A stretch of 46,299 nt of DNA. Source: Sulfuritalea sp. Lineage in GTDB: Bacteria; Pseudomonadota; Gammaproteobacteria; Burkholderiales; Rhodocyclaceae. Both the position numbers and the translations under genes were made by a program. Location: NCBI GenBank assembly GCA_030696505.1, contig JAUYSD010000389.1:1-46299 (forward strand), given 5' to 3'. The stretch's first letter is position 1. Each line of letters starts with the position of its first letter. The notes under the pieces were generated by a model. It saw only the letters and a list, made by a program, of their open reading frames with translations, ran no database searches and had not been told where the DNA came from. This document shows positions 1 through 46,299 of this stretch, piece by piece.

Positions 1-76
1 CAGCGCCGGCTGGTTCCCCGAGGAAGAGGAACACGTCGCCGCCTGGCTGAACCAGACTTACTACAAGTTCAAGTAG
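1..76 (+). CDS. C-terminal tail of an unidentified protein (partial)
   Basis: A reading frame enters from the left edge in frame 2 and ends at TAG 74-76. The visible 24 residues are acidic and then aromatic/basic, ending in NQTYYKFK. The frame continues with no stop to the window edge and the next gene starts 37 bases later, so it is probably a real gene end. The tail is too short to assign a family. An ABC importer follows downstream, so a solute-binding protein is possible, but nothing here proves that. Confidence 0.5.
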   Translation, partial: SAGWFPEEEEHVAAWLNQTYYKFK

Positions 77-113
77 GAACCCGGCTGCCGGCGCCGCTGC
101 GGCGGGCGGCTGC

Positions 114-809
114 ATGATCGTTCGCCTCATGAAGCCGACACCTGCACTCACTCCCGGCGCTTCCCTGCTGGTCGGCCTGTTGTTCGTCGCCAGCGGCATA
201 TTTCCGATGCTGGCTGCATTCGACATCGGGCCGCTGGGCCGGGCGGACATCCAGGGTCCGCCCTGGCTGGGCTTCGTCGCCGGCGGCATTTTCGTCGCGG
301 CGGGCCTGGCGATCATCGCCGGGCCGCGGGCGCTCCTGGTGAACAGCCTGTTCGCCATCCTGGCGCTGGCGGGGCTGGCGGCGCTGGGCAACTGGGTGGC
401 TTTTGGCGCCGGCGCGCGCGCCTGCTCGGGCAGCCTGGCGCTGCCCTGGCTGTGGGGCGAAGGCGATTTCTCCGGGCTGGCCTGCCGCATTCCGTTCGGC
501 CTCGGTGCCGTCATCACCGATGCCTTCCTCTGCTGGATGATCGTCGCGACGCTGCAAAAAGCCCTCGGCGGCCCGCCGCGGCTGGCGCGGCTGTTGAAGG
601 CGGCGGAATGGCTGATTCTGGCCAGCCTGCTGCCGATCCTGATGCCGATCCTGCTGCCGCTGCTCCTGGTCCTCCTCGTCGGGGTCGCCCTGGGGGCGCT
701 CCGGACGCGGCTCGTCAGCGGCGCCTGGCCGCGCAATGAGGGCTTTGTGGCGCGGCAGAAAGCCAAGGGCCTGCTGCGCGGTTTCGGTCCGAAACGCCCG
801 ATGGATTGA
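114..809 (+). CDS. Small multi-pass membrane protein of unknown function
   Basis: A 231-residue protein dominated by hydrophobic segments. I count about five likely membrane helices, near residues 15-38, 48-70, 73-95, 125-148 and 160-195. The last is a long leucine-rich stretch followed by a basic tail ending near KAKGLLRGFGPKRP. No catalytic motif or named family was recognised. The start could equally be the in-frame ATG at 129, which drops five residues. It lies on the same strand as the YdjM-like gene 24 bases downstream, so co-transcription is plausible. Codon use resembles the neighbours. Confidence 0.7.
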   Translation: MIVRLMKPTPALTPGASLLVGLLFVASGIFPMLAAFDIGPLGRADIQGPPWLGFVAGGIFVAAGLAIIAGPRALLVNSLFAILALAGLAALGNWVAFGAGARACSGSLALPWLWGEGDFSGLACRIPFGLGAVITDAFLCWMIVATLQKALGGPPRLARLLKAAEWLILASLLPILMPILLPLLLVLLVGVALGALRTRLVSGAWPRNEGFVARQKAKGLLRGFGPKRPMD

Positions 810-833
810 AGTGAGAGGCTCTATCATTCGCGC

Positions 834-1868
834 ATGGATATCCTGACTCACGCCGTGATGGGGGCGACGCTGGCGAGCGGCGCGGCGTCGCTGCTGCAGC
901 ATCGCGGCAAAGAGTTGGCGTTGGCGACACGGCGTACCGCGGCCCTCGTCGGCGCCGCCGCCGGCCTGCTGCCCGATGCCGACGCGCTGATCCAGAGCGG
1001 CAACGATGCGCTGCTGGTGCTTGATTACCACCGCCATTTCACCCACGCCCTGGCCTTCGTGCCTGTCGGTGCGCTGGTCGCGGCGCTGCTGCTGTGGCCG
1101 CTGCTGCGGCGGCGCATGGGCTTCGGTGCGTTGTACCTGTACGCGCTTGCCGGTTACCTGCCGCATCCGCTGCTCGACGCCTGCACCAGTTACGGCACCC
1201 ACCTGTGGCTGCCGTTTTCGGAACGCAGGGAAGCCTGGAATTTGATTGCGGTGGTCGATCCGCTGTTCACCTTGCTGTTGGCGCTGCCGCTGTTCTTGTT
1301 CCTGCGCCGGCCCGATTCGCAGGCGCTGCGCTGGGGTCTGCTGCTCGCACTGGCTTATTTCGGCCTGGGCGGGTTCCAGCAGCAGCGTGCGCAAACGGCG
1401 GCGACGGAACTGGCGCAGGCGCGCGGCCATCAGGCCACGCAGCTGTCGGTCAAGCCATCGATGGCCAACCTGGTGCTGTGGCGCTCGCTCTATGTCCATG
1501 ACGGACGGGTGCAGGTCGATGCCTTTCACCTGGGATTGAACCTGCGCCACTATCCCGGCGCCTCGGCGCCGCTGCTCGATGCGGCCGGCGCACGGCAGGT
1601 CGCGGCGGGCGAGGCGCGGCGGCTGCTGGACATCGAGCGCTTCCGCGTCTTTTCCGACGGCTTTCTGGTGCTGGATCCGCGACGCCCGGGCTTTGTCGGC
1701 GATGCGCGCTATGCCATGCAGCCGACCGCGATCGCGCCGATCTGGGGCATAGCATGGCGCGGCGCCGGGGCGGCGACGGAATTCGTCAGCCATCACGACT
1801 TTTCGCCCGCGATGCGCCGCGATTTTTTCGCTATGCTGCGGGGCCGCGAGCTTTCCGCAGCCCGATAA
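834..1868 (+). CDS. Membrane-bound metal-dependent hydrolase, YdjM/DUF457 family
   Basis: A 344-residue protein beginning MDILTHAVMGA, the usual opening of the YdjM/YbcI-like (DUF457) membrane-bound metal-dependent hydrolases. Potential metal ligands are visible as LTH near the start, PDAD near residue 45, HRHFTH near residue 65 and HPLLD near residue 105. These are followed by hydrophobic helices near residues 75-95 and 135-155. The C-terminal half is more soluble and may be periplasmic. The cellular substrate of this family is not established. The gene sits nine bases before the permease gene at 1878. A copy of the dispersed repeat (911-934) lies inside it and encodes about KELALATR. Confidence 0.8.
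   Translation: MDILTHAVMGATLASGAASLLQHRGKELALATRRTAALVGAAAGLLPDADALIQSGNDALLVLDYHRHFTHALAFVPVGALVAALLLWPLLRRRMGFGALYLYALAGYLPHPLLDACTSYGTHLWLPFSERREAWNLIAVVDPLFTLLLALPLFLFLRRPDSQALRWGLLLALAYFGLGGFQQQRAQTAATELAQARGHQATQLSVKPSMANLVLWRSLYVHDGRVQVDAFHLGLNLRHYPGASAPLLDAAGARQVAAGEARRLLDIERFRVFSDGFLVLDPRRPGFVGDARYAMQPTAIAPIWGIAWRGAGAATEFVSHHDFSPAMRRDFFAMLRGRELSAAR
911..934 (+). repeat. Dispersed repeat copy 1 (AGAGTTGGCG core), inside the YdjM-like gene
   Basis: Reads AGAGTTGGCGTTGGCGACAC followed by GGCG, one base different from the commonest core. It is translated in a frame (Lys-Glu-Leu-Ala-Leu-Ala) different from that used by the copies at 3525, 5390 and 33128 (Val-Gly-Ala). Similarity is therefore at the DNA level rather than a shared protein motif. 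Confidence 0.7.
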
Positions 1869-1877
1869 TCCGTCCCG

Positions 1878-2855
1878 ATGCTGGCCTACATCATCCGCCG
1901 CCTGCTGTATGCGATCCCGATCCTGATCGGCGTGAATCTGTTGACCTTCGCCCTGTTCTTCGTCGTGAACACGCCGGACGACATGGCGCGCATGCAGCTC
2001 GGCGTCAAGCGCGTGACGCCCGAGGCGATCGAGAAGTGGAAGGCCGAGCGCGGCTACGACCGGCCGCTGGTGTGGAATTCGGCCGCGGCGGGCGGCGCGA
2101 AGCTGACCGAGACGATCCTGTTCAGCAAGTCGGTGCGCATGTTCGTCGGCGATTTCGGCCGCGCCGACGACGGCCGCGACATTGCGCGCGAGATCGGCGA
2201 TCGCATGGGGCCGAGTCTCGCGATCGCGGTGCCGACCTTCGTCCTGGGCCTTTTCGTGGCGATTTCCTTTGCGCTGCTGCTGGTGTTCTTCCGCGCCACG
2301 GCGCTGGATATTTCGGGCGTGGTGCTGTGCGTGGCGATGATGTCGATTTCGGGCCTGTTCTACATCATCGGCGGCCAGTGGCTGGTGTCCAAGGTCTGGC
2401 ATCTGGTGCCGATCTCGGGCTACAGCGGCGGCTTCGACGCCGCGAAGTTCGTGATCCTGCCGGTGATCATCGGCGTGATCGGCGGCATCGGCGCCTCGAC
2501 GCGCTGGTACCGCACCATCTTCCTCGAAGAAATCAGCCGCGACTACGTGCGCACCGCGCGCGCCAAGGGTTTGCCGGAGCGCGTGGTGCTGTTCCGCCAC
2601 GTGCTGAGGAATGCCCTGATCCCGATCCTGACCGGCGTCGTGGTGGTGATCCCGACCCTGTTCATGGGCAGCCTGCTCACCGAATCCTTCTTCGGCATTC
2701 CGGGCCTGGGCAGCTACACCATCGACGCCATCAACGCCCAGGATTTCGCCGTGGTGCGTTCGATGGTCTTCATCGGCTCGGTACTCTACATCCTCGGCCT
2801 GCTGCTGACCGACATTTCCTACACCCTCGCCGATCCGCGGGTGCGGCTGCAATGA
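1878..2855 (+). CDS. ABC importer permease, OppB/DppB/YejB type
   Basis: A 325-residue inner-membrane permease for an oligopeptide-type ABC importer. It starts MLAYIIRRLLYAIPILIGVNLLTF, the typical first helix of DppB/OppB proteins. The ATPase-coupling EAA loop is visible near residues 225-245 (DYVRTARAKGLPERVVLFRH), followed by RNALIPILTG and the conserved LTESFFGIPGLG stretch. It ends IDYTLADPR-like (SYTLADPRVRLQ), as in this family. About six helices are expected. It pairs with the second permease at 2983 and the double ATPase at 4425. No solute-binding protein is visible in the window, so the substrate (peptide, opine or other) cannot be set. Confidence 0.92.
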   Translation: MLAYIIRRLLYAIPILIGVNLLTFALFFVVNTPDDMARMQLGVKRVTPEAIEKWKAERGYDRPLVWNSAAAGGAKLTETILFSKSVRMFVGDFGRADDGRDIAREIGDRMGPSLAIAVPTFVLGLFVAISFALLLVFFRATALDISGVVLCVAMMSISGLFYIIGGQWLVSKVWHLVPISGYSGGFDAAKFVILPVIIGVIGGIGASTRWYRTIFLEEISRDYVRTARAKGLPERVVLFRHVLRNALIPILTGVVVVIPTLFMGSLLTESFFGIPGLGSYTIDAINAQDFAVVRSMVFIGSVLYILGLLLTDISYTLADPRVRLQ

Positions 2856-2871
2856 TTATGCAAGAGGCATT

Positions 2872-2967
2872 CGATCCGCAGATTTCGCCGATTGACGCAG
2901 ATTGGTCAGGGCGATACCTCGCAGCGCTGTCTTTCCATCTGCGAAATCTGCGTCATCTGCGGATTGC
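2872..2967. repeat. Imperfect inverted repeat (ATCCGCAGAT arms) between the permease genes
   Basis: The left arm (2872-2905) starts CGATCCGCAGATTTCGCC and contains GACGCAGATTGG. The right arm (2935-2967) contains CCATCTGCGAAATCTGCG and ends ATCTGCGGATTG. The two arms are near reverse complements, about 30 bases each around a 29-base loop. The element fills nearly all of the 127-base gap between the two permease genes, a position where a stem could adjust relative expression or mRNA stability. It looks like a dispersed palindromic repeat. The longer reading frame that starts at 2902 is open through its right arm, but its start lies inside the repeat. Confidence 0.65.
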
Positions 2968-2982
2968 ACTGAGGTTTTTGGA

Positions 2983-4424
2983 ATGATCCAGCCGGTGCTG
3001 CTGTGGTCGGACGCGCTGCTGTTCGTGCTGATCGCGGCGATAGTCGCGCTGGTCTTTTGGGCGCGGCGTCAGGACGCCCTGCGCGCGGCCTGGGGGCGCG
3101 TGCTGAAGGACGGCATGGCGATGGCGGCGGCGACCGTGCTGGCGGTGTTCGTGCTGATCGGCCTGCTCGATTCGCTGCACTACCGGGCGCGCCTGCCGGC
3201 GCAGCCGGGTGCCGCAGCACGCTATGCGGTGGAGGTGCTCTCGGCGCTCGATGCATTGCTGTCCGACTTGCGCCAGCGCAGCGAGAAGACTTATTCGGCG
3301 CCGCTGGCAACCCACTTGTTCGCCAGGGAGGCACTGGAGAATTCGACCCAGCGCGAATTCCCGCGGCTCAAGCATGGCGGCGCGCATCTCGGCGCGGACC
3401 TTTCCAATCACGAGTTCGACATCGCCGTGCGCGTCTCGCGCGGCTGCGCCGGCGGCCTACTGGTCTGGCTGCTGCTGGTGAGCGCGTGGTGCCGGTGGCG
3501 CGGCGTGGCAGTCGTCGAAATGCTGAAAGTTGGCGCTTGCCGGCCCGCGGTCTCGACACACCCGGGATTCCGCTTCGCGGCGGGCGAGCGGAATCCCCAG
3601 CAGACAGAGTCCGGCACGGCGATTCGTCCGGTGTTTCTCACGCTGCTGCCGATCCTGCTGCTGTTCGGCATCGCGATCGCGGTGGGCGGCGGCTACCACG
3701 TCTTCGGCACCGACAAGGTGGGCCAGGACGTGCTTTATCTCTCGCTCAAGAGCATACGCACCGGCTTGCTGATCGGCACCCTGACCACGCTGGTGATGCT
3801 GCCGCTGGCCGTGCTGCTGGGCATCCTCGCCGGCTATGTCGGCGGCTGGGTCGACGACCTGATCCAGTACCTGTACACCACGCTCTCCTCGATTCCCGGC
3901 GTGCTGCTGATCGCCGCCGCGGTGCTGATGATGCAGGTGGTGATCGACACCCATCCCGAGTGGTTCGCCACTTCGGCCGAGCGCGCCGACGCGCGTCTTT
4001 TGGCGCTCTGCCTGATCCTCGGCATGACCAGCTGGACCGGTGTGGCGCGCCTCTTGCGCGGCGAGACGCTGAAGCTGCGCGAGCTGGAATTCGTCCAGGC
4101 GGCGCAGGCCTTCGGCGTCGGCCGCTTCGCCATCATGCGCCGCCACATCCTGCCCAACCTGATGCATATCGTGCTGATCGCGCTGGTCATGGATTTCTCC
4201 GGCCTGGTGCTGGCCGAGGCCGTGCTGTCCTATGTCGGCGTCGGCGTCGATCCGACCACGATTTCCTTCGGCACCATGATCAACACGGCGCGCATGGAAC
4301 TGGCGCGCGAGCCCATGGTCTGGTGGTCGCTGGCGGCGGCCTTCAGCTTCATGTTCGCCCTGGTGCTGGCCGCCAACCTGTTCGCCGACGCGGTGCGCGA
4401 CGCCTTCGACCCGAGGGCGTCGGC

Positions 4425-4428
<4 letters not shown>
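2983..4428 (+). CDS. ABC importer permease, OppC/DppC/YejE type, with enlarged N-terminal part
   Basis: A 481-residue inner-membrane permease, partner of the 1878 gene. I chose the ATG at 2983 because the upstream extension (from 2902) lies in a repeat. The core permease is in the last 270 residues. It contains FGTDKVGQDV near residue 241, EFVQAAQAFGVGRFAIMRRHILPN (EAA loop), VLSYVGVGVDP and a final DAVRDAFDP, all typical of DppC. Ordinary members are about 280-340 residues, so this one has roughly 150 extra N-terminal residues with two additional hydrophobic segments. A palindromic repeat (3525-3630) lies in frame between the extension and the core. It overlaps the ATPase start by ATGA (4425-4428), indicating translational coupling. 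Confidence 0.9.
3525..3630 (+). repeat. Composite palindromic repeat inserted in frame within the permease gene
   Basis: The left module GAAAGTTGGCGCTTGCCGGC matches the dispersed repeat. A perfect 11-base inverted repeat follows: GGGATTCCGCT at 3564-3574 and AGCGGAATCCC at 3587-3597. A right module then contains GCAGACAGAGTCCGGCACGG. Left and right modules recur contiguously on the opposite strand at 44821-44902. The whole element is translated in frame, adding about 35 residues (KVGACRP to GTAIRP) between hydrophobic segments of the permease. Confidence 0.75.
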
Positions 4429-6409
<1,981 letters not shown>

Positions 6410-6413
<4 letters not shown>

Positions 6414-7765
6414 CGTCGCTTCGGCTTGACTGCCGGTTTGGCGGCCGGTTTCCTGATCTTTAGATTGATTGCGCGCGGCTTGCCGCCGGACTTGCCCTTC
6501 TTCCACTTGGTGGCCTCCGGCGGGCTGACCGGGGTCTGCGGCAGGCGGGCGGCGATCGAGTCGTAGCCGACTGCATCCTTGCCCGGTACCAGCAGGGCGA
6601 AGCCGGGGATGATCTTGGTCCGCACATTGATGCCATTCAATTGTTTCAGGCGCGCCACGCTGATGCTGTAGCGTCGGGCCACGGCGTCGAGCTTCTCGCC
6701 CTGCTTGAGCTTGTGCGTGACCCAGGCCGACAGCGGCTTGTCCTGGGCTTCGTGGTTCTGCAGGTTGGCGATGAAGGTCTGCACCTTGTCGGCCGGCAGC
6801 ACCAGCGGGCTGTTGGCCGCGGTCGGCATCACCGGGCGGCTGTAGGCGGGATTCAGCGCGATGAACTCCTCCACCGGAATTTCCGCCAGCCGTGCCGCCA
6901 GCGCGATGTCCATGTTGCCGCTGCGCTCCACCATGCCGAAGTAGGGCCGGTTGGGAATCGGCTCCAGGCGCAGGCCGAACAGATGCGGCTGCGCGATGAT
7001 GTTCTTGATCGCCTGCAGCTTGGGCACGTAGTAGGCCGTCTCGGCCGGCATCTTGAGGCTGCGGTAATCGGTCGGCAAACCCTTGGCCTGGTTTTTCGCC
7101 ACGGCGCGGCCGACCGCATTTTCGCCCCAGTTGTAGGAGGCCAGCGCCAGATGCCAGTCGCCGTGCATTTCGTAGATGTATTGCAGGTAGTCGAGCGCGG
7201 CGCTGGTCGAGGCGACGATGTCGCGGCGCTGGTCCAGCCACCAGTTCTGCTCCAGCTTGTAGGTCTTGCCGGTGGCCGGTATGAACTGCCACATGCCCAG
7301 CGCGCGGGCCGAGGAGTAGGCCAGCGGGTTGTAGGAGCTTTCGACAATGGGCAGCAGGGCCAGTTCGGTCGGCATGCCGCGCTTTTCGAGTTCGTCGACG
7401 ATGTGATGCAGGTAGCGCCGGCTGCGTTCGAACACGCGTTGCAGCAGGTCCGGCCGGTTCAGGTACCAGGCCTGGCGGTCGGCCACCAGCGGGCTGTCCA
7501 GATCCGGCATCGAGAAGCCGTTGCGCATGCGCTGCCACAGGTCGTCGGGCGGCGTGGTGAGGTCGATGGTCGGCATCGGCGGCAACTCGTCCTGCACTTC
7601 GCGCGAGGGATCGGGCAGCAGGGGCACCGCGGGCGGCGATGGCGGGCTGTAATTCAAGGCCGGCGCCGGGGTCAGTTCCGGCGATAACTGGAGTGCCTGC
7701 TCGGCGCGCGCGGCGCCGCTCAACAGAATCAGCAGAATTGGAATGAGGCAGCGGAACAGGGACAT
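6410..7765 (-). CDS. mltD: Membrane-bound lytic murein transglycosylase D-like, with LysM domain
   Basis: A 451-residue exported protein. The start at 7765 gives a clean signal peptide (MSLFRCLIPILLILLSGAARA); longer in-frame starts would bury it. The SLT/goose-lysozyme-like catalytic domain spans about residues 115-270. It has the catalytic Glu in PIVESSYNP (E142), then SARALGMWQFIPATGKTY and ASYNWGENAV, all family hallmarks. A LysM peptidoglycan-binding repeat is seen near residues 350-395 (THKLKQGEKLDAVARRYSI). The tail is a lysine/proline-rich basic stretch. It cleaves peptidoglycan to 1,6-anhydro-muropeptides. It lies downstream of the caspase-like gene on the same strand, separated by a hairpin-rich 121-base gap. 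The start has no lipobox, unlike E. coli MltD, so the anchoring is uncertain. Confidence 0.88.
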
Positions 7766-7820
7766 TGGGCGGGGCAGGGTAGCAGGCAAGCTGCACGTGA
7801 AGGCGGCGCATCTTAGCATC

Positions 7821-7878
7821 CGCAGCGGCCTCGTTCGAGGAGCGAGGCGGATTCGGCGTAGCGGATTCCGCCGCTGCG
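7821..7878. terminator. Large hairpin between the caspase-like and mltD-like genes
   Basis: A perfect 9-base outer stem CGCAGCGGC (7821-7829) / GCCGCTGCG (7870-7878) encloses two inner stems, CCTCG-TT-CGAGG (7829-7840) and GGCGGA...TCCGCC (7846-7851/7867-7872). It starts eight bases past the stop of the caspase-like gene in its transcription direction, so it may end or attenuate that transcript. There is no clear T-tract, so a REP-like element is an alternative. Confidence 0.5.
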
Positions 7879-7886
7879 CGCGTCGA

Positions 7887-9971
7887 TCAGCCGGCAACCA
7901 GGGCCTGCTGGCGCAGGGCGACCAGTTCCTGCCTTTCGGTCTGGCGGAACTGTCCCTTCTTGTTGCGGACAATCTGTTCGCGCCGGATTGCGAAATTGAT
8001 ACCGGGCACCAGCCATAGTTTGATTTCGAGCCGCTGGTTCTGCGTCAGGTTCCAGCCCGTTCCTTCGATGCGGAAGCTGTCGAAGCTGCCTGCCGGCACC
8101 GCGATGGTTTCTCTGCCGGTGATATGCATGTCGAAGTAGGCATTCGATGTCTTGCCGCGCTGGGTGCGATGGAATGCCGCCGTCCATTTCTTGCCCACCT
8201 GGAACTCGGCTGGCGTGAATTGCACCGGGGTGTCGTACTCGGCCTGTCCCATCTTGATCGGGTTGCCCATGAGATCGGTAATCATGGTGCCCTTGTTGTA
8301 CTCGACGCGGTCCGCGTCGTAATCCACCTGCGTCACGATCACATGGCGGGTCTGTTCCTCGATGCCGGTCAGGATGTCCGAGATGAGGATGGTCGCGGCG
8401 TCGCCGACGGTGAATACGCGGCTGAGCGGATAGCGTCCGGCGGAATAGGGATTGGCTGACGGCGCGATCAGCGTCGGTACGGCGACGCCGGCGCGGATGT
8501 CGAGCGCCGCTGCGGTGGCTGACGCGGCCGCGGGCGGCTGCGGAGTTTGGCTCGCGGCGGGTGTGGCCGCCGGCGGCGGCTCCGGCTTGACGCTTGCCGC
8601 CGCGGCAAGCTTTTCCTGTTCCAGGCGGCGCTGGTCCTCCTCCAGTTGTCTTTGCGCAGCGGCCAGGCGCTCGGCTTCGGCGCTGCGCTGTCGCTCACGC
8701 TCGATTCGTTCCTGCTCCTGGCGGCGCTGGAGTTCGAGGCTTTTCTGCTCGGCCAGGCGCTGGCGCTGTTCCCGGGCTTGCAGCTCCGCAAGTTGCTTCT
8801 GCTCGGTCGCCTGACGCTGTGCTTCGGCAAGCCGCCGTTGCTCGGCCAGGCGTTGCTCCTCGGCGACGCGAATCCGCTCGCGTTCGAGGCGTTCCTGTTC
8901 GCGGCGCTGCTGTTGCTCGCGGGCCTTTTGTTCTTCGCGGGCTTTCTGCTCCGCAAGCGCCTGCTGTTCCTCCCGGGCTTTCTGCTCTTCCTGCCGACGC
9001 TTTTCCGCCGCGAGTTTTTCGGCCTCGGCCAGCAGGCGGTTCATGCGCATCTGGGCAATTTCGGCGAAGCGGCCGTTGGGAAAATTGCGCAGGTAGCCGA
9101 CCCAGTCGTCGATGGTCTTCGACGCCTTGATGCGCGTCCATTCCGTCACGTCGGCTTCGAGCTGTTTTTCGATCTCGGCTTCGCTGAGCTGGGCAGGCCC
9201 GCCGTTGAAAATGAACACGTCGCTTTCCAGCGAGGTGGTTTCCCAGGGAATCTGCGCGCCGTGCGAGGCCAGCCGCACGTTGAGTCGCACGCGCTTCAGG
9301 GCATCCTCGATGCGGGTGCCGTGCCGTCCCAGTTCGCGCACCAGATGCTCGGTGTAGAGGCCGTTCTGTCCTTCGCCGTCGGAGGCGACGTTGCCCGGCG
9401 CCGTGGCGTAGGCCAGCAGGCTGCCGACCGGGGCGTCGAACTGCGACAGGCCCTTCTGCTCGGGCCGGTAGGCGGCGCCGAAGGGATTGTTGCGGCAGGC
9501 GTCGAGAATGATGACGAAGGTCTTGTCCTTGGCGGCGTTCAGCTGGCCCAGCAGCAGGCCGAGGTCGATGCAGCGCTGTTTCATGTGCTCCTGCTTTTCC
9601 ACCACCGCGTCCACCGGCAGCAGATAGTTGCGCCAGTCGAGCTGGGCGCCGTGGCCGGCGTAATAGAACACCACCAGCTTGGTGTCGGCGCGTCTGGCCG
9701 CCGCGCCGAAGCGCTCGATGGCCGCCATCATGTCGACGCGCGTGGCGTCGAGCTGCGAGTCCACGCTGAAACCGGCACTGGCAAAGAGGCCGCCGACCGC
9801 TCGGGCGTCGTTGGCGGGGTTGGTCAGTGGCGCATTGGCGTAGGCGCTGTTGCCGATGATCAGCGCCAGGCGCGAAGCATCGGGCGCGGGAGTGGCGGCC
9901 CAACTGCGGCGCAAGGACAGCGCCGGCGGCAGCGCCGCGAGGGTCTTGATGAAGCTGCGGCGCGTGGTCAC
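7887..9971 (-). CDS. Tat-exported caspase-like (peptidase C14) protein with long charged helical region
   Basis: A 694-residue protein with a GTG start at 9971. The N-terminus TTRRSFIKTLAALPPALSL is a twin-arginine-like signal. The caspase p20-like domain covers about residues 33-255. It opens RLALIIGNSAY and has the catalytic His in FYYAGHGAQ (H107) and Cys in LDACRNNPF (C159), so both dyad residues are intact. Residues about 285-460 are a Gln/Glu/Arg/Lys-rich region predicted to be a long coiled coil. A proline/alanine linker and a roughly 190-residue C-terminal beta-rich domain of unknown identity follow. Bacterial caspase homologues usually cleave after Arg or Lys (family knowledge); substrate and role here are unknown. 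It ends 25 bases after gloB, same strand, so it may be expressed from the gloB promoter. Confidence 0.85.
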   Translation of the reverse strand: MTTRRSFIKTLAALPPALSLRRSWAATPAPDASRLALIIGNSAYANAPLTNPANDARAVGGLFASAGFSVDSQLDATRVDMMAAIERFGAAARRADTKLVVFYYAGHGAQLDWRNYLLPVDAVVEKQEHMKQRCIDLGLLLGQLNAAKDKTFVIILDACRNNPFGAAYRPEQKGLSQFDAPVGSLLAYATAPGNVASDGEGQNGLYTEHLVRELGRHGTRIEDALKRVRLNVRLASHGAQIPWETTSLESDVFIFNGGPAQLSEAEIEKQLEADVTEWTRIKASKTIDDWVGYLRNFPNGRFAEIAQMRMNRLLAEAEKLAAEKRRQEEQKAREEQQALAEQKAREEQKAREQQQRREQERLERERIRVAEEQRLAEQRRLAEAQRQATEQKQLAELQAREQRQRLAEQKSLELQRRQEQERIERERQRSAEAERLAAAQRQLEEDQRRLEQEKLAAAASVKPEPPPAATPAASQTPQPPAAASATAAALDIRAGVAVPTLIAPSANPYSAGRYPLSRVFTVGDAATILISDILTGIEEQTRHVIVTQVDYDADRVEYNKGTMITDLMGNPIKMGQAEYDTPVQFTPAEFQVGKKWTAAFHRTQRGKTSNAYFDMHITGRETIAVPAGSFDSFRIEGTGWNLTQNQRLEIKLWLVPGINFAIRREQIVRNKKGQFRQTERQELVALRQQALVAG

Positions 9972-9995
9972 GAGGATATGCCCGGGTTAGCTGCG

Positions 9996-10775
9996 CTAGA
10001 AGCGGTTCTTCCACTCGCGGATGGCGGCGAAAGTCTCCACCGCGTCGGCCGGCACGTGGCCGAGGCGGCTGGCCGCGGCGGCGCGCACGGCCGGCACATC
10101 CCAGCGCAGGAAGGGATTGGTTTCCAGTTCGGTGCGGATGCGCGTCGGGATCGTCGCGCGGCCCGCCGCGCGCTCCGCCGCGACTTCCTCGCTGCGTCGC
10201 TGCACGGCGATGCTGCCGGGTTCGACGGCGACGGCGAAACGCAGGTTGCTCTGGGTGTATTCGTGGGCGCAGTACACAAGAGTTGCCGCTGGCAAGGCGG
10301 CGAGTCTGGCCAGCGAGGCATGCATCTGCGCCGGCGTGCCTTCGAACAGGCGTCCGCAGCCCGCGCCGAACAGCGTGTCGCCGCAGAACAGCGCGCCGTC
10401 ATCGCCGAGACTTGGGCCATAATAGGCGATGTGGCCGCGGGTATGTCCAGGCACGTCGATGATCTCGAATTCGGTACCGATCTGCGGCAGTTCGATGCGT
10501 TCGCCGCCGGCCAGCGCCTGCGTCACGCCGGGGATGTCCTCCCGCAGCGGGCCGAAGACGGGAACTGGAAAGCGGGCGACAAGTTCCGCCAGGCCGCCGA
10601 CGTGGTCGCCGTGGTGATGGGTGGCGAGAATCGCACAGAGGCGGTCGCCGCTGGCTTCGAGATGGCGCAGCACCGGTGCGGCGTCGCCCGGGTCGACCAC
10701 CGCGACGTGCCCGCCGGCGCGCAGCAGCCAGATGTAGTTGTCGTCGAAAGCGTGCAGGGCAAGTATTTCAATCAT
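9996..10775 (-). CDS. gloB: Hydroxyacylglutathione hydrolase (glyoxalase II)
   Basis: A 259-residue cytoplasmic metallo-beta-lactamase-fold enzyme. It hydrolyses S-D-lactoylglutathione to D-lactate and glutathione, the second step of methylglyoxal detoxification. The binuclear metal motif THHHGDH is at residues 52-58. Further ligands are in VPGHTRGH and FCGDTLFGAGCGRLFEG, and YCAHEYT near residue 170 supplies another histidine. Length matches the family. It is divergent from the methyltransferase gene, with starts only 27 bases apart. The gloB / methyltransferase / rnhA / dnaQ neighbourhood is typical of beta- and gammaproteobacteria. The D-lactate product could feed the lut operon further along, although that system is usually described for L-lactate. 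Confidence 0.95.
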   Translation of the reverse strand: MIEILALHAFDDNYIWLLRAGGHVAVVDPGDAAPVLRHLEASGDRLCAILATHHHGDHVGGLAELVARFPVPVFGPLREDIPGVTQALAGGERIELPQIGTEFEIIDVPGHTRGHIAYYGPSLGDDGALFCGDTLFGAGCGRLFEGTPAQMHASLARLAALPAATLVYCAHEYTQSNLRFAVAVEPGSIAVQRRSEEVAAERAAGRATIPTRIRTELETNPFLRWDVPAVRAAAASRLGHVPADAVETFAAIREWKNRF

Positions 10776-10802
10776 GAATCAATTTTCTCCCAACGGGGCG
10801 CA

Positions 10803-11525
10803 ATGTCAATTCAGGGTTTCGAGGACTGGTTGAACACGCCGGCCGGCCGGTATGTGCTCGACTGGGAACAACAGAAGCACGACCTGCTGGTGGCGGACAT
10901 CTTCGGTTTCAACGCCGTTCAGCTGTCCCTGCCCAGCCATCCCTTCCTGCGCGCCAATCGCATGCCGCTGCGCTTTCGTTGCGACGACGGGCGTTACGAC
11001 GGCGCCTCGGAGGTGCGCTCCGACCTGCATTATCTTCCCTTTGCGGCGAACAGCATCGATCTGGTGGTGATGCCGCATACCCTGGAGTTCGACGCCAACC
11101 CGCACCAGGTGCTGCGCGAAGTGGAGCGCGTGCTGGTGCCGGAAGGCCATGTGATCGTCACCGGCTTCAATCCCTTCAGCCTGTGGGGCGCCAGGCGCAG
11201 GCTGTCGCGGCGCCAGGCCATGCCGCCCTGGCGCGGGGCGTATCTGAGCGTGCCGCGCCTGAAGGACTGGTTCTCGTTGCTCGGCTTCGAGATGCAGGCC
11301 GGCGCCTTCGGCTGTTACGCGCCGGCCGTGACCCAGGAAAAATGGCTGCGCCGCTTTCAGTTCATGGATGTGGCCGGCGATCGCTGGTGGCCGATTGCCG
11401 GTGCCGTGTATATCGTCCAGGCGATCAAGCGCCAGCACGGCATGCGCCTGATCACCCCGACCTGGAGCGACCGCAAGGCGCGCGCCAAGGCCCTCGTAAC
11501 CGTTACCCAAAGAGTGGATCAATGA
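10803..11525 (+). CDS. Class I SAM-dependent methyltransferase, YafS-like
   Basis: A 240-residue protein. The ATG at 10803 was chosen because the longer open frame upstream is antisense to gloB. It begins [19 protein letters not shown], the conserved N-terminus of the methyltransferase regularly found beside gloB and rnhA. A post-I motif region [24 protein letters not shown] near residue 75 and [21 protein letters not shown] near residue 105 are typical of class I SAM enzymes, though the GxGxG nucleotide loop is weak. The substrate is unknown. Its stop overlaps the rnhA start (ATGA at 11522-11525), so the two genes are translationally coupled. Confidence 0.85.
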
Positions 11526-11959
11526 TAGAAATATTTACCGACGGCGCCTGCAGCGGCAACCCGGGCCCCGGCGGCTGGGGTGCCATACTGCGCAAGGGCG
11601 ACACGGAAAAGGAACTGTTCGGCGGCGAGGTATTGACCACCAACAACCGCATGGAAATGATGGCCGTGATCGAGGCCCTGCGAGCCCTCAAGGGGCCGGT
11701 GCAGGCGCGCGTGCATACCGATTCGCAGTATGTGCAGAAGGGTATCAGCGAATGGATCCACGGCTGGAAACGGCGCGGCTGGAAAACCGCCGGCAAGCAG
11801 CCGGTGAAGAACGAGGACCTGTGGCGCGAACTCGACCGCCTCGCTGCGCAGCACAAGATCGAATGGATCTGGGTCAAGGGCCATGCCGGCCACGTCGAGA
11901 ACGAACGCGCCGACGTGCTGGCGCGGCGCGGCGTGGATCTCGCCCGCAACGGAGGCTGA
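11522..11959 (+). CDS. rnhA: Ribonuclease HI
   Basis: A 145-residue cytoplasmic enzyme that degrades the RNA strand of RNA-DNA hybrids. It starts [21 protein letters not shown], carrying the first catalytic Asp. The others are visible as [13 protein letters not shown] (Glu), HTDSQYV (Asp) and the late [12 protein letters not shown] (His, Asp). The basic handle loop is present as [18 protein letters not shown]. Length and motifs are normal for bacterial RNase HI. It overlaps the methyltransferase stop and is followed three bases later by dnaQ, an arrangement common in proteobacteria. Confidence 0.97.
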
Positions 11960-11962
11960 GGA

Positions 11963-12673
11963 ATGCGCAAGGTCATACTCGACACCGAAACCACCGGGCT
12001 GGATTTCCGCACCGGCGACCGCGTCATCGAAATCGGCTGCGTCGAGTTGCGCGGCCGCCAGCTCACCGGCCAGCGCTTCCACGCCTACCTCAATCCCGAA
12101 CGCGAAATCGATCCGGGCGCGATCGCGATCCACGGCCTGACCAACGAGTTCCTCACCGACAAGCCGAAGTTCGCCGAGGTCGCCGCCGACTTCATGGAGT
12201 TCATCCGCGGCGCCGACCTGGTGATACACAACGCTGCCTTCGACGTCGGCTTTCTCAACAACGAGCTGGGACTGCTCAAGCTGGATGGCATCGAGCAACT
12301 CTGCCACGAGGTGATCGACACGCTGCGCATGGCGCGCGACATGCGGCCGGGCAAGAAGAACAACCTCAACGCGCTGTGCACCGAGTTCGGTGTGGACAAC
12401 TCGGGGCGTCAGCTGCACGGCGCGCTGCTCGATGCCGAACTGCTGGCCGAGGTTTATCTGGGCATGACGCGCGGCCAGAACTCGCTGGAGATCGAGTTCG
12501 ACAGCCCGGTCGTCGATTACACGGCCGGCGGCACGCGCCAGCGCCCGCCGCTGGTGGTGCTGCGCGCCAGCGCGGACGAGCTGGCCGAGCATGAGCGCGT
12601 GCTGGCCGAGATCGCCAAGGAGAGCAAGGGGCGCTGCCTCTGGCGCGACCTTGGGGCGGCGACTCCGGGTTGA
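11963..12673 (+). CDS. dnaQ: DNA polymerase III epsilon subunit (3'-5' proofreading exonuclease)
   Basis: A 236-residue protein of the DEDDh exonuclease superfamily, the proofreading subunit of the replicative polymerase. Exo I is LDTETTGLD near residue 6, with catalytic Asp and Glu. Exo II is LVIHNAAFDVGFLN near residue 92, and Exo III ends with QLHGALLDAELLAEVYL near residue 150, with the catalytic His and Asp. The C-terminal 60 residues diverge, as is usual for the segment that binds the alpha subunit. It is co-oriented with rnhA, three bases upstream. Confidence 0.96.
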   Translation: MRKVILDTETTGLDFRTGDRVIEIGCVELRGRQLTGQRFHAYLNPEREIDPGAIAIHGLTNEFLTDKPKFAEVAADFMEFIRGADLVIHNAAFDVGFLNNELGLLKLDGIEQLCHEVIDTLRMARDMRPGKKNNLNALCTEFGVDNSGRQLHGALLDAELLAEVYLGMTRGQNSLEIEFDSPVVDYTAGGTRQRPPLVVLRASADELAEHERVLAEIAKESKGRCLWRDLGAATPG

Positions 12674-12687
12674 CCCGCTGCGGCGGA

Positions 12688-12713
12688 GTGAGCGACCCAA
12701 GTGAGCGACCCAA
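12688..12713 (+). repeat. Tandem 13-base duplication before the histidine kinase gene
   Basis: GTGAGCGACCCAA occurs twice in direct succession (12688-12700 and 12701-12713). The second copy supplies a GTG in frame with the kinase, but no well-spaced Shine-Dalgarno precedes it, so it may not be the real start. Confidence 0.8.
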
Positions 12714-12736
12714 GTGGCCTGCCTGAGTCCTCAACA

Positions 12737-15430
12737 ATGAACTCCGCCCCCGCCTCGCAGAAAGAAGAAGCCGCCCCGCAGCGCAGGACTGCGTTCCGCT
12801 TCCGCCTGCTGCGCTATTTCACGATAGCCGGCCTCAGCTCCTTCCTTGTCATCGGCGCCATCCTGTCCTTCCTCCAGGCGCGGGAAGTTGCCTTCTTTGC
12901 CGATGTCCAGCGCAGCCAGTCGGCGTTCCTGCGCGAAGTTCAGTCGGATCTGTCCGGCAAGACCGAGCAGACCGCCAAGGGCAGCCTGGTGGCGACGCAG
13001 CAGGAGGCCAACGTCAATCTGACCAAGCTGTTTGCCAACATGCTCTGGGACTCCGACTTCGCCCCGTTTGCGGCACGCGTACAGGCCCTGCCGGTCGGAG
13101 ACTGCCGGGCTGCCGCGCGGCGGGACTGCGAAGTCGAACTGGGCAACAGAATCCGGGCGCTGCCCGGCTTCGCCGCGCTCGACCGGCGCACCGCCGCCGC
13201 CATGCAGGACAGCAGCGTGTTCAAGATCAAGGTCTACGACATGCGCGGGCTGACGATCTATTCCTCGGAACATGCCCAGATCGGGGAGGGCAAGGCCGAC
13301 AACGCCGGCTGGCGCTCCGCCGCCGCGGGCACGGCGGCCAGCGAACTCACGCATCGCGACCAGTTCAGCGCCTTCGAAGGCCTGGTCGAGAACCGGGATC
13401 TGCTGTCGAGCTACATCCCGGTGCGCCGCCCCGGCAGCAAAGAGGTGGTCGGCGTGTTCGAGATCTATGCCGATGTCACTCCCTTCCTGCGTCAGGTGAA
13501 TGCCAGCTCGGCGCAGATCGCGGGCATCGTGGCGGCCAACCAGGAAAAAATCGAGCAGGGTGCGCAGCGCAACGAGGACATCGTTGCGGCGAGTTCCGGT
13601 GAATTCCTCGGCATCGTCGGCGGCGTGCTCGCCATGCTGTTTCTGGCGCTGTTGTTCATCGTGCGCCGCGGTCAAAGCAACATCGACGCCCAGGCCCTGG
13701 CCCAGGAGCAAGGCGCCGAGAAGGAGCGGCTCTGGCATCGCGAAAGGATGTTGAACATCGCGGCAGTGGCGGCGGCCCAGGAGGATGCCCTGTGCCGCCT
13801 GCAGCGCATCGCCAGCCGCGTGCCGGGAGTCGTGTACGAACTGCGCCGGCATCCCGACGGCCGGTCCTGCGTGCCTTACGCCAGCGATGCGCTGCGCGAG
13901 ATCTACCGCATCGGCCCCGAGGACGTGCGCGAAGACGCGTCGCCGCTGTTCGCCGCGGTGCACCCGGACGACCTGGCGCAGCACCTGGCCTCGCTCGACG
14001 AGTCGGCGGCGAAGCTGACACCGTGGCACAACGAGTACCGGCTCCGCTTCGCCGGCGAGGCGCCGCTGTGGTTGCTGGGCAACGCCATCCCGCAGCGCGA
14101 AGCCGACGGTTCGGTGCTCTGGCACGGCTTCATCAGCGACATCACGGCGCGCAAGCTGGGTCAGACCGAACTCGACCAGCATCGGCACCACCTCGAGGAA
14201 CTGGTGTTTTCGCGTACCACCGAACTGGCGCAGGCCAGGGATGCCGCCGAAGCCGCCAATCGCGCCAAGAGCGTGTTCCTGACCAACATGAGCCATGAAC
14301 TGTACACGCCGATGAACGCGATCATGGGCATGACCGGCCTGGCCTTGCGCCGCGCCACCGATTCGCGGCAGATCGATCAACTGGGCAAGAGCATGGCGGC
14401 GGCGCAGCACCTGCTCGCGGTGATCGACGACGTGCTCGATATTTCGAGGATCGAAGCCGACCGCATGACGCTGGCGGAAAGAAACTTTTCCCTGCCCGAA
14501 GTGATCGACGAGGTGCTGCGCATGCTGGAGGCGGCGGCGCAGGCGAAGGGATTGCGGCTGGCCAGGGAGATCGATCCGGCGCTGCCCGGCGTGCTGCGCG
14601 GCGATGCCTTGCGTCTGCGCCAGGTGCTGCTCAATTATGTCGGCAATGCGGTCAAGTTCTCCGACCACGGCGAGATCCGGGTGCGCGCCGACGCCATCGA
14701 GCAGGACAGCCTCAGTGTCCTGCTGCGGGTCGAGGTCAGCGACCAGGGCATAGGCCTCAGTGCCGCCCAGCAGGAGCGGCTGTTCAGCGCCTTCAGCCAG
14801 GTTGACGATTCCCCCACCCGCAAGTACGGCGGCATCGGGCTCGGCCTGGCCATCTCGAAGCGGATCGCGCGGCTGATGGGCGGCGATGCGGGCGTGGTCA
14901 GCGAGGAGGGCGTCGGCAGCCGCTTCTGGGCGACGGCGCGGCTGCGCCGCGGCGTCGAGGAAGCCGGCATGGTCGCGGAGGATCTGCCGGCGCGGGAAAT
15001 GCTGGCCCAGGCCTTTGCCGGCACGCGCGTGCTGGTGGTCGATGACGACCTGGTGAGCCGCGAAGTCGCGGTTTTCCTGCTCGAAGACGCCGGCCTGGCG
15101 GCGGACGTCGCCGGCAACGGGGCGGTGGCGGTGGAACTGGCGAGCCAGGCCGATTACGCGCTGATCCTGATGGACATGCAGTTGCCGCTCATGGACGGAC
15201 TCGAAGCCACCCGCGCCATCCGGCTGCTGTCGGGACTTGCGGCGATCCCTATCCTCGCCATGTCCGCCGACGCCAGCGACGAGGATCGCCAGCGCTGTCT
15301 CAAGGCCGGCATGGACGACCACGTCGGCAAGCCGCTCAAGCCCGAGGTGTTCTATGCAAGCGTGCTGCGCTGGCTGCAGGACACTTCCGCCGGCGATGGG
15401 TTCCGGCGCGCCGGCCTGCTTGGGCCATAA
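12737..15430 (+). CDS. Membrane hybrid sensor histidine kinase (PAS, HisKA, HATPase, receiver)
   Basis: About 897 residues from the ATG at 12737; an in-frame GTG at 12701 would add twelve. A membrane helix near residues 25-45 and another near 290-315 (LGIVGGVLAMLFLALLFIV) enclose a periplasmic sensing region of about 240 residues. Then come a PAS domain (about 345-475) and a HisKA dimerisation helix with the phosphorylatable His in SHELYTPMN (H520). The HATPase has N-box NYVGNAVKF, G1 DQGIGLS and G2 KYGGIGLGLAISK. A receiver domain from about 765 has phospho-acceptor Asp in LILMDMQLP (D813) and Lys in HVGKPLKP. The usual SHELRTPLN is changed at the Arg (to Tyr) and Leu (to Met). The signal sensed is unknown and no separate response regulator is adjacent. 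Confidence 0.92.
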   Translation: MNSAPASQKEEAAPQRRTAFRFRLLRYFTIAGLSSFLVIGAILSFLQAREVAFFADVQRSQSAFLREVQSDLSGKTEQTAKGSLVATQQEANVNLTKLFANMLWDSDFAPFAARVQALPVGDCRAAARRDCEVELGNRIRALPGFAALDRRTAAAMQDSSVFKIKVYDMRGLTIYSSEHAQIGEGKADNAGWRSAAAGTAASELTHRDQFSAFEGLVENRDLLSSYIPVRRPGSKEVVGVFEIYADVTPFLRQVNASSAQIAGIVAANQEKIEQGAQRNEDIVAASSGEFLGIVGGVLAMLFLALLFIVRRGQSNIDAQALAQEQGAEKERLWHRERMLNIAAVAAAQEDALCRLQRIASRVPGVVYELRRHPDGRSCVPYASDALREIYRIGPEDVREDASPLFAAVHPDDLAQHLASLDESAAKLTPWHNEYRLRFAGEAPLWLLGNAIPQREADGSVLWHGFISDITARKLGQTELDQHRHHLEELVFSRTTELAQARDAAEAANRAKSVFLTNMSHELYTPMNAIMGMTGLALRRATDSRQIDQLGKSMAAAQHLLAVIDDVLDISRIEADRMTLAERNFSLPEVIDEVLRMLEAAAQAKGLRLAREIDPALPGVLRGDALRLRQVLLNYVGNAVKFSDHGEIRVRADAIEQDSLSVLLRVEVSDQGIGLSAAQQERLFSAFSQVDDSPTRKYGGIGLGLAISKRIARLMGGDAGVVSEEGVGSRFWATARLRRGVEEAGMVAEDLPAREMLAQAFAGTRVLVVDDDLVSREVAVFLLEDAGLAADVAGNGAVAVELASQADYALILMDMQLPLMDGLEATRAIRLLSGLAAIPILAMSADASDEDRQRCLKAGMDDHVGKPLKPEVFYASVLRWLQDTSAGDGFRRAGLLGP

Positions 15431-15461
15431 TTGCCGCTTTCCTGCCTGCCCTGTGGCGCCC

Positions 15462-16541
15462 ATGCAAACTCCCGCGTCCGATCGTGTACTGGTTTTCCTC
15501 GCCCTCGCACTGCTCGGGGTCGGTTGCATTCTGGTGCTGTGGCCCTTCCTCACCGCCCTGGTCTGGGCCGCCATCCTGGTCTCGACCAGCTGGCCCGGCT
15601 TCCTCTGGCTGGACCGCCTGGCGGGAGGGCGGCGCATTCTCGCTGCGCTGCTGATGACGCTGCTGGTGACCCTGGTGCTGCTCGGGCCGCTGGTGGCAGT
15701 GGCCCTGGCCCTGGCGGACAACGTCGCCGAACTCGGTCGCGCCGCCTCGGCGCTGTTCAAGGAAGGCCTGCCCGACGCGCCGGGATGGCTGGCGGATCTG
15801 CCGCTGGTGGGGCAGTCGATGCACGACTACTGGCAGAGGTTTGCCCACAACGGGCAGCGCCTGATCGAGGAACTGGAAAAGATGGCCAAGCCCGCCCAGG
15901 AGATAGCCCTGGTGGCGGGGCGCATGGTCGGGCGCGGCGTGCTGGACATCGCCATTTCGATCTTCCTGGCCTTCTTCTTCTTCGTGCACGGCGAGGCCCT
16001 CGCGCGGCGCCTGATCGTCGCCCTGAAGCGCCTCACGGGAGAGCGCGCCACCTATTTCATGCGCATAGCGCGCGGCACGGTGAGCGGGGTGATCTACGGC
16101 ATCCTCGGCACCGGGCTGGCGCAAGGGGTGCTGGCCACCGTCGGCTTCGCCGTCGCCGGCGTGCCGGGCGCCGTGCTGCTGGGCGTGGCGACCTTCTTTC
16201 TTTCCGTGGTGCCGGTGGGACCGCCGCTGGTCTGGGGCGGCGCGGCGATCTGGCTGTTCCAGCAGGGCCGGCCGGGCTGGGCGGTGTTCGTCCTGGTCTG
16301 GGGTTTCTTCGTCGTCAGCATGGTCGATAACCTGATCAAGCCGCTGATCATCAGCCGCGGCGCGAGCCTGCCTTTCGCCATCGTGTTCCTCGGCGTGCTG
16401 GGCGGCGTGGTGGCCTTCGGCGTCATCGGCGCCTTCCTCGGGCCGACCCTGCTCGCCGTCGGCTATCGCCTTGTCATGGAATGGACCTCCGCCGACCATG
16501 AGCCGCCGGCACTCGCCACGAAAAAGGAGACCGCGCCGTGA
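15462..16541 (+). CDS. AI-2E family transporter / PerM-like membrane protein
   Basis: A 359-residue protein with about seven to eight hydrophobic helices, including the first pair near residues 10-40 and a run of helices from 210 to 340. The pattern matches the AI-2E transporter/PerM/YdiK superfamily. A soluble segment of about 70 residues lies near 90-160, then the conserved FLSVVPVGPPLVW and DNLIKPLIISRGASLP blocks. In other bacteria members export signalling molecules or ions, and the substrate cannot be inferred here. The start at 15462 was chosen because the longer open frame overlaps the kinase gene. It follows the kinase by 31 bases on the same strand. Confidence 0.9.
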   Translation: MQTPASDRVLVFLALALLGVGCILVLWPFLTALVWAAILVSTSWPGFLWLDRLAGGRRILAALLMTLLVTLVLLGPLVAVALALADNVAELGRAASALFKEGLPDAPGWLADLPLVGQSMHDYWQRFAHNGQRLIEELEKMAKPAQEIALVAGRMVGRGVLDIAISIFLAFFFFVHGEALARRLIVALKRLTGERATYFMRIARGTVSGVIYGILGTGLAQGVLATVGFAVAGVPGAVLLGVATFFLSVVPVGPPLVWGGAAIWLFQQGRPGWAVFVLVWGFFVVSMVDNLIKPLIISRGASLPFAIVFLGVLGGVVAFGVIGAFLGPTLLAVGYRLVMEWTSADHEPPALATKKETAP

Positions 16542-16611
16542 CGCGCCGGCCTCCCGATCCTGAGTCCTGCACGGGCGGACTCCAAATTTCTTACATGCGA
16601 ACATCTTCCTC

Positions 16612-18012
16612 ATGCAGCCAGATCGTCCAGTCCGCCTGAAAGCCATCATCGACCTGCTGGAATCCGGCATGATCGAGCGCTGCCAGAGCGTGCGGCTCTG
16701 CCTGCTGGCCGCACTGGCCGGCGAGCACACCCTGTTCATCGGCCCGCCGGGCACCGCCAAGAGCGAGCTGGCGCGTCGCCTGCACACGGCATTCCGCGCT
16801 GCCGGCTATTTCGAACGCCTGCTGACGCGCTTCTCGGTGCCCGAGGAGTTGTTCGGCCCGCTGTCGATCAGGGCGCTGGAGGAGGACCGCTACGAGCGGC
16901 ACACCGCCGGCTTCCTGCCCGACGCCTCGATCGCCTTCATCGACGAGGTGTTCAAGGCCAACAGCGCAATCCTGAATGCCCTGCTGACGCTGCTCAATGA
17001 ACGCGAATTCGACAACGGCGCCGGCCGCCAGCGCTGCCCGTTGATCAGCGCCGTCGGCGCCACCAACGAGGTGCCGGAAGACGAGATTGCCGAGGCCTTC
17101 TTCGATCGCTTCCTGGTGCGCCTGCCGGTGGCCGCGGTCAGTGCCGACGGCTTCGCCGCGCTGCTCGAAGCCGGGCGCGGCAAGAGCTGGGCGCCGCCGG
17201 CGCGCGAGCTGGCCCTGGACCGCGAGGATCTTGCCCGGCTGGCGCAGGACGCCGCCGGCGTTACCATTCCCGATGCATTCGTCGCCGTGCTGGCGGAACT
17301 GCGCGAGCGCTTCGGCGGGCAGCAGATTTACGTCTCGGACCGGCGCTGGGTCAAGATCGTCTGGCTGTTGCGCGTCGCCGCGGCGAGCGAGGACCGCTCC
17401 GCCGTGGCGCTGTGGGACCTGCTGCTGCTGCCCTGGCTGACAGCGCCCGATGCGCCGCGCCAGGCGGCCGTGGCCGACTGGCTGGCGGCCCGGCTCGGGG
17501 TGCGCGAGGCGTTCTCGCCGCAACGCCTGACGCGCGTGGTCGAGGCCTTCGAGGGTCAGCTCGACGCGGAACTCAAGGCCAATGATCTCGACTACGACGA
17601 GACCGGGCGCCTCAAGTTCACCGCCACCGAACTGGCCGACCAGGTCGGCGACGCCAAGGGCGGCGCCGCCGCGCCGCGCATGAGCTACAGCCGGCGCCGC
17701 CGCTACGGCGAATCGCACATCGGCGCCCGCGTGCGCCAGGTTGATGCCCTGCTCGAACGCATCGCCGGCTATGCCGCGGAGATAGCCGCGCACTGCGCGC
17801 AGCTCGCCGACTACGCGGCGCGCAGTCTCTGGCTCGATCAGGCGCTCACGGCGCGCGCCGCGACGAACCTCGCAGCCACCGCCGCCGCGATCGACGAACT
17901 CGCGGCGCGTGCCGCCGCCGCGCGCCGTGGCTTCCTCGACCTGCCGCGCCTGCCCCAGGACAACGGCATCGTGCCGGAGCCGGTGGCGCACGAAGCCCTC
18001 GACCCGCCGTGA
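16612..18012 (+). CDS. ravA: MoxR-family AAA+ ATPase, RavA-like
   Basis: A 466-residue AAA+ protein of the MoxR group. Walker A is GPPGTAKS (44-51), Walker B is IAFIDEVFKA with D111-E112, sensor 1 is SAVGATNE, and an Arg-finger region FFDRFLVRLP follows. The lid and C-terminal helical part are as long as in RavA rather than the shorter 320-residue MoxR proteins, which is why I name it RavA-like. E. coli RavA works with the VWA protein ViaA in a chaperone-like manner on membrane or respiratory complexes. A VWA gene follows here after 97 bases, supporting a partner pair. Whether the RavA-specific LARA domain is present cannot be settled by eye. Confidence 0.88.
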   Translation: MQPDRPVRLKAIIDLLESGMIERCQSVRLCLLAALAGEHTLFIGPPGTAKSELARRLHTAFRAAGYFERLLTRFSVPEELFGPLSIRALEEDRYERHTAGFLPDASIAFIDEVFKANSAILNALLTLLNEREFDNGAGRQRCPLISAVGATNEVPEDEIAEAFFDRFLVRLPVAAVSADGFAALLEAGRGKSWAPPARELALDREDLARLAQDAAGVTIPDAFVAVLAELRERFGGQQIYVSDRRWVKIVWLLRVAAASEDRSAVALWDLLLLPWLTAPDAPRQAAVADWLAARLGVREAFSPQRLTRVVEAFEGQLDAELKANDLDYDETGRLKFTATELADQVGDAKGGAAAPRMSYSRRRRYGESHIGARVRQVDALLERIAGYAAEIAAHCAQLADYAARSLWLDQALTARAATNLAATAAAIDELAARAAAARRGFLDLPRLPQDNGIVPEPVAHEALDPP

Positions 18013-18069
18013 GCGCGCCGCACGGCCGCCAGTCATTGCACGGAGCCGCGCCGCGGCGCACCGTCGTCA

Positions 18070-18103
18070 CCCCCTCGCTTGGCGAGGGGGCTGGGGGGAG
18101 GGG
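18070..18103 (+). repeat. Perfect hairpin plus G-run upstream of the VWA gene
   Basis: CCCCCTCGC (18070-18078) and GCGAGGGGG (18082-18090) form a perfect 9-base stem with a three-base loop. They are followed by GGGGGGAGGGG (18093-18103), which lies six bases before the GTG start at 18110 and is the only Shine-Dalgarno-like sequence available. The unit looks like a dispersed palindromic repeat that may have supplied the ribosome-binding site. Confidence 0.6.
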
Positions 18104-18109
18104 CGTCCA

Positions 18110-19699
18110 GTGAGCACAGCTGTGTCCGCCGCCTTGCCGGCACCCTTGCTGTTCGCCGCCGGGGAGGGCCGCCTGGCGGCGCTGGATGGCTTGGCGCGCG
18201 CGCTCTGGCTGGGCGGGCTGACCAATTCGCAGGGCAGCCTGGAACCGCGCCTGGCCGCGCTGGCGGACTTGCGCCGCGAACTGCTGGCCGGCGCCGAGCC
18301 GGCGCCACAAACCTGGCCCTGGCCGCCATTGCCGGCGGCGCAGGCGCTGGCCGCGGCCATTGCCGATCTGGGCCTGCCGCGCTATTGCAGCGGGCAGCAG
18401 GAACTGACCGACACGGTGTTGCTGAGCATCCTGTTCCATCTCGATTTCATCGTCGATTATGTCGATCGCGGCGCCGGCGAGGATGCCGCGCTGCGCATGG
18501 CGATCGAGGCCTTTGCCGCCGACTGGCGGCAGCATTGCGGCCAGATCGACGAACTGGTCGAGGTCTTCGGCATGGTGCCGGACGATTGCGAGCACCAGCG
18601 CTGGGACCGCATGCGCGGCCTGCTGCAGTCCTCCGGCTGGCAGGAGGTGCTGCGCATCCGCCGCCTGCTGGAAGGCCTGCCGGAACTGGTGAAAATCATC
18701 CGCGCGCTGGGCCGCTCGCGCCCCGCCGAGGAGGACGCCGCCGCCAGCCAGACCGTCGTCGAGATCATGCAGCCGGCCACCGCCCGGCGCGCCGAGGCGC
18801 GCACCGTGCGCGTCCCCGACATGCCCGGCGAGACGCGCGGCATCCACCGCTCCGACCGCATCGCGCGCATGCTGCCGGCCGAGGCCATGCTGCTCGGCCA
18901 TCCGCACCTGCGCCTGGTGTGGCACGCGCGGCGCGCCGAGCGCACGCTGCTCAGCTACGAGGACGACGACCGCCTGACCGAGATCCGGCTGCATCAGGCG
19001 CCGGTGGTCGAGCCGCGTCCCGGCCTGCGGCCCGGCAAGCGCCTCGAATTGGGGCCGATCCTGGTCTGCGTCGACACCTCGGGTTCGATGCAGGGCGGCG
19101 CCGAAGCCGTGGCCAAGGCCGTCGTGCTCGAAGCCATGCGCGCGGCCCATGCCCAGCGGCGGCCCTGCCATGTGTTCGCCTTCGGCGGTCCCGAGGAGCT
19201 GGTCGAGATGGAACTCGCGGTCGATGCCGACGGCATCGACCGCGTCACGCAGTTTCTCGGCCAGGCGTTTCGCGGCGGCACCGACATCTGCGGCCCGCTG
19301 GAAAAAGTCATCGCCAAGCTGGAGCAGGAGCGTTGGCAACTGGCCGATCTGCTGATCGCCAGCGACGGCGAATTCGGCGCCACGCCGCAGATTGCCGCAC
19401 GCCTCGACGTCGTCAAGCGCGAGCTGGGCCTGCGCGTGCAGGGCGTGCTGATCGCCGACCGCGAAACCGTCGGCCTGCTCGAAGTGGCCGACAGCATTTA
19501 TCCGGTGCGCGACTGGCGCCGCTACGGCGGTGCCAACGTCGATTCGCCGATCCATACGCACCGCCTCACCGCGCTGTATTTCCCGGGCGCCTTGCGCAAC
19601 GCGGCCAACCAGCAGGCGACTGTCTCCGGCGCGGCGGCCTCGGCGGCGCTGCTCGAGGCGGCGCCGCGGCCCGATCCGGGCGACGGCGTCGTCCCGTGA
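18110..19699 (+). CDS. viaA: VWA-domain protein, ViaA-like partner of the MoxR ATPase
   Basis: A 529-residue protein with a GTG start at 18110, chosen for the purine-rich G-run just upstream; the longer frame overlaps ravA. The C-terminal von Willebrand A domain begins about residue 315. It has the metal-ion adhesion site DTSGSMQ at 322-328, then FGGPEELVEMEL, FRGGTDI (the conserved Thr) and IASDGEFG (Asp). The N-terminal 310 residues are helical and alanine/leucine-rich, as in ViaA. Such proteins bind target complexes and stimulate the MoxR ATPase. The stop overlaps the next start (GTGA, 19696-19699), so the DUF364 protein is likely made in step with it. Confidence 0.88.
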   Translation: MSTAVSAALPAPLLFAAGEGRLAALDGLARALWLGGLTNSQGSLEPRLAALADLRRELLAGAEPAPQTWPWPPLPAAQALAAAIADLGLPRYCSGQQELTDTVLLSILFHLDFIVDYVDRGAGEDAALRMAIEAFAADWRQHCGQIDELVEVFGMVPDDCEHQRWDRMRGLLQSSGWQEVLRIRRLLEGLPELVKIIRALGRSRPAEEDAAASQTVVEIMQPATARRAEARTVRVPDMPGETRGIHRSDRIARMLPAEAMLLGHPHLRLVWHARRAERTLLSYEDDDRLTEIRLHQAPVVEPRPGLRPGKRLELGPILVCVDTSGSMQGGAEAVAKAVVLEAMRAAHAQRRPCHVFAFGGPEELVEMELAVDADGIDRVTQFLGQAFRGGTDICGPLEKVIAKLEQERWQLADLLIASDGEFGATPQIAARLDVVKRELGLRVQGVLIADRETVGLLEVADSIYPVRDWRRYGGANVDSPIHTHRLTALYFPGALRNAANQQATVSGAAASAALLEAAPRPDPGDGVVP

Positions 19700-20553
19700 G
19701 CTTCGCCGCAGACTACCTGGCGCAGCTCGAGGCCTTCGCCGCGCACGGCCCGTTGCCGCGCGTGCGCGCCCTGCATCTGCCGCCGCCGCGTTCGAACGGC
19801 TGCGACGGCGACAACCGCGGCGAATTCTGCGCGCTGGAACTCGATGACGGATCGCTGGGGCTGTCCTATGTCCTGCTCGACGACACGCTGGCGCGTCTGC
19901 GCGACGGCGGGGAGGGCGCGGGCCTGACCGGTGCCGATGCGCTGGCACTGGCGCACCGTTACGCCAGCGGCAACTCTTGCGCGCGGACCCTGGGCTTCGC
20001 CGCGGCCAACGCGCTGACCCGCTGCCTGTTCGACCGTGCGGGCTTCCGTCCCGACGACAGCCGGGATTCGATCGGTCAGATGAACCCGCAGGCCGGCGAG
20101 CGGATCGGCATGATCGGCCTGTTCCGGCCGCTGCTGGGCCGCATCCTCGCGAGCGGCGCGCAGCTCACGGTGGTCGAACTGAGGGCCGAACTGGCGGGCG
20201 ACGCCGCAGGCTACCGCGTCACGCTCGACCCGGGCGAACTCGCCGCCTGCAGCAAGGTGGTGTCGACCAGCACGCTGCTGCTCAACGACACGCTCGACCG
20301 TATGCTCGACCACTGCCGCAATGCGCGCTGGTTCGCCATGGTCGGCCCCAGCGCCGGCTGCCTGCCCGACGCCCTCTTCGCACGCGGCGTGACGCTGCAG
20401 GGCGGCAGCTGGATAAAGGACCGCCAGGGCTTCGTCGATGCGCTGCGGCGCGGTGAAACGCGCAGCGAATTCGCCGGCAAGTTCGCCCTCACCGCCGACA
20501 GCTATCCCGGCTTCGGTGTCCTGCTGGCGCGTGCTTGCGGTGTCGCTGAATGA
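19696..20553 (+). CDS. DUF364-family protein (putative heavy-metal chelation)
   Basis: A 285-residue protein with a GTG start overlapping the VWA stop. It has the two-part layout of DUF4213/DUF364 proteins. The N-terminal part has NGCDGDNRGEFCALELDDGSLGLSY and a central ARTLGFAAANAL. The C-terminal Rossmann-like part has ERIGMIGLFRPLL, STSTLLLNDTLDRML and MVGPSAGCLPDALFARGVTLQGGSW. Family members are annotated as putative heavy-metal chelators and are often near metal or molybdate uptake genes; the exact reaction is unknown. The overlap with the MoxR-VWA pair suggests all three act in one process, possibly metal insertion into an enzyme (inference). Confidence 0.8.
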   Translation: MSFAADYLAQLEAFAAHGPLPRVRALHLPPPRSNGCDGDNRGEFCALELDDGSLGLSYVLLDDTLARLRDGGEGAGLTGADALALAHRYASGNSCARTLGFAAANALTRCLFDRAGFRPDDSRDSIGQMNPQAGERIGMIGLFRPLLGRILASGAQLTVVELRAELAGDAAGYRVTLDPGELAACSKVVSTSTLLLNDTLDRMLDHCRNARWFAMVGPSAGCLPDALFARGVTLQGGSWIKDRQGFVDALRRGETRSEFAGKFALTADSYPGFGVLLARACGVAE

Positions 20554-20600
20554 AGCGTCCCACTGCAAGCATCAGAGGATTGAAGGCCGCCGACGCCCGC

Positions 20601-20624
20601 CCTGCCCGCGGGCTGCGGGACAGG
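20601..20624. terminator. GC-rich hairpin between convergent genes
   Basis: CCTGCCCGC (20601-20609) pairs with GCGGGACAGG (20615-20624) with one bulge around a five-base loop. It lies in the 80-base gap between the convergent DUF364 and FKBP genes, where a bidirectional terminator is expected. No T-tract follows on either side. Confidence 0.35.
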
Positions 20625-20633
20625 CTAAATGGA

Positions 20634-21050
20634 TCAGCGCATGACCTTGAGCAGTTCCACCTCGAAGTTCAGCGTCGCGTCCGGCGGCACGGCGGAACCG
20701 GCGCCGCGTGAGCCGTAGGCAATGCCGGGCGGGCAGGTCAATTTGGCTTTGCCGCCTTCCTTCATCTTGGCGACGCCTTCGGTCCAGCAGGGAATCACGC
20801 GATTGAGCGGGAAGGTGGCGGGCTGGCCGCGCTTGTAGGAGCTGTCGAACTCGGTGCCGTTGACCAGGGTGCCGCGGTAGTGCACCTGCACGCTGTCGCT
20901 CGGCGTCGGCTTGGCGCCGCTGCCGTCCTTGAGGGATTCGTAGATCAGGCCCGACGGGGTCTTTTCCGGCGTGCCGGCTTGCACGGTGGCGGCGGCCAAT
21001 CCTGCCAGTCCCGCCAGCCCGCTCAGGACGATTTTCTTCCACAGTTTCAT
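20634..21050 (-). CDS. Exported FKBP-type peptidyl-prolyl isomerase
   Basis: A 138-residue protein. The start at 21050 gives a signal peptide MKLWKKIVLSGLAGLAGLAAATVQA, whereas the longer frame would hide it. The mature part is a single FKBP domain. It has VQVHYRGTLVNGTEFDSSYKRGQPATFPLNRVIPCW, then KLTCPPGIAYGSRGAGSAVPPDATLNFEVELL, which includes the hydrophobic pocket residues of the family. It should catalyse cis-trans proline isomerisation in the periplasm and assist folding. Length and motif order resemble small FkpA/FklB-like enzymes without the dimerisation domain. It is single, not obviously in an operon. Confidence 0.93.
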   Translation of the reverse strand: MKLWKKIVLSGLAGLAGLAAATVQAGTPEKTPSGLIYESLKDGSGAKPTPSDSVQVHYRGTLVNGTEFDSSYKRGQPATFPLNRVIPCWTEGVAKMKEGGKAKLTCPPGIAYGSRGAGSAVPPDATLNFEVELLKVMR

Positions 21051-21138
21051 GGTTTGCTCCGGCGCTTGCGCGCTGCTGTTTGTCGAGCGCGGAAAGCTAC
21101 AGGGAAGTCGCGCGCCGGGCAAGCCCGCCGCAGTTCGG

Positions 21139-22572
21139 CTACTGGCGCCGGCGTTCCGCCAGCAGGTCGCGCAGGCGCTTTCGCGCCGGGATCAGCGGCG
21201 TGCGGATGCCGGTCCAGGCGCCTTGCGTCCTGGGCGTCAGGCCGCGGCCGCGGCTCATGGCCCAGGTGACCAGGCGGTAGAGCGCGGGGTGGCTGTAGAC
21301 CGCGGCCCAGGCCCGGAAGATCGTGCTGACCAGGGCGCTGCGCGCCTCGCCGGCGCCGCGCAGAGCGCCGACAGCGGCGGGCCGGGCCTGGGCTTCGTTG
21401 CGCAGGCGGATCAGGATCTCGGTGATAGGGATGCGCACCGGGCAGACCTCGTTGCAGGCGCCGCACAAGGTCGATGCCGTGGCCAGCGCGGCGGTGGCGC
21501 CGATGCCCAGCAGGTGCGGCGAGATGATGGCGCCGATCGGGCCCGGATAAGTGGTGCCGTAGGCGTGGCCGCCGATGCGCGCATACACGGGGCAGTGGTT
21601 CATGCAGGCGCCGCAGCGTATGCATTGCAGCGTGGCGCGCAACTGCAGGTCGGCATGGGCCTGGCTGCGGCCGTTGTCGAGCAGGATCAGGTGCACTTCG
21701 TCCGGCCCGTCGAGTTCGTCCGGCTGGCGCGGGCCGCTGATGAAGTTCTGGTAGGTCTCCACCGCCTGGCCGGTGGCCGAGCGCGGCAGCAGGGTGTTCA
21801 GGAGCGGCACGTGGTCGAGCCGGGCAATGACCTTTTCGATGCCGGTGATGGCGATATGCACGCGCGGCACGGTGGTGCACATGCGGCCGTTGCCTTCGTT
21901 CTCGACCAGGCACAGCGTGCCGGTGTCGGCCGCGGCGAAGTTCACGCCGGAGAGCCCGATGTCGGCTGCGGCGAACTTGCGCCGCAGCACCTCGCGGCCG
22001 ATGCGGATCAGCTCATCGACGTTCTCGGTGTATTCGACGCCGGGCAGGCGGGCGGCGAACAGTTCGGCGATCTGCTGTTTGGTCTTGTGGATCGCCGGCA
22101 TGATGATGTGCGACGGCCCCTCGCCGGCGAGCTGGACGATGTATTCGCCCATGTCGGTCTCCATCGCCTCGATGCCGGCGGCTTCCATGGCGTGGTTGAG
22201 GCCGACTTCCTCGCTGACCATCGACTTGCCCTTGACCATGCGTTTTGCATCGATGCGGTGCGCAATGTCGAGCACGATGGCATTGGCCTGGGCCGGCGTC
22301 TCGGCCCAATGCACCTGGACGCCGTTGGCGACGAGTTTGGCTTCGAGCTGCTCCAGCAGTTGCGGCAGGTTCTCCAGCGCGTGGCGGCGGATCGCCGCGC
22401 CGAGGTCGCGCAGGGTCGCCAGATCGCCGGCGTCGGGAAACTGGGCCAGGCGCTTGGCCTGCAGGAAATCCATGGCACCGCGAAAACCGCGGCGCAGTGC
22501 GGGGTCGCCGGCCGCGGCGCGGGCGCGTTCGGCGAAGCCGGTGGTCGGCTGGAAGTGGATGGGTTCACTCAC
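21139..22572 (-). CDS. lutB: LutB/LldF-like lactate utilisation iron-sulfur protein
   Basis: A 477-residue protein with a GTG start at 22572 that overlaps the lutC stop (GTGA). It has the LUD domain in the first 300 residues (KSMVSEEVGLNHAMEAAGIEAMETDMGEYI, then GVNFAAADTGTLCLVENEGNGR). Two [4Fe-4S] cluster motifs follow: CIRCGACMNHCPVY near residue 317 and STLCGACNEVCPVRIPI near residue 370. It is one of three subunits of the LutABC (LldEFG) complex that oxidises lactate to pyruvate and passes electrons onward. The C-terminal tail is arginine-rich. Gene order lutA-lutB-lutC is varied here: transcription runs lutA, lutC, lutB. Confidence 0.94.
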   Translation of the reverse strand: MSEPIHFQPTTGFAERARAAAGDPALRRGFRGAMDFLQAKRLAQFPDAGDLATLRDLGAAIRRHALENLPQLLEQLEAKLVANGVQVHWAETPAQANAIVLDIAHRIDAKRMVKGKSMVSEEVGLNHAMEAAGIEAMETDMGEYIVQLAGEGPSHIIMPAIHKTKQQIAELFAARLPGVEYTENVDELIRIGREVLRRKFAAADIGLSGVNFAAADTGTLCLVENEGNGRMCTTVPRVHIAITGIEKVIARLDHVPLLNTLLPRSATGQAVETYQNFISGPRQPDELDGPDEVHLILLDNGRSQAHADLQLRATLQCIRCGACMNHCPVYARIGGHAYGTTYPGPIGAIISPHLLGIGATAALATASTLCGACNEVCPVRIPITEILIRLRNEAQARPAAVGALRGAGEARSALVSTIFRAWAAVYSHPALYRLVTWAMSRGRGLTPRTQGAWTGIRTPLIPARKRLRDLLAERRRQ

Positions 22573-23246
22573 GATGCTTCTCCCTCCCGGCACAGCAGCA
22601 CGATCACTTCGCGCGGACCGTGGGCGCCGTAGGCCAGGGTCTGCTGGATGTCGGCGGTCTTCGACGGGCCGGAGATCACCAGCGCGTTGGTCGGCATGCC
22701 GGCGGCCCAGTTCTCGGCCGTCATCGCGGCGTGCAGGTCGGCATGGATCGCCCGCGCGTCGAGCAGCACGAAATGCACCGGCGGCACCAGCGACATCAGG
22801 CGCGGCTCTTGCGCGTCGGGCCACAGGATCAGGCTGCCGGTGTCGGCGATGGCGCTTCTGGCGGTAGTCACGGCGGCGTCGATGCCGTCGAACAATTCGT
22901 CGCACCAGTTGGCAGCCGGCTGGCTGTAGGCGATGATGCTAACGGCATGCTGCGGCCGGGCGGCGAGCGCAGCGCCGTGGCGCGTGCCCTTGCCGACCAG
23001 CAGCGTGCGCAGGCCCTTGGCCGCGGCGAGATTCAGCAGCAACTCGGGCCATGTCGCCGCGTCGGTGTCATGCACCTCGGCGCGCGCGGCGCGGATGTGG
23101 GTCTTGAAGCGCTCGATCAATACCTCATGGTCGTCAACCCGGCGCGCGGCGAACCAGGCGCCGACATCGGGCAGCGGCGCCGGCGCGCCTGCCGGGCTTC
23201 GGCGCAGCCGCGCCAGGATGTTGTCGCGCGCAGTCATCGCAGTCAT
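22569..23246 (-). CDS. lutC: LutC/LldG-like lactate utilisation protein
   Basis: A 225-residue LUD-domain protein with a start at 23246 forming an ATGA overlap with the lutA stop; an in-frame ATG three codons later is an alternative. Key stretches are DAAVTTARSAIADTGSLILWPD, LVPPVHFVLLDA and NALVISGPSKTADIQQTLAYGAHGPREVIVLL. The last contains the conserved GPSKTADIE-like motif of LutC. Together with lutA and lutB it forms the lactate oxidation complex. Overlaps at both ends show strict translational coupling. Confidence 0.93.
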   Translation of the reverse strand: MTAMTARDNILARLRRSPAGAPAPLPDVGAWFAARRVDDHEVLIERFKTHIRAARAEVHDTDAATWPELLLNLAAAKGLRTLLVGKGTRHGAALAARPQHAVSIIAYSQPAANWCDELFDGIDAAVTTARSAIADTGSLILWPDAQEPRLMSLVPPVHFVLLDARAIHADLHAAMTAENWAAGMPTNALVISGPSKTADIQQTLAYGAHGPREVIVLLCREGEAS

Positions 23247-24037
23247 CCCTGTTCTCCCGCCGTGCGCCGCCAGAGGAAGCTGGCGAGATGTTCGCCGGGC
23301 AGCGAGGGCTCGCCGCGTCCGGCGGCGCGATCGATGTGTTCGGCGCGGCCGAGGATGTTGAACAGGCAGCCGCAGTCGGCGCTGACGACACGGCTGGCGC
23401 CGCTGTCCACCAGGCTGGCAACCTTGTCGCTGACAATGGCTTCGGAAATCGCTGGATGGCGGATCGCGAAGGTGCCGCCGAAGCCGCAGCATTCCTCGGC
23501 GCGCGCCTGTTGCGCCACCGTCACCTCGGCCAGACCGGCGAGCAGGGCGGCGCTGGTTTCGTGCGCGCCCATTTCGCGCCGCGCATGGCAGGAGGTATGC
23601 AACGCGACGGTACAGGGCTCGCCGCGGTCTTCGCGGCGGAAGCCGACGACATGGACGAGGAATTCCGTCAGTTCGAAAATCCGCTCGCCCAGCGCCCTGG
23701 CCTTGGGCTCCAGCACCGGGTCGCCGGCGAACAGCTTGGGATAGTGGTGGCGCATCATCGCGGCGCAGGAACCGGAGGGCACGATCACCGGCCAGGCTTC
23801 GGGGAAGAGTTCGATCTGACGCCGCGCCACGGCGCGCGCCTCGTCGGGATAGCCGCTGGTGTAGGCGGGCTGGCCGCAGCAGGTCTGCTGTTCGGGAAAG
23901 TGGATGGCGATGCCTTCGCGTTCCAGCAGGCGCACGGCATCGAGGCCGGCTTCCGGGGCGAACTGGTCGACCAGGCAGGTGGCGAACAGGTAGGCGTCGG
24001 CTGGTTTTTGCGGGTAGCTGCGGGTGTCGTGCGCCAT
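23243..24037 (-). CDS. lutA: LutA/LldE-like lactate utilisation protein (cysteine-rich CCG domains)
   Basis: A 264-residue protein, first gene of the operon. Two CCG (heterodisulfide-reductase-like) cysteine motifs are visible. The first half has FPEQQTCCGQPAYTSG and VPSGSCAAMMRHHYPKLF. The second has HTSCHARREMG, AEECCGFGGTFA and SADCGCLFNILG. These are the hallmarks of LutA/YkgE. Its start is 138 bases from the divergent regulator gene. The intergenic region carries two operator-like sites, so expression is probably released when the regulator binds lactate or a related acid. Confidence 0.94.
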   Translation of the reverse strand: MAHDTRSYPQKPADAYLFATCLVDQFAPEAGLDAVRLLEREGIAIHFPEQQTCCGQPAYTSGYPDEARAVARRQIELFPEAWPVIVPSGSCAAMMRHHYPKLFAGDPVLEPKARALGERIFELTEFLVHVVGFRREDRGEPCTVALHTSCHARREMGAHETSAALLAGLAEVTVAQQARAEECCGFGGTFAIRHPAISEAIVSDKVASLVDSGASRVVSADCGCLFNILGRAEHIDRAAGRGEPSLPGEHLASFLWRRTAGEQG

Positions 24038-24064
24038 GAGACTTTCCTCGGAGTTCGGTAAAGA

Positions 24065-24073
24065 GGTAAGACC
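24065..24073 (-). promoter_or_regulatory. Operator half-site 1, lutA side
   Basis: GGTAAGACC lies 28 bases upstream of the lutA start. It is the exact reverse complement of the site at 24163-24171 and resembles the TGGTnnnACCA operators of FadR/LldR-family regulators. It is well placed for repression of lutACB. Confidence 0.6.
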
Positions 24074-24162
24074 AAATTAGGATGGCGACTATAGGCAAAC
24101 GGCCGGCCAATGTCAATTAATCAGGTATTGACGGATCTTTCGGTCGTCAATATCATGTAAGT

Positions 24163-24171
24163 GGTCTTACC
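24163..24171 (+). promoter_or_regulatory. Operator half-site 2, regulator side
   Basis: GGTCTTACC sits within GTGGTCTTACCAT, four bases upstream of the regulator start at 24176, where binding would also repress the regulator itself. Its centre is 98 bases from the first site. An additional inverted repeat ATTGACG (24127-24133) / CGTCAAT (24145-24151) lies between the two and may cover a promoter. Confidence 0.6.
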
Positions 24172-24175
24172 ATAG

Positions 24176-24940
24176 ATGACGCCAATGAACCAACGCCGTG
24201 CCGCAGTTCCCCGGGTTTCCGACGTCGCTGCCGGCGAACTGGAAGCCCGCATTCTCGAAGCTTCGCTGAAACCCGGCGATCGTCTGGCGCCCGAGCGCGA
24301 GCTTGCCGTCGAGCTCGGTGTGTCGCGCCCTTCCTTGCGCGAAGCGATCCGCACTCTGGTGTCGAAAGGCCTGCTGACCACGCGCCACGGCGGCGGCACC
24401 TTTGTCACCGACCGCCTGGAGGCGAGCTTTGTCGATCCCTGGCAGGAAATGCTGAACGGGCATCCGGGCCTGCAAAGCGACCTGCTCGAATTCCGCCACA
24501 TGCTCGAAGGCCAGGCGGCCTGGTTCGCCGCCGAGCGCGCGACCGATGCCGATATCCTGCGCATCGATGCCGCCTTTGCGACGCTCGACGCGGTGTATGC
24601 GAAGCGGGATCTGGCGGCCGCCGTCGATACCGATGTGGCATTTCATCAGGCGATTGCCGAGGCCGCCCACAACGTGTTCATCGGCCAGCAGACGGCCAGC
24701 CTGCTACGCGTCATCCATGGTCATATTTCACGCAATCTCGAACATCTGCATGCGCGCAAGCTGCGCTGGGACCAGTTGCAGGAGCAGCACCGTGCGATCT
24801 GGCTGGCGATCCGCGAGCGCCGGCCCGAGGCGGCGGCGCGCGCTGCACGCGAGCACGTGGACTTCGTGCGCCAGAGCATGGCCGACACCGCCCGGGAAAC
24901 CGAACGCCGGCAAAGCGCCCTGCGCCGCCAGGGGACTTGA
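24176..24940 (+). CDS. FadR-family transcriptional regulator of the lut operon (LldR/LutR-like)
   Basis: A 254-residue GntR-superfamily protein of the FadR group. The winged helix-turn-helix spans about residues 15-85 and reads KPGDRLAPERELAVELGVSRPSLREAIRTL, then GLLTTRHGGGTFV. The FCD ligand-binding domain (about 100-235) has candidate metal/ligand residues in EFRHMLEGQAAWFAAERA, DVAFHQAIAEAAHN and EQHRAIWLAIRERRPEAA. It is divergent from lutACB, and matching operators are present on both sides of the shared region, so it probably represses both itself and the operon and responds to lactate or another hydroxy acid. The 3' end is followed by a dispersed repeat copy. Confidence 0.92.
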   Translation: MTPMNQRRAAVPRVSDVAAGELEARILEASLKPGDRLAPERELAVELGVSRPSLREAIRTLVSKGLLTTRHGGGTFVTDRLEASFVDPWQEMLNGHPGLQSDLLEFRHMLEGQAAWFAAERATDADILRIDAAFATLDAVYAKRDLAAAVDTDVAFHQAIAEAAHNVFIGQQTASLLRVIHGHISRNLEHLHARKLRWDQLQEQHRAIWLAIRERRPEAAARAAREHVDFVRQSMADTARETERRQSALRRQGT

Positions 24941-24952
24941 AGCACCGCAGCA

Positions 24953-24976
24953 AAGAGTTGGCGCTGGCGATCCGGC
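24953..24976 (+). repeat. Dispersed repeat copy 4, just downstream of the regulator gene
   Basis: Reads AGAGTTGGCGCTGGCGATCC followed by GGCG, 12 bases past the regulator stop at 24938-24940. It is intergenic, in a 229-base gap before the PA2779-like gene that otherwise shows only a good Shine-Dalgarno AAGGAG near 25158. Confidence 0.75.
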
Positions 24977-25169
24977 GATGGCCCGCGCGCATTCGGCCAT
25001 ATTCGGACTGAACTTTGTGGCTGAAGCGGAAGTCGAAAAAGTTCGTCGTCCTGCATAATATGCGCGCTGCGCATCGAGTTGGACGCGGCACGAGCCACGG
25101 TGGCGGTCAGGGTTCGGCAGGTTTCCGCTGCAGCGGCGTCAATAATCCAAAGAAGCCAAGGAGACAATC

Positions 25170-25523
25170 ATGAATAGCGCCTTCAAGAAGATGATGTGCC
25201 GTTTTCTCGCCGTTGCCTTGATTACGCTGCCCTTCCAGACCGGGCAGGCCAGCATGATCAGTACCGACCAGGTGAGTTCCGCCGCGACGGTGCAGGCGAA
25301 TCGCAGCCTGGTGTTGAACCACCTCAACCGCGCGCAGACCGTCAGCGAGTTTCAGGCCCTGGGACTGGACGCGCAGCAAGCCCGCGACCGCGTCGCGGCG
25401 ATGACCGACGAGGAAGTCGGTAATCTGGCCGGCCAGATCAATGCGGTTCCGGCCGGTGGCGACGGCCTCGTTGCGCTTATCCTGGTCGTGTTCTTCATCT
25501 GGTACTTTGCTTTCCGCCGCTAG
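25170..25523 (+). CDS. PA2779-family small exported/membrane protein
   Basis: A 117-residue protein with an AAGGAG ribosome-binding site nine bases upstream. A signal-like helix covers about residues 8-28 (MMCRFLAVALITLPFQTGQA). A helical middle reads NRSLVLNHLNRAQTVSEFQALGLDAQQARDRVAAMTDEE, and a C-terminal membrane helix LVALILVVFFIWYFAFRR ends the protein. This arrangement and sequence match the PA2779-like family. Its function is not established; it is nearly always next to a PA2778-like cysteine peptidase, as here 15 bases downstream. Confidence 0.85.
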   Translation: MNSAFKKMMCRFLAVALITLPFQTGQASMISTDQVSSAATVQANRSLVLNHLNRAQTVSEFQALGLDAQQARDRVAAMTDEEVGNLAGQINAVPAGGDGLVALILVVFFIWYFAFRR

Positions 25524-25538
25524 CATCATGTCGTCGGC

Positions 25539-26555
25539 ATGCCGCGCAGGCGGCACCGATCGCGGGCGCTGGTGAGCCCGCGTCGGCCAGCCTGGGAGCA
25601 AGGCGCCCGCCTCGTCGCGGGCGTTTTGCTGTTGCTCGCCGGCCTCGGCGGCTGTGCCTCGCTGGTGCCGCAGACCATGGCGCTGCGCGAGGCGTGGCCG
25701 GCGGGTGTCGCGCGCAGCAGCGAAAACACCACGGTACCTTTCTTCCCGCAGCAGGACTACCAGTGCGGTCCCGCCGCACTGGCGACCGTGCTGGTCGCCG
25801 GCGGGGTGGATCTCAGCCCCGACGATCTGGTCAAGAGCGTCTACCTGCCCGCGCGCCAGGGCAGCCTCCAGGTCGAAATGCTGGCCGCACCGCGCCGCTA
25901 CGGCCGGGTCTCCTATCCGCTCGCACCGCGCTTCGACGCCTTGCTGCAGGAGGTCGCGGCCGGCAATCCGGTCGTCGTGCTGCAGGATACCGGAGTCGGG
26001 CCGCTAGTTAATTGGCATTATGCGGTGGTGGTCGGCTTCGACTATCCGGCGGGCGAACTGTATCTGCGCTCCGGCGAGACACGGCGCCTGGCGCTTCCCT
26101 TCACGGTATTCGAGTACACCTGGAAGCGCGGCGGCTATTGGGCGATGGTCGCGCTGCCGCCCGAGCGCATCCCGGTCAGCGCCGACCCAGCCGGCTACCT
26201 GGCGGCAGTCGCGGCCATGGAACGCGTCGCCGCGCCGCAGGCTGCCCTGCTGGCCTATGCGTCAGCCTTGCGGCGCTGGCCGGACAATGCCACCGCCGGC
26301 ATCGGCCTGGCCAACCGGCAATATGCGCAGGGCGCGCTGGCGCAGGCCGAAGCCACCTTGCGCCAGACACTCGCGCTGCATCCGGATGCGGTGCCGGTGC
26401 TGAACAACCTCGCGCAGGTGCTGTCGGACCTCGGGCGCAACGACGAGGCACTGGCGCTGCTCGACCGGGCGCTGCGTGTGGACGCCGGCCCATTTGCCGC
26501 AGCGGTGCGCGAAACCCAGGCGCTGGTCCGGCAGCGCATGGGCAGGAGCAGATAG
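25539..26555 (+). CDS. PA2778-family cysteine peptidase lipoprotein with TPR repeats
   Basis: A 338-residue protein. The lipobox LAGLGGC places the lipid-bearing Cys at residue 39. The start may instead be the in-frame GTG at 25572, giving a shorter signal. The C39-like peptidase domain has the nucleophile in QQDYQCGPAALATVL (C76) and His in LVNWHYAVVVGF (H160). From about residue 225 there are two or three TPR-like repeats (AQAEATLRQTLALHPDAVPVLNNLAQVLSDLGRNDEALALLDRAL). Family knowledge places these pairs at the outer envelope, with unknown substrates. It shares its operon with the 25170 gene and converges on the ALDH operon. Confidence 0.85.
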   Translation: MPRRRHRSRALVSPRRPAWEQGARLVAGVLLLLAGLGGCASLVPQTMALREAWPAGVARSSENTTVPFFPQQDYQCGPAALATVLVAGGVDLSPDDLVKSVYLPARQGSLQVEMLAAPRRYGRVSYPLAPRFDALLQEVAAGNPVVVLQDTGVGPLVNWHYAVVVGFDYPAGELYLRSGETRRLALPFTVFEYTWKRGGYWAMVALPPERIPVSADPAGYLAAVAAMERVAAPQAALLAYASALRRWPDNATAGIGLANRQYAQGALAQAEATLRQTLALHPDAVPVLNNLAQVLSDLGRNDEALALLDRALRVDAGPFAAAVRETQALVRQRMGRSR

Positions 26556-26614
26556 CCCGTCGCCATTCGGAAATTGCGGCGACATGTCGTCGATCTCGCG
26601 CTACAGCTCGCGCT

Positions 26615-28057
26615 TCATGGCTTTGTTGGCGCCGGCCTGAACTGCATGGCCTTGTATTCGAGGAAGTCCTCCAGGCCGTACTTGCCCAGTTCGCGGCCGT
26701 TGCCGGACTGCTTGTAGCCGCCGAAGGGGGCGTAGATGTTGAAGGGGCCTCCGTTGATTTCGACCTGGCCGGTGCGCAGGCGGCGCGCGACTTTTTCCGC
26801 GTGCTCGTCGCTGCCCGACCAAACGCCGCCGGCGAGGCCATAGACGCTGCCGTTGGCGATGCGTACGGCATCGTCTTCATCCGTATAGCCGATGATGGAC
26901 AGCACCGGGCCGAAGATTTCTTCGCGGGCGATCGTGGCGTCCGCCCTGACCTGGCCGAAGATGGTCGGTGCGACGTAGTAGCCAGCGGGGTTCACGCCGG
27001 CCGGCAGTGCCGCGCCGCCGCAGAGCAACTCGCAGCCTTCGGCGATGCCCTTGGCGATGTAGTCGCGCACGCGGTCCTGCTGCATTTTCGAGGCCAGCGG
27101 CCCCAGCGTGATGCCCTCGGCCATCGGGTCGCCGACGCGGTAGGCCTGGGCGGCTTCCACCGCGAGCTGCGCGGCTTCGGCGTAGCGCGCGGCGGGCACC
27201 AGCATGCGCGTGTGCGCGGTGCAGGTCTGGCCCGAGTTGAGATAGCAGTTGCCGACCACGCCCTTGACCGCCACCTTGAAGTCGGCGTCGTCGAGGATGA
27301 TCGCGGCCGACTTGCCGCCGAGTTCCAGCGCGACGCGCTTGACCGTGGCCGAGGCGAGCTCCGCGACGCGGGTGCCGGCGCGGGTCGAGCCGGTGAAGGA
27401 GACCATGTCGACCTCGGGGTGGGTCACCAGCGCCTCGCCGATCGCCGGGCCGTAGCCGGTGACCAGGTTGAAGACGCCGGCCGGCACGCCCGCGGCGTGG
27501 ATGATCTCGGCCAGCAGGAAGGCGTTGAGCGGCGCGACTTCGGAGGGCTTCAGCACCACGGTGCAGCCGGCGGCCAAGGCAGCGGCGACCTTGGCCGCGA
27601 TCTGGTGCAGCGGGTAGTTCCAGGGCGTGATGGCGACCACCACGCCGACCGCCTCGCGCACCACCTTGGAATTGCCAACACGCTCCTCGAAGGGAAAATC
27701 GGCCAGCATTTTCGAATACATACCGAAGCTGGCGGCGGGCGAGCCGACCTGGATGCGCTGCGAGAGCTTGTAGGGCATGCCCATTTCCAGCGTGATGGTC
27801 CGGGCGATTTCATCCGTGCGCGCCTTGATGCCTTCCTGGATCTTCTTCAGATACGCGGCGCGTTCGGCCGGCGACGTGACGCTCCAGGCCTCGAAGGCAC
27901 GGCGCGCGGCGAGGACCGCGCGCTCGGCGTCGGCCGCGTCGCCCTGCGGCACGGTCGCCAGCAGGGCGCCGTCGGTGGGGGAAAAGACCTCGATGCTGCC
28001 CTGGCCGGCCGGGGCAAGCCACTGGCCGTCGATGTAAAACTGGGTGCGCTGTTCCAT
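26615..28057 (-). CDS. NAD(P)-dependent aldehyde dehydrogenase
   Basis: A 480-residue soluble aldehyde dehydrogenase. Nucleotide-binding and active-site motifs are intact: [10 protein letters not shown] near residue 143, [10 protein letters not shown], general base Glu in LELGGKSA (E245) and catalytic Cys in [12 protein letters not shown] (C279), with [13 protein letters not shown] later. It oxidises an aldehyde to the acid. The length equals that of the family. It is the last gene of the TetR-SDR-quinone oxidoreductase-ALDH transcript (15-base gap to the previous gene), suggesting oxidation of an alcohol or ketone product. The specific substrate is unknown. Confidence 0.94.
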
Positions 28058-28072
28058 GTTGTTCCTTGATGT

Positions 28073-29053
28073 TCAGTTTTTCGGGATGACGACTATCTTG
28101 CCCTTGACCTGGCGGTTGGCGATTCTTGCAATCGCATCCTTCGCGTTGGCAAGCGGGAAACTTTCGCTGACCACGGGACGGATCACGCCGGCGGCGAACC
28201 AGTCATTGAGCTGCTGCAGGTTGGCCAGATGGCCGGCCGGATCGTGCTTGGTCGAATCGCCCCAATACACGCCGATCAGCGAACGCTCCTTGAGCAGCGC
28301 CAGATTCAGCGGAATCTTCGGTATCTCGCCGGCGGCGAAGCCGATGATCAGGAGCCGCCCGCGCCAGGCCAGAGCGCGCACCGCGGGCTCGGTGTAGGGG
28401 CCGCCGACCGGATCGTAGACCACGTCGGCGCCTTTGCCGCCCGTGAGTTCGTTGATGCGGTCCTTGAGATTTTCGGTGCTGTAATTCACCGTCTCGTCAG
28501 CGCCAACTTTCCTGCACAGCGCCAGCTTGTCGTCGGAGGACGCGGCGGCGATCACGCGCGCGCCCATGGCCTTGCCGATCTCGATCGCCGAGATGCCGAC
28601 GCCGCCGGCGGCGCCGAGCACCACCAGGGTCTCAGTGGGTTTTAGGTGGCCGCAATCCTTCAGCGCGTGCAGCGAGGTGCAGTAGGTCAGCACCAGCGCC
28701 GCGCCGGCCGCGAAATCCATGCCGGCCGGCAGGGGCATCACGCGATGCGCTTCGGCCAGGCATTCCTCGGCGAAGCCGCCGGTGCTGGTCAGCGCGATGA
28801 CGCGGTCGCCGGCCTTGAAATGCTTGACCTCGGCGCCGACCGCCTTGACGATGCCAGCGATCTCGGCGCCAGGCGTGAAGGGCAGCGGCGGCTTGACCTG
28901 ATAAAGGCCCTGCACCATCAGCGCATCGGGGAAGTTGACGGCCGCGGCCCTGACTTCGATCAATAGCTGTTTGGGGCCGGGCAGGGGGGAGGGGATGTCC
29001 TTGACGACGAGGGTGTCGATCGGACCGTAGGCTTCGCAGACGAGTGCTTTCAT
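28073..29053 (-). CDS. NADPH:quinone oxidoreductase family, zinc-independent medium-chain dehydrogenase
   Basis: A 326-residue protein starting MKALVCEAYGPIDTLVV, a typical Qor start. The Rossmann glycine motif is LVVLGAAGGVGISAIEIGKAMGA near residue 145. The segment CRKVGADETVNY and GGKGADVVYDPVGG follow in the expected order. The usual zinc-binding cysteines are missing, which fits the quinone oxidoreductase or enoyl reductase branch. The reaction is NADPH-dependent reduction of a quinone or activated double bond. It lies between the SDR and the ALDH in one apparent operon. Bases 28491-28512 within this gene resemble the dispersed repeat, but the residues they encode are normal for the family. 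Confidence 0.93.
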   Translation of the reverse strand: MKALVCEAYGPIDTLVVKDIPSPLPGPKQLLIEVRAAAVNFPDALMVQGLYQVKPPLPFTPGAEIAGIVKAVGAEVKHFKAGDRVIALTSTGGFAEECLAEAHRVMPLPAGMDFAAGAALVLTYCTSLHALKDCGHLKPTETLVVLGAAGGVGISAIEIGKAMGARVIAAASSDDKLALCRKVGADETVNYSTENLKDRINELTGGKGADVVYDPVGGPYTEPAVRALAWRGRLLIIGFAAGEIPKIPLNLALLKERSLIGVYWGDSTKHDPAGHLANLQQLNDWFAAGVIRPVVSESFPLANAKDAIARIANRQVKGKIVVIPKN

Positions 29054-29080
29054 TGGGGGTGTCCTTTTGTATTTTTTAGT

Positions 29081-29920
29081 TCAGCCCAGCGGCGTCGGAT
29101 TGCGCAATTGCATGATGTCGTCCATGCGCAGCTGGATGGCATGGTTGATCTTGCGGTGGGGAATCACGTAGAAGCGCCCCTCGCCTACCGCGTCGAACAC
29201 CGCGGCGGCCATGTCGGCGGCGGTCAGGCGTCCGGACTTGACCGCCTGTCCCATGCGTTCTTCATAGGCGGCGGAAAGGCCGGCGGCGGGCGTCGCGCTG
29301 CCGAAGCGGTCGGGCCGGTTGCGCGCCGACTGGTGGATCGCTGTCGGCACCCAGGCCGGGCACAGCACCGAGACGCCGACTTTGGCCTGCGCCGCGGCAA
29401 GTTCGCCGTAGAGGGTTTCGGACAGAGTCACGACGCCGTGCTTGCTGACGTTGTAGGCCGCCATGCCGGGCGTGGACAGTAGTCCGGCGACCGAGGCGGT
29501 GTTCACGATGTGGCCTGCGTCGCCCTGCTCCAGCATCTTCGGCAGGAAGTGGTGAATGCCGTGGATCACGCTCCACAGATTGACGCCGAGCACCCATTCC
29601 CAGTCGGCCGTCGAGTGTTCCCAGGTGACGCGCGTGAGGCCGACGCCGGCATTGTTGCACAGCAGATGCACGCCGCCGAAGCGGGCGAAGGCGGCGGCGG
29701 CCAGCGCGGCGACTTCGTCTTCGCGGCTGACGTCGGTCTTCTGCAGCAGCAGGCGTTCGGCCGGCAGGCCCAGCGTCGCCGCCGCGGCTTCCAGCTTGCC
29801 GTGCTCGATGTCGGCCAGCACCAGGTTCATGCCCTCGGCGGCGGCGCGGCGCGCCAGTTCGAGGCCGATGCCGCTGGCGGCGCCGGTGATGACCGCGCTG
29901 CGGTCGCGAAACTGTTTCAT
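29081..29920 (-). CDS. Short-chain dehydrogenase/reductase
   Basis: A 279-residue classical SDR. The cofactor loop is TGAASGIG near residue 12. NNAGVGL near residue 90 and the catalytic Ser, Tyr and Lys (NTASVAG and YNVSKHG, near residues 143-163) are all present. The start at 29920 overlaps the TetR stop (ATGA), so it is co-translated. The C-terminus is longer than the core fold, ending RMDDIMQLRNPTPLG, and may form an extra helix. It likely interconverts an alcohol and a ketone or aldehyde with NAD(P). With the neighbouring Qor and ALDH, it suggests a degradation or modification route for a hydrophobic compound. Confidence 0.93.
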   Translation of the reverse strand: MKQFRDRSAVITGAASGIGLELARRAAAEGMNLVLADIEHGKLEAAAATLGLPAERLLLQKTDVSREDEVAALAAAAFARFGGVHLLCNNAGVGLTRVTWEHSTADWEWVLGVNLWSVIHGIHHFLPKMLEQGDAGHIVNTASVAGLLSTPGMAAYNVSKHGVVTLSETLYGELAAAQAKVGVSVLCPAWVPTAIHQSARNRPDRFGSATPAAGLSAAYEERMGQAVKSGRLTAADMAAAVFDAVGEGRFYVIPHRKINHAIQLRMDDIMQLRNPTPLG

Positions 29921-30609
29921 TTGAGACTCCTCCGTGGGGGTGGGTTTTTGCGTGTTGCGGTGGCGCGGGCCGGCGGCGGGCGCAGGCCGATCATCTTGCA
30001 CAGCGTGGCGGTCAGGCGGCTGACCAGTTCCTCGGGCGTCAGGCGGCCTTCGGGGCGGTACCAGGTGTACATGAAACCGACGGCGCCGCCCATGGCCATT
30101 GCCGTGACCGTGGTGTCCTCGAAGGCGAGCTTGCCCTGGCGCCGGCCTTCCTCCATCAGGGCGCCGAGGTCGGCGTAGAAGTCATTGGCCAGCGTGCGAA
30201 GTTCGTCGCGGAATTCCGGACGCAGCGAGGCCGTGACGCGAAAGGCCAGGGCGCTGGCGCGAAAATGCGTGACGCAGGCCGCAACCCAGCGCTGCAGGCC
30301 CTCGGCCAGCTTGAGGTGGGCCGGCCGCACATCGTCGGCGGGAAACTTCATGGTCGACAGGCAGGCGACCGAGGCGCGCCAGGCCAGGGTCTCGACGATC
30401 TCGTGCTTGTCGTGAAAGTAGTAATAGACGAAGGGCTTGGTGACGCCGAGTTCGGCGCAGATCATGTCCATCGTGGTGCCGGCGAAACCGTTGCGGTAGA
30501 ACAGGTCTTCGGCCGCGGCCAGGATGCGTTCGCGCTTGTCGAGGCAGGCTTCGCCGGGCCTGGGGATGACGGCTGCGGAGGTTCGAGCGGCACTGCGCGT
30601 GGCGGGCAT
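29917..30609 (-). CDS. TetR/AcrR-family transcriptional regulator
   Basis: A 230-residue regulator. The TetR helix-turn-helix lies about residues 25-75: RERILAAAEDLFYRNGFAGTTMDMICAELGVTKPFVYYYFHDKHEIV. The ligand domain follows, ending in a proline/arginine-rich tail. The start at 30609 was chosen because upstream codons enter the operator region. It precedes and overlaps the SDR gene, and an inverted repeat (30650-30686) lies just before its start. I infer autoregulation and control of the SDR-Qor-ALDH operon, perhaps also of the divergent lipid genes starting at 30778. The inducer is unknown. Confidence 0.9.
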   Translation of the reverse strand: MPATRSAARTSAAVIPRPGEACLDKRERILAAAEDLFYRNGFAGTTMDMICAELGVTKPFVYYYFHDKHEIVETLAWRASVACLSTMKFPADDVRPAHLKLAEGLQRWVAACVTHFRASALAFRVTASLRPEFRDELRTLANDFYADLGALMEEGRRQGKLAFEDTTVTAMAMGGAVGFMYTWYRPEGRLTPEELVSRLTATLCKMIGLRPPPARATATRKNPPPRRSLK

Positions 30610-30649
30610 GGGCGGATGGCGGCAGCAGGGAAGGGGGAGGAAGCGGATT

Positions 30650-30686
30650 ATACTGGGCGGTACAAAATAATTATACCGCTGGGTAT
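30650..30686. promoter_or_regulatory. Inverted-repeat operator between the TetR operon and the hydrolase gene
   Basis: ATACTGGGCGGTA (30650-30662) and TACCGCTGGGTAT (30674-30686) match as reverse complements at 10 of 13 positions across an AT-rich 11-base spacer. The position, 41 bases upstream of the TetR start and 92 bases before the divergent gene, is typical of a TetR-family operator. Confidence 0.55.
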
Positions 30687-30777
30687 GAAATTGTTGCGTG
30701 CCGGCCCAGGAGGGTGCGGGGCTGGCAAAATCGCTCGCGCACGGCTTGCCGTGACCGCCACCTCGCCGGAGCCGTAA

Positions 30778-31623
30778 ATGCCTTTTCGTCGTTCCGTAGT
30801 TCGCCATGCCCACGTCGGAAAGCCGCGTGCGCTGAATTCACTGCTGGAGCCGCGCGCCCTGCTTGAAATTGCGCTGCTGCCGGCGTCCTTGCCGCTGCTG
30901 CTGCAGGCCCCGCGCGGCGACGGCCATCCGGTGCTGCTGCTGCCCGGCTTCCTCGCCGATGAAAATTCGTTGATCGCCCTCAGGCTGTTTCTCCAGCGCA
31001 AGGGTTACGCGGTGCACACCTGGGGCCTCGGGCGCAACCTGGGTTTTCGCAGCAAGCACGCCAGCGCGCTGCCGCAGAAAATCCGCTACCTGCACCACGT
31101 CACCGGGCGCAAGGTGAGCCTGGTGGGCTGGAGCCTCGGTGGCGTGTTCTCGCTCTACGGCGCCGAAAGCACGCTCGACTGCGTGCGCTCAATCATCACC
31201 CTGGGCAGCCCGGTCAGCGTCGATGCCGCCGGCAGCCAGTCGCCGACCGCGGTCAAGGCGCTCTACCGGCTGGTCTCGCATCGCCTCGGGGCGGCCGCGC
31301 ACGTCATGCAGCCGCGCGCCAAGACGCTGCGCGAGCAGCGCCGGCTGGCCATCCCCACCAGTTGCCTGTATTCCCTGGGCGATGGCGTGGTGCCGCCGCA
31401 GGAAGCCACCATCGACGGCGACCCGGCCCTGCACGAGAACATCCGGGTGCCGGGCAGCCATCTCGGCCTGGGCTTCAACGGCATCGTGCTGGCCGTCGTC
31501 GCCGACCGCCTGGCGCAGCCGGAAGGCGCCTGGCAGCCGTTCCGGCCGCAGGGCCTGCTCGGCCGCGTCTGGCGCATGAGCACCGGTTCGGCGCATGATG
31601 GCGCCGGACCCGAGGCGATTTAG
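30778..31623 (+). CDS. Alpha/beta hydrolase, lipase/esterase-like
   Basis: A 281-residue alpha/beta-hydrolase-fold protein. HPVLLLPGFLADENSL near residue 51 is the oxyanion region. The nucleophile elbow GWSLGG puts the Ser at residue 119. A later Asp lies in SLGDGVVPP and a His in VPGSHLGLG, completing the triad. It starts with a basic stretch and has no clear signal peptide. It sits 11 bases upstream of the WS/DGAT gene on the same strand, pointing to a role in neutral lipid or ester metabolism. The exact substrate is unknown. Confidence 0.85.
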   Translation: MPFRRSVVRHAHVGKPRALNSLLEPRALLEIALLPASLPLLLQAPRGDGHPVLLLPGFLADENSLIALRLFLQRKGYAVHTWGLGRNLGFRSKHASALPQKIRYLHHVTGRKVSLVGWSLGGVFSLYGAESTLDCVRSIITLGSPVSVDAAGSQSPTAVKALYRLVSHRLGAAAHVMQPRAKTLREQRRLAIPTSCLYSLGDGVVPPQEATIDGDPALHENIRVPGSHLGLGFNGIVLAVVADRLAQPEGAWQPFRPQGLLGRVWRMSTGSAHDGAGPEAI

Positions 31624-31634
31624 GAAGGAAGCAC

Positions 31635-33158
31635 ATGCGACAACTCAGCGAGCACGATGCCGCGTACATTTATTCGGACAGCGCCCACGCCAACTCGAAC
31701 GTCACACTGCTGCACATCTACGACCAGTCCACCGCGCCGGGCGGCATGGTGCGCTTCAAGCAGATCCTGGCGCATGTCGAAAGCCGGCTCGACCGCCTGC
31801 CGGTGTTCCGCCAGAAGATCCTGCGCGTGCCGCTCGATCTCGACTATCCGTACTGGATCGAGGACGAGAGTTTCGACATCGAATACCACGTGCGCCACAT
31901 CGCCCTGCCCAAACCCGGCGACTGGCGCCAGTTCTGCATCCAGGCCTCGCGCATCCACGCCCGTCCGCTCGATCTGCAGCGCCCGCTGTGGGAAATGTAT
32001 GTGATCGAGGGCCTCGACAGCTTTCTCGATCTGCCGGTGGGCAGCTTTGCGGTACTGCTGAAGATCCACCATGCCGCGATCGACGTCACCCAGGGCAATG
32101 CGATCATCACCGTGCTGCATGACCTCGCACCCGATGCGCCGCCGTCCGCGCCGCCCGTGCCCTGGTTTCCCGAATCGGCGCCGGGCACGCTGGGCTTGCT
32201 GGCGCGCGCCGGGTTCAACGTCGCCACCTTTCCGCTGCGCATGGCGCAGCCGCTGGCACGCAGCTGGACCACGCTGAAATCGGCCGCGAGCACCCTGGTC
32301 GGCGAGTTCCTCGGCCGGCCGCAGGAGTTTCCCGTGACGCGCTTCAACAGCGTGGTGTCGCCGCACCGCGTGTTCGACACGCGCCGCTTTGCGCTGCGGG
32401 ATTTCAAGGCGATTCGCGAGCTGGCGCCCGGCGCCACGGTCAATGACGTGGTGCTGGCGGTGTGCGCCGGCGGCCTGCGGCGCTATCTCGACCTGCAGGG
32501 CGAACTGCCGGAAGAGAGCCTGGTCGCGGCGGCGCCGATCGCCGTGCGCAGCTCCGGCGAGCCGGACGCGCCGGCCAGCTTCGCCTGGGTGCGCCTGGGG
32601 CTGGCCACCGACATCGTCGATCCGGCCGCGCGCCTGGCGGCGATCCAGGCCACCAGCTCGTCCTCGGAACTCATGACGCGGGCCGTCAGCGCGCGCGAAC
32701 TGATCGAGCTCGCCGAACAGGCGCCGTCGGCCGCCATCGCCGCCACCAGCAAGATGCTGCGCTCCGCCTCGGCCCTGCTCGGCGACTGGGCGCCGCTGGC
32801 CAACTGCGCCATCGCCAACGTGCCCGGCCCGCAAATGCCCTTGTTCCTGCAGGGCGCGCGCCTGACCTACGTCTCGGCCATCATGCCGATTTCCGACGGC
32901 ATGGGCCTGGTGTTCTCGGTCACCAGCTACAGCGAGACGATCGTGATTTCCTTCACCGCCTGCTACGAGCAACTGCCCGATCCCGAGCTGCTGGCGCGGT
33001 GCCTGCGCGACAGCTTCAAGGAATATCTTGCGCTGCTGCGGCCCGCCGCGCGCCGCAAGCCGCGTGCGACCGCGCCCAAGGCGTCGCGACGCAAGCCCGG
33101 CGCCGCTGTACCGCCGACGCGGCGGCGCAGAGTTGGCGCTGGCGCGACGGCGAGCTGA
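31635..33158 (+). CDS. Wax ester synthase / diacylglycerol acyltransferase (WS/DGAT) family
   Basis: A 507-residue acyltransferase that joins an acyl-CoA to an alcohol or diacylglycerol to make storage wax ester or triacylglycerol. The start AALRQLSEHDAAYIY-like (MRQLSEHDAAYIYSDS) matches the family. The catalytic motif is HHAAIDV at 145-151: both His and the Asp are intact, but the usual final Gly is Val. The PLWEMYVIEGL block and the late NVPGPQMPLFLQGARL are also present. The last 45 residues are a Lys/Arg/Pro/Ala-rich tail ending in a translated dispersed-repeat copy. It is flanked by two alpha/beta hydrolase genes and an MFS transporter, consistent with a neutral-lipid locus. Confidence 0.9.
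   Translation: MRQLSEHDAAYIYSDSAHANSNVTLLHIYDQSTAPGGMVRFKQILAHVESRLDRLPVFRQKILRVPLDLDYPYWIEDESFDIEYHVRHIALPKPGDWRQFCIQASRIHARPLDLQRPLWEMYVIEGLDSFLDLPVGSFAVLLKIHHAAIDVTQGNAIITVLHDLAPDAPPSAPPVPWFPESAPGTLGLLARAGFNVATFPLRMAQPLARSWTTLKSAASTLVGEFLGRPQEFPVTRFNSVVSPHRVFDTRRFALRDFKAIRELAPGATVNDVVLAVCAGGLRRYLDLQGELPEESLVAAAPIAVRSSGEPDAPASFAWVRLGLATDIVDPAARLAAIQATSSSSELMTRAVSARELIELAEQAPSAAIAATSKMLRSASALLGDWAPLANCAIANVPGPQMPLFLQGARLTYVSAIMPISDGMGLVFSVTSYSETIVISFTACYEQLPDPELLARCLRDSFKEYLALLRPAARRKPRATAPKASRRKPGAAVPPTRRRRVGAGATAS
33128..33150 (+). repeat. Dispersed repeat copy 5, at the end of the WS/DGAT gene
   Basis: Reads CAGAGTTGGCGCTGGCGCGA followed by CGG, translated as Arg-Val-Gly-Ala-Gly-Ala-Thr-Ala-Ser before the stop at 33156-33158. 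It supplies the last codons of the gene, 12 to 42 bases before the next start at 33170. Confidence 0.75.
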
Positions 33159-33169
33159 GCGGCGACATC

Positions 33170-34057
33170 ATGCACATCGAATACGAGTCGCTGGGCGATG
33201 CGACGCATCCCGCCGTCGTCCTCATCATGGGTCTCGGCATGCAGCTGACGGCCTGGCCCGACAGCTTTTGCCGGACGCTGGTGGCGCGCGGCTACCGCGT
33301 GATCCGCTTCGACAACCGCGATTGCGGCCTCTCCGGTCGTGCGCCGGGGAAGAAGCGCGCCAACCTGCTGCTGGCGATGGCTGCCTCGGCGTTGGGCCTG
33401 CCGGTGCGCACCCCCTACACGCTGGAGGACATGGCCGGCGACACGATCGGGCTGATGGATCGGCTCGGCATAGACCGCGCGCATATCGTCGGCGCCTCGA
33501 TGGGCGGCATGATCGCCCAGGTGCTGGCGGCGAAGCATCCGCAGCGCGTGCTGAGCCTGACTTCCATCATGTCCACCTCGGGCAACCGCAAGGTCTCGAA
33601 GCCGACCAAGCCGGCGCGCAAGGTGCTGCTGGCAAGGCCCGCCGATCCGAAGAATCCCGACTCGGTGATCGAGCACCTGGTCGAGATGTTCGGTGTGATC
33701 GGCAGCCCCGGCTATCCCTCGACGCGCGAAGAACTGCGCAGCCGCATCGGCCGCAGCGTGCGCCGTGCCTACGATCCGGCAGGAGTTGCGCGTCAGCTGC
33801 TGGCTGTCATCGCCTCGGGCGACCGGCGCAAGCTGCTGCACACCATCGCCGCGCCGACGCTGGTGATTCACGGCGCCGCCGACCCGCTGGTGCCGCCGGC
33901 GGCCGGCCGCGACACGGCGCAGAACATTCCCGGTGCGGCGCTGCTGGTGATCGACGGCATGGGCCACGATTTTCCCGAAGCCTTGATGCTGCGCCTGGCC
34001 ACGGCCATCGCCGATCATTGCGAGCGGAATGGCGCCCTGCAGCAGGCGGCCGCCTGA
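33170..34057 (+). CDS. Alpha/beta hydrolase (epoxide hydrolase/dehalogenase-like fold)
   Basis: A 295-residue soluble hydrolase beginning MHIEYESLGDATHPAVVLIMGLGMQLTAWPDSF. The oxyanion region is IMGLG near residue 20. DNRDCGLS is conserved in this group. The nucleophile elbow GASMGG is at 108-113 with the Ser at 110. Triad Asp and His are in HGAADPLVPP and GMGHDFP. There is no signal peptide. The start was chosen as the ATG closest to the WS/DGAT end. It follows WS/DGAT by 11 bases and precedes the MFS transporter. Substrate unknown. Confidence 0.88.
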   Translation: MHIEYESLGDATHPAVVLIMGLGMQLTAWPDSFCRTLVARGYRVIRFDNRDCGLSGRAPGKKRANLLLAMAASALGLPVRTPYTLEDMAGDTIGLMDRLGIDRAHIVGASMGGMIAQVLAAKHPQRVLSLTSIMSTSGNRKVSKPTKPARKVLLARPADPKNPDSVIEHLVEMFGVIGSPGYPSTREELRSRIGRSVRRAYDPAGVARQLLAVIASGDRRKLLHTIAAPTLVIHGAADPLVPPAAGRDTAQNIPGAALLVIDGMGHDFPEALMLRLATAIADHCERNGALQQAAA

Positions 34058-34089
34058 GGGCAGCTTCGGTTATTCTGGACGCACTGTAG

Positions 34090-34127
34090 GGCCGGCTTCA
34101 GCCGGCCATGGCGGACTGAAGTCCGCC
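34090..34127. repeat. Double-hairpin REP-like element before the MFS gene
   Basis: GGCCGGC-TTCA-GCCGGCC (34090-34107) and GGCGGAC-TGAA-GTCCGCC (34110-34127) are two perfect 7-base hairpins side by side with related loops. The element occupies the 91-base gap between the hydrolase and MFS genes. It could stabilise the upstream mRNA or act as a gyrase/IHF-type site, as for REP elements (family knowledge). Confidence 0.8.
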
Positions 34128-34148
34128 CCACGTTGCAGGGGATAGCTC

Positions 34149-35336
34149 ATGACGCGCGTCGGCCTCTACTTCGCTTCAGTCCAGTTCCTCTTCGTCACCT
34201 GCTGGACGGTGTATGTGATTTATCTGCCGCAGCTTGCGGCGCAGGCCGGCATCGAAAAGAAGTGGGTCATCTACATCCTGATGGCCGACCAGGCGATTTT
34301 CACGCTGATGGATTTTTCCATCGGCGTCGCCGCCGACCGCGTCGGGCGTACCCTGGGCCGGCTCGGCCGTCTGCTGCTGGTGCTCACCGCCGTGTCCTGC
34401 GCCGCCTTCCTGCTGCTGCCGCTGGTCGCGCCCGGCGGCTCGCCGCTACCCTTCCTGGCGCTGATCGCGGTTTGGGCCGTGACCTCCTCGGCCCTGCGCG
34501 CACCGCCCATGATGATGCTCGGCAAATATGTGCCGGCGCCCGGCGTGCCCTGGGTGGCCACGCTGATGCTGGTCGGCATGGGCGTCGCCGGCGCGATCGC
34601 GCCCTACCTGACGGTCAGCCTGCGCGGCCTCGATCCGCGCCTGCCCTTCGCCCTGTCCTCGATAGCCCTGATCGCCGCGGTGAGCGGCATGCTCTGGGCC
34701 GAGAAGCACCTGGCGGCTTCCGCCGCGGCGCCGCCCGCCGCACCCACGCCGAGGAAACCGCTGAATGTCGATGTGGTGCTGTTCTTCGCCGCCGCAGCGC
34801 TGCTCGGCCTGGGCTTTCAGGTGCATTTCGCGCTGAACTCGGCGCCGCTCTACCTGCGCTTCGCCAAGCCGGCGGAACTCGACCATCTGATGCCGGTGTT
34901 CTGGGTCGGCTTCAACCTGCTGATCTTCGTCGCCTGCCGCGCCAACGAGCGCTTCGGCGGTGCCGCGGTCATGGCCATCGGCGCCGTGCTCGGCGCGCTC
35001 GCCTCGTCGCTGGCAGCCTCCGCAAGCTCGCTGGAAACTTTGCTGGTGCTGCAGTTCCTCGCCGGCGGCGCCTGGGCCGCGGTGCTGGTGAGCGCAATGA
35101 CGGCGGCCATCGCCATCGGTCATGTCGGGCGCGAAGGTGCCGCCACCGGCGGTCTGTTCGCGCTGCTGGCGCTGGCCACCTTTGCGCGCATGGCGCTGGT
35201 GGCGGCGCAACTCAACCAGGACCCCGGCGTCAGCGCGCTGCTGGTCATGCTGCCGGGGTTGGCCTGGGCGGCAGCGGGACTGCTGCTGGCGTGGCTGGCG
35301 CTGCGGGCGCGGGCCGCGGCAGCCGCTGCCGGCTGA
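34149..35336 (+). CDS. Major facilitator superfamily transporter
   Basis: A 395-residue protein with about twelve hydrophobic helices. A soluble loop near residues 190-205 (AASAAAPPAAPTPRKPLN) separates two six-helix halves. The charged motif DRVGRTLGRLGRLLL between helices 2 and 3 is the signature of the superfamily. A ribosome-binding site AGGGG lies eight bases upstream. It is the last gene of the lipid cluster and may export or import a metabolite of that pathway; the substrate and direction are not visible from the sequence. Confidence 0.88.
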   Translation: MTRVGLYFASVQFLFVTCWTVYVIYLPQLAAQAGIEKKWVIYILMADQAIFTLMDFSIGVAADRVGRTLGRLGRLLLVLTAVSCAAFLLLPLVAPGGSPLPFLALIAVWAVTSSALRAPPMMMLGKYVPAPGVPWVATLMLVGMGVAGAIAPYLTVSLRGLDPRLPFALSSIALIAAVSGMLWAEKHLAASAAAPPAAPTPRKPLNVDVVLFFAAAALLGLGFQVHFALNSAPLYLRFAKPAELDHLMPVFWVGFNLLIFVACRANERFGGAAVMAIGAVLGALASSLAASASSLETLLVLQFLAGGAWAAVLVSAMTAAIAIGHVGREGAATGGLFALLALATFARMALVAAQLNQDPGVSALLVMLPGLAWAAAGLLLAWLALRARAAAAAAG

Positions 35337-35358
35337 GGCGTCGGCGACAGTCTCAAAC

Positions 35359-35383
35359 CGCCGTCTCGCCAGCGCCAACTTTC
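35359..35383 (-). repeat. Dispersed repeat copy 6, between convergent genes
   Basis: On the minus strand it reads AAAGTTGGCGCTGGCGAGAC followed by GGCGG. It fills most of the 77-base gap between the convergent MFS and GGDEF/EAL genes. Confidence 0.75.
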
Positions 35384-35413
35384 GTCTCACGGTCCTGGCG
35401 GCAGCAATGCCGC

Positions 35414-38392
35414 TCAGCTGATCGGCACCATTTCGGCGGCCGGCATCGGCCGCGCGAACAGGTAGCCCTGGCCGTAGTCGCAGCCGGCGGCCTTCAGCAG
35501 CTCGCATTGCTCCTGGGTTTCGATGCCCTCGGCGATCACCTGCAACCCGAGCTTGTGAGCCATGACCACGATGGCTTCGACGATCGCCTGGTCGTCGTGA
35601 TCGGTGGCCATGTCGCGCACGAAGGACTGGTCGATCTTGATGAAGTCGAGCGGGAAGCGTTTCAGGTAGGACATCGCCGAATAGCCGGTGCCGAAATCGT
35701 CGAGCGACACGCGGAAACCGGCGGCGCGGAACTGCCTCAGCTTGGCGGCGACTTCGGGCCGGTCGTCGAGCAGCAGGCCTTCGGTGATTTCGATGGCGAT
35801 GCAGCGGGCCGGCAGCCCGATCTCATTGAGGTAATCGACCCAGGTCTCATGGGTGTTGCCCGAAAAAAACTGGCGCGGCGACTTGTTCACGCTGATCTGG
35901 ATCAGCCCGTCGTCGCGCGCATCGAGCAGGCCCAGGTCGTACCAGCGCTTGGCCGTGCGTGCCGATTCCCTGAACACCCAGTCGCCGATTTCGTTGATCA
36001 GGCCGGTTTCCTCGGCGATCGGAATGAACTGCGCCGGTTCGACCATGCCGTGGGTCGGATGACGCCAGCGCAGCAGCGCCTCGGCCTTCATGACGCGGCC
36101 GGTGGCGAGTTCCACGATGGGCTGCAGATGCACCTCGAGCTGCCCGGCGGCGATGGCGTTGCGCAAGTCGTTGCTGAGCAGCAGCCGGGTTTGTGCCGCC
36201 GCCTGCATCGACGCGGTGAAATAGCTGAAGCGGTTGCGGCCCAGTTCCTTGGCCGCATACATGGCCTGGTCGGCATGCTTGAGCAGGGATTCGACATTGT
36301 CGGCGTCGCTCGGGTAAATCGTGATGCCGATGCTGGCTGAGATATAGGCCGACTCGGTGCCGAGCGTGAACGGCTCGGCCAGGGCCCGCAGCATTGCCTG
36401 GGCCACCTCGCCGACGCGGTCGGTGTCGGCCAGGTCGGACATGATCACCGTGAATTCGTCGCCGCCGAGACGCGCCACGGTATCGGTGGCACGCACGCAA
36501 TCGCAGACGCGGCGCGCCGCCTCGACCAGCAGGATGTCGCCGCTGTGGTGGCCGAGGGTGTCGTTCACTTCCTTGAAGCGGTCGAGGTCGACGAACAGCA
36601 GTGCCACGGACAGGCCGCCGCGTTGCGCTTTCAGCAGTTCCTGCTGCAGGCGGTCGCGGAACAGGCGGCGGTTGGGCAGATCGGTCAGGGAATCGTAGTT
36701 GGCCTGGCGCCAGATGGTTTCCTCGGTGCGCTTCTTTTCCGTGATGTCGGAGGACATGGCGATGCGCCGCAGCACCTTGCCATTGGCGTCGCAGATGGTG
36801 CTGATCGACAGCCACTCCGGGTATTCCTCGCCGCACTTGCGCCGGTTCCAGATCTCGCCCTGCCAGCGCCCGGTGGTTTTCAGCGCGTGCCACATCTCCT
36901 GGTAGAAGGGCAGGTCGTGGCGTCCGCTCTTGAGCAGGTTGGAGTCCTGGCCGATGGCTTCGTGCGGGGCATAGCCGGTCACCTGGGTGAAGGCCGGATT
37001 GATGGCGATGATGCGGTTGTCGGCATCCGTCACCGCGATCGCTTCGCTGACCGCCTGGTGCACCGAGGCGGCGATCTGCAGCTCGTTCTCGGTGCGCTTG
37101 CGCTCGATCGCGAGTCCGGCCAGTTGGGCCGCTTCGTGCATCAGCTCGATGTCGCCGACATCGGGTACCGCCGGGTGGATCCAGAAAAACGCAAAAACGC
37201 CGAGCACGTCGCCGTTGATGGCGAGGATGGGTTCCGACCAGCAAGACACCTGCTCGCCCTCCAGCGCCGGAGGTCGGCACTCGTCGCAGACGGAATGCAC
37301 GCTGATGTCGTCGACGATCAGGCGCTTGCCGCGATTACCCGCCTTCAGACAGGTGGCGCCGCCGTCAGGGGTTCCGGCGCCGCCAGCGCGCTGCGGCAGG
37401 TTCGCGGCGGCGCCATAGACCAGTTGATGGCCGGGTTCGTCCAGGTGCAGGATGGAGCAGGCCATGCCGTGGGTCTGGCGCTCCGCGCCGACGGCGATCA
37501 GGTGGAGTATCTCGGGCAAGTCGGCGTCCTCGGCGAGGCGGCCGGTGACGGTGCTGCGCGTGCGTTGCCGCTCTTCGCCGCGTTTGCGTGCGGTGATTTC
37601 GAGATTGTTGCCCAGGTAGCCGGTGATCTCTCCCTGGGCATTGTGCAAGGCGATCGCGTTGCCATTGACCCAGACTATCCTGCCGTCGGGCCGCAGGAAG
37701 CGATAGTCCATCGACCACTCGCCCTCGGTCGACCGGGGGCCGCGCCAGATCGCTTCGACGGCTTCCCGGTCGTCCGGATGCAGGGTCCGCGTCCACCCCT
37801 GCCCGGTGGCTTCGTCGGCGGCAAGGCCGGCAATCTCGCACCAGCGGCGGTTCGCAAAAAGGCAATTGCCTTCGCTGTCGATCTGGTAGATGCCCACCGG
37901 CGCATGGGTGGCGAGCATGCGGAAGCGTTCCTCGCTGTCCCTGAGCTGGGACACCCGCTCCCGGATTTTGAGTTCCAGCAGCAGTTGATTGGCTTCGAGC
38001 TGGCGGCGCTGACGGTAAAGCTCGCAGAAGACTTTTACCTTGCTCTGCAGGATGTGGGGTTCGAAGGGCTTGATCAGGTAATCGACGGCGCCGAGTTCAT
38101 AGCCCTTGAACTGCAGTTGAATGTCCTTCATCCCGGCGGTGACGAAGATGATCGGCAGGTGCCGCGTCTTGGGATTCGAGCGCATCAGTTCCGCCGTCTC
38201 GAAGCCGTCCATGCCGGGCATCTGGACGTCGAGCAGCACCAGTGCAAAATCCCGCTTCAGGGTATGGCGCAGCGCATCGTTGCCGGATGTGGCCTTGACC
38301 AGATCGAGCCCCTGATTTCCGAGAACCGCCTCCAGCGCCACCAGGTTTTCCGGGCGGTCGTCGACCAGCAGCAGCGCCACGTTCTCAGTCAT
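35414..38392 (-). CDS. Response regulator with PAS, GAF, GGDEF and EAL domains (c-di-GMP turnover)
   Basis: A 992-residue cytoplasmic protein. An N-terminal receiver (about 5-125) has phospho-acceptor Asp in LVLLDVQMPGMDG and Lys in YLIKPFEP. PAS (about 170-290), GAF (about 305-450) and a second PAS (about 460-575) follow. GGDEF is at 643-647 (ARLGGDEFTV) with an intact RATD inhibitory site five residues earlier. EAL is at 771-773 (KAEALLRW), with DDFGTGYS and the catalytic Lys/Glu residues in IEITEG and DFIKIDQSF. Both activities look possible, so it may switch c-di-GMP synthesis and degradation in response to phosphorylation by the upstream kinase. The start overlaps the cheB stop by eight bases. 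Confidence 0.95.
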   Translation of the reverse strand: MTENVALLLVDDRPENLVALEAVLGNQGLDLVKATSGNDALRHTLKRDFALVLLDVQMPGMDGFETAELMRSNPKTRHLPIIFVTAGMKDIQLQFKGYELGAVDYLIKPFEPHILQSKVKVFCELYRQRRQLEANQLLLELKIRERVSQLRDSEERFRMLATHAPVGIYQIDSEGNCLFANRRWCEIAGLAADEATGQGWTRTLHPDDREAVEAIWRGPRSTEGEWSMDYRFLRPDGRIVWVNGNAIALHNAQGEITGYLGNNLEITARKRGEERQRTRSTVTGRLAEDADLPEILHLIAVGAERQTHGMACSILHLDEPGHQLVYGAAANLPQRAGGAGTPDGGATCLKAGNRGKRLIVDDISVHSVCDECRPPALEGEQVSCWSEPILAINGDVLGVFAFFWIHPAVPDVGDIELMHEAAQLAGLAIERKRTENELQIAASVHQAVSEAIAVTDADNRIIAINPAFTQVTGYAPHEAIGQDSNLLKSGRHDLPFYQEMWHALKTTGRWQGEIWNRRKCGEEYPEWLSISTICDANGKVLRRIAMSSDITEKKRTEETIWRQANYDSLTDLPNRRLFRDRLQQELLKAQRGGLSVALLFVDLDRFKEVNDTLGHHSGDILLVEAARRVCDCVRATDTVARLGGDEFTVIMSDLADTDRVGEVAQAMLRALAEPFTLGTESAYISASIGITIYPSDADNVESLLKHADQAMYAAKELGRNRFSYFTASMQAAAQTRLLLSNDLRNAIAAGQLEVHLQPIVELATGRVMKAEALLRWRHPTHGMVEPAQFIPIAEETGLINEIGDWVFRESARTAKRWYDLGLLDARDDGLIQISVNKSPRQFFSGNTHETWVDYLNEIGLPARCIAIEITEGLLLDDRPEVAAKLRQFRAAGFRVSLDDFGTGYSAMSYLKRFPLDFIKIDQSFVRDMATDHDDQAIVEAIVVMAHKLGLQVIAEGIETQEQCELLKAAGCDYGQGYLFARPMPAAEMVPIS

Positions 38393-38996
38393 CTCGCCCT
38401 TTTTCGTCGTGCGGAATCGTGTTGCGCCTCGCCGCCAGCTTCTGCAACAGGGTCGCGATGCCATCCAAGGCAACCACGTAGTCTACCCCTGTCGCGGCGA
38501 TCGCGGCCTGCGGCATTTGCGGAGCTTCGGCGTCGGCCGGGTCCTGAACGATGGCGACGCCGCCTTTGTTCTTGATGGTCTTCAAGCCCCGGCTGCCGTC
38601 GAAATTCGCGCCGGTGAGGACAACGCCGATCAGGCCCGGGCCGAAGACCGCGGCGGCCGATTCGAACAGGACATCGACCGAAGGACGGGCGAAACTCACA
38701 TAGGGATCGGCGGACAGCGACAGGAAGCCCTCGCGCTCCACCAGCAGGTGGTAATTGGGGGGCGCCAGATAGGCCGTGCCGGGCAGGATTTCGTCCTGTT
38801 CGTCGGCTTCCTTGACGCGCAGCGGGCAGCGCTCGTCGAGCAGTTTCGCCAGGCCGCCGTCCGCATCCGCGCCGATGTGCTGGACGATCAGGATCGGCAG
38901 CGGGAAAGCTGCCGGCAAGCCGCCGAGCAGCTTTTGCAGCGCATGCACGCCGCCGGTGGAAACGCCGACGACCACGGCCTGGAAAGTCCTAGCCAT
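38385..38996 (-). CDS. CheB-type methylesterase domain protein (no receiver domain)
   Basis: A 203-residue protein consisting only of the CheB catalytic domain. Ser is in VGVSTGGVHAL (residue 13), His in LIVQHIGADADG and Asp in VLTGANFDGSRGL, giving an intact triad. Chemotaxis CheB normally has an N-terminal receiver, which is absent. It would demethylate glutamyl methyl esters made by the neighbouring CheR. It overlaps cheR by eight bases and the GGDEF/EAL gene by eight bases. No chemoreceptor gene is in the window, so the target may be the kinase itself (inference). Confidence 0.92.
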   Translation of the reverse strand: MARTFQAVVVGVSTGGVHALQKLLGGLPAAFPLPILIVQHIGADADGGLAKLLDERCPLRVKEADEQDEILPGTAYLAPPNYHLLVEREGFLSLSADPYVSFARPSVDVLFESAAAVFGPGLIGVVLTGANFDGSRGLKTIKNKGGVAIVQDPADAEAPQMPQAAIAATGVDYVVALDGIATLLQKLAARRNTIPHDEKGRDD

Positions 38997-39816
38997 AACG
39001 CTTCCGGTAGATGCGCAGGGGCGCGGCCAGTTCCTCGTAGCGCTCGCCCATTTTCCTGCGCTCCAGGCTCTCCTTGAGGCCGAGGCAGAGGAAGCCGCCC
39101 GGCAGCAGGCTGCTGTCGAACAGGCGCAGGCAGCGTTCCTTGAGCGCGGGCTTGAAATAGATCATGACATTGCGGCACAGCACCAGGTTCATTTCGCCGA
39201 ACTCGCCGTCCGTCGCCAGGTTGTGCGGGGCGAAGACGATGTGCTTCTTCAGGGCGGGCGACAGGATGGCGCGATCGTAGCGGGCGGTGTAATAGTCGGC
39301 GAACGAGGCGCGGCCGCCGGACTTCTGGTAGTTGCGGGTGAAGCGCTGCATTTCCGTGATCGGCATCACGCCCTCGCCGGCCTTCTGTAGCACCGCCTCG
39401 TTGATGTCGGTGGCGTACATGCGATAGCGCCCGGCCATGCCCTCCTCGTTCAGCAGTATCGCCATGGAATAGGCTTCCTCGCCCGTGGCGCAGCCGGCGT
39501 GCCAGATCTTGACGAAGGGGTAGGTCTTGAGAAAGGGCACCACCTGTTCGCGCACGGCGCGGAAAAACGTCGGGTCGCGGAACATCTCGGTGACATTGAC
39601 GGTGATGCCGCGCAACAGCGATTCGAACACGCTGCGGTCACGCAGCAGTTGCGACTGGGCCTGGGAGAAGGTGTCGAAACCCGACTCGGCCAGCCAGTGG
39701 TTGAGCCGGCGCTTGATCGAGGCGTCGGCGTAGTCGCGGAAGTCGTAGCCATAAATCCGCTGCACCCCTTCCAGCAGGAGGCGGATTTCCACGTCTTCCA
39801 CGTCGTCGATTTGCAT
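38989..39816 (-). CDS. CheR-type protein glutamate methyltransferase
   Basis: A 275-residue SAM-dependent methyltransferase. The N-terminal helical part begins EIRLLLEGVQRIYGYDFRDYADASIKRRL. The SAM site has HAGCATGEEAYSMAILL near residue 107, YATDINEAVLQKAGEG and LVLCRNVMIYF. These are all CheR landmarks, including TVNVTEMFRDPTFF. It methylates glutamates, usually on chemoreceptors. It follows the hybrid kinase stop by ten bases and overlaps cheB by eight, so the four genes are one cassette. There is no pentapeptide-binding beta-subdomain evident beyond the core. Confidence 0.93.
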   Translation of the reverse strand: MQIDDVEDVEIRLLLEGVQRIYGYDFRDYADASIKRRLNHWLAESGFDTFSQAQSQLLRDRSVFESLLRGITVNVTEMFRDPTFFRAVREQVVPFLKTYPFVKIWHAGCATGEEAYSMAILLNEEGMAGRYRMYATDINEAVLQKAGEGVMPITEMQRFTRNYQKSGGRASFADYYTARYDRAILSPALKKHIVFAPHNLATDGEFGEMNLVLCRNVMIYFKPALKERCLRLFDSSLLPGGFLCLGLKESLERRKMGERYEELAAPLRIYRKRYG

Positions 39817-39826
39817 CGCCGGCAGC

Positions 39827-42800
39827 CTATACGTGCTGGAAGATCCAGACGCGGATCAGCGACAGGAGCTTGTCCACCTCGATCGGCTTGGCGATGTAGT
39901 CGCTCGCCCCCGCGGCCATGCACTTTTCCTGATCGCCGCGCAAGGCCTTGGCGGTCATGGCGATGATCGGAATATTCACCAGCCGGGGATTCTTGCGGAT
40001 TTCGCGCATGGCGGCATAGCCGTCCATCTCAGGCATCATGATGTCCATCAGGATGATGCCGATGTCGTCGTGCTGTTCCAGCCGGGCCAGCGCCTCCTTG
40101 CCGTTCTCGGCCTCGATCACCACCATGTGCTTCTCCGCCAGGACGCTGGACAGCGAAAAGATATTGCGCATGTCGTCGTCCACCAGCAGCACTTTCCTGC
40201 CCTCCAGCATCGCTTCCTTGTCGATCGCGGTGCGGATCATGCGCTGCTTGTTCGGGTGCAGATTGCTCTCCACCAGGTGGAGGAACAGCGTGACTTCGTT
40301 GAGCAGACGCTCCGGGCTCTTGGCGCCCTTGATGATGATGCTCTCGGCGTAACGCCGCAGCTTGCGCTCGTCCTCGTGGCTCAGGTCGCGGCCGGAGTGG
40401 ATGATGACCGGAATGCGCCGCGCCCCTTCCATGTTCTGGATGTATTCGAGCAGGTCGAAACCGGACATGTCCGAGAGGCCCAGGTCGAGCACCATGCAAT
40501 CGAAGGTCTGGGATGCCAGCAGGCCGATGGCCTCCTTGCCCGTCGCCGCCACCACGATATCGACACCGCCTTCGTCGAGCAGGGCGACCATGCTGCTTGC
40601 CTCGTCCCGGTTGTCCTCGACGATCAGCAGCCGGCGCACCGACTTGGCCAGCGAACCCTCGATCGACTGCAGCACATCGTTGATCTGTTCCATGCTGACG
40701 GGCTTGGTGGCGAAGCCGATGGCGCCCATGGCCATGGCCTTCTGCCGGTCTTCCATGCAGGTGATGAAATGCACCGGGATATGCCGCGTGCGCGGGTGGT
40801 CCTTGAGGCTGCGCATCACGCCCCAGCCGTCGATATGGGGCAGCATCACGTCGAGAATGATGGCGCTCGGCATGCAGCGTTCGGCCATGGCGATGCCGGA
40901 CTCGCCGTCGGCGGCAACCAGGGCGGAAAAGCCGCGTTCCTTGACCATGCCCTGCAGGATTCTGGCGAAGTTGAGATCGTCCTCGATGATCAGGATGGAT
41001 TTGTCGCCCGGCGTCAGTCGGCCCCGGTCGTCCGGCAAGGGCGCGGGCAAGGACGGGGTTTCCTCGCCCGCGGCGACGCCGGCGCGGGCTGCCGGCGCTG
41101 CCGGCCGCGGCGCCGGAGGCGGCGGGCGCAGCAGGGCGGCGGGCGCGGCTGTCGCCGCGGCTTCCTGGCCTGCCGCTGCGGCCAGCGGCATGTACAGCGT
41201 GAACACGCTGCCGCGGCCCTCTTCGCTGTGCATGCGGATCTCGCCGTGCATCTTGTGCGCAAGCTGGAGCGAGATGGAAAGCCCCAGCCCCGTGCCGCCG
41301 TACTTGCGGCTGATGGAACCGTCTCCCTGCTGGAAGGCTTCGAAAACCAGTTGCTGCTTCGCCGCGGGAATGCCGATTCCAGTATCGCTGACGATGAAGG
41401 CCAGCGTCGGCACCGGCAAGGGATTTTCCTGCGCCGCGGGCGTGGCGATGCGCAGGCCGACCTCGCCCTTCTCGGTGAATTTCAGCGCGTTCGACAGCAG
41501 GTTCTTGAGTATCTGGTGCACCCGTTGTTCGTCGCCATGGAACAGCGTCGGGATGCCGGCAGCGGCCTCGACGCGGAAGGCGAGTCCCTTTTGCTCGGCC
41601 AGCGGTTCGAAAGTCGCGCGGATGGAATCGCACAGGTCCGGCACCGCAAGCGCGGCGAAGCTGAACTGCATCTGGCCGGCTTCGACCTTGGACAGGTCGA
41701 GGATGTCGTTGATCAGGTTGAGCAGGTCGGTGCCGGCGGAATTGATGGTGGCGGCGAACTCGACCTGCTTGTCGCTCAGGTTGCCTTCCTTGTTCTGCTT
41801 GAGCAGGCTGGACAGAATCATCAGGCTGTTGAGCGGGGTGCGCAGCTCGTGCGACATGTTGGCGAGGAACTCCGACTTGTAGGTGCTGACCCGCTCCAGT
41901 TCCGCCACTTTCTCCTGCAGGATGCGGCTGGCGGCCTCGATCTCCTGGTTCTTGAGGCGGATTTTCTCGCGCTGCTGCTCCAGCATCTGCGCGCGTTCCT
42001 CGAGTTCCTCGTTGCTTTGCTGGAGTTCCTCCTGTTGCACCCGCAATTCCTCGGCCTGCTGCTCGGTCTGTTCGAGCAGTTCGGCGGTCTTCTGGTGGGC
42101 GCGGTTGGCGTCGATCGCGATGGCGATGGTTTCCCGCGCCAGTTCGACGAACTTCAATTCGGTCTCGCTGAACTCGCTGAAGGTGCCGATCTCGATCACG
42201 CCGACCAGGCGGTTGCCATGCAACAGCGGAATGGCGGCGACGAGTTTCGGCGCCGACGCGCCGAGGGCCGAACCGATCGGCATATAGCCGGGCGGCACGT
42301 CGGCCAGGCAGATGATTTTCTGCTCCCGCGCCGCCTGCCCGATCACCCCTTCGCCGAGGCGGAACTGTTCGCCGGGTTTCATGTTCCCGGCCAGGGCGTA
42401 GGTGGCGGCCAGGGAAAGCTTCACCGCGCGCTCGTCGAACAGGTAGAGGGCGCCCACGCCGGCCTTGAGGTAGCCCACCATGAAGCCCAGCACCTTGTCG
42501 GCGATCTCGGCCGTGCTCTGTTCCTCGCGGATCAGGAAATTGAGTTCGTTGCGCCCGGTCTTCAGCCAGTCGCGCGCCGTTTCGTTGTCGCGCGCCACGC
42601 GCAGCGAGTTGGTCATTTCCAGAAAGGATTCGTCCAGCGCGCATTGAACCTCGCTGAGGTGCGATGCCGTCTTCATGAGGACGCCCAGCTCGTCCCTGGG
42701 CAGGCTGTCCAGATCGATTTGCAGCGGTGCGGAGACGATGATTTCGCGGCTCAGGTCGCCCGCGCCGACGGCTTGCGCGGCGAGCACCTTGTCGGCGCTG

Positions 42801-43483
42801 TCGGCGATCAGGCCATGCACGGTGGCGACCGCCCTTTGCAGCGATTGCCTGACGCTGCGGGTGATCAGGAAAGCCACCACGGCACCGCCAGCGATGATCA
42901 TGGCCAGCATCCCGGCGATGGTCGCCATCGCCGCGTTGCGCTCGCTCAGCGCCGCCTGTTCGAGTTCGGCGGCCTTGGCGTTGGCGGCATCGGCGACGTG
43001 ACTCACCTCCTTGAAGGCGACATCGACCAGGCGCGCGTCGCGACCCTGGTCGAGTGCCGCCGCTTCGGCGCGACGGCCGTTGCGGGCCAGGGCCAGGGTT
43101 TCGTCACGGGCGGCATGCCAGTCGGCCAGCGCCTTGTCGATGTGGGCGATTTCCAGCGGGTTGCCGAGGAAGCGCTGGCGCACCGTGGCCATGTTGGCTT
43201 CGACGCGGGCGTCCGTCGCGGCGAACTGTTGCCGCAGCGCGTCGATCTCGGCCGCGTCGGTCTTGTTCACGAGGTCGGTCGCCATCTTCTGGCTGGCGAG
43301 GATATCGGATCGCACATTGAGTGCGGCGCTCGTCACGGCGAAGGGGTGGTGCAGGATATCCGAGCTGATCGCGGACAGCTGCGTGATGCTGCGGGTTCCC
43401 AGGATGCCCAGCACCAGGGCGCCCAGCAGCATCAGCGAGAATCCGATGGATAGCCGGGTGACAATCTTCATTCGATTCAACAT
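39827..43483 (-). CDS. Hybrid histidine kinase: four-helix sensor, GAF, HisKA, HATPase and three receivers
   Basis: A 1218-residue inner-membrane kinase. Start at 43483 (an ATG four codons later is possible). Helices near 10-32 and 186-210 enclose a four-helix-bundle, chemoreceptor-like periplasmic domain, followed by a HAMP-like region. A GAF domain (about 315-460) and a glutamine/glutamate-rich coiled coil come next, then HisKA with SHELRTPLN (H545). The HATPase has [15 protein letters not shown] proline/alanine linker leads to three receiver domains starting near 828, 948 and 1096. Their acceptor aspartates are in [17 protein letters not shown] and [15 protein letters not shown]3 has KPIEVDK. 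It probably phosphorylates the downstream GGDEF/EAL regulator (inference). Confidence 0.95.
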
Positions 43484-43659
43484 CGCCTGGTTCCGATCCC
43501 GCAGTGGCGTTTGGCAAAAATCTGCGGCGCATCGAACGTGGCGACGATGCACCGCAAAGGTGGAGATCCAGCGCCTGGCGCATTTCCGAACACCTGGATG
43601 CCGGAGGGCGGGGCGGTGGTTTCCTTCTTTCTCCCGAAGAAGGCACAAGCTCGATGCGT

Positions 43660-43691
43660 CTTATAGTTGTTGTGATACGCGACGCCGTCAA
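43660..43691 (-). promoter_or_regulatory. Possible promoter of the kinase-CheR-CheB-GGDEF/EAL cassette
   Basis: On the minus strand a TTGACG hexamer (plus 43686-43691) is followed after 17 bases by AACTAT (plus 43663-43668). The -35 is strong, the -10 matches the consensus at only three positions, and TATAAG at 43660-43665 would have a 20-base spacer. Position is about 180 bases upstream of the kinase start. Confidence 0.25.
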
Positions 43692-43796
43692 TCATAGCGT
43701 CGAATTTCACGGCAGTCATTGATCGCTGTCATCATTCATTTCGATGCTGCCCATAGTCTGGATTGTTTGGGTCAGGGAGGCCCGCTGCGCAACCCG

Positions 43797-43814
43797 GTCC
43801 GCCGTTTTGCGGAC
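43797..43814 (-). terminator. Hairpin downstream of dusC
   Basis: GTCCGC (43797-43802) and GCGGAC (43809-43814) form a 6-base stem with loop CGTTTT, five bases past the dusC stop in its direction. No T-tract follows, so a terminator role is only likely by position. Confidence 0.35.
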
Positions 43815-43819
43815 TGGCG

Positions 43820-44812
43820 TCAGCCGGTTTGCGGCTGCGCCGGCACCAATTCGATGCCGGCGCGTTGCAGCGCCGCGCTGATGCCGGAGGCGCAGCGCGC
43901 TTCGCGTACCGCGCCGAACAGGTGCAGCGCTTGCGGATAGCTGCGCTGCATCAGGCCCAGCCATTGCTTGAGACGGCCCGGCGACTGGTGCGGCGGCAGT
44001 TTTTGCTGCACCCGCAGCCAGAACTCGGCGATCATGGCCTGCAGCAGCTTCCAGTCGGCGGCCGGGTCCGGCGTTTCGCCGTCGGCGCGGATGCGCCGCG
44101 CCAGCAGGGGATCGGCAACCGCGCCGCGGCCCAGCATGACATCGGCACAGCCTGTCGCGGCGCGGATGTCGCGGTAGTCGGCGAGCTTCCATACCTCGCC
44201 GTTGGCGATGATCGGCAGCTTTACCGCCTCGCGGATGCGCGCGATCCATTCCCAGCGCACCAGCGGCCGGTAGCCGTCCTCCTTGGTGCGGGCGTGCACC
44301 ACCAGTTCCTGCACACCGCCGGCTTCGAGCGCCAGCGCGCAGTCCAGCGCGCGATCGGTGTTCTCGATGCCCAGCCGCATCTTGGCCGTCACCGGAATCG
44401 ACGCGGGCACGGCGGCGCGCACCGCGCCGGCGATGCGCCGCAACAGCTCCGGCTCGTCGAGCAGCGCTGCGCCGCCGCGATTGCGATTGACCAGCGGCGT
44501 CGGACAGCCGAAATTCAGGTCGATGCCGAAGGGCATGAGCAGCGCCAGATGGGCGGCATTCGCTGCCATCACTGCCGGATCGGAGCCGAGCAGCTGGATG
44601 CGCACCGGCGTGCCGCTGGCGGTGCGCGAGCCCTGCTTCAGTTCGGGACTCAGGCGCGTGTAGCAGGAATGCGGCAGCACGGTGGTGGTGACGCGCACGA
44701 ACTCGGTGACGCACCAGTCGTAGCCGCCGGCGGCAGTCAGCACCGCGCGCAGCACGTCGTCGGCGAGGCCTTCCATGGGAGCGAGGACAATTTTGCCCAA
44801 TGCGCGGCTCAT
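43820..44812 (-). CDS. dusC: tRNA-dihydrouridine synthase, DusC-like
   Basis: A 330-residue flavoenzyme that reduces uridine to dihydrouridine in tRNA. The start MSRALGKIVLAPMEGLADDVLR has the conserved FMN-binding APM. The active-site cysteine is in DLNFGCPTPLVNRNRGGAAL, followed by KMRLGIEN, VHARTKEDGY, NGEVWKLADY and MLGRGAVADPLL, all typical Dus motifs. The pattern (TEFVRV near residue 37 and the C-terminal WLGLMQRSYPQA) fits the DusC branch, which modifies U16, better than DusA or DusB. Start 44812 was chosen; the open frame extends upstream but through the repeat element. Confidence 0.93.
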   Translation of the reverse strand: MSRALGKIVLAPMEGLADDVLRAVLTAAGGYDWCVTEFVRVTTTVLPHSCYTRLSPELKQGSRTASGTPVRIQLLGSDPAVMAANAAHLALLMPFGIDLNFGCPTPLVNRNRGGAALLDEPELLRRIAGAVRAAVPASIPVTAKMRLGIENTDRALDCALALEAGGVQELVVHARTKEDGYRPLVRWEWIARIREAVKLPIIANGEVWKLADYRDIRAATGCADVMLGRGAVADPLLARRIRADGETPDPAADWKLLQAMIAEFWLRVQQKLPPHQSPGRLKQWLGLMQRSYPQALHLFGAVREARCASGISAALQRAGIELVPAQPQTG

Positions 44813-44820
44813 CGAGATTG

Positions 44821-44902
44821 CTGGACGGCGACGAAAAATCGCCGCGTCGGACTCTGTCTGCCGGGGATTCCGCTTCGCGGGCCGGCAAGCGCCAACTCTT
44901 GT
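44821..44902 (-). repeat. Second copy of the composite repeat, upstream of dusC
   Basis: Read on the minus strand: AAGAGTTGGCGCTTGCCGGC (plus 44881-44900), then CCCGCGAAGCGGAATCCCC, then GCAGACAGAGTCCG and a GGCGA/TCGCC hairpin with an A-run loop (near 44826-44842). The modules match the element inside the permease gene at 3525-3630, but here they lack the internal inverted part. The region overlaps the dusC upstream leader. Confidence 0.75.
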
Positions 44903-44947
44903 GCGCCGCTCAAGGCGCGACCGGCAGGATGAGCTTCCGGGCTGAAT

Positions 44948-45346
44948 TCATCGCCAATCCTCGACTTTTAACCCGCCCACCCGCTTGAACTCACCGACGT
45001 TCGATGTGACCACCACCAGGCCCCGTGCCAGCGCGGTTCCGGCGATCAGCACAGCGTAAGCGCCGATGGGCTGGCCCTGAGTTTTGAACGCCGCACGAAG
45101 TGCCGCGGCGGCCTTGGCATCCGCTTCGTCAAACGGCAGCGTAAGGATGGTTGCGAAGAAGGCGTCGAGCATGGGGGCCAGCTTTCTTGCTCGAGCGGCG
45201 TTGAGCGCGAGGCCGTAATCAACCTCCATGCGCGTCGGCGCCGATACCGCGATCAGGCTCGGCGCTGTGGCCTTGATCCGCGCCAGGACCTTCGCCTGCC
45301 CTTTGACGAAATCCGAGACCGTACAGGTATCGAGCAGGTACTTCAT
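44948..45346 (-). CDS. PIN-domain toxin, VapC/FitB-like, with one catalytic Asp replaced
   Basis: A 132-residue PIN-domain protein, normally a toxic RNase. Asp6 (LLDTCTVSDF) and Glu41 (TRMEVDYGL) are intact acidic residues. The motif that normally reads PIGxYDxLIA is PIGAYAVLIAG here, with Ala98 in place of the Asp, so catalysis may be impaired. The late VTSNVGEFKRVGGLKVEDW is otherwise typical. It overlaps the antitoxin stop by four bases (ATGA), as in VapBC operons. Codon use and gene density match a mobile toxin-antitoxin module, and it lies beside integrase remnants. Confidence 0.85.
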   Translation of the reverse strand: MKYLLDTCTVSDFVKGQAKVLARIKATAPSLIAVSAPTRMEVDYGLALNAARARKLAPMLDAFFATILTLPFDEADAKAAAALRAAFKTQGQPIGAYAVLIAGTALARGLVVVTSNVGEFKRVGGLKVEDWR

Positions 45347-45579
45347 GCCAGCGGATCGGCAGGCGATGGCTTGAGCCGATCCCGGCCCGCTTCAAATGGC
45401 GGCAGGTCGGCCAGACCCTTGAAGGTCAGCACTTCATCAGGCCATTGGGGTTTGCCATGTCGTTGCAACCACTCGCTCACCGCCTGGCGCACCAGTGCAT
45501 TGCGACTCTCGCCGACCTTCTTGGCGACCTGGTTGAGTTGTTGACCGGTTTCGTCGTCAAGGTAGATGTTGAAGTTCAT
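45343..45579 (-). CDS. Ribbon-helix-helix antitoxin, VapB/CopG-like
   Basis: A 78-residue protein. MNFNIYLDDETGQQLNQVAKKVGESRNALVRQAVSEWLQRHG is a ribbon-helix-helix DNA-binding domain, with a C-terminal tail EVLTFKGLADLPPFEAGRDRLKP that is likely to wrap the toxin. The ATG at 45579 was chosen because the longer frame (from 45708) is the out-of-frame tail of an integrase remnant. The gene overlaps the toxin start. An inverted repeat before the start is a good autoregulatory operator. Confidence 0.85.
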   Translation of the reverse strand: MNFNIYLDDETGQQLNQVAKKVGESRNALVRQAVSEWLQRHGKPQWPDEVLTFKGLADLPPFEAGRDRLKPSPADPLA

Positions 45580-45593
45580 GCTTGCGGCCTCCG

Positions 45594-45615
45594 TATAACT
45601 GCCAGGGATGTTATA
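45594..45615. promoter_or_regulatory. Inverted repeat operator upstream of the antitoxin
   Basis: TATAAC (45594-45599) and GTTATA (45610-45615) are exact reverse complements ten bases apart, beginning 15 bases upstream of the antitoxin ATG. Such sites are commonly bound by the RHH antitoxin or its complex with the toxin. Confidence 0.5.
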
Positions 45616-45726
45616 TGAGGCGGAAGAGATTTGGACGGCGTGGACGCCGCCGAGTCCGAATGGCCGGAAGGAAGCTGGCATGCCATGAAGGCGTTGCGCC
45701 TGCTTCACGGTGTCAACGGCCGGCTG

Positions 45727-45963
45727 GATTTCAGTCTGTTCAGATATCTCCAGGGCGTCATCTACTTCGATGCCGAGATACCGACGAGATCGCAGCCCCG
45801 AAGCTTGCTGTCAATTGCGAGATTGAACATGGCCAAGTCTCGAACCTGATGCGCATTTTGGAACTGAATCCGGATGGCACAGATATCCTTAGGCTTCAGG
45901 GGGGGCTTCTGACCAACCGCCTTGCCTTTGTTTCCAAGGTTCCCGGCGTTGAGTAGATTCCAT
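45727..45963 (-). pseudogene. Tyrosine recombinase (integrase) remnant with an internal deletion
   Basis: Two pieces of one site-specific integrase family are joined out of frame on the minus strand. The N-terminal piece (about 45925 down to 45785) reads GQKPPLKPKDI...RDLAMFNLAIDSKLRGCDLVG. The C-terminal piece (45780-45727) reads YLGIEVDDALEISEQTEI, the usual end of that family. The catalytic core with the Arg/His/Arg residues, roughly 120 residues or more, is missing. The junction is near GTCGGTATCTC at 45771-45785, where the frame shifts by one base. No intact start is clear; ATG at 45963 is in another frame. It is therefore non-functional. Confidence 0.75.
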
Positions 45964-46299
45964 GACAGGCTCCTTCGTTGTTGTTGATCGGAATCTGATT
46001 GTTCTACTTCTACGCGAGGGGTGGCTTTCGGATCGGGTGCCGGGTGCGTGCAAATGGCCAGAAAAAGACATTCGGCGAAAAGGAATACCAAGGTTTTGAG
46101 TGAGCGCTATCAGTATATAAGCAGATACAGTCGAAAATATTCGATGGCACCATTCACGCCAAATTGAAGACGCAAGTTGCAGCGATGGATCCTTGCTATT
46201 CCCGCCGCAGAGGGAATTGCGGGCGGCTACCGAAATCGATGGATCTGGTTTTAGAGCGGCAAAAAGTCCGCAACAAATTTGTGGAAGGCCATCGCGTCC
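45964..46299. other. Lower-GC non-coding tail of the window
   Basis: About 336 bases that are less GC-rich than the rest of the window, with no convincing gene. The minus-strand frame entering from the right edge ends at TAA (plus 46251-46253) after MAFHKFVADFLPL-like residues and could be the tail of a gene that starts outside. No repeat or RNA was recognised. Confidence 0.4.

What the first reader, a model, noticed from the sequence alone, without database searches (positions are those of the whole stretch)
911..44902. Dispersed short repeat with core AGAGTTGGCGCTGGCGA at seven sites
Near-identical copies occur at 911-934, 3525-3549, 5390-5415, 24953-24976 and 33128-33150 (plus), and at 35359-35383 and 44881-44902 (minus). 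They lie in intergenic gaps and inside four genes. Within genes they are read in two frames (Lys-Glu-Leu-Ala-Leu-Ala at 911; Val-Gly-Ala at the other three), so selection on protein cannot explain the similarity. This points to a small mobile or propagated DNA element or a binding site. No transposase is nearby.
Basis: partly seen in the sequence, partly recalled or inferred. Interest (0 to 1): 0.72.

Follow-up and report, generated by a model that had tools for sequence, protein, structure and literature searches.

The report
Genome-wide DNA-uptake-like motif in Rhodocyclaceae
The repeat is part of a 24-letter DNA signature scattered hundreds of times through this bacterium and many of its relatives, and it behaves like the 'self' tags by which two other bacterial families recognise their own DNA when taking it up; whether it does that job here is untested.

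Summary
The core AGAGTTGGCGCTGGC has 681 matches (up to 2 mismatches) in the 4.45-Mb genome, against 15 for the reversed pattern. It belongs to a sharply bounded, non-palindromic 24-mer, ARAGTYGGCGCTGGCG-NN-ACGGCG.

It does not look like a small insertion element. Of 27 alignable sites, 25 are shared in place with a close relative, and no clean 24-bp empty site was seen. The core diverges about 3% where near flanks diverge 11-14%, and fourfold-degenerate codon positions inside it are nearly frozen. Sites are over-regularly spaced and enriched between genes, convergent gaps most.

Relatives carry dialects (GAGTTGG, GAGTCGG, GTCGACGC, GTCAGTCCC) on one two-box frame, ARAGTY-N12-ACGGCG. At six of nine compared loci the dialect letter switched in place. 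The motif is abundant in 9 of 68 sampled genera of the family; its frame is not enriched in 386 genomes of 50 other families of the order.

Best reading: a DNA-uptake-sequence-like genome signature, comparable to DUS and USS, in a third family. Uptake and receptor are untested.

The parts
911..934 (+). motif copy, 1 mismatch, inside a YdjM-family gene (834-1868), read as KELALATRR
   Evidence: box A and centre kept in the G044 ortholog
3526..3537 (+). left half of a motif copy (AAAGTTGGCGCT) split by a REP-like insertion, inside an ABC-transporter permease gene (2983-4428)
   Evidence: uninterrupted in G044 (C41:60842) and G005
3538..3613 (+). 76-bp REP-like doublet in place of GGCG (net +72 bp, in frame); absent in the G044 ortholog
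3614..3621 (+). right half (NN + ACGGCG) of the split motif
5391..5414 (+). motif copy, 1 mismatch, inside an oligopeptide ABC ATPase gene (4449-6413), read as GVGAGDTA
   Evidence: in place in G044, G005, G011 with dialect letter T or C
10279..10302 (+). decayed copy (3 mismatches) inside a glyoxalase-II-like gene (9996-10775, minus); better copies at the orthologous place in G002, G005, G022
19954..19977 (-). copy with 2 mismatches in a DUF364 gene (19696-20553); perfect at the orthologous place in G044
24954..24977 (+). motif copy, 1 mismatch, between genes 24185-24940 (GntR/FCD) and 25170-25523
28487..28510 (-). copy with 2 mismatches in a zinc-type dehydrogenase gene (28073-29053), read KVGADETVNY; largely conserved across 13 genomes, with the dialect letter T in three and C in ten
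33129..33152 (+). perfect copy at the 3' end of a WS/DGAT gene (31635-33158), read RVGAGATA-stop; shared with G044, not found in nine more distant genomes aligned there
35359..35382 (-). perfect copy between convergent genes 34149-35336 and 35414-38392
44888..44899 (-). left half (AGAGTTGGCGCT) of a split motif, between genes
44848..44887 (-). 40-bp REP-like singlet in place of GGCG (net +36 bp, inferred; no empty site compared)
44840..44847 (-). right half of the split motif (ACGCGGCG, one mismatch in box B)

Best explanation
The repeat is a genome-wide, lineage-dialect 'self' signature of the DNA-uptake-sequence kind. About 600 copies of a 24-bp, non-palindromic, two-box motif (ARAGTY-N12-ACGGCG; here AGAGTTGGCGCTGGCGNNACGGCG) are kept at permissive places about 5-7 kb apart. 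Shown here: copy number, sharp boundaries, both orientations, regular spacing, enrichment outside genes, nucleotide-level conservation in place, dialect difference in place, restriction to some genera of one family, and presence of a ComEC channel and type IV minor pilins. Inferred: a surface DNA receptor, most likely a minor pilin, prefers DNA carrying the motif. Imported kin DNA then overwrites motif-poor alleles by recombination, so copies accumulate, stay conserved and shift dialect together as the receptor changes.
For: Copy number: 681 against 15 control matches. The extended motif with up to 3 mismatches has 615 against 0 in G000, and 98-566 in 23 of the 24 other same-genus genomes, 14 in the last. 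Sharp 24-bp boundaries. Conservation at 26 orthologous sites: core 17 of 572 positions changed against 213 of 1716 in near flanks (p 1e-12), with flanks further out only 5.8-7.6% diverged. Treangen 2008 reports the same pattern for neisserial DUS, conserved but in more divergent 'permissive' surroundings (PMC2397512, passages). Fourfold sites 4 of 107 against 667 of 4619. Intergenic sites 92 of 246 although about 86% of the DNA is coding; convergent gaps enriched 2.5-fold, divergent gaps 0.58-fold. Regular spacing: adjacent pairs under 500 bp 0 of 85 (7.7 expected) and 1 of 119 (9.8 expected); 0 of 2000 simulations as low in either genome. Dialects with the same box geometry, letter switched in place at 6 of 9 loci. 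ComEC in 46 of 46 genomes.
Against: No uptake or transformation data. No receptor found: PF16732 (ComP_DUS) pilins occur in 45 of 46 genomes, motif-rich and motif-poor alike, and are missing from one motif-bearing genome, G090; ComEC is equally non-discriminating and occurs in 10 of 14 control genomes. Density (about 1 per 5-7 kb) is lower than the ~1 kb average spacing quoted for H. influenzae USS, and 24 bp is longer than the ~13 nucleotides quoted for DUS. The inverted pairs typical of neisserial DUS are absent. An orientation preference in genes, and in Pasteurellaceae a bias to gene ends, is reported for known uptake sequences (PMC2346458, abstract); here sense and antisense are 79 and 68 and no end bias is visible. 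Depletion from recently acquired DNA was tested only by a G+C proxy. At least 120 stretches of a viral-contig collection hold exact matches, not sorted into host flank and phage.
Confidence: 0.6

Rival explanations
1. Binding site of a chromosome-organising or nucleoid protein (an asymmetric, evenly spaced architectural site), kept by selection on chromosome structure and unrelated to DNA uptake.
For: Even spacing and nucleotide-level conservation in place fit; no strand bias among the exact copies of the complete genome G002 (36 plus, 41 minus).
Against: About 600 copies with 22 specified bases is unusually long for such a site, and there is no dyad for a dimeric binder. Dialect difference in place and patchy presence between genera would be unusual for an essential architectural site (general knowledge, not tested).
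Confidence: 0.2
2. Recombination or repair hotspot signal (Chi-like) that stimulates homologous exchange inside the cell.
For: Abundant, evenly spaced, conserved; could also spread by biased conversion.
Against: Chi-type signals are short and strand-biased (recalled); here 24 bp, no strand bias and near-equal sense and antisense in genes.
Confidence: 0.09
3. Very small mobile repeat that inserts copies of itself (like the small dispersed repeats of cyanobacteria).
For: Dispersed in both orientations in and out of genes without protein constraint; clustered exact copies in some relatives that otherwise nearly lack the motif.
Against: 25 of 27 aligned sites shared in place with a close relative, no clean 24-bp empty site nor in 277 comparisons; dialect letter differs in place; close neighbours avoided. 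The clustered copies fit imported DNA blocks as well.
Confidence: 0.05
4. Regulatory or RNA-level site (transcription-factor operator or transcript-processing signal).
For: 37% of sites lie between genes (92 of 246).
Against: Divergent gaps, which hold promoters, are depleted (0.58-fold) and convergent ones enriched; 60% lie inside genes in both orientations; single-strand folding of the motif is no better than shuffles (z 0.12).
Confidence: 0.04

Closest known systems
Neisseriaceae DNA uptake sequence (DUS) and its dialects
   Same: Many copies, conserved in permissive places, dialects by lineage with fixed core letters, some genera of the family without an obvious one (Frye 2013 PMC3630211, passages; Treangen 2008 PMC2397512, passages)
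   Different: Unrelated sequence, 24 bp and two-box instead of a continuous motif of up to about 13 nucleotides; about 1 per 5-7 kb; no inverted terminator pairs; function and receptor untested
Pasteurellaceae uptake signal sequence (USS)
   Same: Discontinuous motif, core plus spaced flanking parts, two dialects (PMC12616744, passages; PMC7811141, passages)
   Different: Different sequence, a G+C-rich second box instead of AT tracts; lower density than the ~1 kb quoted
Small dispersed repeats (SDR) of cyanobacteria
   Same: Similar length, inside and outside genes (recalled; only a search listing seen)
   Different: SDRs are described as inserted elements (recalled); no insertion seen here
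REP / REPIN elements with Y1 (RAYT-type) transposases
   Same: The hairpin inside the split motifs occurs as singlets and doublets and in both orientations; Y1_Tnp proteins in 6 of 8 genomes
   Different: Applies to the inserted element, not to the 24-bp motif; its preference for the motif as target is the unusual point; a link to the transposase is not shown

Membership tests
DNA uptake sequences (DUS/USS class) | Large over-representation across the genome | tested here: met
   681 against 15; 615 against 0 for the extended motif
DNA uptake sequences (DUS/USS class) | Conserved in place within permissive, more divergent surroundings; enriched outside genes | tested here: met
   26 orthologous sites, 246 located sites (G000 and G044 samples, partly the same loci)
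DNA uptake sequences (DUS/USS class) | Lineage-specific dialects with a shared core | tested here: met
   consensus from samples of 8 genomes and a pool of named loci
DNA uptake sequences (DUS/USS class) | Depleted from recently acquired DNA | tested here: inconclusive
   only a G+C proxy: 0.9-1.0 per 10 kb at GC 55-60% against 2.2-2.3 above 69%, few windows
DNA uptake sequences (DUS/USS class) | Motif increases DNA uptake / transformation | not testable with these tools
   needs experiment
DNA uptake sequences (DUS/USS class) | Dedicated receptor (ComP; PpdA/ComN predicted) | tested here: inconclusive
   PF16732 in 45 of 46 genomes, not tracking the motif; PDB look-ups of two G000 pilins list only general pilins
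DNA uptake sequences (DUS/USS class) | Transformation channel ComEC present | tested here: met
   46 of 46, but also in motif-free genomes
DNA uptake sequences (DUS/USS class) | Orientation preference inside genes (reported for the known ones, PMC2346458 abstract) | tested here: not met
   sense 79, antisense 68, no visible end bias; frame choice itself is strong
Neisserial DUS in the strict sense | 10-13-mer of the known neisserial sequence (recalled) and inverted pairs as terminators | tested here: not met
   sequence differs; adjacent pairs under 500 bp 0 of 85 and 1 of 119
Small mobile repeat (SDR-like) | Presence/absence by precise insertion | tested here: not met
   no clean case in 27 or in 277 comparisons
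REP/REPIN (for the inserted hairpin only) | Short stable hairpin; singlets and doublets; insertion shown by an empty site; dependent on a RAYT | tested here: inconclusive
   singlet, doublet and one empty-site pair seen; hairpin stability not significant (z -1.13); transposase link not shown

The most novel reading that the evidence does not exclude
A third, independently evolved family of DNA uptake sequences: a long two-box (6 + 12 + 6) signature in at least nine genera of Rhodocyclaceae-type betaproteobacteria. Its dialects were rewritten in place across the genome, and a REP-like mobile hairpin has adopted the uptake sequence itself as its landing site.
Probability: 0.5. Interest if true: 0.87.

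Novelty: new variant of a known kind. Interest (0 to 1): 0.8.

Why it matters
In the papers seen, sequence-specific DNA uptake is treated as a trait of Neisseriaceae and Pasteurellaceae. A third, environmental family with several dialects, relatives that lack the motif, and at least one named isolate would give an independent test of how such systems arise (molecular drive or selection), how a receptor and hundreds of genomic sites change together, and whether uptake signals isolate species. The split sites also offer a case of a mobile element that appears to use a genome signature as a harmless landing place.

Tried and rejected
Strand skew: the first listing for G002 looked strand-biased, but a complete listing of its exact copies showed 36 plus and 41 minus, mixed along the chromosome, so the bias was an artefact of the truncated list. 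Receptor: PF16732 and PF03772 do not separate motif-rich from motif-poor genomes. Islands: no long site-free stretch in the sampled contigs. De novo 10-mers in the motif-poor G063, G285 and G016 samples (47-80 kb) gave no comparable motif, but this is weak: the motif was not among the 14 top 10-mers listed for the motif-rich G002 sample of similar size (46 kb), although it was for G000, G005 and G022. Viral contigs: at least 120 stretches with matches, not analysed further. A protein search meant to place the genome gave only a general aldehyde dehydrogenase. Papers: searches listed no report of this motif or of uptake sequences in Rhodocyclaceae; the library lacks most subscription journals.

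Dropped or uneven rows: copies near locus ends were dropped. G000 and G044 analyses used 0.754- and 0.761-Mb samples, about 17-18% of each genome, G000 contigs chosen partly because they hold exact copies. The 246 located copies include orthologous copies in both genomes, so they are not all independent. Cut-offs differ between analyses (up to 3 or 4 mismatches). 103 of 130 G000 copies had no spanning ortholog in the G044 sample and were not scored. Gene calls come from my own codon-usage script; pilin-operon names were read by eye. The frame pattern misses dialects that change either box, as in part of g35.
Full report
What was checked. In the window the 15-mer AGAGTTGGCGCTGGC with up to 3 mismatches is found 12 times, against a mean of 3.6 in 100 shuffles. 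In the whole genome (G000, 4,446,726 bases in 398 contigs) it is found 681 times with up to 2 mismatches, against 15 for the reversed pattern. Aligning 44 copies and then all copies up to 4 mismatches in 0.754 Mb of G000 and 0.761 Mb of the relative G044 gives a 24-bp motif with sharp ends: AGAGTTGGCGCTGGCG-NN-ACGGCG. The third to fifth letters are nearly invariant, two inner positions are free but avoid some letters, and there is no clear conservation beyond about 2 bp outside. The mismatch spectrum in the G000 sample is 37, 40, 27, 15, 11, 13 for 0-5 mismatches; the reversed motif gives none up to 4 and 5 at 5 mismatches. The motif folds no better than shuffles.

Which organism. So the window is inferred to come from a Sulfuritalea-like betaproteobacterium; its own name is not told. 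Fourteen of 16 genomes reached from these loci have 228 to 708 copies with up to 2 mismatches; G297 (Casimicrobiaceae MAG) has 5 and G294 (Thiobacillus MAG) 10. Equal counts show that several of these are genomes already seen (for example G289, the Sulfurisoma sediminicola BSN1 record with 228 copies, matches G091 of genus g62), so the two tables are not independent.

Where it occurs. With the extended motif and up to 3 mismatches, the 24 other same-genus genomes have 98-566 copies, except G016 with 14. Sixteen genomes of 16 other families have none, except one with 4. In 249 genomes of the family (68 genera) the same-dialect pattern is abundant in g1, g24, g35, g54, g62 and g80. De novo 10-mer counting in 80-kb samples revealed two further dialects: AAAAGTCGACGCTGG...ACGGCAA in G090 (g61) and GAAAGTCAGTCCC.GCAR.ACGGCG in G267 (g26). 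These keep the same frame, ARAGTY then 12 letters then ACGGC. Searching the frame without mismatch adds g26 (six of seven genomes 321-446 copies, one with 4) and g39 (87 in one genome, 2 in another). So nine of 68 sampled genera are positive (g1, g24, g26, g35, g39, g54, g61, g62, g80); g61 rests on 27 frame matches against 6 control and on the 80-kb sample. Low members inside positive genera are G016, G197, G285 and G128. A tenth genus, g82, is weak (24 in one genome). In 386 genomes from 50 other families of the order the largest frame count is 14, and control counts reach 16; a dialect that changes a box would be missed.

Insertion or in-place evolution. Of 130 G000 copies, 27 have a spanning ortholog in the G044 sample. 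Twenty-three are ungapped with the motif in the same place, two more carry it next to a 1-base gap, one is interrupted in G044 by 39 bp, and one is missing in a low-complexity stretch. The divergence profile over 26 such sites is 2.2-2.6% in the two conserved blocks (7.7 and 11.5% at the first two letters), 10.6-13.9% within 50 bp on both sides, and 5.8-7.6% further out. Core against near flank is 17 of 572 against 213 of 1716 (p 1e-12). At fourfold-degenerate codon positions it is 4 of 107 against 667 of 4619 (p 3e-4, 20 in-gene sites). A conserved motif in a locally permissive surrounding is what Treangen and colleagues report for neisserial DUS and, preliminarily, USS (PMC2397512, passages read).

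Dialect change in place. Around the window, 13 genomes of the genus were compared. Copies in G000, G044 and G001 mostly read GAGTTGG (T in 39 of 43); copies in ten other genomes read GAGTCGG (C in 48 of 49). At orthologous, ungapped places 79 comparisons between the two groups are T in the first and C in the second, and 5 are C in both; 57 of the 79 come from one dehydrogenase gene (window 28487). By locus, six of nine differ (loci grouped by eye). Of the 277 comparisons in all, 190 were ungapped with the motif present (144 from that one gene), 30 had the motif plus a small gap, 53 fell in other gapped alignments and 4 had messy 18-32-base gaps; no clean 24-bp empty site was seen. At 33129 nine more distant genomes lack the motif, but their aligned sequence is not 24 bp shorter, so the gain looks like a replacement, not an insertion.

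Genome layout. Of 246 located copies (up to 3 mismatches, both samples), 147 lie inside genes, 92 between and 7 at edges, while about 86% of the DNA is coding by my gene calls. Reading frames are strongly selected: sense frame 0 (RVGAGxTA) 65, sense frame 2 (ELALAxR) 14, sense frame 1 none; antisense 43, 23 and 2. Sense and antisense are 79 and 68 and show no clear position bias along genes, unlike the orientation preference reported for known uptake sequences (PMC2346458, abstract read). Between genes, convergent gaps are over-used 2.5-fold and divergent gaps under-used, 0.58, which argues against a promoter role. Spacing is more regular than random: adjacent pairs under 500 bp are 0 of 85 (7.7 expected) and 1 of 119 (9.8 expected), with no simulation of 2000 as low in either genome; the coefficient of variation is 0.68 against 0.89, and 0.75 against 0.96. 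The exact copies of the complete genome G002 are 36 plus and 41 minus, mixed along the chromosome. Density rises with local G+C, a weak proxy for depletion in foreign DNA.

Mechanism proposed. These properties are those of uptake sequences: abundance, conservation in permissive places, regular spacing, dialects by lineage, and a patchy distribution in one family. For the known systems, biased uptake followed by recombination is held sufficient to build such patterns (PMC7811141, passages; PMC2397512, passages). I infer the same here: a type IV minor pilin prefers the two-box motif, and kin DNA carrying it overwrites alleles that lack it. The machinery is present: ComEC in 46 of 46 genomes, and two gene clusters in G000 that look by eye like minor-pilin operons, each with a PF16732 (ComP_DUS) pilin. 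Neither ComEC nor PF16732 tracks the motif, and one motif-bearing genome has no PF16732 match, so the receptor is open.

A second finding inside the first. A hairpin element with core CCCGCGAAGCGGAATCCC sits in place of GGCG: 40 bp at 44848-44887 and a 76-bp doublet at 3538-3613, which adds 72 bp in frame to a permease gene. G044 and G005 have the uninterrupted motif at the orthologous place of the latter. Of 29 matches to the hairpin core (up to 3 mismatches) in the DNA examined, 12 have motif halves on both sides, 6 on one side and 11 on neither; several of the last look like chance coding matches, but not all. Insertions occur in both orientations. A Y1 transposase (PF01797) is present in 6 of 8 genomes tested; a link to the element is not shown, and the hairpin's predicted stability is not significant.

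What is uncertain. No experiment was possible; the receptor is unknown; orthology was available for only part of the sites; a DNA-organising protein could in principle produce even spacing and conservation. I therefore place the uptake reading at 0.6 and call it a new variant of a known kind, not a proven member. My paper searches listed no earlier report.

Noticed in passing
window 3538-3613 and 44848-44887; G000 C105, C131, C157, C180; G044 C41:9487, C4:194098, C59:10350, C59:14225, C2:68870: REP-like hairpin element, singlet (40 bp) or doublet (76 bp), placed inside the 24-bp motif in both orientations; one empty-site pair (window 3526 against G044).
   Followed up: partly
G044 C2 around 72874 (ortholog of G000 C105:4633) and G005 ortholog of G044 C41:13367: Other hairpin-rich inserts (39 bp in the first) that also interrupt a motif copy.
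   Followed up: no
G127 C1:1461265-1502266, G172 C1:1.67-2.01 Mb, G101 C104, G100 C50: Clustered motif copies in genomes that otherwise nearly lack the motif, often on one strand within a cluster; might be DNA blocks imported from motif-bearing relatives.
   Followed up: no
L050 230-5588: Six exact motif copies on one strand within 6 kb in a Sulfuritalea sp. MAG contig, far denser than usual.
   Followed up: no
G016 contig C2 (L296): Repeats with AGAGGCGCAG units in the motif-poor G016.
   Followed up: no
L303-L382: At least 120 stretches of the viral-contig collection hold exact motif copies (80 listed); host flank and phage not separated.
   Followed up: no
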